In this document: one piece after another, positions 1 to 64,000 of the stretch
How positions within the stretch are numbered: the stretch's first letter is position 1
Layout: the number at the start of each line of letters is the position of its first letter
Assembly: GCA_963920765.1 (NCBI GenBank)
Contig: OY987246.1
Span: 6,636,501-6,700,500 of the forward strand
DNA length: 64,000 nt
Source of the DNA: Ulota crispa
Lineage: Eukaryota > Streptophyta > Bryopsida > Orthotrichales > Orthotrichaceae
Reading direction: 5' to 3'
The notes under the pieces: model-generated
The model's input: only the letters and a program-made list of their open reading frames with translations
Told to the model about the DNA's origin: nothing
Database searches by the model: none
Program-made: the position numbers and the translations under genes

Positions 1-441
1 TCTGAACAATTAAAATATTGCCATATTTTAAAACCAAAATGAAACAACACTAAGCATCAAGTGACCTGATAAAGTCCAGCCCATATCAAGTAGGTATCCC
101 AGTTAGATAACTGGGGTGCTAAGGTATAGTAGTTAATTGGACGTTAACTAACCTTTTGTATGACCACATTTGGAAGAGAACTAATGGGGAGTTTGGCTTA
201 AGAAATACCTAACTAGTTGATACGGGCGGATTTAGCAATTCAAACCATTTATAAAGGCATAGCTAGTTCAGTCGTTCAATTTCAAAGAGGTAAACTAACT
301 GAAGGCTGTAGTTTCATTGTAAGTTAGTTTGCGAGATTTTGCATCAATTTGCAAAGCATTTAAGAACTAATTACGGAATTGACACCACGTGATTGGATCA
401 GGCGTGGCCAAATATGGGTTCAAAAAAAGGGAATAAAATAC

Positions 442-2324
442 CTGGTTTCTGCTGACTTTTGCAGCACTAAGACGTTGCCACTCCTGGTACAGAGAAAGCA
501 GACTGGCAGTGGTGGTGGCATCTAATGTACCTATTCACACGACAATAGAAAATCATCAGAAAATATAACAGAACCCTTAGTAAAGCAAATCACTAAGCAA
601 GCGAACTAATCAAATCAACACACCTTTCCTAACCAAGACCTGAATCTAAAACACTGTTTTCCTAGACTTAAAAGCTCCCATTTAATACCCACTCTCTCCT
701 GAAGAAAAAAAAGAGAGAGAAAAAAAAAGAAGAAGTCATACACAGTAATGAAGAAACACACAACAGTCTGAATATTGTCATGTAATTTTTCTTTTTATTG
801 ATTACAGACCATAATCAACGGAACCAGATAAGTTCCGCTGCAATAGAACGTCTGTCAAACTGCTCTCCCCCACCGGCTGTTTCAAGAGAGGTCCTGCCTG
901 TCCCCCACCAAAAAAAAGATACAAAAACAAACTTCCATAAGCTTTTTTATTTTATTTTATTTTGTGTTTTTAGCTTTTTCGGTTGGGCAGCCGAACCCAC
1001 CTGTTGGCCATGCTATGTTGTTTACAGAGCGTGCATGAGAGACATCTGGCTTTCTCTTCTTAGGCTCCACTAACAACGCCTACCACAAGCAAAAAGAGCA
1101 ACAATGTTCATCCTTCAGCATTTCAAAACAAAATTGGGTCATATGGTGCTGTTATTCTAGCAGCTTCAAAATGGACTTTCTTTTGTCCAATTTCATGTCT
1201 TTTTTTGGACCCAACACATTCAAAATTCTTCACAAATTCTGGTGATATGAAAATTTGACGTGATTTTCCACAAAGTGACCCATCAAATTAGTTTTTTTAA
1301 GGAAAATTTGATGGATATCTTTGAAGTTTGCAATATTTGTACAAATGCCCCTCCTTTTTCAAAAATTGCACAAAAACCTTTGGACCATAATTTTCAAGCG
1401 TTTGTTCTATTGTGCATGCCACTTCCTTCTCCTTTTGTGCGCACACTGCTTCTTCCCCATTATGTTGCACTCCTTGTTTCAACATTGGTAACGACACATC
1501 TTACACAAGCACAACAGACCCTTGTGCTTGCTCTTATGACAGTTGCTTCACAAGTTGGCCAACACTTTTCTTCAATGCAATGCAAGAGCTCAGTTAGCAT
1601 GAGGGTGGTGGTGGTTGCAACAGGGAGTGTAATAGAACGGGAAAGAAGCAGCGTGCGCACAAAGGGAGAAAGAAGTGGCATGCACAATAGAACAAGTGCT
1701 TAAAAAATATGATTAAAAGTGCTTAAAAATTATGGTTCGAGGATGTTTGTGCAATTTCTGAAAAACCAGCGGCATCTATACAAATATTGCAACCTTCATG
1801 GGTATCCATCCAATTTTATCCTTGTTTTTAAACCATGAATCCTTCGTTCTTGAGGGGGAAAAGGTTTATTGCATGTTTGAATCCTTTTGATTAGAGTGAC
1901 GAAGCAAGAAGCAGAAACCAACAAAAGAGATGTGGCTGGTTTCTGCAAATTCAAGTAAATTGCAAGTATTCGAGACAACGTGCATCGTTATCGACATGAA
2001 TCACGAACAAAAATCTCACAAACAGAGATTTTGAGATTCCCGAGGCACTTACAACGCTTAGGTTTTGAAGACGCTCTATAAAGGGATCCAGCTCTTCGGT
2101 GCTCCGTCCCGCGTTGATGGTCTCGATTACATCAGCCAACCCCTACAACAGGCAAAATCAAGCGTGACTCTCAATGCCAACTAGCTACAATGAAAACCCT
2201 GGTGCCCGGATCGGAGCATCAGCAGATGTAAACCCTAAACGAATCATCCTCGCCTGGAATTCAAAACCCTAATTTTTGCAGAGCATACCTCTGGAGAACC
2301 CAATTTGGAGTCCGCTGCACCCAT
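442..2324 (-). CDS. N-myristoylated coiled-coil protein, BORCS5-like? (5' part; gene runs off left edge)
   Basis: Four exons join in frame at canonical sites: complement of 2289-2324, 2053-2142, 810-897 and 442-530, giving 101 residues before the window ends. The protein starts MGAADSKL, matching the N-myristoylation pattern (Gly2, Ser6). Landmarks are LDPFIERLQNLSV (exon 2), ESSLTDVLLQ (exon 3) and LLSLYQEWQRLSAAKVSRNQ (exon 4). I recall a conserved, mostly uncharacterised plant family with the same order: MGxxxSK, LDPLxEHLQNLSV, SSLTDILV, then a MYREWQ helix and a coiled coil. The myristoylated start and the LxxxYQ helix also recall animal BORCS5, a lysosome-positioning subunit, but that link is weak. 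The remaining coiled-coil exons should lie left of the window; none was found in 1-441. Exons 2 and 3 are separated by an intron carrying a foldback element (1301-1821). The gene model is well supported; the function is not known. Confidence 0.7.
1301..1821. repeat. Foldback MITE, family A copy 1
   Basis: The two ends are inverted copies of each other: the left arm (GGAAAATTTGATGGATATC, then a run with TTTGCAATATTTGTAC and TGCACAAA) returns in reverse near 1720-1821. Inner parts with GTGCGCAC and CATGCCACTTC also pair with 1655-1690. Related copies lie at 16126-16650 and 43711-44025. It sits in intron 2 of the leftmost gene. Short reading frames here are by-products of the repeat. Confidence 0.7.
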
Positions 2325-2862
2325 GGCGAACACACGCAAACGCCTGAAACGCCAATCTCTCAAATTCCTCTCAACTTTCTCCTCGGCTCTGCTCAATTAT
2401 GGCTTAACTTACTACACTACCCTCACCCTCGCCTTCTCTTTCCAGCATTGCGACCACCTAAACCCTGAACCCTAAAACCCAAAGCTCTCCCATCCGTACT
2501 CATCGATCGCCTTGCTCAAACCCAACAAAGAAATTTTAAAAAAGTCGGAGCTGAAGACTTTGAACTCTACAAATGAAGCTCTGTCATACAGCAATTGTGA
2601 GAGGCAACTAGATTCCAGTAGAATCACAAGTTGTCATTCATCCAAAATGGCGACATTCATGACTTCCAGTGCACTTTTGGATGTACAATTCAAGAGCACG
2701 CAATCAGCTCTTGAGCTCCGTCGAATTCTGCTGCCTCTGAACAATTTTCTAGATCTCATCACGTTTCAGACAATTGTGAATGTGGGGTTGTGAGTTTTGA
2801 TTCCGGAGATGAAGTGGTGGAAGTGATTTTTTCGTGGTTTTAGAGAAGGGTAGCGTTGGGCG
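2325..2862. promoter_or_regulatory. Divergent promoter region between two genes
   Basis: The two start codons, minus at 2324 and plus at 2863, are only 538 bp apart and point away from each other, so this stretch must hold both promoters and 5' UTRs. It contains telomere-like AACCCTGAACCCTAAAACCC at about 2461-2480; further AAACCCTAA boxes lie at 2230 and 2264 in the first intron of the minus gene. Such telo-boxes are known from promoters of plant housekeeping and organelle-biogenesis genes. No clear TATA box was identified. A 93-codon open stretch at 2512-2793 looks fortuitous. Confidence 0.55.
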
Positions 2863-5800
2863 ATGTTGCGGCATGCAGCGCGGCCCTTCGTCCGACGTCG
2901 CGGAGTTGTTGATGACCTTTTGCAGCAGCAGCAGCAGCTATGGCGAGGGCGAGGGAGGGCGATGTCGTCGGGAGTGACAGGCGAGAAGCAGCGATGGGTA
3001 GCGATGTGGGGCAACGGCGATTACGGACGTCTGGGCTTGGCTTCCTCGACGTCGCTCTGGGAACCCACGCTTTGCAAGCGAGCTCCGAACTTGTCCCCTG
3101 TTGCTGTGGCGTGTGGTGGCGCTCACACTCTCCTTCTCACGGGTCTGCTTGGCTCTTCTTCTCTAAACCCTAAAACCCTAAACCCTAAAACAATCTAGTC
3201 TTGTTCCTGGCTCTTGAAAAACTTAAGGTTACTCTAGTACATTCTCTATACAAATTTCTCTTTGTTTGATGACTTGAACTTCACTAAACCCTGAACCCTA
3301 AAACTTTAAATCCTAAATCAATCAACTCTTGTTCCTGGCTCTTGAAAAACTTAAGGTTACTCTAGTACATTCTCCATACAAATTTCTCTTTGTTTGATGA
3401 CTTGAATTTTCAACAGCTCTGCCGAAAATCTAAACTAACAGAATTGTTTTTTAGGATTGTAATGAAAGGTTTCACTCAACTTGTTGAATTCTTTTATTTG
3501 ATATATTTTTGTTTTCCCTCTTGTCCTGGCTCTTGTAAAAACGGAAGGTTACTCTAGTACATTCTCTATATAAATTTCTCTTTGTTTGATGATTTGAATT
3601 TCAATAACCTTGTTGAAAATTTAAACTAGCAGGACTGTTTTTTAGGATTGTAATCAAAGGCTTGCTGGTTTTATTTGATTTTTTTTGTTCGTTTTTATTT
3701 TGGGGTTCTTTTTTCAAGTTTTTCTGACTTTGAATGAGTGTGTTTTGCAACAGAGGAGGGGCGTGTGTACACAACAGGATTGAACGACTGGGGTCAATTG
3801 GGCGTGCCTTTGTCGAGTGGCCACACTAAGGTACATACCAGTAACCCCTCTTTCTTTTTATCATTAAAATTTTATAATAAAAAACATGTTATGAGGATGA
3901 TCTAGTCAAGCAGGAATGGAAAGATTTTTTTTGAAAATGCCATTTTTGTTTATGTTGCAGGAGTTTGTGGAAGTTGAGGGTTTTCCAAAGGATGCAAAAA
4001 TGGTGCATGTTGCAGCTGGAGACTTCCATTCTGCTGCTCTTTCTGGTGCTCACTCCTCTACTACCAGTTTACAAAGTTTTGTTAATTATACTATGATACG
4101 TTTTTTCAACCAAAATTCAAATGTTTACGTTTTTACCAAGTATTACTTATTCCATTTTGGGAGATTATGGTTATTTTCATGGAATGTGGCAGAGGATGGG
4201 CGCGTGTACATGTGGGGTAGAAACACTCAAGGGCAACTCGGTCTTGGAAAACGTAAGCACATGTTTGTTAAGCTTGGTTTTTTTGTTTTTAAAAAAAATA
4301 CCTCAATGGCACCTCGTGCTTTACTATGGTAATTATTCAAGCAAAAAAACTAAGTCAAAGGTTGGAATGGCAGGGGCGCAGAGCAAAGTGTGTGCAGTTC
4401 AATGGGTGGATTCATTGAAGGATCTTCGTATACGAATGATAGCTCTTGGCGCCGAGCACTCTCTTGCCCTTTCTGGTGTGTATTCCTCTACTTTTTCATT
4501 AATTTTTTTGTAAAACCATAGATCATTTACCCTAATTTTAAACACCATTTTTTTACCAACCATCCAGTTTGCTAAGTCCTATGCACTCTAAGCTTTAGAC
4601 GCCACTCTTTATAATTCTGTACATTAGAGCTTTCGTTTGCTATAAAGGTTGTAGACTTTGCTTTGCTTACAAGGCATTCCTATGTCCATAAGAAACTGAA
4701 ATATTTTGACTTTTGTCAGTTGCACTAGTCTCTCTGGCAGTTAAAACTCTAAATTCTTGCAGTTTGCTTTCCTTCCTTTCCAGTGTTCGCTTGGAAAAGC
4801 ATCTTTAGGCTAATATACATTTTATTGGAATTTTAGTATTTCAATCTAAATAGGGTTTAGAAAGATGTCAGAGTTTTGTTACCTTAAACCCTAGATTTTT
4901 GGGGGGTTTAGGTGTTTTGTGAGTATGGATGTTATCTCACGTGAAATGGCTGCATGGAAGACGAGGGTGAGGTGCTGAGCTGGGGAACAAGCTTGAATGG
5001 ACGTCTTGGCCATGGCGAAGGCCACAGATCATCGTCTCTGTTTAGTATATTTCGTAAGTCTAGGTAAATTACCCTCTTTCCAAAGCTTGTTCTATGTGAA
5101 ATGTATAGCTATGTACACGTAGTCTACTATGTTCAGGCAAATAATATAGCGATATCTGATGGCTTTTTCCTTGTTTTTTTTGGTTTTTTTGGTTTCTTGT
5201 TATTTTGAAGTCTAATGAATTGCAAGCTCATGGTGTCAACCGAGTGTACCCAAGAACCGCGTTTTTTTAAGTGGCCTAAAAGATATAATCCAGTTGATTG
5301 ATCTTTGCAGTGAACATACACCCAGACTAGTGAAAGGCTTTCGGGATGTGAAGGTCAGAAACAGAACCTAAAATTTGGCAACATTTTCTGTGTCCTCGTC
5401 AAAAGAGCGACAAAGATTTCTCAGTATTTCTTACGGTATCATTTGTTAAACAATTTGGTCCTGTTCTCATTCAGATTGGGAAAATTGCTGCTGGTCTGAC
5501 TCACTCTGCCTGCCTTGATGGTTAGTTCCCTCACTACTTTTCCTAATTCATAGTTTATCTGAATTACTTGTTTGTTAAACACATCACAATATTTCTTACT
5601 ATAACTTTGTTTTTAAAGCTCTTTGAAATGACTAAGAGTATGATATCGTACTTGGATGATTCAAACCATGATATTATAATATGCATCTTTTGAAACTTCT
5701 TAAGATTTTAGGTTAGCATGACTAGGGAATGATGCTGATGAGGAGGATTGGGTGCAGAGCAAGGATCGCTGTACACGTTTGGTAAAGGACGAGAGTGTCA

Positions 5801-8800
5801 ACTTGTAAGATTACTATTTTCTTACACCTTTCTTTTTATTTTTGTTTTTCTATGAGCTTTTTTGATGGTTACTATTATGAATGTTAGGTTTGTTTGTCGC
5901 AGGGCTTTTCTTTTATTTCTTCCTAATTTTGTAGGTTTCAGGGTTTAGGTGTTGATAGAGACTTTTCTGAGCCAATGCGAGTGCCGGTCATCCCTCCAGT
6001 TGAAGAAATAGCTTGTGGAGGGTACCACACTGGTGCAATCTCTCGTATGTTTTTCTCAATTCTTCCTGGAGACTTTGCTACTAATTACTACTCTCTATGT
6101 ATTGTACTTCATGAAGAATTTAAAATTAAAAAAAAAAAAAAACTTGCACTCTGTGAACAATAGAGACAAAAATGGTGTTCTCTTTTGTACTTGTAGGAGA
6201 AATTGATTACTTCTAAAAGTTTTGGGGATTATTTTATTTTGTTTTGTAGTTTTCATGCCAACAAAATAGAATTATGATTCTGACGAGTCTTTCTGTGTGT
6301 GTTATCTCAGGGAACGGCCAGTTGTACATGTGGGGTTCTAATGAATATGGCTGTCTTGGTTTTGGGTTAGTCAATACTTACTGAAATACCAAGTTTTATT
6401 ATACAAATTTTTAGTCTTTAATCTTCTTTGTCCAATCAATGTTAGTGCAACAAAAATAGTATTAACTCAACTATTGAACTTGATAATGTGTAAGCAATAA
6501 TTGAGTTTCCTTACCGGTTGCTTAGTATTGGTTTTAATGTTCTATCAGGTTAACATCAATTTACCATTAATAACTTTGTAAATTTAATATTAAGGAGTAT
6601 TTTTAGATAATCGTGATAACGTAAAGATTACCCGGTGATCCTAAACCTGATTTTCATAAGTAGTTCAAGTGGCTAAAACACTGCTAAATGTGCTAAACCT
6701 TAAACCCTAAACACAGTGATATTTGCATTTTTGGTAGCTATAAAAGAAAGCCAGTGGATTTTTTGCTAAGTTTAGCCACATTTGTGAACACTTATAACGA
6801 CCTCCCTTTTCTTATATCATATTTCTTTGCAATACTAAGTCTAAGTTTACGCTTTGCAGTAATATTAAGCTCAGTTTTGTATTTCATTCTGGTTTTGTCA
6901 GGACATTAATGTGCTTTTATGCAATAACAACTGCACCTGCCTTGGATTTCAGTTCACATTATGAATAATGTTGTTAAAATTGTTGTTGCATTTCTACCAA
7001 CAGGTACAAGCAGCAAAATGCTGCAAAGTTGCCAATGCTTGTGGAGGGTATGTTAACCCCACTGAGAGTGACACAGGTGGGCTTGTTATTATTACTGTAT
7101 TATCATTTTTATTGTCGTTGTTATCACTTTATGAAGCAAATTTGTTTATAATTGAAACTAACCATGTTTTTTTGTTGGTTTAAACATTTAGATAAGTGAT
7201 TATTTCCTTTTTTTTACTATGTTTTATGTAGGTTGAATGCGGTTGGAAGCACACTCTGGCTCTCACAGGTACTTCTAAACCCCTGCCAAGTTCCTTGTGC
7301 GTTAGAAAGGATGCTTATGCCCCACCAAGTACACCGAATTGTGCAATTTTGTTGTAGCCCTCACTCATTTAACTGGTTTTCCATTCTTTTAATGTTAGTT
7401 TGTATCGAAAAGTGTCAATTGAAATTCACTTAAAAGCAAATGGAGTATTCTTCATTTGGCCAAAAGTTGATAGAAGTTTATGTGTTTTTTGCCTACATGT
7501 GACACATTTTATCTCGTAATTGATTCTAACTCCTTAAAAACTGCATGCAAACCCTGAATTTCAACATCAAAGTGTAGCTTTAACTTTGAGCGTCTGTAAT
7601 TAAATAAGCTACTCAAACACTTTTTTCCTTAAAAAGTGTTCAAAAAGTGCTTGTGGTGTAAAATCCTTGTCTAAGTTTCATCTATAAGTTTAGCAATACA
7701 TTTGAAAAATCCTTATGAATAAAATAAGGTGTAACAAATGATGTAGATTTCTCGTATATGCTACGGAGTAATCACAGTTTTTGGTGTAAATAATCTCCCT
7801 CATGATCCCAAATACGGTATTCTTAACTAACTTGATACTAATAAATACTTTGCTAAATGTGCAAACGATTCATTTTTACTACTCTTGTTTTCACTTTTTT
7901 GTTGTTCTAGAAATCTTTTTTTCGATAGACTTTTTTTTGGGTGGATTTTTTGGGTAGATTTGTTGCTTGATTTAGCCACATTTTGTGATCATTTTTGCCA
8001 TGGCATGATGTATGGTTGTGGGACCATGTGGGACAGTTGAAGGGGATGTATATGCATGGGGTTGGGGAGGCTCGCAAGGTACCCATGGGGTGGACGGTCT
8101 TTCCTCTGGAGGCCAATTGGTAAGATTTGTAGTTTTTAATGCATTGCATTTGAATTTTCTTACTTCATTCGATCTTAGTCAATTATTTCTATAGGGTGGG
8201 GTTTTAGTAAAGGAAAAACATCCCAAGGCTAACCCTTAACCCTTAAACGTCCAATGTGACTTGTCAAGTCACCAAATGCACTTGCTTTGCAAGTTTTTGG
8301 ATGTAAAACCCTTAAATAATATTGTAGGTTGTGGCGGGGGCAACCCAAGAATCGCATAAAGAACAAGAAGTAAATATAGAGGCCAAGGCATGCATGCATG
8401 ACTAATCACAATAAACAAACAACCACTCAAGGAAGCAATTGGAGGCTTCGATAAGAATCAAATGATTCTTCAAACCTCTCATGTGCATGTTGTGAGCGTA
8501 CATTGGAAATTTTGATGTTGCAAATAAGTACAATGGACTACCCATATTAAGCCAAATTGAAGGACCCCTCCCTAGGCGACCACTTAATTAAGTGGTCATC
8601 TTGCACAAAGAAATTTTTTGTGAACGTTGAGTTGGACATGTTGTTTAACCTTTAGACAACTAAGTGTGGCGTTGTGGTCAGTACAATACAAGGTGTTTTT
8701 CTTGTATTTGGAATGGATTCACACCTTTATTACATTTGAGATCAATAAAGAAATTGGAATATAGATCAATGCAATTTTAGTGAGCTATTTGAGATTCAAA

Positions 8801-8982
8801 ATTAAAACTCCTTGATGGTAGTAAATGCCAATTATATGGCAACGTATCTACGATGTCATGGTGACGTCTAAGGGTCAAGTGTTAAGACTAAGAAAGTTAT
8901 TTACAATCTCATGTCTTTAGTCTTCTCTCTTTCTTGCGAGTTTAATGGTATCAATAGAGGCCCATGTGTGGTATACAAACCC

Positions 8983-9034
<52 letters not shown>

Positions 9035-9238
9035 TAGATGTATCAATAATGTTGGGTTAAGAAAGAATTGAGAAATAGAGGGCTTGAGTTTTGAAGCTTG
9101 TTTCTGTGGAATGTATTGCAGGGACTTGGCAACGAGAATGATTTTTTGGAGCCCATGCTTGTGAAGTTAAAAAACATGAAAGCTGTTCAAATATCTTGTG
9201 GGTTTAATCACTCTGGTGCTATTATAGAAGAGCAATGA
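2863..9238 (+). CDS. RUG3: RCC1-repeat protein, RUG3-type mitochondrial nad2 splicing factor (15 exons, complete)
   Basis: Exons: 2863-3142, 3754-3830, 3961-4045, 4193-4252, 4374-4475, 4961-5063, 5311-5353, 5475-5520, 5758-5804, 5942-6044, 6311-6365, 7004-7076, 7232-7268, 8037-8119, 9122-9238. All introns are GT-AG, phases agree throughout, and the product is 436 residues with no break. The N-terminus (about 1-43, rich in Arg, no acidic residue before residue 17) looks like a mitochondrial presequence. The rest is a seven-bladed RCC1 propeller: MWGNGDYGRLGL, YTTGLNDWGQLG, MWGRNTQGQLGLG, LSWGTSLNGRLGHG, MWGSNEYGCLGFG and AWGWGGSQGTHGVDG, alternating with CGGAHT/GFNHSGA-type strands. Order and wording match Arabidopsis RUG3 as I remember it, including the SSLFS...TPRL segment and the GWGGS...VDG...SSGGQLG blade. 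RUG3 is needed for nad2 splicing and complex I assembly. RUG3 is distinct from the UV-B receptor UVR8; general RCC1 membership is near certain, orthology likely. Confidence 0.88.
3163..3196. repeat. Interstitial telomere-like repeat
   Basis: Degenerate tandem CCCTAAA units (plant telomere heptamer) lie just inside intron 1 of the RCC1 gene; a weaker patch is at 3287-3318. They may come from double-strand-break repair or act as telo-boxes. Confidence 0.7.
3200..3605. repeat. Imperfect threefold repeat within intron 1 of RUG3-like gene
   Basis: A block of about 75 bases beginning CCTGGCTCTTG and continuing through GGTTACTCTAGTACATTCTC and TTTCTCTTTGTTTGATGA occurs at about 3205-3275, 3333-3408 and 3524-3602. 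The last two copies also share the following ACTAxCAGxAxTGTTTTTTAG segment. This looks like local segmental duplication inside the intron. Confidence 0.8.
8645..8878. mobile_element. TTAA-flanked MITE, family C (intron 14 of RUG3-like gene)
   Basis: The left end is TTAACCTTTAGACAACTA; the right end is a decayed inverted copy. The interior, with CAGTACAATAC, TTTTTCTTGTATTTG and ACATTTGAGATCAA, matches copies at 27714-27947, 44450-44680 and, reversed, 22622-23557. About 234 bp, non-coding. Confidence 0.7.
8988..9031. repeat. (AT)n microsatellite
   Basis: About 21 uninterrupted AT units stand in the last intron of the RCC1 gene, 90 bp before its final exon. Confidence 0.97.
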
Positions 9239-9301
9239 CCGGTTATTATGGTCATTGAATATGTATAATTCTTAGTGGTAGTGTAAGAAGAGGCGTGGTA
9301 T

Positions 9302-9925
9302 TTAACCCCTAAATGCCCAAGGCACCACATTTTGGTGCCGACAATATTGTTATTTTTAGTGTTTTTTATTTTAGAGTTATTCTTCTTGAAGTCTAATTTT
9401 AGCATCAAAATCCCAATTTTGAAAATTATTGATTGTGAATTTTCTATTCAAGATTTTGTGCAAGGGTGTCCATTGCAATCTCGACTTTTTTAGTGTTGAG
9501 AGCTCTTGAAAATGAGCCTCAAATACATTAGATCTTGGAGAAAAATTCACCCTAGAAATTCATTTTAAAAAATTGTAAAAGAGATTTTGAAAAGTTGTAA
9601 ATGGATTAGAGTTATGTATATTATGTCCTTTAACCTCATATTTTTTGGTGACCAACATTTTTTATTTGACATGTGAAAAGAGATTGAAAGACCTGAAGTC
9701 ATTTTTGCAATTTTAACACCCTCTTGATCAAACATTATAATCTTTCAATCCATAAGTGGCTTTGTTGTGTTTTCTTTTCCTATGTGATGTCTAACATAGC
9801 TAGTTTGAAGTTGTATGGTTACAATTTAAAAAAATTTGATATAGCTTATTAAAAGGTTGGCTTTTTGTTTGGTTTAGAGCAAATTCCTAAAAGCTCAAAA
9901 AAGACCTTGGGCATTTAGGGGTTAA
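9302..9925. mobile_element. TTAA-flanked MITE, family E, directly downstream of RUG3-like gene
   Basis: The ends are TTAACCCCTAAATGCCCAAG and its reverse complement, each bounded by TTAA; length 624 bp. The interior (CAAGGGTGTCCATTGCAATC, GAGAGCTCTTG, GAGCCTCAAATAC) matches the element at 47327-47978 in the opposite orientation. It begins 64 bp after the RUG3 stop codon, so it probably lies in the 3' UTR or supplies the polyadenylation region. No coding capacity. Confidence 0.85.
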
Positions 9926-9975
9926 AAGTAGTATGATTTGAGTTTTTTTTTATAATTGGAAGGGCCTTAACTAGA

Positions 9976-10233
9976 TACAATAGAACTCCTCTAAACAAAT
10001 ATCCTCTAAATTGATATCCTTTATAATCTAATATATAACACAAATCTCAATGTCACACCATACATTAGTCGTAAACCAAAACAATTAATTCAATAGTAGT
10101 AATGCTTCTTGGTACTATCTTGGCACTAACCTCAAGATCATTTCACTTACACTTTCACAAAATTAACTAATAACTTACCTAAACTAATCTAGTTCTTGGG
10201 GTCCCAACCACATCAATTTAGAGTTCTACTGTA
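9976..10233. mobile_element. Short MITE with TACARTAGAAC-type ends
   Basis: TACAATAGAACTCCTCTAAA at the left and the inverted TTTAGAGTTCTACTGTA at the right enclose about 258 bp. The ends resemble the TACAGTAGAACCTCTATAAA termini of a MITE group common in plants. The remaining sequence between 9926 and 11028 shows no gene. Confidence 0.65.
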
Positions 10234-11028
10234 CATCGTTTTGTTACATTGTAAATACCTTTAAGCGCTTGAAACTATGTAAATCAAGAGACTTGATTGA
10301 TTGTCTATTGAATTACCACTTGGACCATTTTTCAATCCTTAGTCTACAATTCCTGAAAAAAACTTGTATTCCAATTCCAAACATTCTTGCACTACCACAA
10401 AAAGTTAAATTGATTAGATTTATTCGTACCATTCTTGTGTTTCACTTGTTAAAGGTAATAATAAAGAGACAAGTGTGTACTGTATTAGCTTTGGAGATGC
10501 AAAATATATGTATGCATTAAAAACATTTAAGAACTAGTCAAAAATGATTAGACTACTAGATTTCCACTTTTCAAGGTGTATGGCAATCATCAAATATTTC
10601 AAAGATGAAGTTGTTATTGGGAAATGGTTTTTGGGAAAACAAGGAAAAGCTTCTTATTTGAAGTTCACGTAACGTTATTTAGCAATGGGGTTTGGGGTGT
10701 CATATGAGTGCATGTTAAGTGAAGATAATCTAAGCATTAAATAAAGACCCACTTCTTGTATTTGACAAGTTGGTTGTTTTTGTTGATTCTTCTAGTTGTA
10801 TTCAAGATTGAATATTACCTTTCTTTAGTCCTTCAATTTGGTTATATTGAATTGATAAACTTAAGATTATTGCAAAATGTTTTGTATAGTGGATTTTAGT
10901 GAAGGTGTCAATTTGAAATAGTGCCACTATATGATGCTTGTATTATTGTACTAACAAACCAACTTGTATCAAAATTTTGTTGGTTAGAAGTCTCTTTCTC
11001 TAAAGTTATATAATCATTCATTTACAAT

Positions 11029-11284
11029 GCATTAGCAAAATTTTGAGCCCTTTAGAAGGCCCCTAACTCCACTTGAGAGATGTGCATATAGAGAAAAAAG
11101 TTGTCATTTCTGACTGTTAGAATCTGCCATTTCTTACATCTGCAATGTGTCATATGATGTGCCACGGCGATTTTAGATTATTATTATTATTATTATTGTT
11201 ATTTTATTGTTCTGTTCACCTTTGTTATGTAGCACGGTAGAGTGTTTTAGGGGCCCTCTAGAGGGTTCAGAATTTTGCTAATGC
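11029..11284. mobile_element. Terminal-inverted-repeat element of 256 bp
   Basis: Ends GCATTAGCAAAATT...GGCCCCTAA and the reverse complement near 11250-11284 pair over about 40 bp. An (ATT)n tract lies inside at about 11178-11197. 11285-11919 shows no gene or clear repeat. Confidence 0.65.
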
Positions 11285-11919
11285 AAGAATCTTTCAATGT
11301 CCTAACTTATAAGTAGTGTTTGGGAAAATTTTGAGATTCCTTTATAAAAAGCCTACATTTTTCATTTTCATCTAGTAATTTTAGGGCATGCACTAGATCT
11401 TACCTTTATAAAATTATACTACAATTAGATGTTCCTTGAAAATCTAGTTGGCTTTTTTCAAATTGATTCAAATTTCAACCATTTTTTTTATAGTTCATTT
11501 GGCTGACTTTCTATTGTTTTACAAATCTCCCCATTCATTGTTGGTAAGAAACTAAGATACTCTTAATTTCAACCTCATTCAAAGATGCTTCTATCATGAC
11601 ACATTAGGGGCAGTCACACCTTTTCCAAGAATGAAACTTATGTGAAGAATAAGAAGTTGTGGAGTGGAAATAGGAGTCAATAGGAGCATTTCTTCATGAA
11701 AGAAGGCATGACTACCTTTTTGTGGGTGGTGAAGAATGGAGAGTGTAAGGATTTCTTCACCCCGTGCTTCTCCTCTAGAGGTGAAGAAAAAAACTTCTCA
11801 ATCTTCAAAGTATGGAGTTTCCAAAAATTAAGGAGAAACAGCCAAGATCCTATTCTTTGAAAATTGACAATGGGGTGAAGAAGGTGTGACTACCCCTATT
11901 GCATTCACAACATTTGATA

Positions 11920-13225
11920 TTAACCCCCAAGTGCCCAAGCCATTTTCACCAAAAGTAGGGTTTTAAGAGACTTGCAACTTTGATGCATTGTATTTCAATC
12001 AATTGGATGATATACAGTCACCGGAAAAAAATTGTTGCCACCCCCTATTACCATTCAAAAAACTTGACATATTTTAGAATAAAAAAACATTTTATTATTT
12101 TGTACCATTGATATTTAATTCTTATTAGTAACTCAATCAAGTATACCAAAATCCAATCCCAGGAAATCAATACCCAATTTTTGATGAATTCTTTTGTATA
12201 TTAATTATGTTTTTGCATGATAATTAACTGAATAACAATGGTGATGAATATTTGAAGTTAGATTGCATGAATATGCAAGAAACATCCATATGCACATCAT
12301 TTCTTCTAACCAACATCTCCAAAAAAGTTTCAAATTCTCTTGATATACATTTCAATGTTGGGGTGTTCATGTCCTACTTTTGTAAAAAAGACCATTCTTT
12401 ATGGTGATTAGATATGACTAATTGACTCATACATTATGATTACATTTGCATCTTTGAACACAATGATATACTTACTTTGTCAAAAACTAATAAAACAAAC
12501 AAAGATACTTGTTTTACAAAATTTGGCCAAACCGCCAAAATTTATTGTTTGGGGCAAGTACAATAAGTGACCAATGAAAATAGTGGAACATCTACTTAGA
12601 AAACTACTTGCAAATTTAGGGAACAATTGCTTGTGGGAGATGGGAGATTATAACATTTGATCAAACAACATGTGATGGTAAATTTTTAGTTTTTGGCAAA
12701 TAATTGCTAATTATTGATTTTTACAAAATTCTATAAGCCCTTGATTCATCTCAATTTTGTGAGTAGCAAGATTAGATGTGAATGCACACACTTGCAAAAT
12801 ATTGAAGATTGTGCTTCTTTGTATGTTAAGTTTTAGGGCTTCAAGCGCTTGTAAGATGTTGCTTGCCACCTTGCCCCGTATGGTGTTTCACTCAATCAAG
12901 GCTCTTTAGGCACTTATACATTGTTTGGTTTGACCTGCCATTACTCCACTTGCATGAACCACTTGAATGAACTCTTTTTTTTTGTTTGCCAAAAAACACA
13001 TTTTGATAGAGAATTCAAGAATAATTGTAGGGATCGATTAGGAATGGCAGAAATTTGTCAGTTTTTTGCCAAATTGGCTTCAGCTTGCCGAAAAAAAATG
13101 CCTTGACTTGAATACCTTGATAATCGTAGTTTATAGCAAGGTCAAAAAATTAGATCCAGTACCTCAAAATGGCTTCTGAAATTAGGTGAGGACACTTTTA
13201 AGCCTCCCGGACATTCAGGGGTTAA
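11920..13225. mobile_element. Large TTAA-flanked element, 1.3 kb
   Basis: The left end is TTAACCCCCAAGTGCCCAAG; the right end, read inward, is TTAACCCCTGAATGTCCGGG. Inside, around 12250-12370, is sequence similar to one arm of the foldback at 30381-31262 (CATCTCCAAAAAA, CATTTCAATGTTGGGG). No transposase frame is visible; the longest open stretches are about 60 codons. Confidence 0.6.
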
Positions 13226-13690
13226 GGGATAGTATTGGCTTATAATTGAAATCCTATCACTTGATAAGTTCATAAACATATTTGAAACCAACCAGGAGCT
13301 TGGAATGTATGTAAGCAATTGTACGATTTTACAACTATTGAGTTTCAAAATACACAACTACACAAGTGATTAATTTATTTTTCCACGAAACACTCTAATA
13401 CACAAGTTACGTGAACCAAGTAAATATCTTTTTATAAATGAAACATTAATCACTCTCAATCAAAAAGATATATTCTAATGATACGAACTCTCTAAAAACC
13501 AGTTGAAAAGTATAGGGTACTATACACATTTTGAAATTCAAAATCTTGTAATATGGATCATCTCATTAACATTAACACCATTGAAGTATCTTTGTACATT
13601 ACATTTTAAAATACATCTTTACAAATATAGTCAAATCAGGAGATAACTAGAAGTCTTTTTCACTAAGAGGTAACTCACTGATTCTAGATA
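13226..13690. other. 3' flank of the hydroxylase gene, no other feature
   Basis: AT-rich sequence downstream of the minus-strand stop codon. It should hold the 3' UTR and polyadenylation site of the hydroxylase; no clear poly(A) signal or repeat was picked out. Confidence 0.5.
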
Positions 13691-16600
13691 CTAATGTTTT
13701 ATTGGATTTCCAGGAAATGTATCAAAGATTGTGTCCCAGAATGGTGTGGTGACTCCATAGGAATTGCTTTGGTCCCTGAAGTGGTGATTCAAGTGAAACC
13801 GCTGCACCCAAAAAAAACAAGAAAAACAAAAGTCTTAGACTTCATTTTTTTAAAAATCCTTAGACTTGATTAAAAAACGTAACCAAAACATAAGAGTCTT
13901 AGACTTTAGTTTAAAAAAATCCTTAGACTTTATTCGAAAAGAAAAATTAGGATGGCAAAAAGAGTATAATTCTACCTCATGTTTTGTCCGAGGTTTTGTC
14001 ATATACATTCTTAACTTTGGTTATTAACCCCCTTAAAGGGCGTTCGAGTAGTTCAAACTTCCAAAAATGTTAAAATGTACTGTATGGCGCAATTGAGAAG
14101 ATTAGTTCGATACTAACTTATTGAACCAAAGTTGTGAATTATGCACCATTGTTCATATCTATATAGTAAGTAAGATGTATTATTGTACTCACTCATGCCT
14201 TCTGGTAAAAACCAAAACAACTAATTCATGTTTCCTTCTTAAAAAACACAAAATTTAGTAATACTTCTCATGCCATATCTTGAGTGCACATGCTCCACAT
14301 TTCTCAAATCATTGAAATATTCCTGTGAACATGAGTGAATTATGCAATCTTGTGGTATAGATAAAAATGAATGACATTGATTAGAAATTGAAGTAACTAT
14401 ATGAAATTACCATAACTAAGAAGTTGGGGGCGGGAAACATGCTGCATCCATTTCCACATATTTTGAGCTATTACAAAGGAACATAATTTTCTATAAAATA
14501 ATTAAATAAGGTGCACATGGCAATAGGAACTTTTACTAGAACCGGTGTTCAAAATCTAATTTGGATTGAACATATGTTTGTTTTATGAAGAGCTTTTTTT
14601 CTTATGTCAAGCTTAAAAACTAAAAAGATTCTTTGTACCGCCATTTGTTAAGATTGTGGTGTTGTTTTTTTATAGAATTGAAATTGGAAGGATCACCTAA
14701 TGAACCCAGTTAGTTTACATTTTGAAGTAGAACACACTTGTATGCTTCAAAAAGTGTAAAGAAGAGTTTTGAGCATCTATATATTAGAAAAAATTAGCAC
14801 AAGAATTTGAAATATTTAAGTAGACAAAGAAGCCCTATTTTTTGCGTACATAGGACATGTTTACTTTCATTAAATGTTCAAAATATGAACTCCTGGTATC
14901 CTTTCAAAACCATTGGAAGTACTCTAGTTTGAAAACCAAAAAGGAGGGGATAATGCGTAGCAATGTTATTACCTTGAGTTTGCTTGACATTTTGCTGAAG
15001 GGAGTGCCAAAGTGAAGGAAGTAGTGAGTGAGATCATAAATGATGTACATGAGCACTCCCCCACTGAACAAGCTCAACTTTGTGGGCCTCCCCACAATCA
15101 AGCAAAGTGGCTCCGTTATGTACCAGATCTGCAAAATAAACAAAACTTCAATTTAGTCCTGGTATTGTAACCAAAATAAATCGTAATCTCAAACTGCAAA
15201 ACTGGAAAAAAAAAGAAAAAAAAAAGAAAAAAAAAAAGAAAAAGTCTAAGCTTTGTTATTGAGGAGTTAAGACTCGGAAGGGGGAGCCTAGTGAGGGGGT
15301 TTACCATAATAATAATAATGCCAGTAATAGCAGGAGGAAATACCAAACGAGTTCCATCCATTGGATGCTTGTGATGAAAGCCATGCAGAAAGTAATGGGC
15401 CATGTTTGTCCTGTACAAACAAAAATTTAATAATAAATTTAGCAAAACCAGTATGTTTGTGTCCTTGTAAATTTAAAAAAAAAAACTTAAAAACCAGACC
15501 AAAAATCAAAGCAAAAATCAAATAAAATATCAACTAGCATGTTTTTGGATTTATTCAAGTTGATAGGTTCAATTTCTTTAGTGAATGCAAGTAAATTGCT
15601 TACCAATACAAGAGGTATTTTTTTTGTCACAAATTTTAGGTGTGAATTGAACAGTGAGCAAATTTGGATCCATTAAGAATTGGAATAAAAAATGGGAGTA
15701 TGTGAATAGCAATGGTATGGGAACGACATGGGAACAAGAACACTACAATAATATGAAGTTTAATATTATGGTACTTACAGTGTTATTTATCCTCTCATTC
15801 AACTCACTCTAATTCTTATTTAGTTGGCAATTAATGTTTACGTTGACAATCAATTTTCATGTTGGATATCACTTTAGTGCTGCAAGTCAAACTATTGTGG
15901 TACTAGTGTTAGATTTTTGGTAGAAATTTAGTTGACAAATAGTGTTTATGTTGACATTTCGTGTTGATGACTCCTCTAATGTTTATATTGACATTTATTG
16001 TTACAATTTATAATTGGTATTGCCAGGGCTAAATATCATTATTAGTGTAGTAGAAAAGCAATCTTCAAGAGTCAAGTTGTAATGTTAGAGCTTGGTTCCA
16101 CAAGCCCATTTGGACAAAAATAAGTAGGGAAAATTTTACGGATACCCCTGAAGTTTGCAGTATTTGTACAGATACCCCTTGTATTTCAGAAATTGCACAA
16201 ATATCCTTGGACCATAATTTTCAGGTGTTAGTTCTATAATGCATGTCAATTCTTTCTCCCTTGTGCGCACAACTGCTTCTTTTTTGTTTTAAGGTAGAGG
16301 GCTCTAAAATGGAGCAAGCTCTAAAATGGTGCACTTCTAGGAAAGGCTGACATGTTCCTCTCACATATCTACTACTGAGTTAGGTGGGACTAGCTTTATA
16401 GCGAGTCCCACCTAACTCATCAATGAGAGTAGTAGATATGTGAGAGGAACATGTCAGCCTTTCCTAGAAGTGCACCATTTTAGAGCCCTCTACCTTATTG
16501 CACTCCTTGCTTTAACATTGAGCATGAAGGAAGTAGCGCGCATAACAAAACAAACTCCTGAAAATTATGGTAAAAGAATATTTGTGCAATTCTTGAAAAA

Positions 16601-19600
16601 CCAGGGATATCTATAGAAAATTTCGGGGGTATCCATAAAAAATTCTCTAATAAGTAAAGTAAGGGGGGGGGGCACTCACCAATAATTAGAAGTTTTCATG
16701 TGAAAGACAAAGCGATGTAACATATATTCAATGAAAGTCCAGATGAAAGCTCCTGCAGCCATGTTGAGGAGCACCGCACTCAGCCATAGCCCTTCGTTAA
16801 GAGCTGCCATGGCCAAGTAGACCACCAATGGTCCCCACACTGCTGGGATCACCCACCATGCGGTTTTGGTGAAAAACTGCATCCCCACCAACATTCCCAC
16901 CCCCCCACACCATCACTCCCAACTTTTAAATTTTGTGTTTGCTAGGCTTTGCATTATAAGAAGCTACTTTCAGGAAGTTTAAGTTGTATTAGACACCTTA
17001 CTCAAAAAGACAAGCCAATGGTATAAAGATAGAGCTTGTTCTAATGTGGTTGCTTGTTTTATGTTTTAAGCAAAATTGAAACACCATATTATGTAATCTG
17101 GGTAAAAGGGTACTTTTGGGATTTTTGAAGGTTCTAGGTAATCACCTAAAACTGAGCTCTAGCGTTTTTTTTGGTACACATGCCCTCACCTAAGAGGAGG
17201 AATTTGAGAGGGAAAAAATCTTAGTGGCTCAAACTGAATATGATACCTTCAAATATGATTTAAGGTAACTTTTTGGGTTTAAGGTGGAGTACAAAATGGT
17301 ACCTCCCTTTTTCCCAGAATACATAATATGGTGTTAGTTTGTAAAATATTTGTAACACCATATTCAACAAATGCGGAAAATGCCACAATTTGGGGATTCT
17401 AAATTTTACAATTGTGAGAGTATTTTGAAAACTTAAATTGAGTTTCATCATGATAGTTCCTTCAAGATCCTACATCATTAATGTAAAATCTTGAAGAAAT
17501 CATCATAAAATTCACTCCAAATCACCAATATACTCTCAAAAATGCAAAATTTCAAGTCCCAAATTGTATCCTTTTTCCCAATTTATTAAGTACGGTGTAA
17601 TTTGCAATTTTCCACACAACACACACTAAGCTACGACTCTACAAGCACAATTTCCTTGTTACTTAGTGTGTTTTAATTTTTACTTTTTTGGTTTAGTTTT
17701 TACCTCGGCAATATCACTTTCAAAGAAGCGAGGAGGTTCCTTTTGCACTATGGGATCGTGTACCCATTGGTCGTAATCAGCACCCAAATTGCCCACCTAT
17801 AAAAACATCATCAAAACACAACACTTCATTCATGAAATTTTCACATGACATGAACAAACATTCTTACAAGGTTCGCCGCAATTTGTGATAAATGTGAAAT
17901 GCGTTGTGGTTTGAGGAAACTATGTTTATGTTACAAATTACTCATTTGCGAGATGCTGCATATAAACTTCCAAATCTAATGTCTACATGGTAAAATTTGA
18001 CCTCTCTTTTATAAAAAAAATTAAAAAATAAATTATGCACCTTTGCTAAGAGCCTAATACAATTGTCTTGTAAAATATAGATCTTGCAAAGTTTCAGAGG
18101 GTGGAACTTTTTTCAAATAACCTCTCATGAAAACTAGTTCTAGAATTTTAGTTTTCCAGCTCAGTTGTCAATTTCTATGGACTTTTGAAATACGCCATTT
18201 AATGAATATGACTTTTTATTTTATTGTTCCCTAAATGTTTTTTGAAAAGAGATGAGATTAAGGGAAATGAAAAAAGCTGCATGGAAATAAGCCTGGTAGT
18301 ACCTGGAAGACAAGAGGCTTGTTGAGATCCACAGTGAATTTGCTTTCCTTGCTTGCACGGGAGGATTGCAACCCCCTACTACACCAACACCCCCAACAAT
18401 AGCAAAGCCTTTTAATAATAATAGTAATTTCCCTTCGTCTCTTCAATTCTTTATTTTAACAAATGTCTCAAAAATCAAAATGACTGGACCACACTAAGCT
18501 TAGTCCAAGTCCTCAGTTCAACTCCAGATCCCAACTTCGTTAGATTATAAAGGGCATACTGAAATATAAAAATAAAAATAAAAAAACTTAATAAGTGTAA
18601 GCAATGAAACTGTAGTCTACAGGGACTTCGAGTGGGGTTTACAAAAAAATCAACGGAAATTTAATTCTTGGAGTAAGAGTCCAACTTTTGTGAATAAGTG
18701 TCAACGTGATTTAGGTATTTCAATCCAAAGTACATCAAAATATTATTTAGGATTTGCAAAATACGTAGAGAGAAAAATTTCATATCAACCTCGAATTGTA
18801 AAACTCAAAAACAAAATTAAAAAAAAAAAAATTGCTCTGTAAAATTGTTTGTTTGTTGTCTCTTTCTTTTTTTTAAGTCTAGAACCAGCATAGAAATTTG
18901 CTCTTCAAGCCTCAAGTTTCAACTTCCCAACCAATCAAAAAACTTAGAAATGGTTTTGAGTGAACCACCCGCCCCCCCCCCCCAACTTACTTACCAAAGA
19001 GAATAAATTCACGTTCTACATGGGAGTTGTTGGTTCAAAAGTGACTAAAATCAACTATACCAGCTTACAAAAAGGACTTCAGATTTTGAGAACTTTGGAT
19101 TTTTACACAACAAACTCATTTCGATTTCCTTGTAGGGATTTGCGTATGAATTCCCTGTGTATCAAGCAACATTATACAAAACGTAGGGAAAATATGTTGT
19201 GACAGGGAAACATGAGAGAGGGAAATTTCATAGAAGATAAAGACAAAAACCTTTGACATGAACAGTAGCACTCAGGGAGAACCTGAAATTTGTGAATTCT
19301 TGAACAGGGAAAATGTGAAGAATCCGTTCCTAAAACTGATAGAGGGAAATTGACTAAAGTTTGATGTGATATGATATGAGTGTTGGCAATCTGGAGTTAA
19401 TTTTCTATATTTCCAGCCTGAGTAGTAGAGAGTAAAGAGTATGTGAAAATACTGGTTTTTTGGAACGGGGGGACATGAGAAAGACGAAACTATTGTAGGT
19501 TTAGTATAGAAATGCCTTCCTTACCCCTGGTTACTACTGTCGTCGTCGTCACGGACGCAGCCAATACGAAACTGTTGAAGCATGCGAAACGCGTATTGGC

Positions 19601-20875
19601 TGTGGGCATGGTGAGACCCACTGTCGTCGCCACGCATCACCTCCCCCGTATTCTCCCTCGCCTGCAAACTCTCCACGATCACCTGCACCCCTCTCTCATG
19701 CACCTCCAGTTCAGCACACACACTCCCGGAACTCCAAGTTTTTGCTGCCAGTCTATAGAAGCAAACAACACCAAATTCGTTAATTTGGGGAAAACGGTAC
19801 ATTTTGGGACTTTCATATTTTGAAGTGAAGGTTTTAGGTGGTTACCTAAAACTACACGTGTCCTCACTTGAGAGGAGAAATTTGCAAGGGAAAAAATCTT
19901 AGTGGTTCAGATTGAATCTGATACCTTCGAATCTGGTTTAAGGTAACTTTTTGGGTGTAAGGTGGAATACAAAGTGGAACACCTGTTTTTCCCAAATTAA
20001 TGAATATGGTGTTAAACCTTTCTGAGAGCATCTCCTGCCACCCGTGAAACAAGCCCCACCAGCAGAAATGTGACCAACCCATAATGACCTCCCGAGCACT
20101 GTATGTATTCACTGATGTGCAGGCGAGGGCCTTTAAATGGAGTGAGCCAAATCCACGTCAAATTTCAGCTTTCTACAGGACCCCGCTTCATGGCCTCTTA
20201 CATCAATGTGGAAGTCTCTCAAGGCACAGCAATTGGTGCAACTGAAGCATCAAATTGTAAAAACTACGTGACAAAGGAGGAGACACAATTGTGTCATATA
20301 TTTCTTTCCTGGTTGCATGCAAGTTGGCACAACAGTCCCCTCAACAAGACCTGTTTGCCGTGGCGTGGGGGAAGCGAGTGGCAGGAGATGCTCTGAGCTT
20401 ACACAGGTGCAGCAATGGCGAAAACCAAAACCGTTTTTTGAATGGAAGAGGGACAGTAGTAGACTGAGATAAAGTGCAGGTTTCTGTAGAGGAGATCAGA
20501 TTCACAGTGACGCATTGATTGTCACGAGTGCAGACTTTGGGATGCAGAAGACGATGATGAATCAAGGCAAAGGCAGAGGCAAAGGGACAGAGACTGGACC
20601 TGAGCGCCGCCAGGGTGAGTGGCGAGAAACTTGGAAATGTCATACACGACGCCGTCCACCACCACCCACGCGTCACTGGCAGTGCAGTGCTTGCTGATCT
20701 CCGCTGCACTCACCACTTTCTCCTCCACCCCTTTCCGACCTGTCTCTGTCTCCGACGACGCAGCCGACGGTGTGATCACTCGTCTCCGAACAGCCACCGC
20801 CTCTGTCGCCGCCGCCGCCGCCGACTGTTGTTGGTCGGCGAAGGTTGTTGTCATCAGCGGCAACGCCGACGTCAT
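13691..20875 (-). CDS. FAH: Fatty-acid/sphingolipid 2-hydroxylase with N-terminal cytochrome b5 domain (8 exons, complete)
   Basis: Exons (complement): 20600-20875, 19525-19682, 18303-18375, 17704-17796, 16680-16876, 15305-15410, 14973-15128, 13691-13801. All are GT-AG, in frame, 389 residues. An in-frame stop lies just upstream of the ATG. Residues about 53-135 form a cytochrome b5 domain: WVVVDGVVYDISKFLATHPGG supplies heme ligand His87 and HAHSQYAFRMLQQFRIG the second, His119; the usual GKDAT segment is replaced by a divergent stretch. A linker leads to KFTVDLNKPLVFQVGNLGADY, the start of plant FAH proteins. The di-iron hydroxylase histidines follow: HRFVFH (254-259), HYFLHGFHHKH (271-281), HYFLH (336-340) and HLNHH (356-360), between hydrophobic membrane segments. 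Known role: 2-hydroxylation of ceramide acyl chains at the ER, with electrons from cytochrome b5. Arabidopsis FAH1/2 lack the fused domain; yeast Scs7 and animal FA2H have it, at similar length (about 370-385). Confidence 0.93.
15205..15243. repeat. A-rich/AG polypurine tract
   Basis: Runs of A with single G interruptions lie in intron 6 of the hydroxylase gene. On the coding strand this is a pyrimidine tract, about 60 bases before the exon 7 donor's downstream partner region. Confidence 0.8.
16126..16650. repeat. Foldback MITE, family A copy 2, with a nested element
   Basis: The outer arms (AGGGAAAATTTTACGGATAC and its inverted copy ending near 16650) match the copies at 1301 and 43711. The element sits in intron 5 of the hydroxylase gene, ending about 30 bp from the splice donor of exon 5 on the transcribed strand. 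A separate palindrome at 16290-16497 is inserted in its middle. Confidence 0.8.
16290..16497. mobile_element. Near-perfect palindromic MITE with TAAGGTAG ends, nested
   Basis: The end TAAGGTAGAGGGCTCTAAAA returns as its reverse complement at 16478-16497. The arms stay nearly identical for about 95 bp each (GTGCACTTCTAGGAAAGGCT, ATGTTCCTCTCACATATCTA). The near-perfect pairing indicates a recent insertion or strong hairpin conservation. It shares its terminal octamer with the TA-target elements listed elsewhere. Confidence 0.9.
17082..17596. repeat. Two adjoining MITEs with ACACCATATT-type ends
   Basis: The first unit (about 17082-17337) starts ACACCATATTATGTAATCTG and ends with the inverse CATAATATGGTGTT. 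A second, related unit follows at about 17358-17596. The first matches the copy at 19766-20015 through CACCTAAAAC, GGGAAAAAATCTTAGTGG and TTAAGGTAACTTTTTGGG. Both lie in intron 4 of the hydroxylase gene. Confidence 0.7.
19766..20015. repeat. MITE with AACACCAAATT ends in intron 1 of the hydroxylase gene
   Basis: Terminal inverted repeats AACACCAAATTCGTTAATTT and ATTAATGAATATGGTGTT bound 250 bp. The interior is shared with 17082-17337. It lies 84 bp upstream (in gene direction) of the second cytochrome b5 exon. Confidence 0.75.
20021..20401. repeat. Inverted-repeat element with GAGCATCTCCTGCCAC ends
   Basis: CTGAGAGCATCTCCTGCCAC near 20021-20041 returns inverted as GTGGCAGGAGATGCTCTGAG at 20378-20397. 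The interior of about 340 bp is non-coding and lies in intron 1 of the hydroxylase gene. The motif GAGCATCTCC also occurs near 28270, 30358 and 38206. Confidence 0.6.
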
Positions 20876-21640
20876 GGCCAAAGCTCACAGCGGGGCTCAC
20901 AGTCACTCACGCAACGGGAACTATACTAACTACTAAGTTACTACTCTCTCTCGTCTATTTGAAAAAACCACGGTTGTAGTTTAGCTTCCCTGCTGTATGT
21001 TCAATTCCCCAGCGTGCATGCTACAAGCTCCTGTATTACTACTACTACGGAGAGAGGCTAAGTTACTAAAATGGAGAGAGAGAGAGCACCACAAGGTATT
21101 TTATCAAGCTAGCTCTTAGCTGCAGCAAAGCAAGCTTCGACAAGTGTAAGCCGGGGAACTGGTGGACTGGCGGAATACTGCGGTGACAGTCATGTCCTTG
21201 CTTGCCGATATGAAATCTGCTGCTGCTGCTGCTCTGCTACAACTCTTTGTATACACGTTACAATGCGGCATCGATCGAAGTCTGGCTAATATAGTTATGT
21301 AGCATGCATGTGACGTAAGCTTGCTGGGGCCCAGAGCTTCACGCACTCAAGAGTCAAATCTGGGAGTTACAAGTATCTGCCCAGTGCACACTATTTACTG
21401 TGCCGTACATAAGTTACAGTCGACGACCATTAAGTATACACTTGAAATCATGGAAATGGCAGCGGTGCACTCCATTGCTTGATTGGTTTTTCTGTCTTTT
21501 GTCTTTTTCTTTGATTTTTTCTGAAAGGTTCTGGTGTCAGAGACTGAAGCTGCCTGGGGCATTGCTCACCGAAGTGCTGAGAAGGATTTTAGAAAGCGGC
21601 ACTCGTGGTAGCGGCGAGGTGAGTTGAATGCTGCACTTGG
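20876..21640. promoter_or_regulatory. Upstream region of the hydroxylase gene
   Basis: This holds the minus-strand promoter and 5' UTR of the hydroxylase gene. GA/CT-rich patches (about 20941-20960 and 21076-21090) and a short (CTG)n run near 21219-21232 are visible. Reading frames here are short and unconvincing; no second gene is supported. Confidence 0.4.
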
Positions 21641-22035
21641 TAAGGTAGTCTGCTCTCATTGCGACCCTCACATTTAAAGCATTTCATAGGCCGTCCAATA
21701 ATGGATATGAGATGGTTTTTGCATGGACCCTTCTTAGTCTTAAAAAAAAGGTGTATTTTATCACAAGAGCCAATCATACTCTTTTATTTACTTGATCTCC
21801 TTACAAGCTGTAAGGGGACGCTTTATGGGAGACCAGGTGCACAGATAGGTGCTTACTATAAAAAACTTTGAAAATTCATCAACAATCAATAATGCTTCAA
21901 AAAATATGAAAAAAATTGGGATACATTTAGCATTCATTTCTCTTTGACAAAAAATTAGGCAAAAAATCTTCATGTCTTGAAACCCATGAAAATCCAGAAC
22001 AGCCCTTAAAGTGACGGTTTTAAAACGACTACCTT
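21641..22035. mobile_element. TAAGGTAG-ended element
   Basis: TAAGGTAGTCTGC at the left and the inverse ACTACCTTA at the right bound 395 bp of AT-rich non-coding sequence. A family D element follows 42 bp later. Confidence 0.55.
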
Positions 22036-22077
22036 AAGTTGGCGTCACAGAATGTGGGCTATGGCGCAACGGTTGTG

Positions 22078-22410
22078 TAAGGTAAGAGGCTTGTAAACCG
22101 ACCATCTAAGAGCTGAAATTGAATTTTGGAAAAGTGGAACTTCTTGATATATTTTTCAATAAATTTTCCTTGAAAAACAAGAGGAGTTGGCATCTAACTC
22201 AAGTTATTTTGTATTTTTCAGAGCAATGTGAAATTAGTTATGAAATTTTGAAATGGAAAAATCATAGAGCTCTAAAATGAAAATTCACTTCCTCAAATGT
22301 ATGCCCATTCTACATTTTTAAAATGTTATGAATAAAACATGTACCTGTGAAGTTCATTTGAGAAGATGAGCAGAATTAGTGCCCTAACGAAGTTTGAGCC
22401 TTTTACCTTA
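22078..22410 (+). mobile_element. Family D MITE, copy 1
   Basis: Ends TAAGGTAAG and TTACCTTA enclose 333 bp. Internal blocks CTTGTAAACCGACCATCTAA and TTTCCTTGAAAAACAAGAGG recur in copies at 24237-24565, 42899-43421, 51442-51771 (inverted) and in a fragment at 54182-54218. Confidence 0.75.
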
Positions 22411-22621
22411 GTGACAGTTTCAAAACTCTGCCTTTTTCTTTGAACTGAGTTTGGATTATGCGATTACTCTGCTCGTACGTGAAAGCCATTGGGATGTACT
22501 TTATGTCAGTGATCTGGGAGAACCGGCTATCACTACAAAGTCAGCCGGTTGCAACGGCAAAAAATGATTGGGATTTAAACCTAGTGGAGTTAAAAAACAG
22601 TTCCATCTTCAAAAAAACGGT

Positions 22622-23557
22622 TTAACCCTTCAACGATCATAGGTTAATAGAGCATTGTATTTATTTTGCCACATAATTGGCATTTGATACCAATAAAGAA
22701 TTTTAATTTGGGATCTTGAGTAGCGCACTAGAATTGCTTTAACCCGTAGAGGATCATTGTTCGTTTGGGGGACAAATGGGATTGCGGGCATGTACCTATG
22801 ACTAAACTACATTGTGTGATTTTCTGAAACTTTTATTGAAGGTGAGGAATTCAAAAATCTACATGGAAATGTAATTTTTTCTTCATTCTAACTTTTATTG
22901 AAAAAGTTTAAAATGAATTTCTAGAAAAAATTGCTCCCCATGCAGCCAAAAGATTCTATAAAAATTTCATTTTTTTCAAATAAAAATCTGAAATAGGTTC
23001 TTTAGACTTATATAGATGTGGGGAGCTTTGAATCATTCAATTTGATAGATGAGATGAAAGTCATGAGATTTTTTAGTTTGCGGGTAGGTGAGCAAAACCA
23101 CACCTACCTGCAAACTAAAACTTCTCATGACTTTCATCTCATCTATCAAAATTGAATGATTCAAAGCTCCCCACATCTATATAAGTCTAAAGAACCTATT
23201 TCAGATTTTTATTTGAAAAAAATGAAATTTTTATAGAATCTTTTGGCTGCATGGGGAGCAACTTTTTCTAGAAATTCATTTTAAACTTTTTCAATAAAGG
23301 TCAAAATGAAGAAAAAATTAATATAGATTTTTGAATTCCTCACCTTCAATAAAAGTTTCAAAAAATCACGCAATGTAGTTTAGCCATAGGTACATGCCTG
23401 CAATCCCATTTGTCCCCCAAAAGGACCCTTGGTCCTTCTATTCTCCAACTTTTTTGTTGATCCCAAATGTAGTAAAGGTGTAAAACTATATCAAATACAA
23501 GAAAATAACCTTGTATTGTACTGGTCGCACCAGCACGCCCAGACTTTCAAGGGTTAA
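22622..23557 (-). mobile_element. Family C TTAA element interrupted by a family B foldback
   Basis: Outer ends TTAACCCTTCAACGATCA and AAGGGTTAA frame pieces that read, on the minus strand, like the intact family C copy at 27714-27947. The two halves are separated at 22739-23438 by an unrelated palindromic element, so B inserted after C. Confidence 0.75.
22739..23438. mobile_element. Family B long foldback element (nested)
   Basis: It starts TTAACCCGTAGAGGATCA and consists of two roughly 340-bp arms that are reverse complements meeting near 23092 (GTAGGTGAGCAAAACCACAC region). The right terminus is lost after CTTGGTCCTT. Typical internal words are GGGACAAATGGGATT, GGGCATGTACCTATG and ACTTTCATCTCATC. 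Related copies: 33988-34715, 36556-37481, 46033-46633 and 55982-57133. Confidence 0.85.
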
Positions 23558-23933
23558 CTCCTAAACACCAAGGTAGACTAAAAATGTCTGATGTGTACCA
23601 AAAAATGCTTTGCATAATGGAAAATAGTTTTTTTTTTTTCATTTGATTCTTTTTCAAAAGTGATCATAAACCCATGGTTTGTGTTCATCATGGAAAGCAA
23701 AAAATTATATCTTTAGATGTACTCATATTTTTGGATAATCCAAACTGTGAGAAGATTCAAAGACATAATGTTGGATCTCATGCAGCCCTTCTTGCAGTAT
23801 TATGAGGGCGCCATGCACTATTGACTTATGCAACTTTTGGAAACAATGTCATAAAGGATGAGCACTTGACCAACCACTATAGAATGTTGCACTAGAGAAA
23901 ATGATCATGGTGACCAATTTGGTATTTAAGGGT

Positions 23934-24060
23934 AAAGCCCTCTTAACTCTACAGGTGAAGAGCCGTGGAGAGCAAAATTTTAGCCAACAAAAACTACAGA
24001 AATTGAGCGCTGAAATTTGACTCTCCATGGCTTCTCACCTCTAGTATAAAGAGGGCCTAA
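23934..24060. repeat. Short palindromic element
   Basis: AGCCCTCTTAACTCTACAGG...CCGTGGAGAGCAAAATTT pairs with its inverted copy ending GAGGGCC, about 60 bp per arm. Non-coding. Confidence 0.7.
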
Positions 24061-24236
24061 TTGTTGTGTAAATATAAGCAATACAACTGGTACATGTATG
24101 CGAAAAATCAGTTGAAAATGTGAAATGCCTGTTTTAGTTGGTGAATCTTAAAAATCTCTTAGAGCATTGCTTTGCAGTTTGTATTACTGGTTGTTGCATT
24201 ATTGAAAGAAAGAAGAATTTGCATTTGAACCCTCAT

Positions 24237-24565
24237 TAAGGTAGTGTGCTTGTAAACCGTTCATCTAAGGGCTGAAACTGAATTCTGGGGAGGTGAAACT
24301 TCTTGAAATAATTTTTAGTAAATTTTCCTTGAAAGACAAGAGGAATTGGCATCTATCTCAAGTGTTTTCATATTTTATGAAGTTTTGTGGATTAGTTATG
24401 AAATTTTGAAGTGGAAAGGTCATAGGTGCTCTAAAACTGCCCACTTCTCAAATATTTGTGCCATATACATTGTTGAAAGGCTATGAATAAGACATGTCTC
24501 AGTAAGATACATTTGGGGAAGTGAGATGGATTAGGGCATGACCGGAATATGAGCAGACTACCTTG
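24237..24565 (+). mobile_element. Family D MITE, copy 2
   Basis: Starts TAAGGTAGTGTGCTTGTAAA and ends GAGCAGACTACCTTG. It is the closest to a consensus copy; 329 bp, non-coding, flanked by TA. Confidence 0.8.
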
Positions 24566-27500
24566 ATTATTATTGCAGTTTTTTTCAAGTGGTTGGTTCC
24601 CCTAGTACGGGGATCATTTTGCTTGGACAGCTTAGATTATTGATATTTTGCCTTGGAAAAAGCATCAATTCTTAGGAGTTGATTCGTTAAGTTTTTAAGC
24701 TATTGATTGTACTTCACCCTATGGTGCGTTACAGTATTGGTGTTTCTTTTACAAAATTTTATTTTCTAAATCAAATGAGCGGGCACTGAGAAGGTTGGGG
24801 TTTGTTACCCTTGGCTAAAGCCTAAAGGGGGCGGATTAGCTTCTTCTTTTTTTGGTTTTTTTTTTGGGAATTGATTTAGGCACTCTAGGGGGTTTGTTAT
24901 ATGTCAACGGAGTAAATTTTAGATATTTATCATCAACAAGTTGACTTTTAAAAAATTAAGTTCAGATTTGGGTTTAGAGACCTTAATTTAATTTGGAACC
25001 ACAAAGAAAGTTACAATTGAACAACGCCTAAATAATGAACTTGCGTAGCATAAGCTACATGCCAAAAAGTAAAGACCCACACCTGCAAGAGGAAGATTTA
25101 TGATGCAATTTTGATATGATATCGTGGATGCAAAATGAAAAGAAGATTTTATTACTTCTTGACATGAAAATGAAGAAATTCTTTACAAAACTGACAAAGG
25201 ACATTGCTTCTAGATGCCCTTTGTTTTTGTTTTTCTATCTATCTAGCAAAAACAAAACAAACAAAAAAAATCAATACAGCTTTTGATGTTATCAACCAAA
25301 ACCGCTACTACATAAGGCTTACTACTATCTGGATGCAATTTCTGTCAATGTCTTTGAGTTTTAAAAATTGGAAAACAGAGTCAAAGTCTAAGAAAAATAA
25401 ATTATTTCAATTCATTTCCTTTGAGGGGTCACGGTCGATATGGATTTTATCAAGGGAAATACAGGACCTGGCTGGGGGAATTCCGAGAAAAAGACCTCTG
25501 TTGAATGCTGACTGCTGAGGATCTGGTTCTCCTCAATGAGTACCCTACAAAGTCAGCCGAACAAAATGACAAAAAAAGCCGGTTGAAATTTGAATTTATG
25601 GGACAAAAACCGGCCAGAATTTTTAAAAATATCTAACTATAATTATGTGGGCAATATCTTGTACAAGCACTCAAAAAATTGGTTGAAAATGAGGAATGTT
25701 AAGTTTTTGTTAATGAAGCTCAAAATCTCCCCAAACAGTCAAACACTAATTCTTTGCAATACTGCTGGTATAGAAAAAAGACTTTGCTAGCAATTTTGTC
25801 ATAATTGCCCAGATATGTAATCATTTTGCAAAAAATCACCCAAATTTGTTTGTTTTTGAAGAAAATGCAAATTTCATTGTCACTTGAAAAAAATCATGTC
25901 CACAATGACTGAAATGCAACAGAATGGACACAATTTTTCCATTATGCGTTTTGGATTGGAGTTCTTTTTTTAAACATTCAGTAAATTTGTAAGCAACTTG
26001 GAAGCTAGAAACACAAATTACACACTTGGAATAAAGATGCTATTCAAAAGGAGTTATTGTAAATTTCAAAAGTTGAGCAATAGGCAACAATTCTAGCAAG
26101 CAAGTAGTGACCAATAGTAGTGAATAAAAGGCATATATTATCCAATGGGTGTGCCCCCTATTTATAATCATTTTCAAATTGTGCCCATATCTTATAATTA
26201 TAATGCTATTTTTTGTGCCCTCAATCACGGTTTAGTTTTTGTTTTCAGCAAGGTAGAGCAACCGGCACCCCAAAATGCAAGCAAGTAAGGAAAATCTAGC
26301 TAAAATTGAAACAAATGAATGATCTATGGAGGTTCATCCAAAACACTGCTAATATAACCTATTTTCATCCAAAATCTAGAGAATTGGATTTTGATCTAGA
26401 AAAAATTTGGCAATTTCATCCAACTTTTCACAGGGAAATTTAAGTGTATCTATTGCCAGCTGAGATGCAAGGTAAGATTTAGGCAAAAATTTGCAAACAA
26501 ATTAAACGCTGCCCTCAATTATATTTTGACTATTTTCTCCAATTATTGACTAAGGAATGAGTAAGGATATTGGCAATACTTGACATTCTAAAGTGCCTGA
26601 TCCAAATGATTGCATGATTCCTTTCATGAGGGAGTGTTTGTGAGGAAATGACTTACAAAACCACACCAACTTTTTAAACTACTATGGGCATTATAAAAGT
26701 TGATTTCAATTACTAAGCTCCACACTAATAATGCTAACTTGCACTAACTTAAGAAATAGATGAATTTGTGAGGTGCACTAAAGTAAATAATTCACTAGTA
26801 TTTAAATCAATTCAATACATTATGGGTTACATGCTTCAAACGTCATCTCAAATAGTGTGATTCAATTGATAAAATTTTCAAGGAGATTTTACAAGCACGT
26901 AGTTCAACTAAAAAGTGTGTATAAAATGCTCTATCCTAGAGGTTCAACCACCAAGCTGCTACTAGAGAAGTGGTGAAAGGTCATGACCAAAATCCTCTTA
27001 CAAAACAAAAACAAAAGCAAAAAGCTTAACATATTTCCATACTAATTAGACAAAATTCATTAGTATGAATAGATTCCCACGATATCCAAAGTCTTGCACT
27101 AATTCTAATAAACTTGCGTACAACACCAAATAAGAGCAATAAATTTTCATTATTAAAATATCAGAAAGAGTAAGGTGTTTCCTTTGAAATTATGTACATT
27201 TCACTTGATAACTTACGAAGTTTGGTACAAAGTAGTCTTCGATGTATTAATTTGTACAATGAAGTCTACAGGTTTGTTACACCTCAAATCATAGGATACA
27301 ATAATGTAACACTAGCCTAGCCCAGATAGAGGGTTAAATGACAAGCATGAGGGATAAGGCTTCAGATCACCGCCTGCCTGGCTGTCCTCTCCTCTGGCAA
27401 GAGCTCGATGTACGGCACATACGTGTTTGTAAAGCCAGAGTAGATTTTGCATTGTTTTTTTTACAAACAAGAATGAAAAAAAATCTGCATCTGATTTTGA

Positions 27501-27713
27501 AGTTGGTCAATTTTATCATTTTTCATTTCACATTTCTCAATTATAGTAGGGTTTTTGAATTCAAATATGAATTTCAAAATTTCCAAATTCCATCTCCTAA
27601 TGGTAAATTTCAAAATTCTTACATTTTTTGGCATGAAAAAAAGGGAGCTTCATCATGTTGACCCCAGAAACATGGTGTGGGAGTCATTAAATCAAGAATG
27701 AGTTTTAGTGTAT
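24566..27713. other. Gene-free AT-rich stretch
   Basis: No gene, RNA or complete transposon recognised in about 3.1 kb. Open frames are below 105 codons, of low complexity, and lack splice or family support. A word ACAAAGTCAGCC (25549) recurs at 22539 and, altered, near 44969, suggesting old dispersed repeats. Confidence 0.5.
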
Positions 27714-27947
27714 TTAACCCTTAAACAACCAAAAGGCCCTTTGCGATCAGTACAATACGGAGTATTTTTCTTGTATTTGAAATGGATCCACAACTCTACT
27801 ACATTTGAGACCAACAAAGAAGTTGGAGAATAGATCAATGCAGTTCTAGTGAGGTATTTAAGATCCCAAATCAAAATTTCTTACTAGTAGCAAATGACAA
27901 TTATACGTCAGCATATATACTATCCCCTATGGTTGTTTAAGGGTTAA
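27714..27947 (+). mobile_element. Family C TTAA MITE, intact copy
   Basis: TTAACCCTTAAACAACCA at the left and TGGTTGTTTAAGGGTTAA at the right are perfect inverted repeats of 18 bp including TTAA; total 234 bp. This is the reference copy for 8645-8878, 22622-23557 and 44450-44680. Confidence 0.9.
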
Positions 27948-28520
27948 ATATTAGGGCAACTCTACCGGTGCCCTCCCAGGGTCTAACACATGCCCAAAGT
28001 GGATGAAAAGTGCTAAGGGCCCTTTCAAAACCATCTCAAAGGCACTTTGTCCTACTATTTCTATCAAAAGCCCTTCAATACACTATTCATCATTATTCAT
28101 CCTATATTTAGTGAAATCTATCCTCTACTTTCTTTGATATGTGGTCAAATGATTATTTATGGGACATGTTGAAGTGCAAGGCCACCTTTGAAGAGCGCGG
28201 GTGGAGATCAAGGAGCTTGAGGGCCCTTCAAAAATAGATGGAAGCCTTTGAACATGCAAGAACCTATGGAGATGCTCTTATGCACATATACATTTGTGGG
28301 ATGAGGGTTAAAAGTCTCAAAAAAGTATTCAACTTTTTTGTACAAATAAAGATAAAAGTAGCAATATTTCCCTTATGTTGGAGTTGACCGCTTTTATCCT
28401 CTTCTATAGCTCTAAAATAAATCAATATCTTTGAATCCAAAATATGAACTCAAAATTTCCAAATTCAATAATAATAAAAATTTAAATGCTTGCGTTTTTT
28501 GACCAGTGAAAAACAAGAAG

Positions 28521-28912
28521 TAAGGTGGAAGCACCCATAGCACATAGAACCCCATACACAACCAATAGGGTGATATTAGCACAGATAGGTGCTTTGGAAT
28601 GTATTCTTCTATCCTTTTCAAGGTTAGGAGCACTTAAGTCATGACACGTGTCCCAAAGTGAAGTAGGAAGTAATGAGCTAAAATCATTTATCTATTATTG
28701 GAAATGTATGAGTCTAGAGGTTGACAATGAATTCAAAGCACTTTTTAACTCTCAAAATTCATAGTTATATTGGTTTTGCAAATAATATTTTGAAAAACTA
28801 GCAATCCCAAAAATTCTTGTCTTCCTATGTAGGAAAATCATTTGTTTCCTCAAGCTATGTGGAGTTTGTTGCAAAATCACTTAGGTCATTGGGAATGGGT
28901 GCTTCCACCTTA
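28521..28912. mobile_element. TAAGGTGG-ended MITE
   Basis: TAAGGTGGAAGCACCCAT and the inverse ATGGGTGCTTCCACCTTA bound 392 bp of non-coding sequence. Its ends are a variant of those of the next element (28937-29336). Confidence 0.85.
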
Positions 28913-28936
28913 TTCCACGGTGTCCCCACAAACACA

Positions 28937-29336
28937 TAAGGTAGCAGCATCCATAAGTGTTGCGTCCCCATGCCCGTCACTTGATAGTGGTAGGGCTAAT
29001 CAATAAAAAAAACAAATGGTTGTAGGTGGCTGAGTGATGGTTATGGGTGATGAAGTGATGGTTGTGGGTGACTAGCATGAGGTTTTGAGTACCCATCTCA
29101 CTATTTAAGAACCAACAATCCTTGTTTTTAGCATCTCTTACACATAGTTCTTACAATTTTAATGATTTTGGACTTTGAAAAATCTTTGAGAACAAATGCT
29201 TACAGTTGGAACCTTGAAATTGATGCCAATATTTTTGATTTCCATTTCCTAACTTACAGTGTTTTTTTCGAAGTTAGGCAATTGTTTTACCTACTCCAAA
29301 ACCCTTATTTCCCCGCTTATGGGTGCACCTACCTTA
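28937..29336. mobile_element. TAAGGTAG-ended MITE
   Basis: TAAGGTAGCAGCATCCATAAG and the inverse CTTATGGGTGCACCTACCTTA frame 400 bp, only 24 bp after the previous element. A GGTGATGGTTGTGGGTGA-like tandem lies at about 29025-29075. Confidence 0.8.
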
Positions 29337-29668
29337 TGTGCACTTGTGCAGTAAACTGAGCCTCTGGCAAGCTCCAATTATAAAGGCATCAGTTGTCTCA
29401 CTACAAAGATTTATCATGGCTCCCAGTCTCTGGAACTCTGACTTTGGGGGAAGTTAGAATGGCCAGTACTTGGCGTACCGATTCAGTACCTTTCCTCTGT
29501 TTTTTTTTGCTTTTGCAGTAGCAAGTTTTGTTAGATGATTATACGGATAATGTAATTTCATTATTAGAAACATGGAGTCTAGGCAAAGCTTTAAATGCGC
29601 ACTTGGTCTACTTTGTCATTTTGTGACAAATTATATCAAATGTGGATCTTGAAGCTTAGAAGAGGGCA

Positions 29669-29968
29669 TAAGGTAAGAATACCCATAAGCGTCATTGTCC
29701 CTATAATCGTCACTTCTAAAATCTTGAAAAATTTGTGAAAGTGAATAGATATAATGACAAGGATATATAACATGTGAACATGAAATCTTAAAAGTGGTTA
29801 TGGGTGCAATGGTAGTTTGCTCTTTAAAAATTCACGACTTATTTTCATAGTATCCAAATAATAGATGTTTTCTCTATTCCTAAAAGGATCCTATAATTTG
29901 CTAATTGTTTATTAATAGCCATCATGTTCAAAAGCCTTAATTTGACGTTTATGGGTGCTCCTACCTTA
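29669..29968 (-). mobile_element. Family F MITE, copy 1 (inverted)
   Basis: 300 bp with TAAGGTAAGAATACCCATAA and the inverse ending CTACCTTA. It is the reverse complement relative to 38227-38526 and 40672-40989, sharing TTGAACATGATG, TGTTCACATGTTATA and TATTTGGATA blocks. Confidence 0.85.
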
Positions 29969-30380
29969 TCATGTTCTCATCGGTGTTTGGGGTTTTTGTA
30001 AGAGCTTCTCCACTTGAACTGCATTGCAAAGCTAGTGAAACAATAGTTCTTTGTGGCTGGCAAACTTGCAGATGACAGTTGGAGTGGAGTTCCGCACCCA
30101 TCCACTTGGAAGTGAATGATTTGCTTGTCATACATTGCTTGTTCATCCTAAGACAAGATACAAAACATGATACGTCAAGAAATGATGGGCCAAAATCAAG
30201 CACAGCAAATAGAGACAAAACTCCAAGCAAAGCATGTGGAATGTTGTTTCCAGTGAAACACATGGTTTGAAGCCGGTCACGTAAGGCTCAAAAAGCAACC
30301 CTACATCCACGCAATTGGCAAAACACAGTCGAAGACCTCTGTTTGTCGTACGGGTGAAGATGCTCTAAGTATGTGTTGTA

Positions 30381-31262
30381 CAGTTACCTACAAGCATGTT
30401 TTGTTCACCCTGTTTTACCCCTTCAAAAATCTTCACATTTTATAAAATAAAAGAATTTTAATTCTTACTCAACCTCAATTCAAGCATATTAATGTTTGAG
30501 TTTCAAAAAACCAAAATCCTATTTTTGGTGAATTAGTTTACATAATAATCATGGTTTTACATGATAAATGATTAAAAAAAATTGGTAATGAATTTTTGAG
30601 ATTTGATTGCACTGATGCATAGAAAACATACATACTCACATTTTTCTTTCTAATAAGCATCTCCAAAAAAAATAAAAACTCCTTCTACATAAATTTTAAT
30701 GTAGTTTTAATGTTGGGGCGATTACAACCAAATCTTGTAAATTAGATATTTATGTATTTTTAACTAGTTTTTGGCAAAATAACCATATCGTTATGCTCAA
30801 AGATTCAAATCTAACTAGTCTATGTTATATAAGTCAAAACAAAAAAATTGATTACTATGAAGAAATATCTAATTTACAAGATTTGGTCGTAATCACCCTA
30901 AACCAACATGAAAACAACATTAAAATTTACATAGAAGGAGTTGTAATTTTTCTTGGAGATGCTTGTTAGAAAGAAAGATGTGCGTATGGATGTTTTCTAT
31001 GCATCCATGCAATCAAATCTCAAAAATTCATTACCAATTTTTTTTAATCATTTATTATGTAAAACCATGATTATTATGTAAACTAATTCACCAAAAATAG
31101 GATCTGGTTTTTTGAAACTCAAACATTGGTATGCTTGATTGAGGTTGAGTAAGAATTAAAATGTAATGATACAAGATTTTAAAATGCTTATTTTATTTTA
31201 TAAAATGCCAAGATTTTTGAAGGGGCAAAATATGGTGAACAAAACTAGCTTGTAGGTCACTA
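30381..31262. repeat. Large foldback element of about 0.88 kb
   Basis: Arms of some 370 bp are reverse complements: GACCTACAAG...TTTTGTTCACC...CCCCTTCAAAAATCTT at both ends, then AATTCTTACTCAACCTCAAT, TTTTTGGTGAATTAGTTTAC and CTCCAAAAAAAAT. The loop is about 30723-30885. No coding capacity. One arm resembles part of the 11920-13225 element. Confidence 0.85.
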
Positions 31263-32080
31263 AATATCTTACAAACAAATAAGGGGAATCTACAAACAAC
31301 AACACAAAATTTCAAAATGATTGTATGTAGGACATAGTTTGGGGCAACATTTAAATTTCTGACAAATTTTCACAAATTTTCACCATTGAGTTTACTTCCC
31401 TCCAGTTATTCTCCAATGTGGAGGGGACAACAAAGCACTTATTTGCTAGAAATTCAAACACTGGTTTGGGGGCATATTTTGGTAGTAAATACAAAGGGGC
31501 ACAATTTGGAAATAATTTCAAAGGGACACATTTGTAATAATACTATCCAACATTTATTGAGATTGTTTTAGCTTCATCAGATTGGGGGAGACTGTTAGCC
31601 TTTATCAAACTTAAAAGGTTTTTGAGTTTCATTAGCTAAAATTTGGCCTTTCTTGTTTTTAACCAATTTTTCACAATCATGCTCTAGATGTTGCCTATAT
31701 CTATGTTCTAATTGGACTTCTTTTTGTAGTTTGGTTGGTTTTTATCCGGTGGTTACATCTTTCAACTCCATTTTTTATAATTTCAATTAGTTGAATTTGT
31801 ATTCATGGCCGGTTCTTCCGGTCATTGCTACCATCTCTCAAATAAGAGATCATCTAGTAAGCAACCACAATTGCTTTGAGAAGTTTGCCTCTAATTTCCC
31901 AACATGATACTATATCAATTCACTTGCTACTAAGTATTTATACACTCACAAGTCAATCTTTGTACCATATCCTTATTTTGTTGCATAAATGGCATAATGT
32001 CTTAGAAGAACAACTCAGTTACCAATTAAGTATGCAAATATCTTAGTCATTTGGAAAAGGAGAAAACTTCATCCTTCAAT

Positions 32081-32233
32081 CACTAGTAGAAAAAGGGCAA
32101 TAAACAATTGAGTGATAACAACTAAATCACAATTGCATTGACTATATAACAATTACAAAATTACTCAATTTCACTTATATAGTTGTGATTTAGTTGCTGT
32201 TATTAGTAGTTTATGACTTGTTCTTTTACTAGG
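32081..32233. mobile_element. CACTA-like MITE, copy 1
   Basis: It begins CACTAGTAGAAAAAGG and ends with the inverse CTTTTACTAGGG. The arms pair around AATTGAGTGATAACAACTAA and TTGTGATTTAGTTG. 153 bp, like the En/Spm (CACTA) termini CACTASAAGAAA. Confidence 0.7.
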
Positions 32234-33312
32234 GAATAGTTTGAACTTGAAATTTTTATTTTAGGAGTATGTTTTGAAAGTGATAATAAATGCAAACACA
32301 ATCACAACATTGCCCAAAGCCCTTTGTTCATTACTTGTCACAAACAGACGAAGAGTAATAATACGGTAAATTGTGGATGTGTTGTTGTTGATAATTGTTT
32401 TCATGTTCTGTCTTTATATATTATTGTTTTATGATTTTGTGTCTCTTGTACATTGTCTTACAAATAATGTTTAAAATCTTACTATTAATTGTGAAGAGCA
32501 ATAATTACATCTGAAAACATCCAAGTAAGCATATGAATATGTAAATATCCTTATGTTTATCTATTTGATTTTTTTGTGAGATTTTGTTGGTAATTGAAAG
32601 GAAATTCAAGATTGACTTTGCTTGTGTTTTTGGATACATCGTAACTATGCTACAAACATTTAAAATTATGATTATGAAGATACCAATTTTAGTCCTAAGT
32701 TCGCATGTTCACAAAGTTTGCATTTTCAGGAAAAGTTTGTAAATATTATTTTTGCTACTAGGTTTGAATGAGGCTTAGTATGTTAAAGAGTGTTTTTATA
32801 ATAAAAAAATATTTATATTGTTACCTTGAGCATTTCAACATAGAAATGGAATACAGCGGCTTTGGTATTGTAGAAAATTGGAAATTAATTGAAGTCCAAA
32901 AAAGAACCAAAAGAAAACAAGAATTTCATAAGCATTGCATGTTGATATCATATTGTATGTGTGGATGTCATTCTAGGGACATGTGTAATAGAGCTGAACA
33001 CCTTGCATACAAAAGCCGCGTATAATTGTAAAGTAGCAAGGAGTAAACCAATATAAAAATGCACATGTTGTTCTTCTTTTTGAAGGCAAATGGTCATAAT
33101 AATTTAGTTAGTAAATAGTGATTTTTGCTGATAAATCCAAACAAAGTGTGTGAATAGATGAATTGTTGTTGCTGATAAGGTTTTGTAAAAAAGTTTGGAG
33201 TATGTTCTTAATATCTTGATTTCTCCTACCTTATTCATTGATGTGTTATAACAATGTAAATACATTTGAAGAAACTTGATGGATGTAAAAAATGAAGAGC
33301 ACTTAATATTTT

Positions 33313-33451
33313 TATTAGAAGAAAAAGGTGTCCTAAACAACTAGTTTACAACAAGTGCAGATGTCCTAAACAATGACTCAATTACAATTGCTTAGAACAT
33401 TTGTAGTTGTTTAGGACTAGTGGTTTACTGCTTATTTTCTTCTAGAAAGTG
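33313..33451. mobile_element. CACTA-like MITE, degenerate copy
   Basis: TATTAGAAGAAAAAGGTGTCC and the inverse TTTTCTTCTAGAAAGTG frame a palindromic interior sharing GTCCTAAACAA, GACTCAATTACA and CATTTGTAGTTGT with 39359-39511. Confidence 0.65.
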
Positions 33452-33861
33452 TTTATAGTTTGACATAATGCAATATACATTTTGATATAGGAAAGCACTC
33501 ATGAAAATAAAAACTCGGATTTTAATCCAAATCAAATTATCAATATTTTCATTTGAAGAATATAACCAAAGATATATTACATATTTAAGGAAACTATGAT
33601 ATGCTGTTTATTTTTAACTTCATAGGTTCCCAAGTGTATATACATATATATGCTTGCGTGCATTTGTATATATATACACACATAATAATGCTTTGTTATA
33701 TATGGGAGATTCCCCTTTGCACATTGAGAAGTTGTTCACACTATAATTCAAATCAAACCCTCAAACCTCATTTGTTTAGAACGAGGTTGAAGATACAAAC
33801 TAGGACCTTCAAATAATCTGTAAGTTCCAAGTATCCTTTCACATAGACATGTGTACTAGTG

Positions 33862-35456
33862 TTAACCCCTAAAGCACAGAACACCCTCTTTTTTGGCAAC
33901 ATAGCATTTTTGGGCACCTCACTATCAATGGGGTTTTCATTTTTTTTTCTTTGGAAATTTCACACACAACGTGTTCAAGGAGCAACTTTAACCCCTAAAG
34001 GATCAAGTGTCCCTACGAGGGACAAATGGGATTTTGGGCATGTAATTATGGCTAAATTACTTTGTGTAATTTTTTGAAACTTTTATGGAAGATGGGAAAT
34101 TCAAAGATCTATGCAGGCGTCTAAATTTTTCCTCATTTAGACATTATGGAAGAAGTCAAAAATGAATTTATGAGACTTTTTGTTTGGCAAGCACCCCAAA
34201 AACTTCTTTAAAATTTGCATGTTTTTAAAATAAAAATTTGAGGTTAGTTCTTTAGACTTACGTATATGTGGGAAGCTTTGAATCATTCAGTTCTACTTGA
34301 TGAGATGAAAGTTATGAGAAGTTTTAGTCTGCGGGTAGGTGTGAAAAATCTCAAAACTATGCCTACACGAAAACTAAAACTTCTCATAACTTTTATCTCA
34401 TCAATTAGAATTGAAGGATTCAAAGCTTCCCACATATACATAAGTCTACAAAGAACTAACCTCAAATTTTTATTTTAAAAACATGCAAATTTTAAAGAAG
34501 TTTTTGGGCTGCCCACCAAAAAAAATTCTCACAAATTCATTTTTAACTTCCTCAATAAATGTTGGAATGAGGAAAAAATTAGATGCCTACACAGATCATT
34601 GAATTCCCCATCTTCCATAAAAGTTTCAAAAAATCACACAAAATAATTTAGCCATAGGTACATGCCCAAAATCCCATTTGTCCCCCAAGGGGACACTTGG
34701 TCCTTTAGGGGTTAAGGCCCAAAAAATTTCATAACTTTTGAATTCATGGTTCAAAAGTTATTACATGATATGTAGTTTTCTTCACTCGGTGGGCAGCCAA
34801 AAAAAATCTTTAAAATTTACTTTTTTGAATTTTGTTTTTTGAAATTGGTTCTTTAGATTTATATACACTTGGGAAGCTTTTAATCATTTCATTTTGATCA
34901 ATGAGAAGAAAGTTATGAGGAGTTTTTGTTTGCATGCAATTATGGATTCTCTACTCTAAAATAAACCTTGAAGTCCATTAATTTACTCAATTTTCAATAT
35001 TTAAAAAAAACAAAACAAAACCAAAAAATGTAGATTGTTTATCACATCATTATAACCATTGGGATTGGAATTTTTCATTTCCATAATTAAGTTCTTAACA
35101 ATTTAGTGGTTTGAATCATCAAGTGTGTACCCAACTTGCTTTGAAGAACAAATCAAAAAATTACAACCTTTTTGAAGATTTTTTCATACAAATATGACCT
35201 TGTGAAGTGTAGCTACCTGGATTTTTGCAGAGAGACAAAAAATGGCTTTTTGTCAATTCAAACTCAAATATCTAACAATCTACATGGTGTAAACTCCTGA
35301 ATTTTTTTTCCCATCTTTTGATACTAGTGTAGTACAAGATCTTATGACTACATTTGTCAAAAACAATTTTTTTTTCTAAAATTTGGTACTTGTACTAGAA
35401 ATAGCGGTTTTGGAGCGGTTTTGGTGAAAAAATGAGCTTAGTGCTTTAGGGGTTAA
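33862..35456. mobile_element. TTAA-flanked element containing a nested family B copy
   Basis: Outer ends TTAACCCCTAAAGCACAGA and, inverted, TTAACCCCTAAAGCACTAAG lie 1595 bp apart. The interior holds a complete family B element (33988-34715) bounded by its own TTAA sites. Without the insert the host is about 870 bp. Parts resemble the interior of 56206-57133. Confidence 0.85.
33988..34715. mobile_element. Family B foldback, best-preserved copy
   Basis: TTAACCCCTAAAGGATCAAG at the left and CTTGGTCCTTTAGGGGTTAA at the right; 728 bp built as two long inverted arms that meet near 34355. Because the arms match so well, both strands carry nearly the same 60-70-codon open frame (34266-34478 plus, 34283-34465 minus). 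This is symmetry, not coding. Confidence 0.92.
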
Positions 35457-36555
35457 ATGAAAATTTTGGAGCCAAGGAAGTGAGGCTTTGTTCATGAAAA
35501 TGGTTTTAGCAATAAAAAAACAAAAACTTAAACAATGGAAACTAAACCCAATTCAACACACACGTCCGTCCCAGGAATTGTTTTTGCATAATAGATCCAA
35601 TTGTTCTGCTTTGATATTTCATTTTGCCTCTTCACAATCCAACAAGCTTTAAGCATAGAGTAAGATTTGAAAAGTTGTAAAGACAAAAAGTAGGACATAA
35701 TGTGAACCGCCCTTGAATCAAATATCCATGTGCTCTACAATAAAAAATCGAAGATTCTTTCACCAGTAGAAGCCCCTTCTTAAAAAAACATCAGTTTCAA
35801 ACAGGTCAGAAACGATAGAGAGGAACATTGAGTGCCCCTTCATGGGAAGGTGGAGTTTGTCCGCAAGTTCATAAATTTCACATGCCTGCCCTGCAATTTG
35901 GATTAGTTTTCCTTTGGAACCATCTTATCCAAAGTAGTCACAAATGTCAACATTTATATAAAAATATGGGGTTGGTAACTTGATAATTGGTATTCCTTGT
36001 AGAATCAGCTTATCCAAAAGGAGTCACAAATGTCAACAAGCATATATAGGCATACACAAGTGTATATAAGTTACGCACATAAATATAATTTGTTCTTATT
36101 CGAAAAATGCAAATGAAATCATTTCAAATACTTCCGGTTTCTCAATATTTGACATCCTTGATGTTTTGCATGGATATATGTCATCCAACTTGTCCCAAAG
36201 CGACCATTTTCTATCTAGGTTATTGATATGCAAAAATGAAGAGATTTTAGAGCATCCACGCCCTAACATGCAAAGGGTCTTATAGTTGGTACACTTCTAT
36301 GATAAGTACTCCAGGTCTCTCAAAATATTCTCATGCAACTTGATCCTAGTATGTGAAGCAACAGTCATTGGAACCACTATCCAGACTAAAGGTCCATTCG
36401 CATTTGGCGTTTGGTAAACAACCTTGCAAGTACGTAATAATGGGGAATTAGGGCATCAACTTGTCGCTTCCTCACCAACCCAATCCGAGAGGCTTGGGCC
36501 GATTTGTATGTGAAGGCAGTTTATGAACTGGAGCAGAGATGTTCACATTAGTGGT
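35457..36555. other. Gene-free interval
   Basis: No gene or complete repeat recognised. CATATATAGGCATACACAAG and similar AT-rich stretches occur, with no family support. Confidence 0.4.
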
Positions 36556-37481
36556 TTAACCCCTAAAGGACCATGGTCTTTATTTTGTCAAAGACACACA
36601 AGATTGTCACCATGGCAAAGAGTAAAAAAGTTTGAAAATTGGTCTTTTTGCATATCTAACCACAGGATCTTGTACTAAATTACTATAAGAATGTGTCATA
36701 CAAAACTCAAGAACTTTGACAGTACAAGTTGGAAGATATCTGCATTTAAAATGTAAAAAACAATTTTTTTTGCATTTTGCATGACTAGATTATTTAACTT
36801 TGAACTTTTTTAACTTAAAATTTTTGCACCACGGACTTTGGAATTCTATTTTTGCATGGTGGGAAGTTGAGTTGGGAATCTTGGGAAAAAAATAAAAACA
36901 AAAAATAGATAATTTTCATTCTTAAAAAAAAACATTAGGTAGAAGAAGGTATGAGATTGAACAAAACTTAAATTGCTAATAACCTTGCAATGGAATTGAA
37001 ATGCAATGATCCCAATGGTGAGATTGTTCTAGAAAGCAAACTTCACCCTCTCCAACCATTTTTTTTGAAAAAATATTAAAATCGCATTCAAAAATGAAGT
37101 TTATAAGTTATATTTTCAAGAAGATGCTTGAATTGCCCAAAATACAAGATTGTCCATAACTGTCTCATGACTAGTCCAAATGGAATGAATCAAAGCTTCA
37201 GATATAGAAAAAGATGTAATCTATGAGAAAAAAATTAAATTTTTTAAAAAAAAATTTATAAGAATTGTTTTTGCTGCCCGGAGTCCCCAAATTTGTGCTT
37301 ATTTGGGCATAACTTTTGCTCCTTGGCATCAATTATAAAAAAAACTAAATGCCCACACAGATCTTTGAATTCCCTGTCTTCAATAAAAGTTTCAAAAAAT
37401 CATGCAAAGTAGTTTGACCATAGGTACATGCCCAAAATTGCATTTGTTTGTTGAACGGACAGTTGGTCCTTTAGGGGTTAA
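36556..37481. mobile_element. Family B-related TTAA element, diverged
   Basis: TTAACCCCTAAAGGACCATG and the inverse GTTGGTCCTTTAGGGGTTAA bound 926 bp. The right 160 bp are clearly family B (GATCTTTGAATTCC, CATAGGTACATGCCC). The left half is different, so the copy may be recombinant. Confidence 0.8.
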
Positions 37482-38226
37482 GATTCTTCCAAGCTCTTTG
37501 CTATCTCCTACATATCAAGGCCGTTACAAAAAAGTGCGTGCATTAAGCGCAAATGATTGTTTGGGTAAGATACGGGACTTGCGTAAAACCTAGCATTCCT
37601 TAGTTCTTCTCTCCATTCCTATGCCACTTTTGAGAGCAATCACCAATGTTACAGCACATGTTACTACACTAACATTCAAATCTGTGTGAATAGTCATTAT
37701 AAAATTTAACTTATCACCGCTCCTTCTTCATTTGTAGCACCTTGTGCAAACGGACCTTATGTTAAGTGAGCTTTAACTTTTATTTATTTGATGATTGATC
37801 AATTTGGTGAGCAAGAGCATATGTCAAAAAAATTGAGGGCTTTTCAAAACTAGACGTAAACTCTTAGAGAGTCAAATTTGGTGTGTAAGAGCGTCTTTTG
37901 CAACCCACTAGATGTTTAGGCCCTGCTTAAATCTAGATGAAAAGCAACCAATTCTAGCAATGCCAGCCTCTATATTTACCTTCCCCTTTCATATATGGCT
38001 TATTTGAAGGGGTCTCTAAACCCTCTACAAGTTATATTTTCTTGTGGTCATAGCTTATTTTATTACTTATGAAAATTCTTTGACTTGTGATTGGTTGGCA
38101 CTATACTTTGCCGATTGCAATGTTGGAGATAGAAGTGGCCATTCCCTCTAAAACAAATATAGAGGAATTGAAGGGACTTAGACATTTGGAGGGTTGCAGG
38201 AGATGCTCTAAGACTGTGGATGCTCT

Positions 38227-38526
38227 TAAGGTAGCAGCACCCATAACTGTCAAATTAAGGGTTTTGAACATGATGATTATTAATAAACAGTTAGCAAATT
38301 ATAGGATCCTATTAACAAGAGAAAAATGATGAGCTGACACTTTCCAATTTATTATTTGGATATTGTGAGAATAAATTGTGAATTTTTAAAAAGCCGATTG
38401 CAATTGCATCTAATACCAGCATTAAGGTTTCATGTTCACATGTTATACATCCTTATAATTACATCTATTCATTTCCACAAATTTTCCAAAATTTTAGAGG
38501 TAATGGTTATGGATGTTGCTACCTTA
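38227..38526 (+). mobile_element. Family F MITE, copy 2
   Basis: TAAGGTAGCAGCACCCATAA and the inverse TTATGGATGTTGCTACCTTA enclose 300 bp. About as long as and colinear with copies at 29669 (inverted) and 40672. Confidence 0.88.
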
Positions 38527-39198
38527 ATACAAAATCTCTACACCCTCTCAAGTCTCAACTACGCACGTGGACATAAATTTATGCCAATGTCTAACTTTTT
38601 CTTTTTCTTTTTTATTATTATTTTTTTTGTCTTTTTTTTTCTGGATCTGTAACCATATGAATCCAAGCACTCCAATCATCTTTTGGTTATTCTGTGTACA
38701 TGTCCGGTACCGATGATAAAGTCCGCTTATTTTTTTATATTGAGTTCATTTTATTGTTTTGTTTTGTTAGGATTTTTAGGCCCAACAGTTAATTATAGAG
38801 AACCCTTTTGAAACATCTAGGTGGGGGAGGCAGGTGAGTGAGTGATTGTTCATGGGGTGTGGCTTTATCAAATTATTAAGCTTTGGAGTGTACCTTTGGG
38901 GAAGTAGGTAATGTTTCTGACTTTAGCTATGGTTGTACATGCATCAACATCCCCAAGTTTTGACACGTGGAGGCTTGAGTAACTCCTTCTTCTCCTTTTC
39001 TTTTTTTCTTCTTTTCTTTTTCAGTTTGTAAACTTACGTGGCACTAGCACATCATTTCACAACGTGAAGATCCAGTGATCTTCAAGATTTTTATGTGATG
39101 TGGAGCTTCGATGCTCATCCAAAATGATGAAAAATATTGCAAAGGCCATCATTTTGTGAAGAAAGTGGAATTTATGTGTTCGTATATATGTTCAGATA

Positions 39199-39345
<147 letters not shown>

Positions 39346-39358
39346 ATATGGGTATATA

Positions 39359-39511
39359 CACTAGAAGAAATCTTGCAATGAACGACTAGTTCATAATGAC
39401 TGCAAATGTCCTAAATGACTCAATTTGAATGTAATTGAGTCATTATATAGTCTTTTAGGACATTTGCAGTTGTTGTGGACTAGTCATCTAGGACAAATTT
39501 TTCTTCTAGTG
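39359..39511. mobile_element. CACTA-like MITE inserted in a microsatellite
   Basis: It starts CACTAGAAGAAATCTTGC and ends TTTTTCTTCTAGTG, a good En/Spm-type terminus. The interior is a hairpin of AACGACTAGTTC, GACTGCAAATGTCCTAAATG and their inverses. 153 bp. Flanking triplets ATA and ATG are an imperfect 3-bp duplication. Confidence 0.85.
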
Positions 39512-40671
39512 ATGTTTGTTTATACGTGTATATGTATGTATGTGTATGTGGGTGATTGCAAGAATGACCTATCTTGCTTTTTGTCCCCTTCATCTCTTGT
39601 GGGTGGTTTTTGGGTCTTATCTTTTGCTGTTTTAGTCATTTTGACTTAAAATTTCAAATTAAGGTGAACATGAAAGTTATTAACATTTTGTAATTTTATG
39701 CTTTTTTAAATTATTTTACTATTTTTAAGTGGACCCCAATTGCATGTCTACCTTGGCAGTTTTGGTGGGTTTTAGTACTATTTTGGATTGAAAAAAGCAA
39801 ATCTCATGCCACAAATCAAGGGAGTTGTTCATTAGAAAGCATTACATAGATCTGAAAATCGGTTTTACAAAACTCAAAAAACTCTGCCATGCACATTGTC
39901 TCAAAGTAGGCATCCTTTCTCCCTCCATTGGTGAAGACAAAAACCTTCCTCCAAAAAGCACTTGCAACAGTTCAAGCTAATGAGAGAGATCAAAAATGGC
40001 CATTTTTATTTTATTTTTTTGAATTTTTTTACTATTTTCTAAAAAGCAAACAAAAAATTGTCTTTTTATTGGTAATTTATATCCCTCTATTTTTGTGCAT
40101 AACTTTTAGAATAAAATTTTTCTAGTTTTGAATTTTCACAAGTATGCTATTTTAAGTGCTTTACAAAATTTTCATATTTTATTTTATTTTAAAGTATATA
40201 TTTCAAAAGCTCATAATACTACCTAGTACTACCAGTTTTAAGGGTGTTTGAGATAAAATTAGCAGGTCATTCTTGCAACTACCCATGTGTATGTGTATAT
40301 TTGTGTGTGAATGTAGTGTTGGCACGAGGACAAAAAACTTTATTCGTCATTCAATTCCTCACCAAAAACCAAAACTAGCTGTAGGTTTTTTTAAATCCAA
40401 AAAATGAGATAAAATGCATTAAAGTTTGACACATATCAAATTAGAAGAAGTGTTTGTAGAAGTGTTTGGAAAAAAGATCAACTCTTGGTTAAAATTCTCT
40501 TGAAATCATTCCAAGTTCACCACCAATTTATCACCATTATGTTCTCAAGTCTCAACATGTTCTTGATTTACAAGAGGCTTGCTTAAATTGAGGCAACTTC
40601 AAACTCTAAAGGATGATTACTAGTCACTACAGTATTGGTGGAAGCCCGGGTGGAAGTTAATTAGTATGGCA

Positions 40672-40989
40672 TAAAGTAGGAACACTCATAAGGGTTAGTT
40701 TAAAGGTTTTGAACATGATGACTATTAATGAACATCTACCAAATTATAAGATCTTGTTAGCAAGAGAAAAATAAATAGTTTGCACTTTTGAATGTATTAT
40801 TTGGATATTGTGAGAATAAGCTATGAATTTTTAAAGAGCAAACTACCATTGTATCCATAATCAACACCAAGGTTTCATGTTCACATGTTATACATCCTTG
40901 TAATTACATCTATTTACTTTTACAAATTTTCCAAGATTTTAGAGGTGACGGTTATGGGGACACTAACGCTTATGGATGTTCCTACCTTA
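40672..40989 (+). mobile_element. Family F MITE, copy 3
   Basis: TAAAGTAGGAACACTCATAA and the inverse ATGGATGTTCCTACCTTA; colinear with 38227-38526, slightly longer owing to a duplicated end near 40950-40985. Confidence 0.8.
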
Positions 40990-41039
40990 TGTGAAGATCT
41001 GCACTTGGCATAAAATAAAAGGATGGATTGGAAATAGTT

Positions 41040-41955
41040 AACTGATCAAATATATCCTCTAAAAGTCCATTGTCCCTACAATGAACATAATGGATTTAGG
41101 GCAGGCTTGTTTTTATTGGTAGTTTTGCTCAATCTTTGGACTTTTTGGTTTTTTTGATATATAGAGTTTTGCAAGGGCTATGTGTAGGCGTACTTTTTGT
41201 TGAAATTAAATTTATGGTTCAAAAGTAATTGGTATCTTATGGTTATTTTTTGTTCAAGGGGCAAGCTGGACATGCAATTTTTTTGTTAACTTCTCTTAAG
41301 GGTAACTAGTGAAGGCATGACCTTTCATTGGAGTGTATCCAAAGCAATATTGTATTGGATACATACAGTATTGCATTTAATAATTACATTAACCTTTGAA
41401 ATGCAATAGTCATTAGAGTTTTTTTTTTTTTAAATTTTTTATCAAAGTTTTTTTTGTGTGGTTGTCTTCCAATCCATTGTTTGGATATTCAATTTTCAGA
41501 TATCACCATTGGAAATTTGGATTGCATAAAACCTTAGTGAAGTGAGATTTTCAAGCACATGTTTGCAATGCATGCCAATGGAGTGAGTGTTCCAAGTCTT
41601 TGTTAGTCACAAAAACATGTGGAAATATTCTTGACATAAATTAGAGCATGTTGGACAAGTCTCCCTGCATGCATAGTGCAAAAATCGTTCACAATATGCA
41701 TTAAAAAGGACTTGAAATGTTGGGACAGAGGCCAAAAAAACTTTTTGTAATGACTTCAAATGCTCAGCTTATCTCTCAATCCGTATGGTCAAAATTCATG
41801 AAAATTTCACCATGACTTTGTACATATGATTAATGCAAGATCCTATGATTAGATTTGTAAAGACAAATGTTGTTCTTGGGATCAAATGACTAAAAATAAC
41901 AAAATTCAGAGTTTTTCCAAGAAAAATGGGCTTGGGCGTTTAGGGGTTTGAGGTA
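41040..41955. mobile_element. Decayed TTAA/CCCCTAAA-type element
   Basis: The right end reads CTTGGGCGTTTAGGGG followed by TTTGAGG instead of TTAA. The presumed left end near 41060 has only CCTCTAAAAGTCCATTGTCC, resembling family B. Boundaries are approximate. The rest of 41956-42898 shows no gene. Confidence 0.4.
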
Positions 41956-42898
41956 AAGGTTTATACGCATACATATTTTAATTCATCAGGTTCAAAATTT
42001 ACACTCCCATTTTTAAAGGGTTGAATAATTTTCTGAACAGATTAACATTCTTTGAATATGTTTAGTTTAAACAACTTTTCTAAAGCTACTTGCAAATGGC
42101 TATCTTCACAAACTATTTTCAATATATTTGCTAACATATTTCTTTCTTCTCTTTCGCTTAAATCTCAAAAAACACCTTGCTACCATTACTTGCTAACATC
42201 ATGATCAATCATGAACAATAAAACTCTGTGATTAAACCCAAAAAAATCCTAAGAAAAAATAATACATACTGATTTATTTACACCATGAAAATGTATGGAA
42301 GACAAATGTGTGTAGGGGCCTTTTTCTACAACCATGTGCATCTAAGCTTTACCAGAACTTTTTCACGTTTTTCCAAAATTCACTGCATATTAAGCCAATC
42401 CAAGGTACACTAGGTCCCCTAGTGCACGCTAAACTCTTTACAAAATGAAAAGAAAAAGTATTGTTCATTTTTAAGATTTTCTTTTCCCTTTTTCCAATCC
42501 TTTGCTAGTCTTTATCTTTAGAGCTTTCTGGATCCTTTTTCCAAATGTACGTTTTGCGTACATGTAGGTCTCACAACTTTGCCGTTGGTCCATGGGAAAG
42601 AGGCGACCAGCACAATTCCAAAAATATGTAGGGACCATTTTTACACAACCGATTGAAAGGGCACAAAGAAAAACAATCATAAATATGTAAAAAAAAAATT
42701 TTTAAAAAAACTTTACCGAAAATTGTTTTGTTGTTACTAAAATACGACTAGCATGCATGCTATCATATTTGAAGTTTTAGAACAATCAGCAATGACTTTA
42801 CATTTAAGTGAGACCATATGACGTAGAAAGTAATGTTTTTACAAGTATGGCTGGATGTAGCAAAAAGAATCACCAGTTTTTATTTCATAGCTGCTAAC

Positions 42899-43421
42899 TA
42901 AGGTAGTGTGCTCATAAATGGACCATCTAAGGGCTGAAACTGAATTTTTGGGAGGTGTAACTTCTTGAAAGATTTTTTAGCAATTTTTTTTGAAAGACAA
43001 GAGAAATTGACATCTAATTCAAGTTATTTCTTTTTTTTTTTGGGAGCTTTTTGGAATTATTTATAATATTTTAAAGTGGAAAGGTCATAGGTCTCTAAAA
43101 TGGTTCACCTTCTCAAATGTACACTATCTGTACATTGTTGAAGCTTATGAAAAAATAACATGAAAAAATTCAAGACATTTGAGTAGGTGAATCATCATAA
43201 CATTGTTTACCAGGTCTAAACCCTCCCCCACTAAAGGGATATTCGATCCCGGATACTTGGGCTCAAGTTTAGTTAAAGATCTCCATTTGTGTTAGCCCAG
43301 AGCTCAAGAATGGCATTGGCTGAAGAATCCTCATATTGAGGGAGTAAAAGGGAACCCCAGTGAAGGTTAACAATGTTATGATTTTAGAGCGTGAACCATT
43401 TTACTGGAGCACACTATCTTA
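42899..43421 (+). mobile_element. Family D MITE, copy 3, with an insertion
   Basis: Starts TAAGGTAGTGTGCTCATAAA and ends ACACTATCTTA. Near 43194-43382 a separate segment with inverted ends (TCATAACATTGTT / AACAATGTTATGA) interrupts it. The insert carries CTAAACCCTCCCCCAC and GGGATATTCGATCCC. Confidence 0.75.
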
Positions 43422-43710
43422 TGTGAAGACCATCACTGTCAAAATATATATTTTGTAGCGCATCACGATGATTTTCTAAATGGCCATGCTTGGAAAGACT
43501 TGTGCTGTCAGAAATTGCTAACTTAAGGATGACCTCGTTTGCACATTGAAATGCAGCAAGTTTGTCTTAGGGCTGCTTCACACATTGAGGACGACGCTAT
43601 ATGGTGAGTGGAAAATGGTGAGCCATTGTATGAGCAAAAATAGATTCTCAACTCGAAATCAATGGAAGAATAAAAAAAAACAACAAGTTTTTCAAGAGAT
43701 AATAGTTTAA

Positions 43711-44025
43711 AGGGAAACTTTCATGGATATTCCTGAAGTTTGTAATATTGTCATAAATACCATTGCTTTTTCAAAACTATCACAAATACCCTTTGACCGA
43801 AAAAATTAGGTCTTTTTTTTTGTTGTGCATGCTACTTCCCTTCTTCCTTTGTGCGCAAGCATAACAAGAAAGAAGTAGTGTGCCCACTAAGGGAGAAGGA
43901 AGTGAAATGCATAACAAAACAAACATCTATTTTTTTGATCCAAGGGTATTTATGATATTTCTGAAAAAGCGGGGTATCTATGAAAAATATTACAAACTTC
44001 AGGGTATTCATGAAATTCTTCCTAG
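43711..44025. repeat. Foldback MITE, family A copy 3
   Basis: AGGGAAACTTTCATGGATAT and the inverse ATTCATGAAATTCTTCCT frame 315 bp with the family words CATGCTACTTCCCTTCTTCC and AAGAAGTAGTGTGC in opposite arms. Confidence 0.8.
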
Positions 44026-44449
44026 TTTAATATACACAATTATAGAACCCTATGTACACGTTTATATGTGAAATTTATTATTTTGACAAAAAAATCCAAA
44101 CTCACTGCTCACTAATTCCCACTCATAGAATATCATTCCCCTTCCAATTGCCTCTCTCCATGTCAATCTTGGCACAACTTTGTGAGTGCATGGCTTTGTT
44201 ATTAGAAGCATTTTGCCACCAAAAGTATATTTGCAAAATTGGCTTGGATTAGGGGAGTTATTTTGTGGCTTTAAATGATAAGGCAAGAGTGGTTATTAAG
44301 CAAGCTTTTCAATGAGCCTTTGTAATAAGCTATTTCCAAAGATAAACACTCCTTTTTTTATCTTGCTGCTTTTTTTTCACTTGTTGAATTGTCATGTGGC
44401 ACATTAGGTAAATCAAGAGTTGGTGTGGGGTAGGTGGTCTAGTTTCTTC

Positions 44450-44680
44450 TTAATCCTTCAATGTTTGAGCGTGCCGTTGTGACTAGTATAATATGAGGTA
44501 CTTTTCTTGTATTTGGAATAGATTCACACCTTCACTACATTTGAGATCAACATAGAAGTTGGAAGATAGATCAAGGCAATTCTAGTGAGCTATTCAAGAT
44601 CCCAATTTAAAACTTTTGGTTGGTAGCAATTACTAATTATACGGCAGCGTATATACTATGTCCTATAGTTGTTTAAGCTT
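44450..44680 (+). mobile_element. Family C TTAA MITE, right end lost
   Basis: TTAATCCTTCAATGTTTGAG begins a stretch colinear with 27714-27947 (TTTTCTTGTATTTGGAATAG, CAAGATCCCAATTTAAAACT). It ends at GTTGTTTAAG, without the final GGTTAA. Confidence 0.75.
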
Positions 44681-46032
44681 CTTGCTACTCTAGGTGTGAA
44701 GAGACCCTTAGATTAAGGAGAATTCAAATAGCTTAGTACCTTATTCTACTTGATATTGATTCAAGGATTTTCTTCAAATTATTTGCACTTGGACTATCAA
44801 ATGTGATTACAATAATTTAGGCATATTCACACTATGTCTCACATGCCATTAAAATTTCACATCCCAAAATATGCCTACATGACATCACTTTTGAAAATTT
44901 TGATGCCAAGAAGATGGACCAAAAACCCCATTCTGAATTAATTAGTGAGGGGATCCAAAACACAGCACAAAGTCAGCTAAATGAAATGGCAAAAAAGCAA
45001 GCTGAAATTTCAGTGTATACAATAAATACAGATTATATATTCAAAAATACTTAAGTTGAGTAAAGGGTATAGACCTTATCCAATCCACGTGTTAATTATT
45101 TTGCCAATGAAGCTCAAAGTTTCCCCACACATTTCTTCGAAGCCAAGTTCCACCAAATTATTTGCTTGGAATGTTGAAGTTTCTTGAGTGTTGCTTTTTG
45201 CAATTTGTGATTCAACAGAGTTAGGATATAGCATCGAAGTGGAACTTGTAGAGTTGAAACATGGGACATTGTGTGAGCCATCTTCTTTAGCTCCAATAGC
45301 TCGAAGTAAGGAAGCTCATAAGAAACTTATAAAACTCAAAGAGGTACTAGCTATTAGTATGGTTGGTAAGTGCAACTCATTATTTGACTAATGTTTTGTC
45401 AAATCCTTCTACAATTCTTCCATACCTTTTGCAATCACCCTTTCTATAGTGCGTGGTAGCTATAGAGCCAGTTGCACATTGGACCGCAAATTCCTCTAGG
45501 AGGCCGTTACAAGGATTCCTCACACAATAAAGCCCTTCTTTTTCCATTTCCAAGACTTGTAATTTGGATCTTAATTGAGGACGGACTTTGGCTTTGAGAG
45601 AAAAGGCCCTCATTATGTTCTTATTTTCACAAATGCTTAGAGGCTATTCTTGAGACCCTAACCAAGGTTTTTGTGGGGTTTTCGGACCAAGCGTCATGTG
45701 GCATTTTTTAAAAATGGTTTGTAGCTTCCTAACTACATCTCTATTTTTGGTTGGAGTCGAAGGTGGCCCTTACGCATTGATTTTTGCAGCATTGTAGCTA
45801 TTAATAATAAAATTAAGAAGAAGTTGGCACAATCAATTTTTTTGATGATTATTTTGGATCTATCTCATCATAAAATGATAGTCTCAATTCTCAATCTAAT
45901 AAAAAATTTATGAAAGCCTAGGCTACAATGTAATTTTTATTATTGCTATATAGCATTTTAGAAAAAAAAATCCCTTATTTTGCTATAGGCTTAAAACTCA
46001 CCTTTCATTTCCAAGGCAATTGGGCCCAACAT
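44681..46032. other. Gene-free interval with two unconvincing open frames
   Basis: Frames at 45188-45391 (plus, ELVELKHGTLCEPSSLAPIA) and 45380-45613 (minus) have ordinary amino-acid composition but no recognised motif, no supporting splice pattern and no clear start context. They may be relics of an old gene or element. Confidence 0.3.
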
Positions 46033-46633
46033 TTAACCCCTAAACAACCAATAGTCCCCTTGGGGGACAAATGGATTTTGGGCATGTGCCTATAGCTAAT
46101 CTACTTTTTGTGATTTTTTAAAACTTTTATTGAAGGCGTAAAATTCAAATATACATTTGGGCATTTAATTTTTTCTTCATTCTGACATTTATTGAAGAAG
46201 TCAAAAATGAATTTCCAAAAATGGGCAAGATTGGGCAATCCAAAAATTTCTTCAAAATTGCATTGAAAAAAAAATAAGAATATGAAATAGGTTCTTTAGA
46301 CTTATATATACATAGGGAGTTTTGAATCATTCAATTTTGATTGATGAGATGAAAGTTATGAGAAGTTTTTGTCTGCATATAGATGTGGTTTTGTTTTTTA
46401 AATGCAATTTTCAAAAAAGTTTTTGGGCTGCCCGATCTCGCTTGTTTTTGGAAATTCATTTTTAACTTCTTCAATAAACGTCAAAATGAAGAAAAAATTA
46501 GATATCCACGTAAATCTTTGAATTCCTCATCATCCATAAAATTTTCAAAAAATCACGCAAAGTAGTCTAGCCATAGGTACATGCCCAAAATCCCATTTGT
46601 CCCCCAAAAGGGGGCTTGGTCCTTTAGGGTTAA
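46033..46633. mobile_element. Family B foldback, compact copy
   Basis: TTAACCCCTAAACAACCAAT and the inverse GGTCCTTTAGGGTTAA bound 601 bp of two inverted arms meeting near 46385. Repeat symmetry explains the duplicated short frames at 46145-46330 and 46383-46565. Confidence 0.88.
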
Positions 46634-46668
46634 ACTTATGGCAAAATTTTGCCAGAATCTTACCTCAA

Positions 46669-46844
46669 CACTAGAAGAAATTTTTATTGGAATCCACTAA
46701 ATTATGTAAGGTAGTTTATGTTGCGTTCCATGTTTCTAGCGCAAAATTTTGCTCTGTTCAACAAAATTTTGCGGTGGAAACATGGAAATCAACATAAACT
46801 ACCTTACATAATTTAGTGGTTTCCAATGCAGTTTTCTACTAATG
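46669..46844. mobile_element. CACTA-like palindromic MITE
   Basis: CACTAGAAGAAATTTTTATT and the inverse GTTTTCTACTAATG. The arms AATCCACTAAATTATGTAAG and GGTAGTTTATGTTG pair almost fully with 46785-46830, giving a hairpin of about 75 bp per arm. Confidence 0.75.
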
Positions 46845-47326
46845 CAAATTGGAACTGACTCCCACAACACAAAAAAAATTGACTGAAAAAAATGGATGAA
46901 TTCGGCAAGCTCCTCCCCACACAAACACAATGTTTACCAAAATTTGGATGAAAGCTACTAAATTTTGTAAATTTTATGGATGAACATACAAAAATGATCG
47001 ATTCCATCCATTTCTGTTGAAATTTTCCCTACATGCTTGCATTGTTGCATTGTTAGGTGCATATCACGTGACCAACGAAAAAACAAAATTTAAAGGCTAT
47101 TTGGGCCTTTAATTGCCCAAAAAAACCCCTGACCCAAACTGTCCTTATTTATGGAGCATTTTTGTTGGAAGACAAGGATTTTGGGGGTGCTCAATAATAA
47201 AGGGGATAGGGGAGCCCATCATTGGTTTGGTCAGGGGGTGTGGGTCTCATCTTCTAGTGCAAGGCTTCCTCGGAAAGATAAAATAATATGACACTGGATG
47301 TTACATATAGGATTGTAGGGCTCGGT

Positions 47327-47978
47327 TTAACCCCTCACCGCCCACGGACGTTCCTAAGTGTCTCAGAATCTGCTCTTGCATGAATAAAATGGCAACATTT
47401 TGATAAGTTGCATCATTTATAAAAAAATTGTAATTGTACAAATTCAAACTAGATATGTTAGAGATCACATAGGAAAAGAAAACACAACAATACTACTTAG
47501 GGATGGAAAAATTATAAGGTTTGATCATGGGGTGTTAAAACTGTGAAAGTGATTTGAAGTCTTTCAATCCTCCTTTCACATCTTAAATTTAAAATTGAGG
47601 ATACCAAAAAAAAATGAATATGTAAAGTACAACATGTGTAACCCTAATCAATTTACGGCTTCTCAAAATCTACTCTACAACTTTTTAAACTAAGTTTCTA
47701 ATGTGATTGTTTCTCCAAGTTTTAGTGTACTTGAGGCTCATTTCCAAGAGCTCTCAACACTAGAAAGTGAAGATTTGCAATGGACACCCTTGCACAAAAT
47801 CTTGAATAGACAGATCATAGTCATTCATTTTCAAAATCAGATTTTTGATTCTAAAACAAGACTCCAATAAGAATAATTTAAAAAATAACCACTAAAACTG
47901 ATCTTCAAGAAAAGTCAAAAGTTTCCAAATTAAAATGCATGATGGACAGTTTTGGTCCCTTGGGCAGTGAGCGGTTAA
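47327..47978 (-). mobile_element. Family E TTAA MITE, inverted copy
   Basis: TTAACCCCTCACCGCCCACG at the left; the right end, read inward, is TTAACCGCTCACTGCCCAAG. 652 bp, reverse-complementary in its interior to 9302-9925. A further similar terminus (AGTGAGGGGTTAA) at 48846-48858 suggests a larger or adjacent relic. Confidence 0.8.
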
Positions 47979-48298
47979 TGCGCATACTTGTTTTTGGGGC
48001 CACGGTGGAAAAGCTTTGATTTTCCATTGGCCAAAACATGCAAGAGTTTCAAATAATATCATCAAAGAGATTTAATCCGTTAATTTTGAAATTATATTTG
48101 GATTTGAAATGGAGAAAGATAGAACTAACCAACTATAAAACAGTGGATAAGTAATTACCTTTATCCTTGTTTGTAAAAAACAAGCTACAATTTTCCACCT
48201 TGACTTCACAAACACATAAGTGCAGTTCACCGAGCCGTATGTAAGCTTAGGTAGCAGCATGTATGTCCCACCACTCTCCTAGCAGGGTTGGCTTTGTG

Positions 48299-48446
48299 GA
48301 AAATGGGACCGCAAAATGGGCTGTAAATGGGGCTGCAAATGGGACTGCAAATGGCGCTGCCAAAGGGGTTGCAAACTCAAGGGGCTGCAAATGGGCTGCC
48401 AAAGGGGTTGCAAAAAGGGCGGCAAATGGAGCTGCAAATGGGACTT
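48299..48446 (+). repeat. Degenerate 12-bp minisatellite (GGGCTGCAAATG)n
   Basis: About 12 variant units of GGGGCTGCAAAT run without frameshift, so two overlapping frames stay open (NGAANGTANGAAKGVAN and a CKWGCKWDCKW-type frame). It looks like simple tandem repeat expansion; no start, splice or family evidence for a gene. Confidence 0.8.
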
Positions 48447-48859
48447 TGGGCCACTTTATATTGGGGCTCGAGTGTTAGCTCAATTCCAGAATTATCAAAA
48501 TGAACCAATGGGAGTGTTTAAATTCTTAAGATGGATGATCAATTGGGCTCAAAGGTTTTGTATTGAGTATTGGTCCACTTGGTCATGCTGATGACATGGG
48601 CACTAATGTGGCAAAAAATTTGGCACCAAAAAGTGAGCCCAAGCCAAAAGAAAACTGGGTTATCACAATGCATTGCCTTCGTACAAAACATGGGCCCAAT
48701 TTGATCATTTGATATTGAGCCATTAATTAGAACCAAGGTCTTTACATCAAGGCCCAATTGATGACCCACTAGATCGTGAATTGAGCCAATTTGAAAGTAG
48801 GCCTTGGCCATAATAAAAAATGACCTTTATTTCGTACCCTTGGGTAGTGAGGGGTTAAG

Positions 48860-49907
48860 GAACTGGCCGAACTTGGCTTTTTTTTTTCTCCACAATTATG
48901 GGAACTAGATGCAACCTCTTTTTTGTTTGTTACAAAACGAAATTTATTTTTCCATGCAATAGAAGTAATCTAAAGGTGACTCTTTTTTTTTTTTTTGTAG
49001 AAAACACAAAGTTTGCCTTTATCTTTTTAAAATCCCTTCATTTCCTTCAAGTAGATTACAAGGTATATGATTGCAAAAAAAATAATGTATGGGCAAAATG
49101 TTGGAATATAGAACCCTATCATGAGAGATCAAAATTGAAAATTTTGAATTCATATTTGAATTTAAAGACCCTCGATTAATTAATCATGGTTTATTAAGTA
49201 AATATGAACAACTACAAAATAAGGGCAAATTTTGCTAACTATATGCTAATGAAAATATAGAGGTTTTCCACCTAAGGCCCGCAAAATAGAGGCGGATTCT
49301 TTATTTGTGAAATAAATTCACCTCCAAATTGCTTTCATTGTGCAAAATCTATTTTATTAATTTAAGTTCAACCGCTACAATATGAGCATCCACTATTGAC
49401 CTTGCTTCAATGGCAACCTCACAAAGCATATGAGCACGAGCATGAAAGGTGAAGGAGGGAATGATGAACCCATGTTCATGGAAATTTTGACCTTCAATGG
49501 ATAATATTCGGCAAATCCCATTATCAATCATTTTGTTCACAAACAAAGGCTTTATTAATATTATAATTACAAATGTTTTTGAAATTTTGGTTGGTTTTTT
49601 TTTTTTCTTGTTGCAAAGTTTAACCTTTTTTTTATTGCATTTTCAGTAGCTAACAATAAATAAACTATTGATTCTCCCCGCACATTGTGGCTAATTAACT
49701 ATAGAGCAAAAAGCCATTGAAAAGTTGACCTAACATGAATCTATCATGGTGTGTTCATCATGGTGTATTCCATAAGTTAAGAACTTCACAAGGAACTTGA
49801 TAAATGCATGACGTTGTTATCAATTCTTGGTACTTTGCTCAAGATGAATGTTAGGTGTCAATTTTGGACCAAAGTTCTCTAATCCCACTATGGTCTACCC
49901 TCTCTTA
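48860..49907. other. Gene-free interval
   Basis: Poly-T runs (48878, 48985, 49600) and short frames. The minus frame 49349-49546 (CEVAIEARSIVDAHIVAVEL) has normal composition but no identified family. Confidence 0.3.
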
Positions 49908-50270
49908 GGGCGGTTTCACACTATGACCGGCCAAGTCGAGAGGTTGTCAAATTGAGTGGCCAAATTTTGCTGAGAGGCTAAGCAAATTTGCTGAAAATAG
50001 ATAATAAATGCTGAAACTGACAACAATAAATGCTGAAACTAATGACCTCTTGCCCATATTTGGGTTCAACATTTTGCTGGACCCAAATTCTTACTCGAAG
50101 GCCGTCAATCTTGAATGATAAAGTGCTGCTATGTAGGCAAATGGTGGATGATGGCGTTTGGAATTTGGCCTCTAATGTGAAGACTTGAGCGGCCGAACTC
50201 TCAGTTTTGTGCAATCTGATTAGTGGAGACCAATGGCCTCTCGACCTTCGGCCATAGTGTGAAGCCGCCC
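49908..50270. mobile_element. PIF/Harbinger-like (Tourist-type) MITE
   Basis: GGGCGGTTTCACACTATGAC and the inverse CATAGTGTGAAGCCGCCC bound 363 bp, flanked on both sides by the direct triplet TTA (49905-49907 and 50271-50273). TTA/TAA targets and GGGC-rich starts are typical of PIF/Harbinger MITEs. Confidence 0.8.
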
Positions 50271-51441
50271 TTACATTTGCTAAGAATTACATGTTGTTCC
50301 ATTATCAAAATTGAATCACTTATGACATGAGACCTCCCATCTTGACCATCGCTTTAAATTTCATCCATTGTTTGAAGAGGACATGCATTTAGTAACATGA
50401 ATTTAACGTATTGTTACCTAATTGAAATTGCCAAAAACAAACAAATAAACCACTCTAAATTCAAAACCACCTAACAAAAAATTAGCTAGGTTTTTCTACA
50501 AAGCTTATTTATAGTATATTATAGTATAGGTATAGGAAATATCAGGTATATCCCCATGAAAGACAAGTTGAAAAACAGAAAAATGCCTAATTTTGGTAAA
50601 TGAAGCTAAAATTTATCCTCCAACGTTGATGTTAATACATTGGGGACTAGTATAGGCGGGATGCAAAGTAATTTGAGGCCCAACTATGCAAAACATTTTC
50701 CCCACAAGAAAATACTTTTTACTATTTATTTGTGCACTCCAATTTCAAAATTTTCCCATGCAATAAAACATTTGTCTTTGTTTACAAATCATTCCCTTGC
50801 ATTTTTTTCTATATCCATGGAGTTTTTTACCTGTGCAATAAATGAATGTCACTATTCTCTCACGCAGACCTACACAATTTTTTAATCCACGTAGTAGTTA
50901 TTCACACAATTCTTTTTACATATTTTTATCTTTTACCCATGCCATTTTGTTACATTTTTTGATATTTACACATGCATTGTTTTACACATACAATTTTTTA
51001 TGTGTACATTTTTTCTCAAGCGGGTTTTTACCCATGCAGAGTTTTACCTACATAGACTACCTACTCAAATTTTTTACCTGTGCGAGTTTTACCTACGCAA
51101 GTTTTATTTACCCATGGAGTAAAAGAATCGCCAGATTGGGTAAATCGTATTTTGTTATATATATAGATATATAGATGTTTGCTTCAGCAAGAAGGGTGAA
51201 GAAGAGCACATTGTGAATTATTCACAATGAAAGAAGTCATTAAATAAATACCCCTAGATGAGTCCACTATTTTTGTGTTATCGTGTGATGTGCTTAGTTT
51301 ATGCTTAATTTATGCTTAATTTATGGACATTCGTAACAGCTTTATTAGTGATGAATATTGGAAGCAAACACTTCTCTATTTTTCAAACCAAAATTCTTTA
51401 TTTCCACTTGAGAGATGTTGATCATCTCTTGAGACACACAT
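50271..51441. other. Gene-free interval with TTTTACCCATGC-type repeats
   Basis: From about 50880 to 51125, words such as TTTTTACCCATGCA, TTTTACCTACG and TTTTACCTGTGCGA recur loosely. They are the reverse complement of the unit in the 54979-55243 minisatellite. An AT repeat with TATAGATATATAGAT follows at 51155. Likely a transposon end region of unidentified type; long frames here are repeat-derived. Confidence 0.45.
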
Positions 51442-51771
51442 TAAGGTAGCCTGCTCATATTCCGTTAATGCTCTAATCCCGCTCACCTCCCCAAATGTAC
51501 CCTTTTGGTACATGTTTTATTCATAGCCTTTCAACAATGTACACGGAATGAACATTTGAGAGGTGAGCGGACTTAGAGCACCTATGATCTTTCCACTTCA
51601 AAATTTCATAACTAATTCCACAAAGTTCCATAAAATATGAAAACACTTGGGATAGATGCCAATTTCTCTTGTCTTTCAAGGAAAATTTACTGAAAATTAT
51701 TTCAAAAAGTTTCACCTCCCCAAAATTCAGTTTCAGCCCTTAGATGAACGGTTTACGAGCACACTACCTTA
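51442..51771 (-). mobile_element. Family D MITE, copy 4 (inverted)
   Basis: TAAGGTAGCCTGCTCATATT and the inverse GAGCACACTACCTTA enclose 330 bp, the reverse complement of the copy at 24237-24565. Confidence 0.88.
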
Positions 51772-53529
51772 CTGCTTCATCCAAAATTCTTATTTATTTT
51801 GCTTACATACAACAAGTAGAAATTATGAGCGTTCACACTATGACCTCCCACGTATTCCCTAGCAAAACCTCCTTGATACAATTCATGTCACGTAACACTA
51901 CATCAAATATTCTCATTAAGATATCTTTCAAATGAGGTTGCTTTGTTTGCACAAAAACTACTTAGGTGTAGAATGAACCACTTTCTCAACATATGAATGA
52001 CGCATGGGGGTTTGCCATAAAAATATTTTGTATGAAAGATTGTTTCATACTCCTATTTTAATCTAAAAATTACCAAAATTGAAACAGTAAAGTAAAATAC
52101 TCAATGTAGTGTGAATGTCAAGCTAATAACGTGGAGAAACCTAATGAGCATATTTGGTGTAGTGAGGGTGTGAATACAAGGAAGTAGAATGGCTAACCAA
52201 ATGCTTATTGAAGGCCAAAGGAAGTGAAATACCACAAAACAATTTGATGAATTTTTAGCTAGAAGTTGGAGTTTTTGTTGTTGTGTTGTACAAAGTAGCA
52301 TTCTAGTTATTTTCTTTAACAACCTACCTCAAATAGATGGTACTTAGTGATTTACTTGGGTGCCTTTAGCCCCATTGGACGGGATGGGTAGCATGTACAT
52401 TTTGATCTTGGTAGGCAAAATAAATCATGGTCTAATAGGATCCCAAAAATAAGACTTTTAATTTTGCAAGTATTTTCCTTCTATCTTTACACAAATTGAT
52501 TCAAAATTTTGCACAAAAAACATGAAGAACCCATTGACCAAGCTGGTCACATGGTTGAAGAATAGATAAAAATTGCTTTCTAAGCAAACTTGAATGTCTT
52601 TCATCCATTCTATGCAACTCTTATAATGAATTTTTGAAATCAATCATTGCCCACTAGTACACATGCACATGCTTTGCGTGAGTTAGAAATGTATGGGTAA
52701 TGCAACATTTAACTTTACAAAGAAATAACATCTCACAAATCAATTGGTCTAAAATCTAATCTTAATGTACTCCATAGAAAATATCTCATAACTTATTCAA
52801 AATCTAACCTTGATGCACTGTCATTTTGGTTCTTTTTCAAAACCAAAAGTAGTAATTGCCTCCATCACAATGCTACTTTTATATACTTTGCTAGGGGGCA
52901 ATTGGTGTTTTGTTGGTTTACTAAAACATGGTGGGAAGACGTTTGGTGTCCTATATTTGAGGCATCCTTTGTTTCAACTTCCACCAAAATTTTTTGTAAG
53001 ATTTTAAAAAGGGACATGGTGGAGGGTGCTTAGTATTCTATATATAAGGCATCTTTTATTACTTCAACTTTCACCACAAAAATCTAAAAAGTTCTAAAAA
53101 AGGGCACGGAATCAATGAGAGTTAAGCTCCCACTTAATAGTATAGATGTTGGCACTCTTTAGAATTAAAAGTGGCAAAGTATTGACAAGACCCAAGTATT
53201 ATATCACCAGCCAACAGTAACATCCACAATTGGGGGACACTAAAACCCTTTCATATATGTGTAATGGCCCTAATTCGTTTCTGGCAGTTCCTTTTTGGGA
53301 AAATCTTACCTCATTTGACAATTACTTTTTAAAGATTGAAAAAGCTGTGTAAAAAAAGGATGGAAGCGTCAAATCTCATTCAAAAAATATCAAGACAGTA
53401 TTAGTTAATTCTACAAATAAGCTTGCACACATGATAAATTCTATTCATTTTCCTTACTTGCATTGGCTTGATCAATGAAAATCAAATTGTTTGGGTTGCG
53501 TAGTAACATTGAGTTAAAAAACAAGTTTA
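51772..53529. other. Gene-free interval
   Basis: About 1.8 kb of AT-rich sequence without a recognised gene or complete element. A paired CACCAAAATTTT/AGGCATCYTTT motif occurs twice at about 52900-53100. Confidence 0.4.
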
Positions 53530-53531
53530 TA

Positions 53532-54113
53532 CTCCCTCTGTCCCATTGTAAAGCTCCAGAAAAAAATTTCATGAGGGATTAACTGTATTTTTAGTCATTA
53601 TGCTAGTGACAGATGCATTCTAGAATCAATATACCACCTACTAAATATCTGCAAAATCTCAAGTTTTAATGTTGCCGTGAAAACACCCAAATTCCATGCA
53701 AAAAGTATCATATTTATGTATTATTTGTGAAGGATGTCCGCTTCTCATTATTTTAGTCTTTGTACTAATGACACATGCATTTTAGAATCAATATACCATC
53801 TACCAAATGTGTGCAAAATCTCCAGCTTTGATGTTGCCGTTTGGACACCCAAATTCCATGCAAAAAGTACCATATTTGTACTAGTTGCTAGCTTCTCATT
53901 AATGATGATTTAAAGATTAGTAGCAACAATAGTACCTCATATGGGCAAGGCCAAGCTTGTTAAGAGAGGAATGCTCTCTAATTGCATAACTTGCCCCCAT
54001 GAGACCATTGGACATGACGAACGCTTTCTCAACAATTGGAATTAGCAAAAAGGAGCTTTTTAGTTGGACAAGAACTATGCCTAATTTGGAGCCTTATATT
54101 GGGACAGAGGGAG
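53532..54113. mobile_element. Stowaway-type (Tc1/mariner) MITE with internal duplication
   Basis: The ends CTCCCTCTGTCCCATTGTAA and the inverse TTGGGACAGAGGGAG are the classical Stowaway terminus, flanked by TA on both sides. Inside, a block of about 120 bp (GAATCAATATACCA, GTTGCCGT, CACCCAAATTCCATGCAAAA) is present twice, near 53610-53730 and 53770-53890. 582 bp, non-coding. Confidence 0.9.
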
Positions 54114-54860
54114 TAGTTTATTACAACATGTCTCCAGTTTAAAAAGTGCCACCCATTGTTAAGAAAAAGGTAACTGAGCTTTAAGGTAGTCGGCTTGTAA
54201 ACTGACCATCTAAGGGAAAGATGATGTTTGTACAAAAATCAAGTCTATTCAGTAGCTTGGAAATATTTTTGATAGATAGTTAAAGAAGAGAAAATTTTAT
54301 GGCCTTTTAAATTGATTTTTTTTGAGTTAATGTGAATAAACTACAATTTATCAAAGCAAAAGGTGCATAGGTATCTATTCTTGATCATAGGTGGTAGCAT
54401 TCATGATGCAAAGGTAGCTTGTAAATGGAGCACATTAGTCCTAAAAGCAACCACTACAAAGTCAAGAATTCTCCAATAAGGTTCTTAAAGAGTGCAAGCA
54501 CCCATTCCATATTCCAATGCTCAAATCATGATTGAGAACATGTTTTCATTTATTTTAGTATGACATATATCTATATTTTATTGAAGGAAAAAAATCAACA
54601 CAATCATGACCAATAAGCACACTTAATGGTAGTTCATGTCACTCTCTTAGGATTCTAAAATTGAGCATGCACAAATACAATTTCTTAACATAAAAAAATA
54701 TGAACCATTTAAGAACCGTTGTGCACTGTTTTTGTGACCCACCATGATCGGTTTAAAATAACCAAATGCTTTTAGAGCCAACTACCTTAGCAACTAACAT
54801 ATCACCTCTCCCAACTTCATATAGTTTTCCAAGTGCCTAGCAATGATGTTGCATATCTAT

Positions 54861-54949
54861 CTATACATATAAATGAATATAATAGATTAGGCTGTCTATC
54901 CGTCTGTATTAGTTGCAGCGACAGACAGCCTAATCTATTATATGTATAG
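54861..54949. repeat. Short hairpin
   Basis: CTATACATATAAATGAATATAA...AGATTAGGCTGTC pairs with GACAGCCTAATCTATTATATGTATAG; about 35 bp arms directly upstream of the 50-bp minisatellite. Confidence 0.75.
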
Positions 54950-54978
54950 ACTTAGTGCATGCCATCCTTTTATCCTAT

Positions 54979-55243
54979 GGGTAAAAAAACTTGTGTGGGT
55001 CAAATCTTGTGCAGGTAAAAACCTGCGTGGGTAAAAAAACTTGTGTGGGTCAAATCTTGTGCAGGTAAAAACCTGCGTGGGTAAAAAAACTTGTGTGGGT
55101 CAAATCTTGTGCAGGTAAAAACCTGCGTGGGTAAAAAAACTTGTGTGGGTCAAATCTTGTGCAGGTAAAAACCTGCGTGGGTAAAAAAACTTGTGTGGGT
55201 CAAATCTTGTGCAGGTAAAAACCTGCGTGGGTAAAAAAACTTG
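54979..55243. repeat. 50-bp tandem repeat (five identical units)
   Basis: A unit running GGGTAAAAAAACTTGTGTGG, GTCAAATCTTGTGCAGG, TAAAAACCTGCGT is repeated exactly every 50 bp five times, then breaks up into AGGTGG/GTGGGTAAAA variants to about 55390. The units are identical, implying recent expansion. There are no distinct spacers. Confidence 0.95.
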
Positions 55244-55981
55244 CAGGTGGAAAAATTTAAGTGGGTAAAATACTTGCATGGGTAAAAAATGACATGCGTA
55301 AAAAATCAAAAATGTCAAATAATTGTGTGGGTAATTTTTTTTTTTTTTGCTTGAAACGATTATTACGTGGATAAAAATTTGTGTAGGTAAAAAAAAATGT
55401 GTAAGAAAACAGTGATCATGGTCCTTTTATTATGTAGGTATAAAAAAAATAGTTTAATGCAATGGAATGTTTGCTAAACAAAAACAAATATTTTACTACA
55501 GGGTAAAGTTTGAAATTGAAGTGCTTAGATAAAAAGTAACAGTTATTTTCTTGCAGGAGAAATGGAATTTCAAATTTGAACGTCTACTTGGTAATTATTT
55601 AGAGTGTAATTCAATTTTGTGAATCAAGTAATTGTGAAAAGAGGATAGATTAGTCAATTATGGTGGAAGTGAGTTCTAGGGTTTAAGAGGTTTAGAGGAG
55701 CAATGGAGACTAAATTGTCTATAGAGAGCACACATAGAGTGCGAATGAAGATCAAGCTGACGAGAATATGTAACACTTTGCCCTTTACCTAATGCAAAGT
55801 GTGTGACACTATTTTTATCAAATTTTCTCAAATTTAATGTTAATTTTTTTGCATATTTATAGTAGGCATCAATTTATAGTACTTGACATAGTTGACACTA
55901 TGAGATTAATTTTGCCATTAAATTTTCCAAAGTGTGTCCATAGGACACACGGGTTACACTATTATTTGTATAATAACTACA

Positions 55982-57133
55982 TTAACCCCTAAAGGATGGT
56001 TGACCCTTTAGGGGGGGGGGCAAATGGGATATTGGGCATGTACTTATAACTAAACAACTTTGTGCGATTTTATGAAACTTTTATGGAAGATGGAGAATTC
56101 AAAGATTTGCATGGGTATCTAATTTTTTATTTGTTTCAACATATATTGAAGAAGTTATACATGAATTTTTGGAAAACAAGGGAGGGGGGCAATCCAAAAA
56201 CTTCTTTAACCCCTAAAGGACCGGCAACTGTCCCCTTGAGGGACAAATGGACCTTGGGCATGTACCTATGACTACATCAATTTTTATAAATTTTTGAAAT
56301 CTTTGAGGTTTGTGGGGAATTCAAAGATGTATGCATCTAATTTTTTCTTCATTCAAAGATTTATCGAAGAAGTTATGCATGAATTTTTGAAAAATAGGGG
56401 AGGGCAAGCAATTTGAAGAGCCCAAAAAACTTCTTTAAAAATTGCATTTAAAAAAATCTGAAATTGATTCTTTGGGTTTTTATATATGTGATAAGCTTTG
56501 AATCATTCAATTATGATTGATGAGTGAGAAGTTTTAGTTTGCAAGTAGGTATGGGACTTCCAAACCTCCATTCCTTTTGCCCCTTGTAAAATTTGGTGCT
56601 TTGCTTTTTTTTTGATTTTTTTTTCCCAAGTTGTAGTAGACTAAGATTCCTTGGTTTTTGCCCTTTGGGTCAAAGTAATTCATGTTTCTCAATTTTACAT
56701 AAATCCTCCAATCTTGCCTAGTGTATACAAAAATTTCATGGCCTTATGGCATTGCAAGATTTTACAAAGTATGATTCACACCTCCAATTCATTTGAAAAT
56801 TCTTCCACACTTACCTAACTTGGTCTTCTACATGGAAAAAATAAACCTCAACTTTGCGTAGAGCAATTTTTTTGATATTGGAGCAATCAAAGGCTTCTAA
56901 AACTTTTGGGTAGTAGGGAAAAAACTTTTTGTTTCACTTCAGATGTCAATATCTCACTCTTCTACATCTAGAATGAGCTGATTTTTTTCCTACTAGTATC
57001 TCCCATAGTCTAGGGCAAGATCCTATAGTTGAATTTTCAAAAAAATCTTTTTGCCTACCTTTGTACTCATTCCCCCTAAAGTGGCAGTTTCAAGGACTTT
57101 CACAGAAAAAGGGCTTGGTCCTTTAGGGGTTAA
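55982..57133. mobile_element. Two family B-type TTAA elements, one inserted in the other
   Basis: An outer copy starts TTAACCCCTAAAGGATGG at 55982 and runs to CCAAAAACTTCT at 56205. A second element, from TTAACCCCTAAAGGACCGG (56206) to GGTCCTTTAGGGGTTAA (57133), begins exactly where other B copies read CTTCTTTAAAA. So the second used that TTAA as its target. Little of the outer element remains beyond 57133. Confidence 0.8.
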
Positions 57134-58399
57134 TACAGATCTTTGAACTAATACTATAAGCGGGATCTAGAGTTGAAAAACAAAGCCAAAGTTGCAACTT
57201 CTATGCCAAGTTGTAGTTTCAATTTAACCTCTACATGCCCGAGGCACCAAATTTTAGTATTTTTCACACCTAAATTTGATGCCATAGATATTTAGGAGCT
57301 AATAATGTTTTACTTGTGGTCCATACTTATGGCCCTTTCACACCTAGTGTTATGGAGCAAACTAGAGAGTCAAAAAGGGGTGCTATGAGCCTTAGCATTC
57401 ACACTTGGAGTACTATGAAGCACTAAAAATGACTTGGAGTCCACAGTGGCATCTTTTAACACTCACAATTGTTGGGTGTTAGCAACAGTGTTATGGTATT
57501 GTAACAACTTACAAAAACATAGATTTTAGGATTGTTGAGGGAGTGTTATGGAGGTGGGGAGGTGTCACACGGTTAAATTAGCTGTTAACATTGCTATTGC
57601 ATTATGTAAAACTCTTGTGTGAACCTAAAACAAAAATCTCTCAAAACATTTAGTTTCAAAAACAAAGCCGTGTGAATACAAATTGGGTTTTTTAAGCCCA
57701 CCAATACTACATTGAATATTGTTTTTAGATTGCCCCACACTAATTTCTCGACATTTCACACTATTTAAATATTTATAGCTGCTACAATATTTTTCATCAA
57801 AAATTGCTATAGCAAACCATTTTTAGAGGGCCTATCAACAACAATGAAGTTGAAAAAAGACAAACTAGTGACTTCCAAGTCATAAACCATGTGAAATCTA
57901 AATATTTAGTGAGTTGCATAGGCTTCCAAGTGACCAAGTGATGAGTCATGAGGTAGCTCACCAAAGTAAGGCAACCTAATTTTCAAAACAACCAAAATGC
58001 AATATTCAGTGTAGTGTGTAGTACTGCATTTTCCATAGTGCGGGGTGCAAAAGGAGCTTTACTATAATATCAAAAATATTGGCCATATATAGTAGGTGCG
58101 ATAGAATAGTGGAAACTGAAGGCTATGATACAGATATCAATTCCCACTTATAAAACACACAATTATGTAAAAAAATAACATGAACTTCTCGCCTCAGAAT
58201 CCCTTGATTAAAAACAGGCAAAAGCTCCGCAATAATTTCTATTTCCGATGCTAATATTAGGAAGCCAGTCAAAAGAATTGAACGAGGAGAACGGGTTTTA
58301 AACTTTTTAAACTTTAGACTTTAGACTTTATACCAAATTTTCCACTCTTTCCAGGGGCCCAAGCAATTGAAAGCTGCTCCATTGCAAGAAAACGCTGCT
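57134..58399. other. Gene-free interval with possible TTTCACAC-ended repeat
   Basis: TTATGGCCCTTTCACACCTA (57329) resembles a MITE terminus; no clear partner was found. TTAACCTCTACATGCCCGAG (57234) is another TTAA-type end without a partner. AAACTTTAGACTTTAGACTT lies at 58302-58327. Confidence 0.4.
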
Positions 58400-58678
58400 G
58401 GTGTACTGAATCCTTGGTCGGTCCGGACTCCGAAACTAGTCCCCGAGAGTGTCCGCCAGGATCGTCTCGCACCTCCTGAACCAGAAACCGACTGAGATTG
58501 ACAGCGCACACCTCTCCCCAGGCAGAAATTCAAACAAAAAAAATCCAGGTCGGAACTCGGACCTTTTTCTTGTCTTGGAAAGGGGGGTGGAGGAGCAGGA
58601 AGGCCATTCCCTCGACACCGAAATTCAAGCACGGAGAGTTGAGCGCTGCACTTTTCCGAAGTGACGTCGTGATTTACG
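58400..58678. promoter_or_regulatory. GC-richer island, candidate promoter/5' UTR of HMA gene
   Basis: CpG-containing, GC-rich sequence stands out from the AT-rich surroundings and includes GTGACGTCGTGA (58661), a bZIP/TGACG-type site. It ends at ATGCCTGAG, followed by GTGCGC. It is the only such island upstream of the HMA exons. A 149-codon minus frame crosses it but has no family features. Confidence 0.4.
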
Positions 58679-61600
58679 ATGCCTGAGGTGCGCCCTTCTA
58701 CCGCATATGTCCCCCTCTGGTAATAAAAATACCTTCCTCTTCTTAGCAAAAATGTTTTGAATGAATTCAAACTTTACTTTACAACAGATTTGTTTTTGCT
58801 AATTCCATTCTTAGCTTTACTCTTTTTATTATATGGTAGGAGCATCCCGCACTAATAGTGTACCTAATGACGTCACTCTCTACACAAGGTGGTCATTGTA
58901 GGACTTAAAATCTAGATAGATCATTGATAGCTTATTGCTGTTAACCAAAATGATAAGCTATTTATGAATAACTTAGATTTAAGTTCTAAAATGACTACCT
59001 TGCGTAGAGAATGACACCATTAAATACACTATTGATATTGGGTTGCTCCTACCTTAACTACACTATGGTCAGCAGTAGCTACGCTTGCCTGAGCTTTCAT
59101 TCTTGAACTTCAAGCTTTGTGAGGGAATGTGTAATTATACCCTGATTTTTGCTTGAATTAGTAGTTAGGGTTCAGATATGTTGCAGCTTTATTTCAAAAA
59201 TGTTACACCACTTGAAAAAAGTATTTTAGACGCATGGACATGGAAACCACAAGGGCAGTTCAAATCCTAAGCCACAATATCTGCAAGTTTGAGAGATAGC
59301 ATGATATTCTTTCATGGTATTTTCTCTTGTAATGGCCAATAGTAGGTAGGACTTATGACGACATGGTTTATTAGGATTGACTCCAAGTAGCCAAATTATC
59401 AGATGTAATCATTGATCATTGTGATGAGATGCATTATTAATTGGCATGATACAATCACCCCCATGTCTCAGTTTGTGTTATTGTTCAGTTACAAACTATT
59501 ATGATCACAACGTGAGCCAGTTTAGTTTGACATTGAGCTGCTACCTCTCTCTTGTTGCTTTGCAGATTGAGAGCAGCTCAATTACATGCTAGGTTGGCTC
59601 AAATTGTGACCGTTACGTAGTCCGTAGCATTGTTCAGGAAGTTTTTTGGATTTCACCAACTAAAATTTGGCAGTTTTCGTATTCAACAGGTTAGATATGT
59701 TTCTAATTTTACAATGTAATATATTATATATGGATGTTTTGTAAAATCTAACTGGTTTTTCTTTCTAACAATTTCAAAATGCAACTGGTTTTATTTTTGA
59801 TTCACCAACTAATTTTGAACTAGCCGCCTGATTTTTCCAACACAATGATCCATAGCAACCAACATCACAAATTTTTGACAACATGATTTGCTAGGATCGG
59901 TTCTAAGTAACTAGACTATCAACCATAACCATTGCCCTATGTGAAGAGATGCATACATGATTGGTATAATGAATTGCCATATGTCTCACTTCCTATCAAT
60001 GGTTTAATACAAATGATAACGACCACAACATGAGTCAACTTGATTTGAAAATTGAGCTCCACACCTACTTCTCTTGTTGCTCCGCAATTTTAGAATAGCT
60101 CAATTACAAATCGTATAGGCTCACATTGTGAGCTTTACCTAGTTTGTAAGAATGGCTATGAGCAAGGCAAGCCTCTGAGTTAAGACTTCAAGTCTCACAA
60201 AGTGCAACTAGACCTACCCATTTTGCGAAATTGGCATATGTATCCAGCTTCTAAATACAGCATTTCATATGATCAAATAGCCAAATAGTTAATATGTAAA
60301 AAAAGCCCTAGATTCTTCTCTACCATAGTCAGAGTCTACACTTGCCTACACTAAACATTGCGTTTAGGTTGACCCACACTAACTTTCTTGACATTTGACA
60401 CTATTAGAATATTTATTAGTGATTACTACAATAAACACATTTTAAAAGTCTTGACAACAACAATAATGTTGTGGGAAACCAAAATTAATGGCGTGTATGA
60501 TGTAAATCATGTGAAATCTTAGAATTTAGTTGCAAGTATCTCCAAGTAACCTAACAATGAGTCATGAGGTAACTTTTTAGGTTAAGGCAACCTAATTGTG
60601 AAGGCAACCTAAACGCAATATTTAGTGTAGAGAGTTTAGAAGTAGAGGGAAGTGACTATAATCCTCCCTCAATCCAGAGCTTGTGTTTGAGTTTTGAAGC
60701 AAATTTCTCTGCTTTTGCTTCTTGTAGCTTCATCAAAGGCATGCGGTCATCTTTTCAAGTGCTGCAATTGAACCATTAACCCTTGAGCGCCCACATGCTA
60801 GAATGTGGCCTCTCCATATTTGACAATTTGTTGTCTTTGACCATTATAATCTTTTGATTCATGCAACAAAAACTTACCAAATTTTTATACATATGCGGAC
60901 CTTAAGCCTCGTGCAATATCAACGGCTAACTCTTCTAGATGTTGTTTTTGAACTTCTGGTGCCAAATTGTTTGCAATGAGGTCTACCACTACACGAATTG
61001 GACTCGGTGCTTAGGGGTTAAGCATTTCTTAGTTCATTACCGCCAGTAACTTGGTTTGGGGTTTAGAGTCGGTTTGTGTCTTAATACAAAGTTGGAGGTG
61101 TAAGTTAGAGTGAGGATATTAAAGTATGTGCATCCTTGTAAGCTAAACAAGCCCTCAATACCACTTGGTGTGGCCGCTCAGCTTGGTGTACCTCACCACA
61201 GATGCACCAACGCCCTATACAAGCCAAAGCTCCCTCAATTATAGTTTGAACACTAGAATGTTCAAGGTTTGATGAATCATTAGCTCTCCCAAATTCAAAA
61301 CAATTGAAACTTGTTGATTGGTTGACACAAGAGACACACAAGAAAAACTCCACACTTGTACTCTTTGATACGCTCTCACTACTTGCGTGTACTTGCTTGA
61401 GGGCAAGGGTGGAGCATTCAAGATTTGAGCGAGCCCGTCATGCTGAATGCACCCTGGATACCTGCTTTTGAGTGCTCCAAGTAGCGTGCAAGGGTGCGGA
61501 TGCTCTTGGGCATTTGGATTCTGCACTAGGGTCTGTATGTTGATGTTGAAAGGCACCGCTGCTTTTTGTATAAGGTTTTGTCACAAGGTAGGTTTCTGCA

Positions 61601-62932
61601 CTTGGGGTAACTTATGATTATTATTAACTCTCTTGTGTAAGCAGGTGGTGGAGCTCTATGTGGTTATGTACTGTGAAGCCTGCGCAACTTCAGTGAAGAA
61701 AGCTGTCAAAAGAATTCCTGGTAACCCCTGTTTTCCTTATAGAGCAGTGATTTCAAGTTTCAATTGCAAAGGATTGTCTGAAACGCATTGTTTGCAGGTG
61801 TGGAGTCGTACAAAGTAGACTACAAAGGACAGAAGGTGACAATCGTGGGAAACGTGGACCCGGAGGATGTTTTGCGACGCGTTCGGAGGACAGGCAGGCA
61901 AGTCACGCTCATAGTCACGACTGCCGAGCCCACGATGGAGGCGAAGAAAGGCGACACAAACGAGGAGAAGAAAGAAGTGGAAAAGGAGGAGACGAACGTA
62001 AAGGAGAAGAAGGAGGTCCAAGTGGAGGAAATTACAAGCGAGGGGACCAAAGTCGTGGACACCAAAAAGGTAAACCCTTTCTTTTGCATCAAAGCTGTGA
62101 TGCAAGAGCCATTTTAAGGTTTGGTGTGCTTTTAGAGGCTGTCTGTTTAAGGTTTCGCTTCAAAGGCTACATTGAGAATGACAATAAAACCTACGAATCC
62201 CTTTGTAGGCTACAATGGAGGTTAACTGAACGTAATTGATCTTCTCCTGGATATCAAAATCTGGAGATAAGAATCCTTGAGAATCGAAAGGAGAGATATG
62301 TGATCTCCAATAAAATTTTGAGAATATGAAAGTGAATGAGTGGTAAGCTACATGAGGATAAAGTTGATTAGGTTGATATAGAGCAATTTATTGACATCAG
62401 AAGTCCAGGAATCGGCTACGATGAGGATTAGGGTTTTAGGGTTTAGGGTCTTAGGGTTTAAGGATGATCTAGAGTAGAAGGCATGGAGAACACACCAGGC
62501 TACAAAGAACCACCACAACGGAAGACCCATGAGCTTCTCGAAACACACAAGAAACATCTTGACATACTTTTTAGTGAATCCAATTTGAACCCCTGGATAG
62601 TTCACTCACAATCTAATATTACTGCTTAAGACACGAGAAAGATTAGGGCATGGTTGGTTATTTTTCAGCAGAGTGCAATGAGAGCTGACGATGGTTGCCT
62701 TGGATGTCGGTGCCAGGAGGTGAAGACAGAAGGAGTGGTGAAAGTGGTGGAAACGAAAGAGGAAGAGAAGAAAGAGGAGCCGAAAGCAGAGGAAAAGAAA
62801 GACGAGGTCAAAGCTGAATCCAAAAGAGAGAAAGTCCTGAAAAGAGAGCCGGAGAGGCCCAAGGAGCCTGAGTGGGTTCAAATGTTCGTCACTGCGCCCT
62901 ATTACACTCTCCCCAGCAGATTCTACAATTGA
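58679..62932 (+). CDS. HMA-domain metal-binding protein (HIPP/HPP-like, no prenylation motif)
   Basis: Firm coding exons are 61645-61720, 61798-62069 and 62717-62932, with good GT-AG sites and matching phases. A first exon 58679-58687 (ATG CCT GAG, then GT) is inferred because the next exon opens in phase 0 without an ATG; this would give 190 residues. The HMA fold is clear: ELYVVMYCEACATSVKKAVK carries the MxCxxC metal site, then ESYKVDYKGQKVTIVGNVDP and VLRRVRRTGRQVTLI. The intron after Gly of RIPG is at the place typical of plant HIPP genes. The C-terminal half is a Lys/Glu-rich, probably disordered or helical tail ending PYYTLPSRFYN. There is no CaaX box, so farnesylation is not expected. 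Known roles of the family are heavy-metal binding and stress responses; the substrate cannot be told. The start exon is uncertain (about 0.3). Confidence 0.8.
58832..59055. mobile_element. Palindromic MITE with TAxGGTAGGAGCA ends
   Basis: TATGGTAGGAGCATCC and the inverse GGTTGCTCCTACCTTA bound 224 bp. Arms with AAGGTGGTCATTGTAGGACTT and TGATAGCTTAT-type words are inverted copies. It lies in the presumed first intron of the HMA gene. Confidence 0.75.
60776..61021. mobile_element. Short TTAA-flanked MITE
   Basis: TTAACCCTTGAGCGCCCACA at the left; the right end read inward is TTAACCCCTAAGCACCGAG. 246 bp, non-coding, in the presumed first intron of the HMA gene, 620 bp before the metal-site exon. 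Confidence 0.8.
62428..62462. repeat. Telomere-like repeat (TTTAGGG-type)
   Basis: Four imperfect TTAGGGTTT units stand in the last intron of the HMA gene (62070-62716). Confidence 0.75.
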
Positions 62933-63421
62933 GGATATCCACTGATAACCTAGCTCGTGATTACTCAATCCGGCGTGTACAATAATCAATGACCAAGTTC
63001 TAGAAAATCATTTTATAGCAATTTACTTTCCACTGAGCTTGATACCATTTTAGGGTTTGACTACACTTAGAAATCGTTGAAGGGTTTAGAGTGCCAGAAG
63101 CTGGACGCATATGTAAGTTCAATACTAAATCCATGTACAAATCCAAAAAGCAATTCAAAGTTTCCATGAAAATGCTCGAATGCTGCTGATTACAGTACTC
63201 AGGGTTGGGTTTGAATGGATACACGATTACACGGTGCTCTGAAAAGATTCTAAACCCTAAACTTGATCGAAGATTGAAACCCTATTTCGGTAAAACTTGT
63301 GAGAGACGAAGCGTAGGCGTTGATGTTTAACGACTCTCGTGCTCGCTCCGAAATTGCCACTACTCATTCACCGTGGAATTGCATTCTACAAAATTTTGGA
63401 ATTCACTCAAGAAGTTTTTGC

Positions 63422-63750
63422 CATGCGGTTTCACTGTACCCTTGTGAAGGAATTTCAAAGCGATTATATGCATGTTTGGGTTTGATCACTTGCTCTTAAA
63501 CCCTAAACCCTACCTCGACCAAATTCGTGTGAGTAAGGGCGAGGCTTTGCAAACTGAATCCATGGTAAGGATGCATCGGATTCTCGCCATGCAGTTTCAC
63601 TGTACCCTTGTGAAGAAATTTCAAAGCTATTATATGCATGTTTGGGTTTCGTCACTTGCTCTTAAACCCTAAACCGTATCTCGACCTAATTCGTATGAGT
63701 GAGGGCGAGGCCTTGCAATTCCAAGCCATGGTAAGGACGCTTCGGATGCA
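63422..63750. repeat. 166-bp direct tandem duplication with telomere-like motifs
   Basis: CATGCGGTTTCACTGTACCC begins one unit at 63422 and CATGCAGTTTCACTGTACCC the next at 63588. Both continue through TATATGCATGTTTGGGTTT, CTTGCTCTTAAACCCTAAAC, GAGTxAGGGCGAGG and CATGGTAAGGA. They differ by about 10 per cent. Each contains an AAACCCTAAACC box and CATGGTAAGG. Confidence 0.88.
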
Positions 63751-64000
63751 CTCCATAGATGTGAACGTTGTATTGCGAGAATGTGGGCGATAGCAGGGAA
63801 CTGGAGTCTTGAGAGCGCTCGCAGCTCGGGTCGCCACCGTAATGAAGGGTTTTAGGGTTTAGGGTTTAAAACCGTCTCCCTTCTTTTTGATTCAGTTGTT
63901 GGGTTCTCGCCTCGGTCTGTCCGACATTGCGTGTGTGAGAGTTCTCCGATCATGATGAAGCGTTTTTCTTTTCCGTTTTGAAGCTTTTTTTAGATGATTA
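63751..64000. promoter_or_regulatory. Possible promoter of a gene beyond the right edge
   Basis: AGGGTTTTAGGGTTTAGGGTTT at about 63846-63868 (reverse telo-boxes) and the higher GC content resemble the 5' regions of the RUG3-like gene. No convincing coding exon appears before the window ends. Confidence 0.3.

Follow-up and report, generated by a model that had tools for sequence, protein, structure and literature searches.

TTAA-flanked MITEs and piggyBac transposase genes in a moss genome

The window, a stretch of 64,000 nucleotides from the genome of Ulota crispa, contains many short elements that begin with TTAACCC. Which transposase moved them? The earlier note proposed that a piggyBac-type or unknown TTAA-specific transposase has been active here, in a plant. 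The piggyBac transposase family is familiar chiefly from moths and other animals; to our knowledge, detailed descriptions from plants are few. The host is indeed a plant, based on the LEAFY gene and the TTTAGGG telomere repeats; it is most likely a moss, since one LEAFY exon agrees with PDB 4bhk at 104/106 positions.

It is highly probable that the elements in the window are non-autonomous members of the piggyBac superfamily (MITEs) and that they were moved into TTAA by piggyBac transposases encoded elsewhere in the moss genome. Several lineages of piggyBac transposase, encoded by elements of ~5-6.6 kb, would recognize short terminal repeats, mostly beginning with CCC[CT]T. The elements would be cut out and then pasted into TTAA sites, and TTAA would then flank every copy on both sides. 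Excision is probably exact, and most of the activity is likely to be old.

Elements in the window

There are 30 matches to TTAACCC in the window on both strands, against 11.09 expected, and 30 was reached by 0/100 shuffles. The motif is present at 11/11 of the starts given earlier, and most of these starts correspond to real elements. As the earlier note reported element starts only, each start was paired here with a downstream GGGTTAA (Table 1). The window elements have terminal inverted repeats starting with CC(C). The proposed TTAACCC holds at the starts, but the element at 47327 has the right end GCGGTTAA instead of GGGTTAA. C and E are composites. A partner at 48858 for the start at 47327 was dropped in favor of the shorter element in Table 1.

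Table 1. TTAA-flanked elements of the window, with positions in the window.
Element	Position	Strand	Description
MITE A	9302..9925	.	624 bp; TTAACCCCTAAATGCCCAAG at each end, as in transposase cluster 1 (identical to L022 left and L025 right)
Candidate element B	11920..13225	.	1306 bp; ends TTAACCCCCAAGTGCCCAAG / TTAACCCCTGAATGTCCGGG; pairing from terminal similarity only, without a confirming second copy
Composite C	22622..23557	.	D-family element, broken up by an F-family element
F-family element within C	22739..23437	.	left TTAACCC present; right terminus decayed or deleted
MITE D	27714..27947	.	234 bp; central part corresponds to the C insertion site without the insert, and reads TTGATC there
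Element E	33862..35456	.	high-copy family; F sits inside
MITE F	33988..34715	.	728 bp, inside E; TTAA on both sides; single-TTAA empty site in other E copies
Candidate element G	36556..37481	.	926 bp; right 143 bp F-like; pairing from terminal similarity only
MITE H	46033..46633	.	601 bp; F-family copy
MITE I	47327..47978	.	652 bp; A-like interior; ends TTAACCCCTCACCGCCCA... / ...GGGCAGTGAGCGGTTAA
Partial F-family element, absent from the earlier list	55982..56205	.	one TTAACCCCTAAAGG end
MITE J	56206..57133	.	928 bp; full-length match to L017:514-1452 at 86%
MITE K	60776..61021	.	246 bp, high-copy; ends nearest transposase cluster 3 (18/20 to L023 right and L010 right)

Full-length second copies with unrelated flanks were observed for A (L009:8902-9554), F (L009:430-1155) and J (the L017 copy in Table 1), where L-numbers designate loci read elsewhere in the window's own genome. 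The joined outer parts of E were matched at 40/40 scored places (1791 candidates), and both ends of E are seen in the copy L029:1501-2439. For K, 42 matches were listed including K itself, and 34 of the 41 others span positions 1-246 at 87-91%. At locus L035, a K copy is broken by an insert. Relatives of D with decayed ends are located at 8645-8878 and 44450-44677.

The interiors belong to several families, some of them strongly palindromic. The claim that these families are unrelated was overstated: F, H, the inner part of C, the left part of J and the right end of G are kin, as are A and I, and separately D and the outer part of C.

The collection of genomic copies was done as counts in the window's own genome (275 Mb). 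Exact ends with TTAA number 3038 for the F/J type, and exact ends of the A type number 2742. At the first 100 of the 2742 A-type places, neighbors within 1.5 kb of each other include 19 face-to-face pairs, 17 of them at 637-664 bp, one pair in the same direction and none facing away.

Transposase genes and terminal repeats

PF13843 (DDE_Tnp_1_7) has at least 120 matches in the genome, the best with an E value of 1.3e-73 over positions 2-349 of 349; this count is a lower bound, with 116 of 528 candidates scored. None of the 120 matches listed is in the window, and 14 control genomes gave 0 matches. At least one internal stop is found in 110 of the 120 listed matches. The moss genome contains thousands of short TTAA elements and mostly decayed piggyBac transposase genes. 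The only PDB chains matched by the L024 transposase frame (E ≤ 0.001) were piggyBac (6x67/6x68, E 4e-20) and piggyBat (9c0f, E 6e-17). A simple motif scan covered 20 loci. Motifs for the three catalytic Asp were all observed in L012, L014, L019, L025 and L028, and the Cys-rich C-terminal motif in L010, L012 and L022. Both occur together in L012 only, and the remaining loci are partial; the third catalytic position of L024 is Asn. One transposase frame, used to scan viral contigs, produced 2 pattern matches; neither is a relative.

Between the transposase copies L009 and L018, a likeness of 90% extends over 5.03 kb and is bounded by TTAA with TTAACCC-type ends. Only one base is shared beyond TTAA, and the left TTAA of L018 reads TTCA. 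In L009, L018 and L014 alike, 2525 bp separate the left end from the transposase domain. The transposases form five nucleotide clusters, each with its own concordant terminal repeat at similar distances, with gaps in some members. L009 and L018 are delimited by a homology boundary at TTAA and CCC-type terminal inverted repeats, and others by concordance of these repeats. Where both ends were identified, the element measures 5.0-6.6 kb (7.5 kb in one candidate), and the transposase domain is preceded by ~2 kb or more. A single end is seen in each of L023 and L025, and a convincing end pair was not found at L011, L015, L016, L019 and L020 (5 of the 20 loci fetched). The DDE_Tnp_1_7 genes foreseen by the earlier note are present inside TTAACCC-type ends in the same genome, which supports past activity of a piggyBac-type transposase. 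The literal TTAACCCCTAAAG was not found at both ends of any transposase copy; the nearest two-ended copies have TTAACCCCTAAATG.

The terminal repeats link some MITEs to particular lineages. A, whose two ends each match cluster 1 at 20/20, is well supported as having been moved by the cluster 1 lineage. The ends of K are suggestive of movement by the cluster 3 lineage. The assignment of I to a transposase lineage is weak; its left end shows 17/20 to the left ends of L014/L009 and 16/20 to cluster 1. A and I have a common interior, with the ends of A exactly those of cluster 1 and the left end of I slightly nearer clusters 2/5. A broader reading is possible, though less likely than not: among the native cut-and-paste systems of this moss, piggyBac may be a major one, in which five or more transposase lineages coexist, have their own terminal codes and serve thousands of MITEs, and MITE families may follow a lineage through changes in a dozen terminal bases while the interior is kept.

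It is improbable that another TTAA-specific superfamily, such as Sola3, moves some of the MITE families alongside piggyBac. Such a superfamily could account for CCCCTAAAGGACCAAG, the commonest end type (F, G, H and J), and for D/C, as neither could be matched to a transposase copy that has both ends. However, the right end of F differs from cluster-1 piggyBac ends at 2/20 bases. Further, L011, whose transposase is most like cluster 1, has one CCCCTAAAGGACCAAG end (19/20) along with a poor candidate left end.

There is very little chance that the MITEs have no relation to the piggyBac copies and that TTAACCC ends near transposase genes are chance neighbors. These ends are so common that cross-locus pairs and other 4-mer anchors score almost as high as TTAA pairing within a locus. 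End pairing of at least 12/16 was observed at 9/20 loci against 69/380 cross-locus pairs, only modestly above controls, and the control anchors AATT, ATAT, TATA, TTTA and TAAA gave 5, 2, 2, 6 and 5 of 20 loci. This general statistic is weak, so the assessment draws on homology boundaries and on concordance within clusters. The likeness of L009 and L018 stops at the TTAA ends, and the ends agree within the five transposase clusters at similar distances, which argues against chance. Around the 20 transposase loci (10 kb each), TTAACCC is directed outward in 45 cases and inward in 21 (p 0.004).

TTAA as the target

The earlier note took the target as TTAA, not TA, from the constancy of the outermost T and A. 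This is borne out at the F/J end type, where the outer T is missing in 140/3178 copies and the inner T in 127/3165 (p 0.46), while the base outward of TTAA is near random (non-T in 1927/3038). The target is TTAA, not TA.

Single TTAA sequences are retained at empty sites, as had been predicted. F is inserted in E, and the empty site in other E copies is one TTAA. Four empty sites were read in E; the site is TTGA at L032 and has a one-base gap at L030. Among 160 joined-flank queries, 2 gave junction-spanning matches. One is the empty site of a J-family copy with a single TTAA; the other, 66% identical, gapped at the junction and with CTAA there, was not counted. D-type copies did not provide a clean empty site to set against the insertion in C, owing to a decayed right end and to TTGA in D.

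TA duplication could likewise leave one TTAA at an empty site, so the distinction between TTAA and TA rests on the base counts. It is very unlikely that the elements target TA (as Tc1/mariner or Stowaway-like elements do), strongly prefer T-TA-A and have ends to be read as ACCCC...GGGGT. The free neighboring bases of a TA target were not seen: outer and inner T are conserved to the same degree, and it is the base beyond that is free. Moreover, the transposase-bearing elements examined with such ends encode piggyBac, and neither TA nor 3-bp duplication appeared. PIF/Harbinger (Tourist-like) elements with 3-bp TTA/TAA duplications can be dismissed almost entirely, since, although TTAA contains both TTA and TAA, such duplication predicts asymmetric ends with one free outer base, whereas TTAA is symmetric at both ends with a constant outer base and the accompanying transposase is PF13843.

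Comparison with known systems

Among the titles and abstract openings listed in a literature search, none described piggyBac elements in mosses; the text match in a Niphotrichum paper (PMC10619864) was through "piggybacking" only. Excerpts of PMC8086355, PMC10813416 and PMC10004981 state that piggyBac-like elements occur in plants, and the repeat table excerpted from a paper on the fern Ceratopteris gives 1230 PiggyBac copies (PMC6890710). Since such elements are already stated in plants, the moss elements are not presented as the first. The coexistence of piggyBac transposases and thousands of TTAA MITEs in a moss suggests that plants have had such a system of their own. The arrival of piggyBac in mosses, by descent or horizontal transfer, becomes testable, as do the present activity of the moss copies and the joint evolution of transposase lineages and terminal repeats within one genome.

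The ends of piggyBac (IFP2) from Trichoplusia ni start with CCC. This element (PDB 6x67/6x68) and the moss elements have DDE_Tnp_1_7, duplicated TTAA and CCC ends in common, and the Cys-rich tail is alike in the moth protein and in moss L010, L012 and L022. In contrast to the moth piggyBac of ~2.5 kb (2472 bp in an excerpt of PMC10813416), the moss elements with both ends are longer, and they have ~2 kb or more ahead of the transposase domain. They also differ in their host, in the presence of several lineages with distinct ends and in the stops in most copies seen. piggyBat belongs to the same transposase family by sequence and differs in host.

Human MER75 and MER85 are animal piggyBac MITEs, which are short, have TTAA and CCC-type ends, and are moved in trans by piggyBac transposase. 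The moss MITEs are alike in their short copies, TTAA and CCC-type ends, but they differ in host and in having several interior families, some strongly palindromic. The plant MITEs Stowaway (TA) and Tourist (TTA/TAA) are likewise short and high-copy with inverted repeats; the moss MITEs are distinguished from them by the TTAA target, in which outer and inner T are equally constant, and by a different transposase family.

Elements with TTAACCC ends in the window

The window contains 30 TTAACCC motifs on both strands, compared with a mean of 11.09 and a maximum of 18 in 100 dinucleotide shuffles. All 11 element starts listed in the earlier note carry TTAACCC. Only starts had been given, and the partner ends were assigned here as GGGTTAA downstream of each start; with the corrections below, the observation of TTAACCC/GGGTTAA elements is confirmed. 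The pairings of B and G are candidates suggested by terminal similarity only. For I, 48858 was rejected as the right partner: the element ends at 47978 with GCGGTTAA, and its 652 bp are alike end to end (79%) with L032:749-1402, elsewhere in the genome.

The interiors had been considered to fall into several unrelated families. There is more than one family, but fewer than claimed, based on blastn within the window. F and H group with the inside of C, the left portion of J and the right terminus of G. A second group is formed by the interiors of A and I, and a third by D and C's outer part. A, F and J each have a second copy with the same TTAA start and end and unrelated flanks. E and K are both high-copy in the genome. 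The joined outer parts of E match in all 40 scored places (1791 candidates). Of 41 other matches to K, 34 span positions 1-246 at 87-91%.

A and I, together with L032:749-1402, have similar interiors but a different terminal code, CTCCGCCC/CACCGCCC (L032:749-1402, 47327-47978) versus AAATGCCC (A), and represent two subfamilies. H combines an F-type interior with a D-like left end (46033-46062; TTAACCCCTAAACAACCA; 87% over 30 bases). A long palindromic element has arms 88-92% complementary and no TTAACCC ends; its middle is ~70% similar to B 132-607. In L035, a 0.37-kb insert splits a K copy, and the insert holds another K copy at TTAA.

Features in the window and elsewhere in the genome, with terminal sequences of transposase clusters
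Feature	Position	Ends
A	9302-9925	
B	11920-13225	
C (composite)	22622-23557	
D	27714-27947	
E	33862-35456	
F (inserted in E)	33988-34715	
G	36556-37481	
H	46033-46633	
I	47327-47978	
J	56206-57133	
K	60776-61021	
Palindromic element	30382-31261	
L035	C6:6516150-6516950	
Cluster 1, L012/L022/L025		CCCCTAAATGCC
Cluster L009/L018		CCC[CT]TCAT[CT]GCC
Cluster 3, L010/L023 (and L020, no ends seen)		CCCCT[AG]AGC[GA]CCC-like
Cluster L013/L024/L026		right CCCTTTA..GACC; left less clear
Cluster L014/L021		near CCCT.GAC..CCCAAG; right ends of both with mismatches
Opposite-orientation pair (L025)	C2:36765124 + / C2:36779670 -	
Opposite-orientation pair	C7:18203169 - / C7:18223004 +	
Opposite-orientation pair	C10:676128 + / C10:785346 -	

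Target site and empty sites

Exact matches to TAACCCCTAAAGGACCAAG number 3178 in the genome (274,817,297 bases; the window is C5:6636501-6700500), and 0 for its reversed control. The preceding base, the outer T, is non-T in 140 of 3178 copies, and the inner T of TTAA is missing in 127 of 3165, with no difference between the loss rates (p 0.46). Of the 3038 copies that have TTAA, 1927 carry a base other than T just beyond it, leaving T in 37%. For TAACCCCTAAA, in 264 kb of sequence, the preceding base is T in 33/34 and the next one out in 15/34. Because both T are kept alike while the base beyond is free, the target is all four bases TTAA, as the earlier note had proposed, and not TA.

The insertion site of F is uninterrupted in all 40 scored E-family places, with the junction spanned at 85-88%, these being the best-scoring places, where interrupted copies are not expected. 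Four of them were read, and showed TTAA (two), TTGA (one) and a one-base gap (one). At L009:8479-8617, the empty counterpart of a J-family insertion in L017 (72% over 139 bp) also shows a single TTAA, the predicted state; this is one of two junction-spanning matches from 160 queries. The other match (66%, gapped, CTAA) was left out of the count.

Transposase copies and their ends

The genome contains at least 120 matches to the piggyBac transposase domain DDE_Tnp_1_7 (PF13843), obtained by scoring 116 of 528 candidates; the best has E 1.3e-73, and many are close to full length. All 120 fall outside the window, and 14 control genomes contained no PF13843 match. At least one stop is present in 110 of the 120. 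Among the matches listed, TAG and TGA are commoner than TAA, the bias expected if methylated cytosines decay from C to T. The 476-aa open frame of L024 matches PF13843 in Pfam and, among solved structures, only piggyBac and piggyBat (E up to 0.001); it has Asn at the third catalytic position. A motif scan of 20 loci found all three catalytic Asp motifs in L012, L014, L019, L025 and L028. Some matches form opposite-orientation pairs ~15-110 kb apart, whose scores are the same or almost so and whose stop counts are identical; these are apparently inverted duplications or assembly effects.

Twenty stretches of 10 kb were taken around the 120 matches. L009 and L018 are 90% identical over 5.03 kb, bounded by TTAACCC-type ends (the left TTAA of L018 is TTCA), with one shared base beyond and different flanks. 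A DDE_Tnp_1_7 gene with such ends, which the earlier note proposed to search for, is thus found in the same genome. The left end lies 2525 bp from the transposase domain in L014, as in L009/L018. Transposases cluster by nucleotide similarity, and the ends agree within clusters. End pairs are also present at L017 (right TTAA is TAAA), L027 and L028, and single ends at L023 and L025. No convincing end pair was found at L011, L015, L016, L019 and L020 among the 20 loci. Scored over all TTAA, the pairing of ends is statistically weak: pairs at 12/16 or better occur at 9/20 loci versus 69/380 cross-locus pairs, and five other 4-mer anchors gave 2-6/20 loci. TTAACCC in the 20 loci faces outward in 45 cases and inward in 21.

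Both 20-bp ends of A are identical to the left end of L022 and the right end of L025. The ends of K match cluster 3 at 18/20. The left end of I matches the left ends of L014 and L009 at 17/20 and cluster 1 at 16. The right end of L011 is nearest, alone or tied, to the F, G and J ends and to H's left end (16-19/20); H's right end is closest to the right end of L010. The right ends of F and J are 2/20 off cluster 1. A-type ends number 2742 in the genome; the first 100 include 19 neighbour pairs within 1.5 kb facing each other (17 spaced 637-664 bp), one same-direction pair and none facing away.

The piggyBac-type activity proposed earlier is supported: a moss genome carries piggyBac MITEs alongside piggyBac elements that are mostly decayed. 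Elements of this kind were known before; what is unusual is their host and scale. The divergence between copies of ~9-15% in K, E and L009/L018 suggests that the copies seen are mostly old.

Host genome features

Near the end of C1, no more than 2.7 kb away from it, there is a CCCTAAA array (among the first 100 of 1673 places listed). The genome contains one LEAFY gene, with two exon matches. Its 107-residue exon is identical at 104/106 positions to 4bhk ('FLORICAULA/LEAFY HOMOLOG 1'), which we take to be the Physcomitrella protein, and scores 244.7 bits to it versus 169.1 bits to 2vy1 ('PROTEIN LEAFY'), presumably from Arabidopsis. The exon has Asp where flowering plants have His, reportedly the moss type. 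Genes in the window include those with RCC1, cytochrome b5 and HMA domains. These features make a moss the most likely host. At 2854-3198, the RCC1 reading frame continues into LNPKTLNPKT, translated telomere-like CCCTAAA repeats that are probably in an intron.
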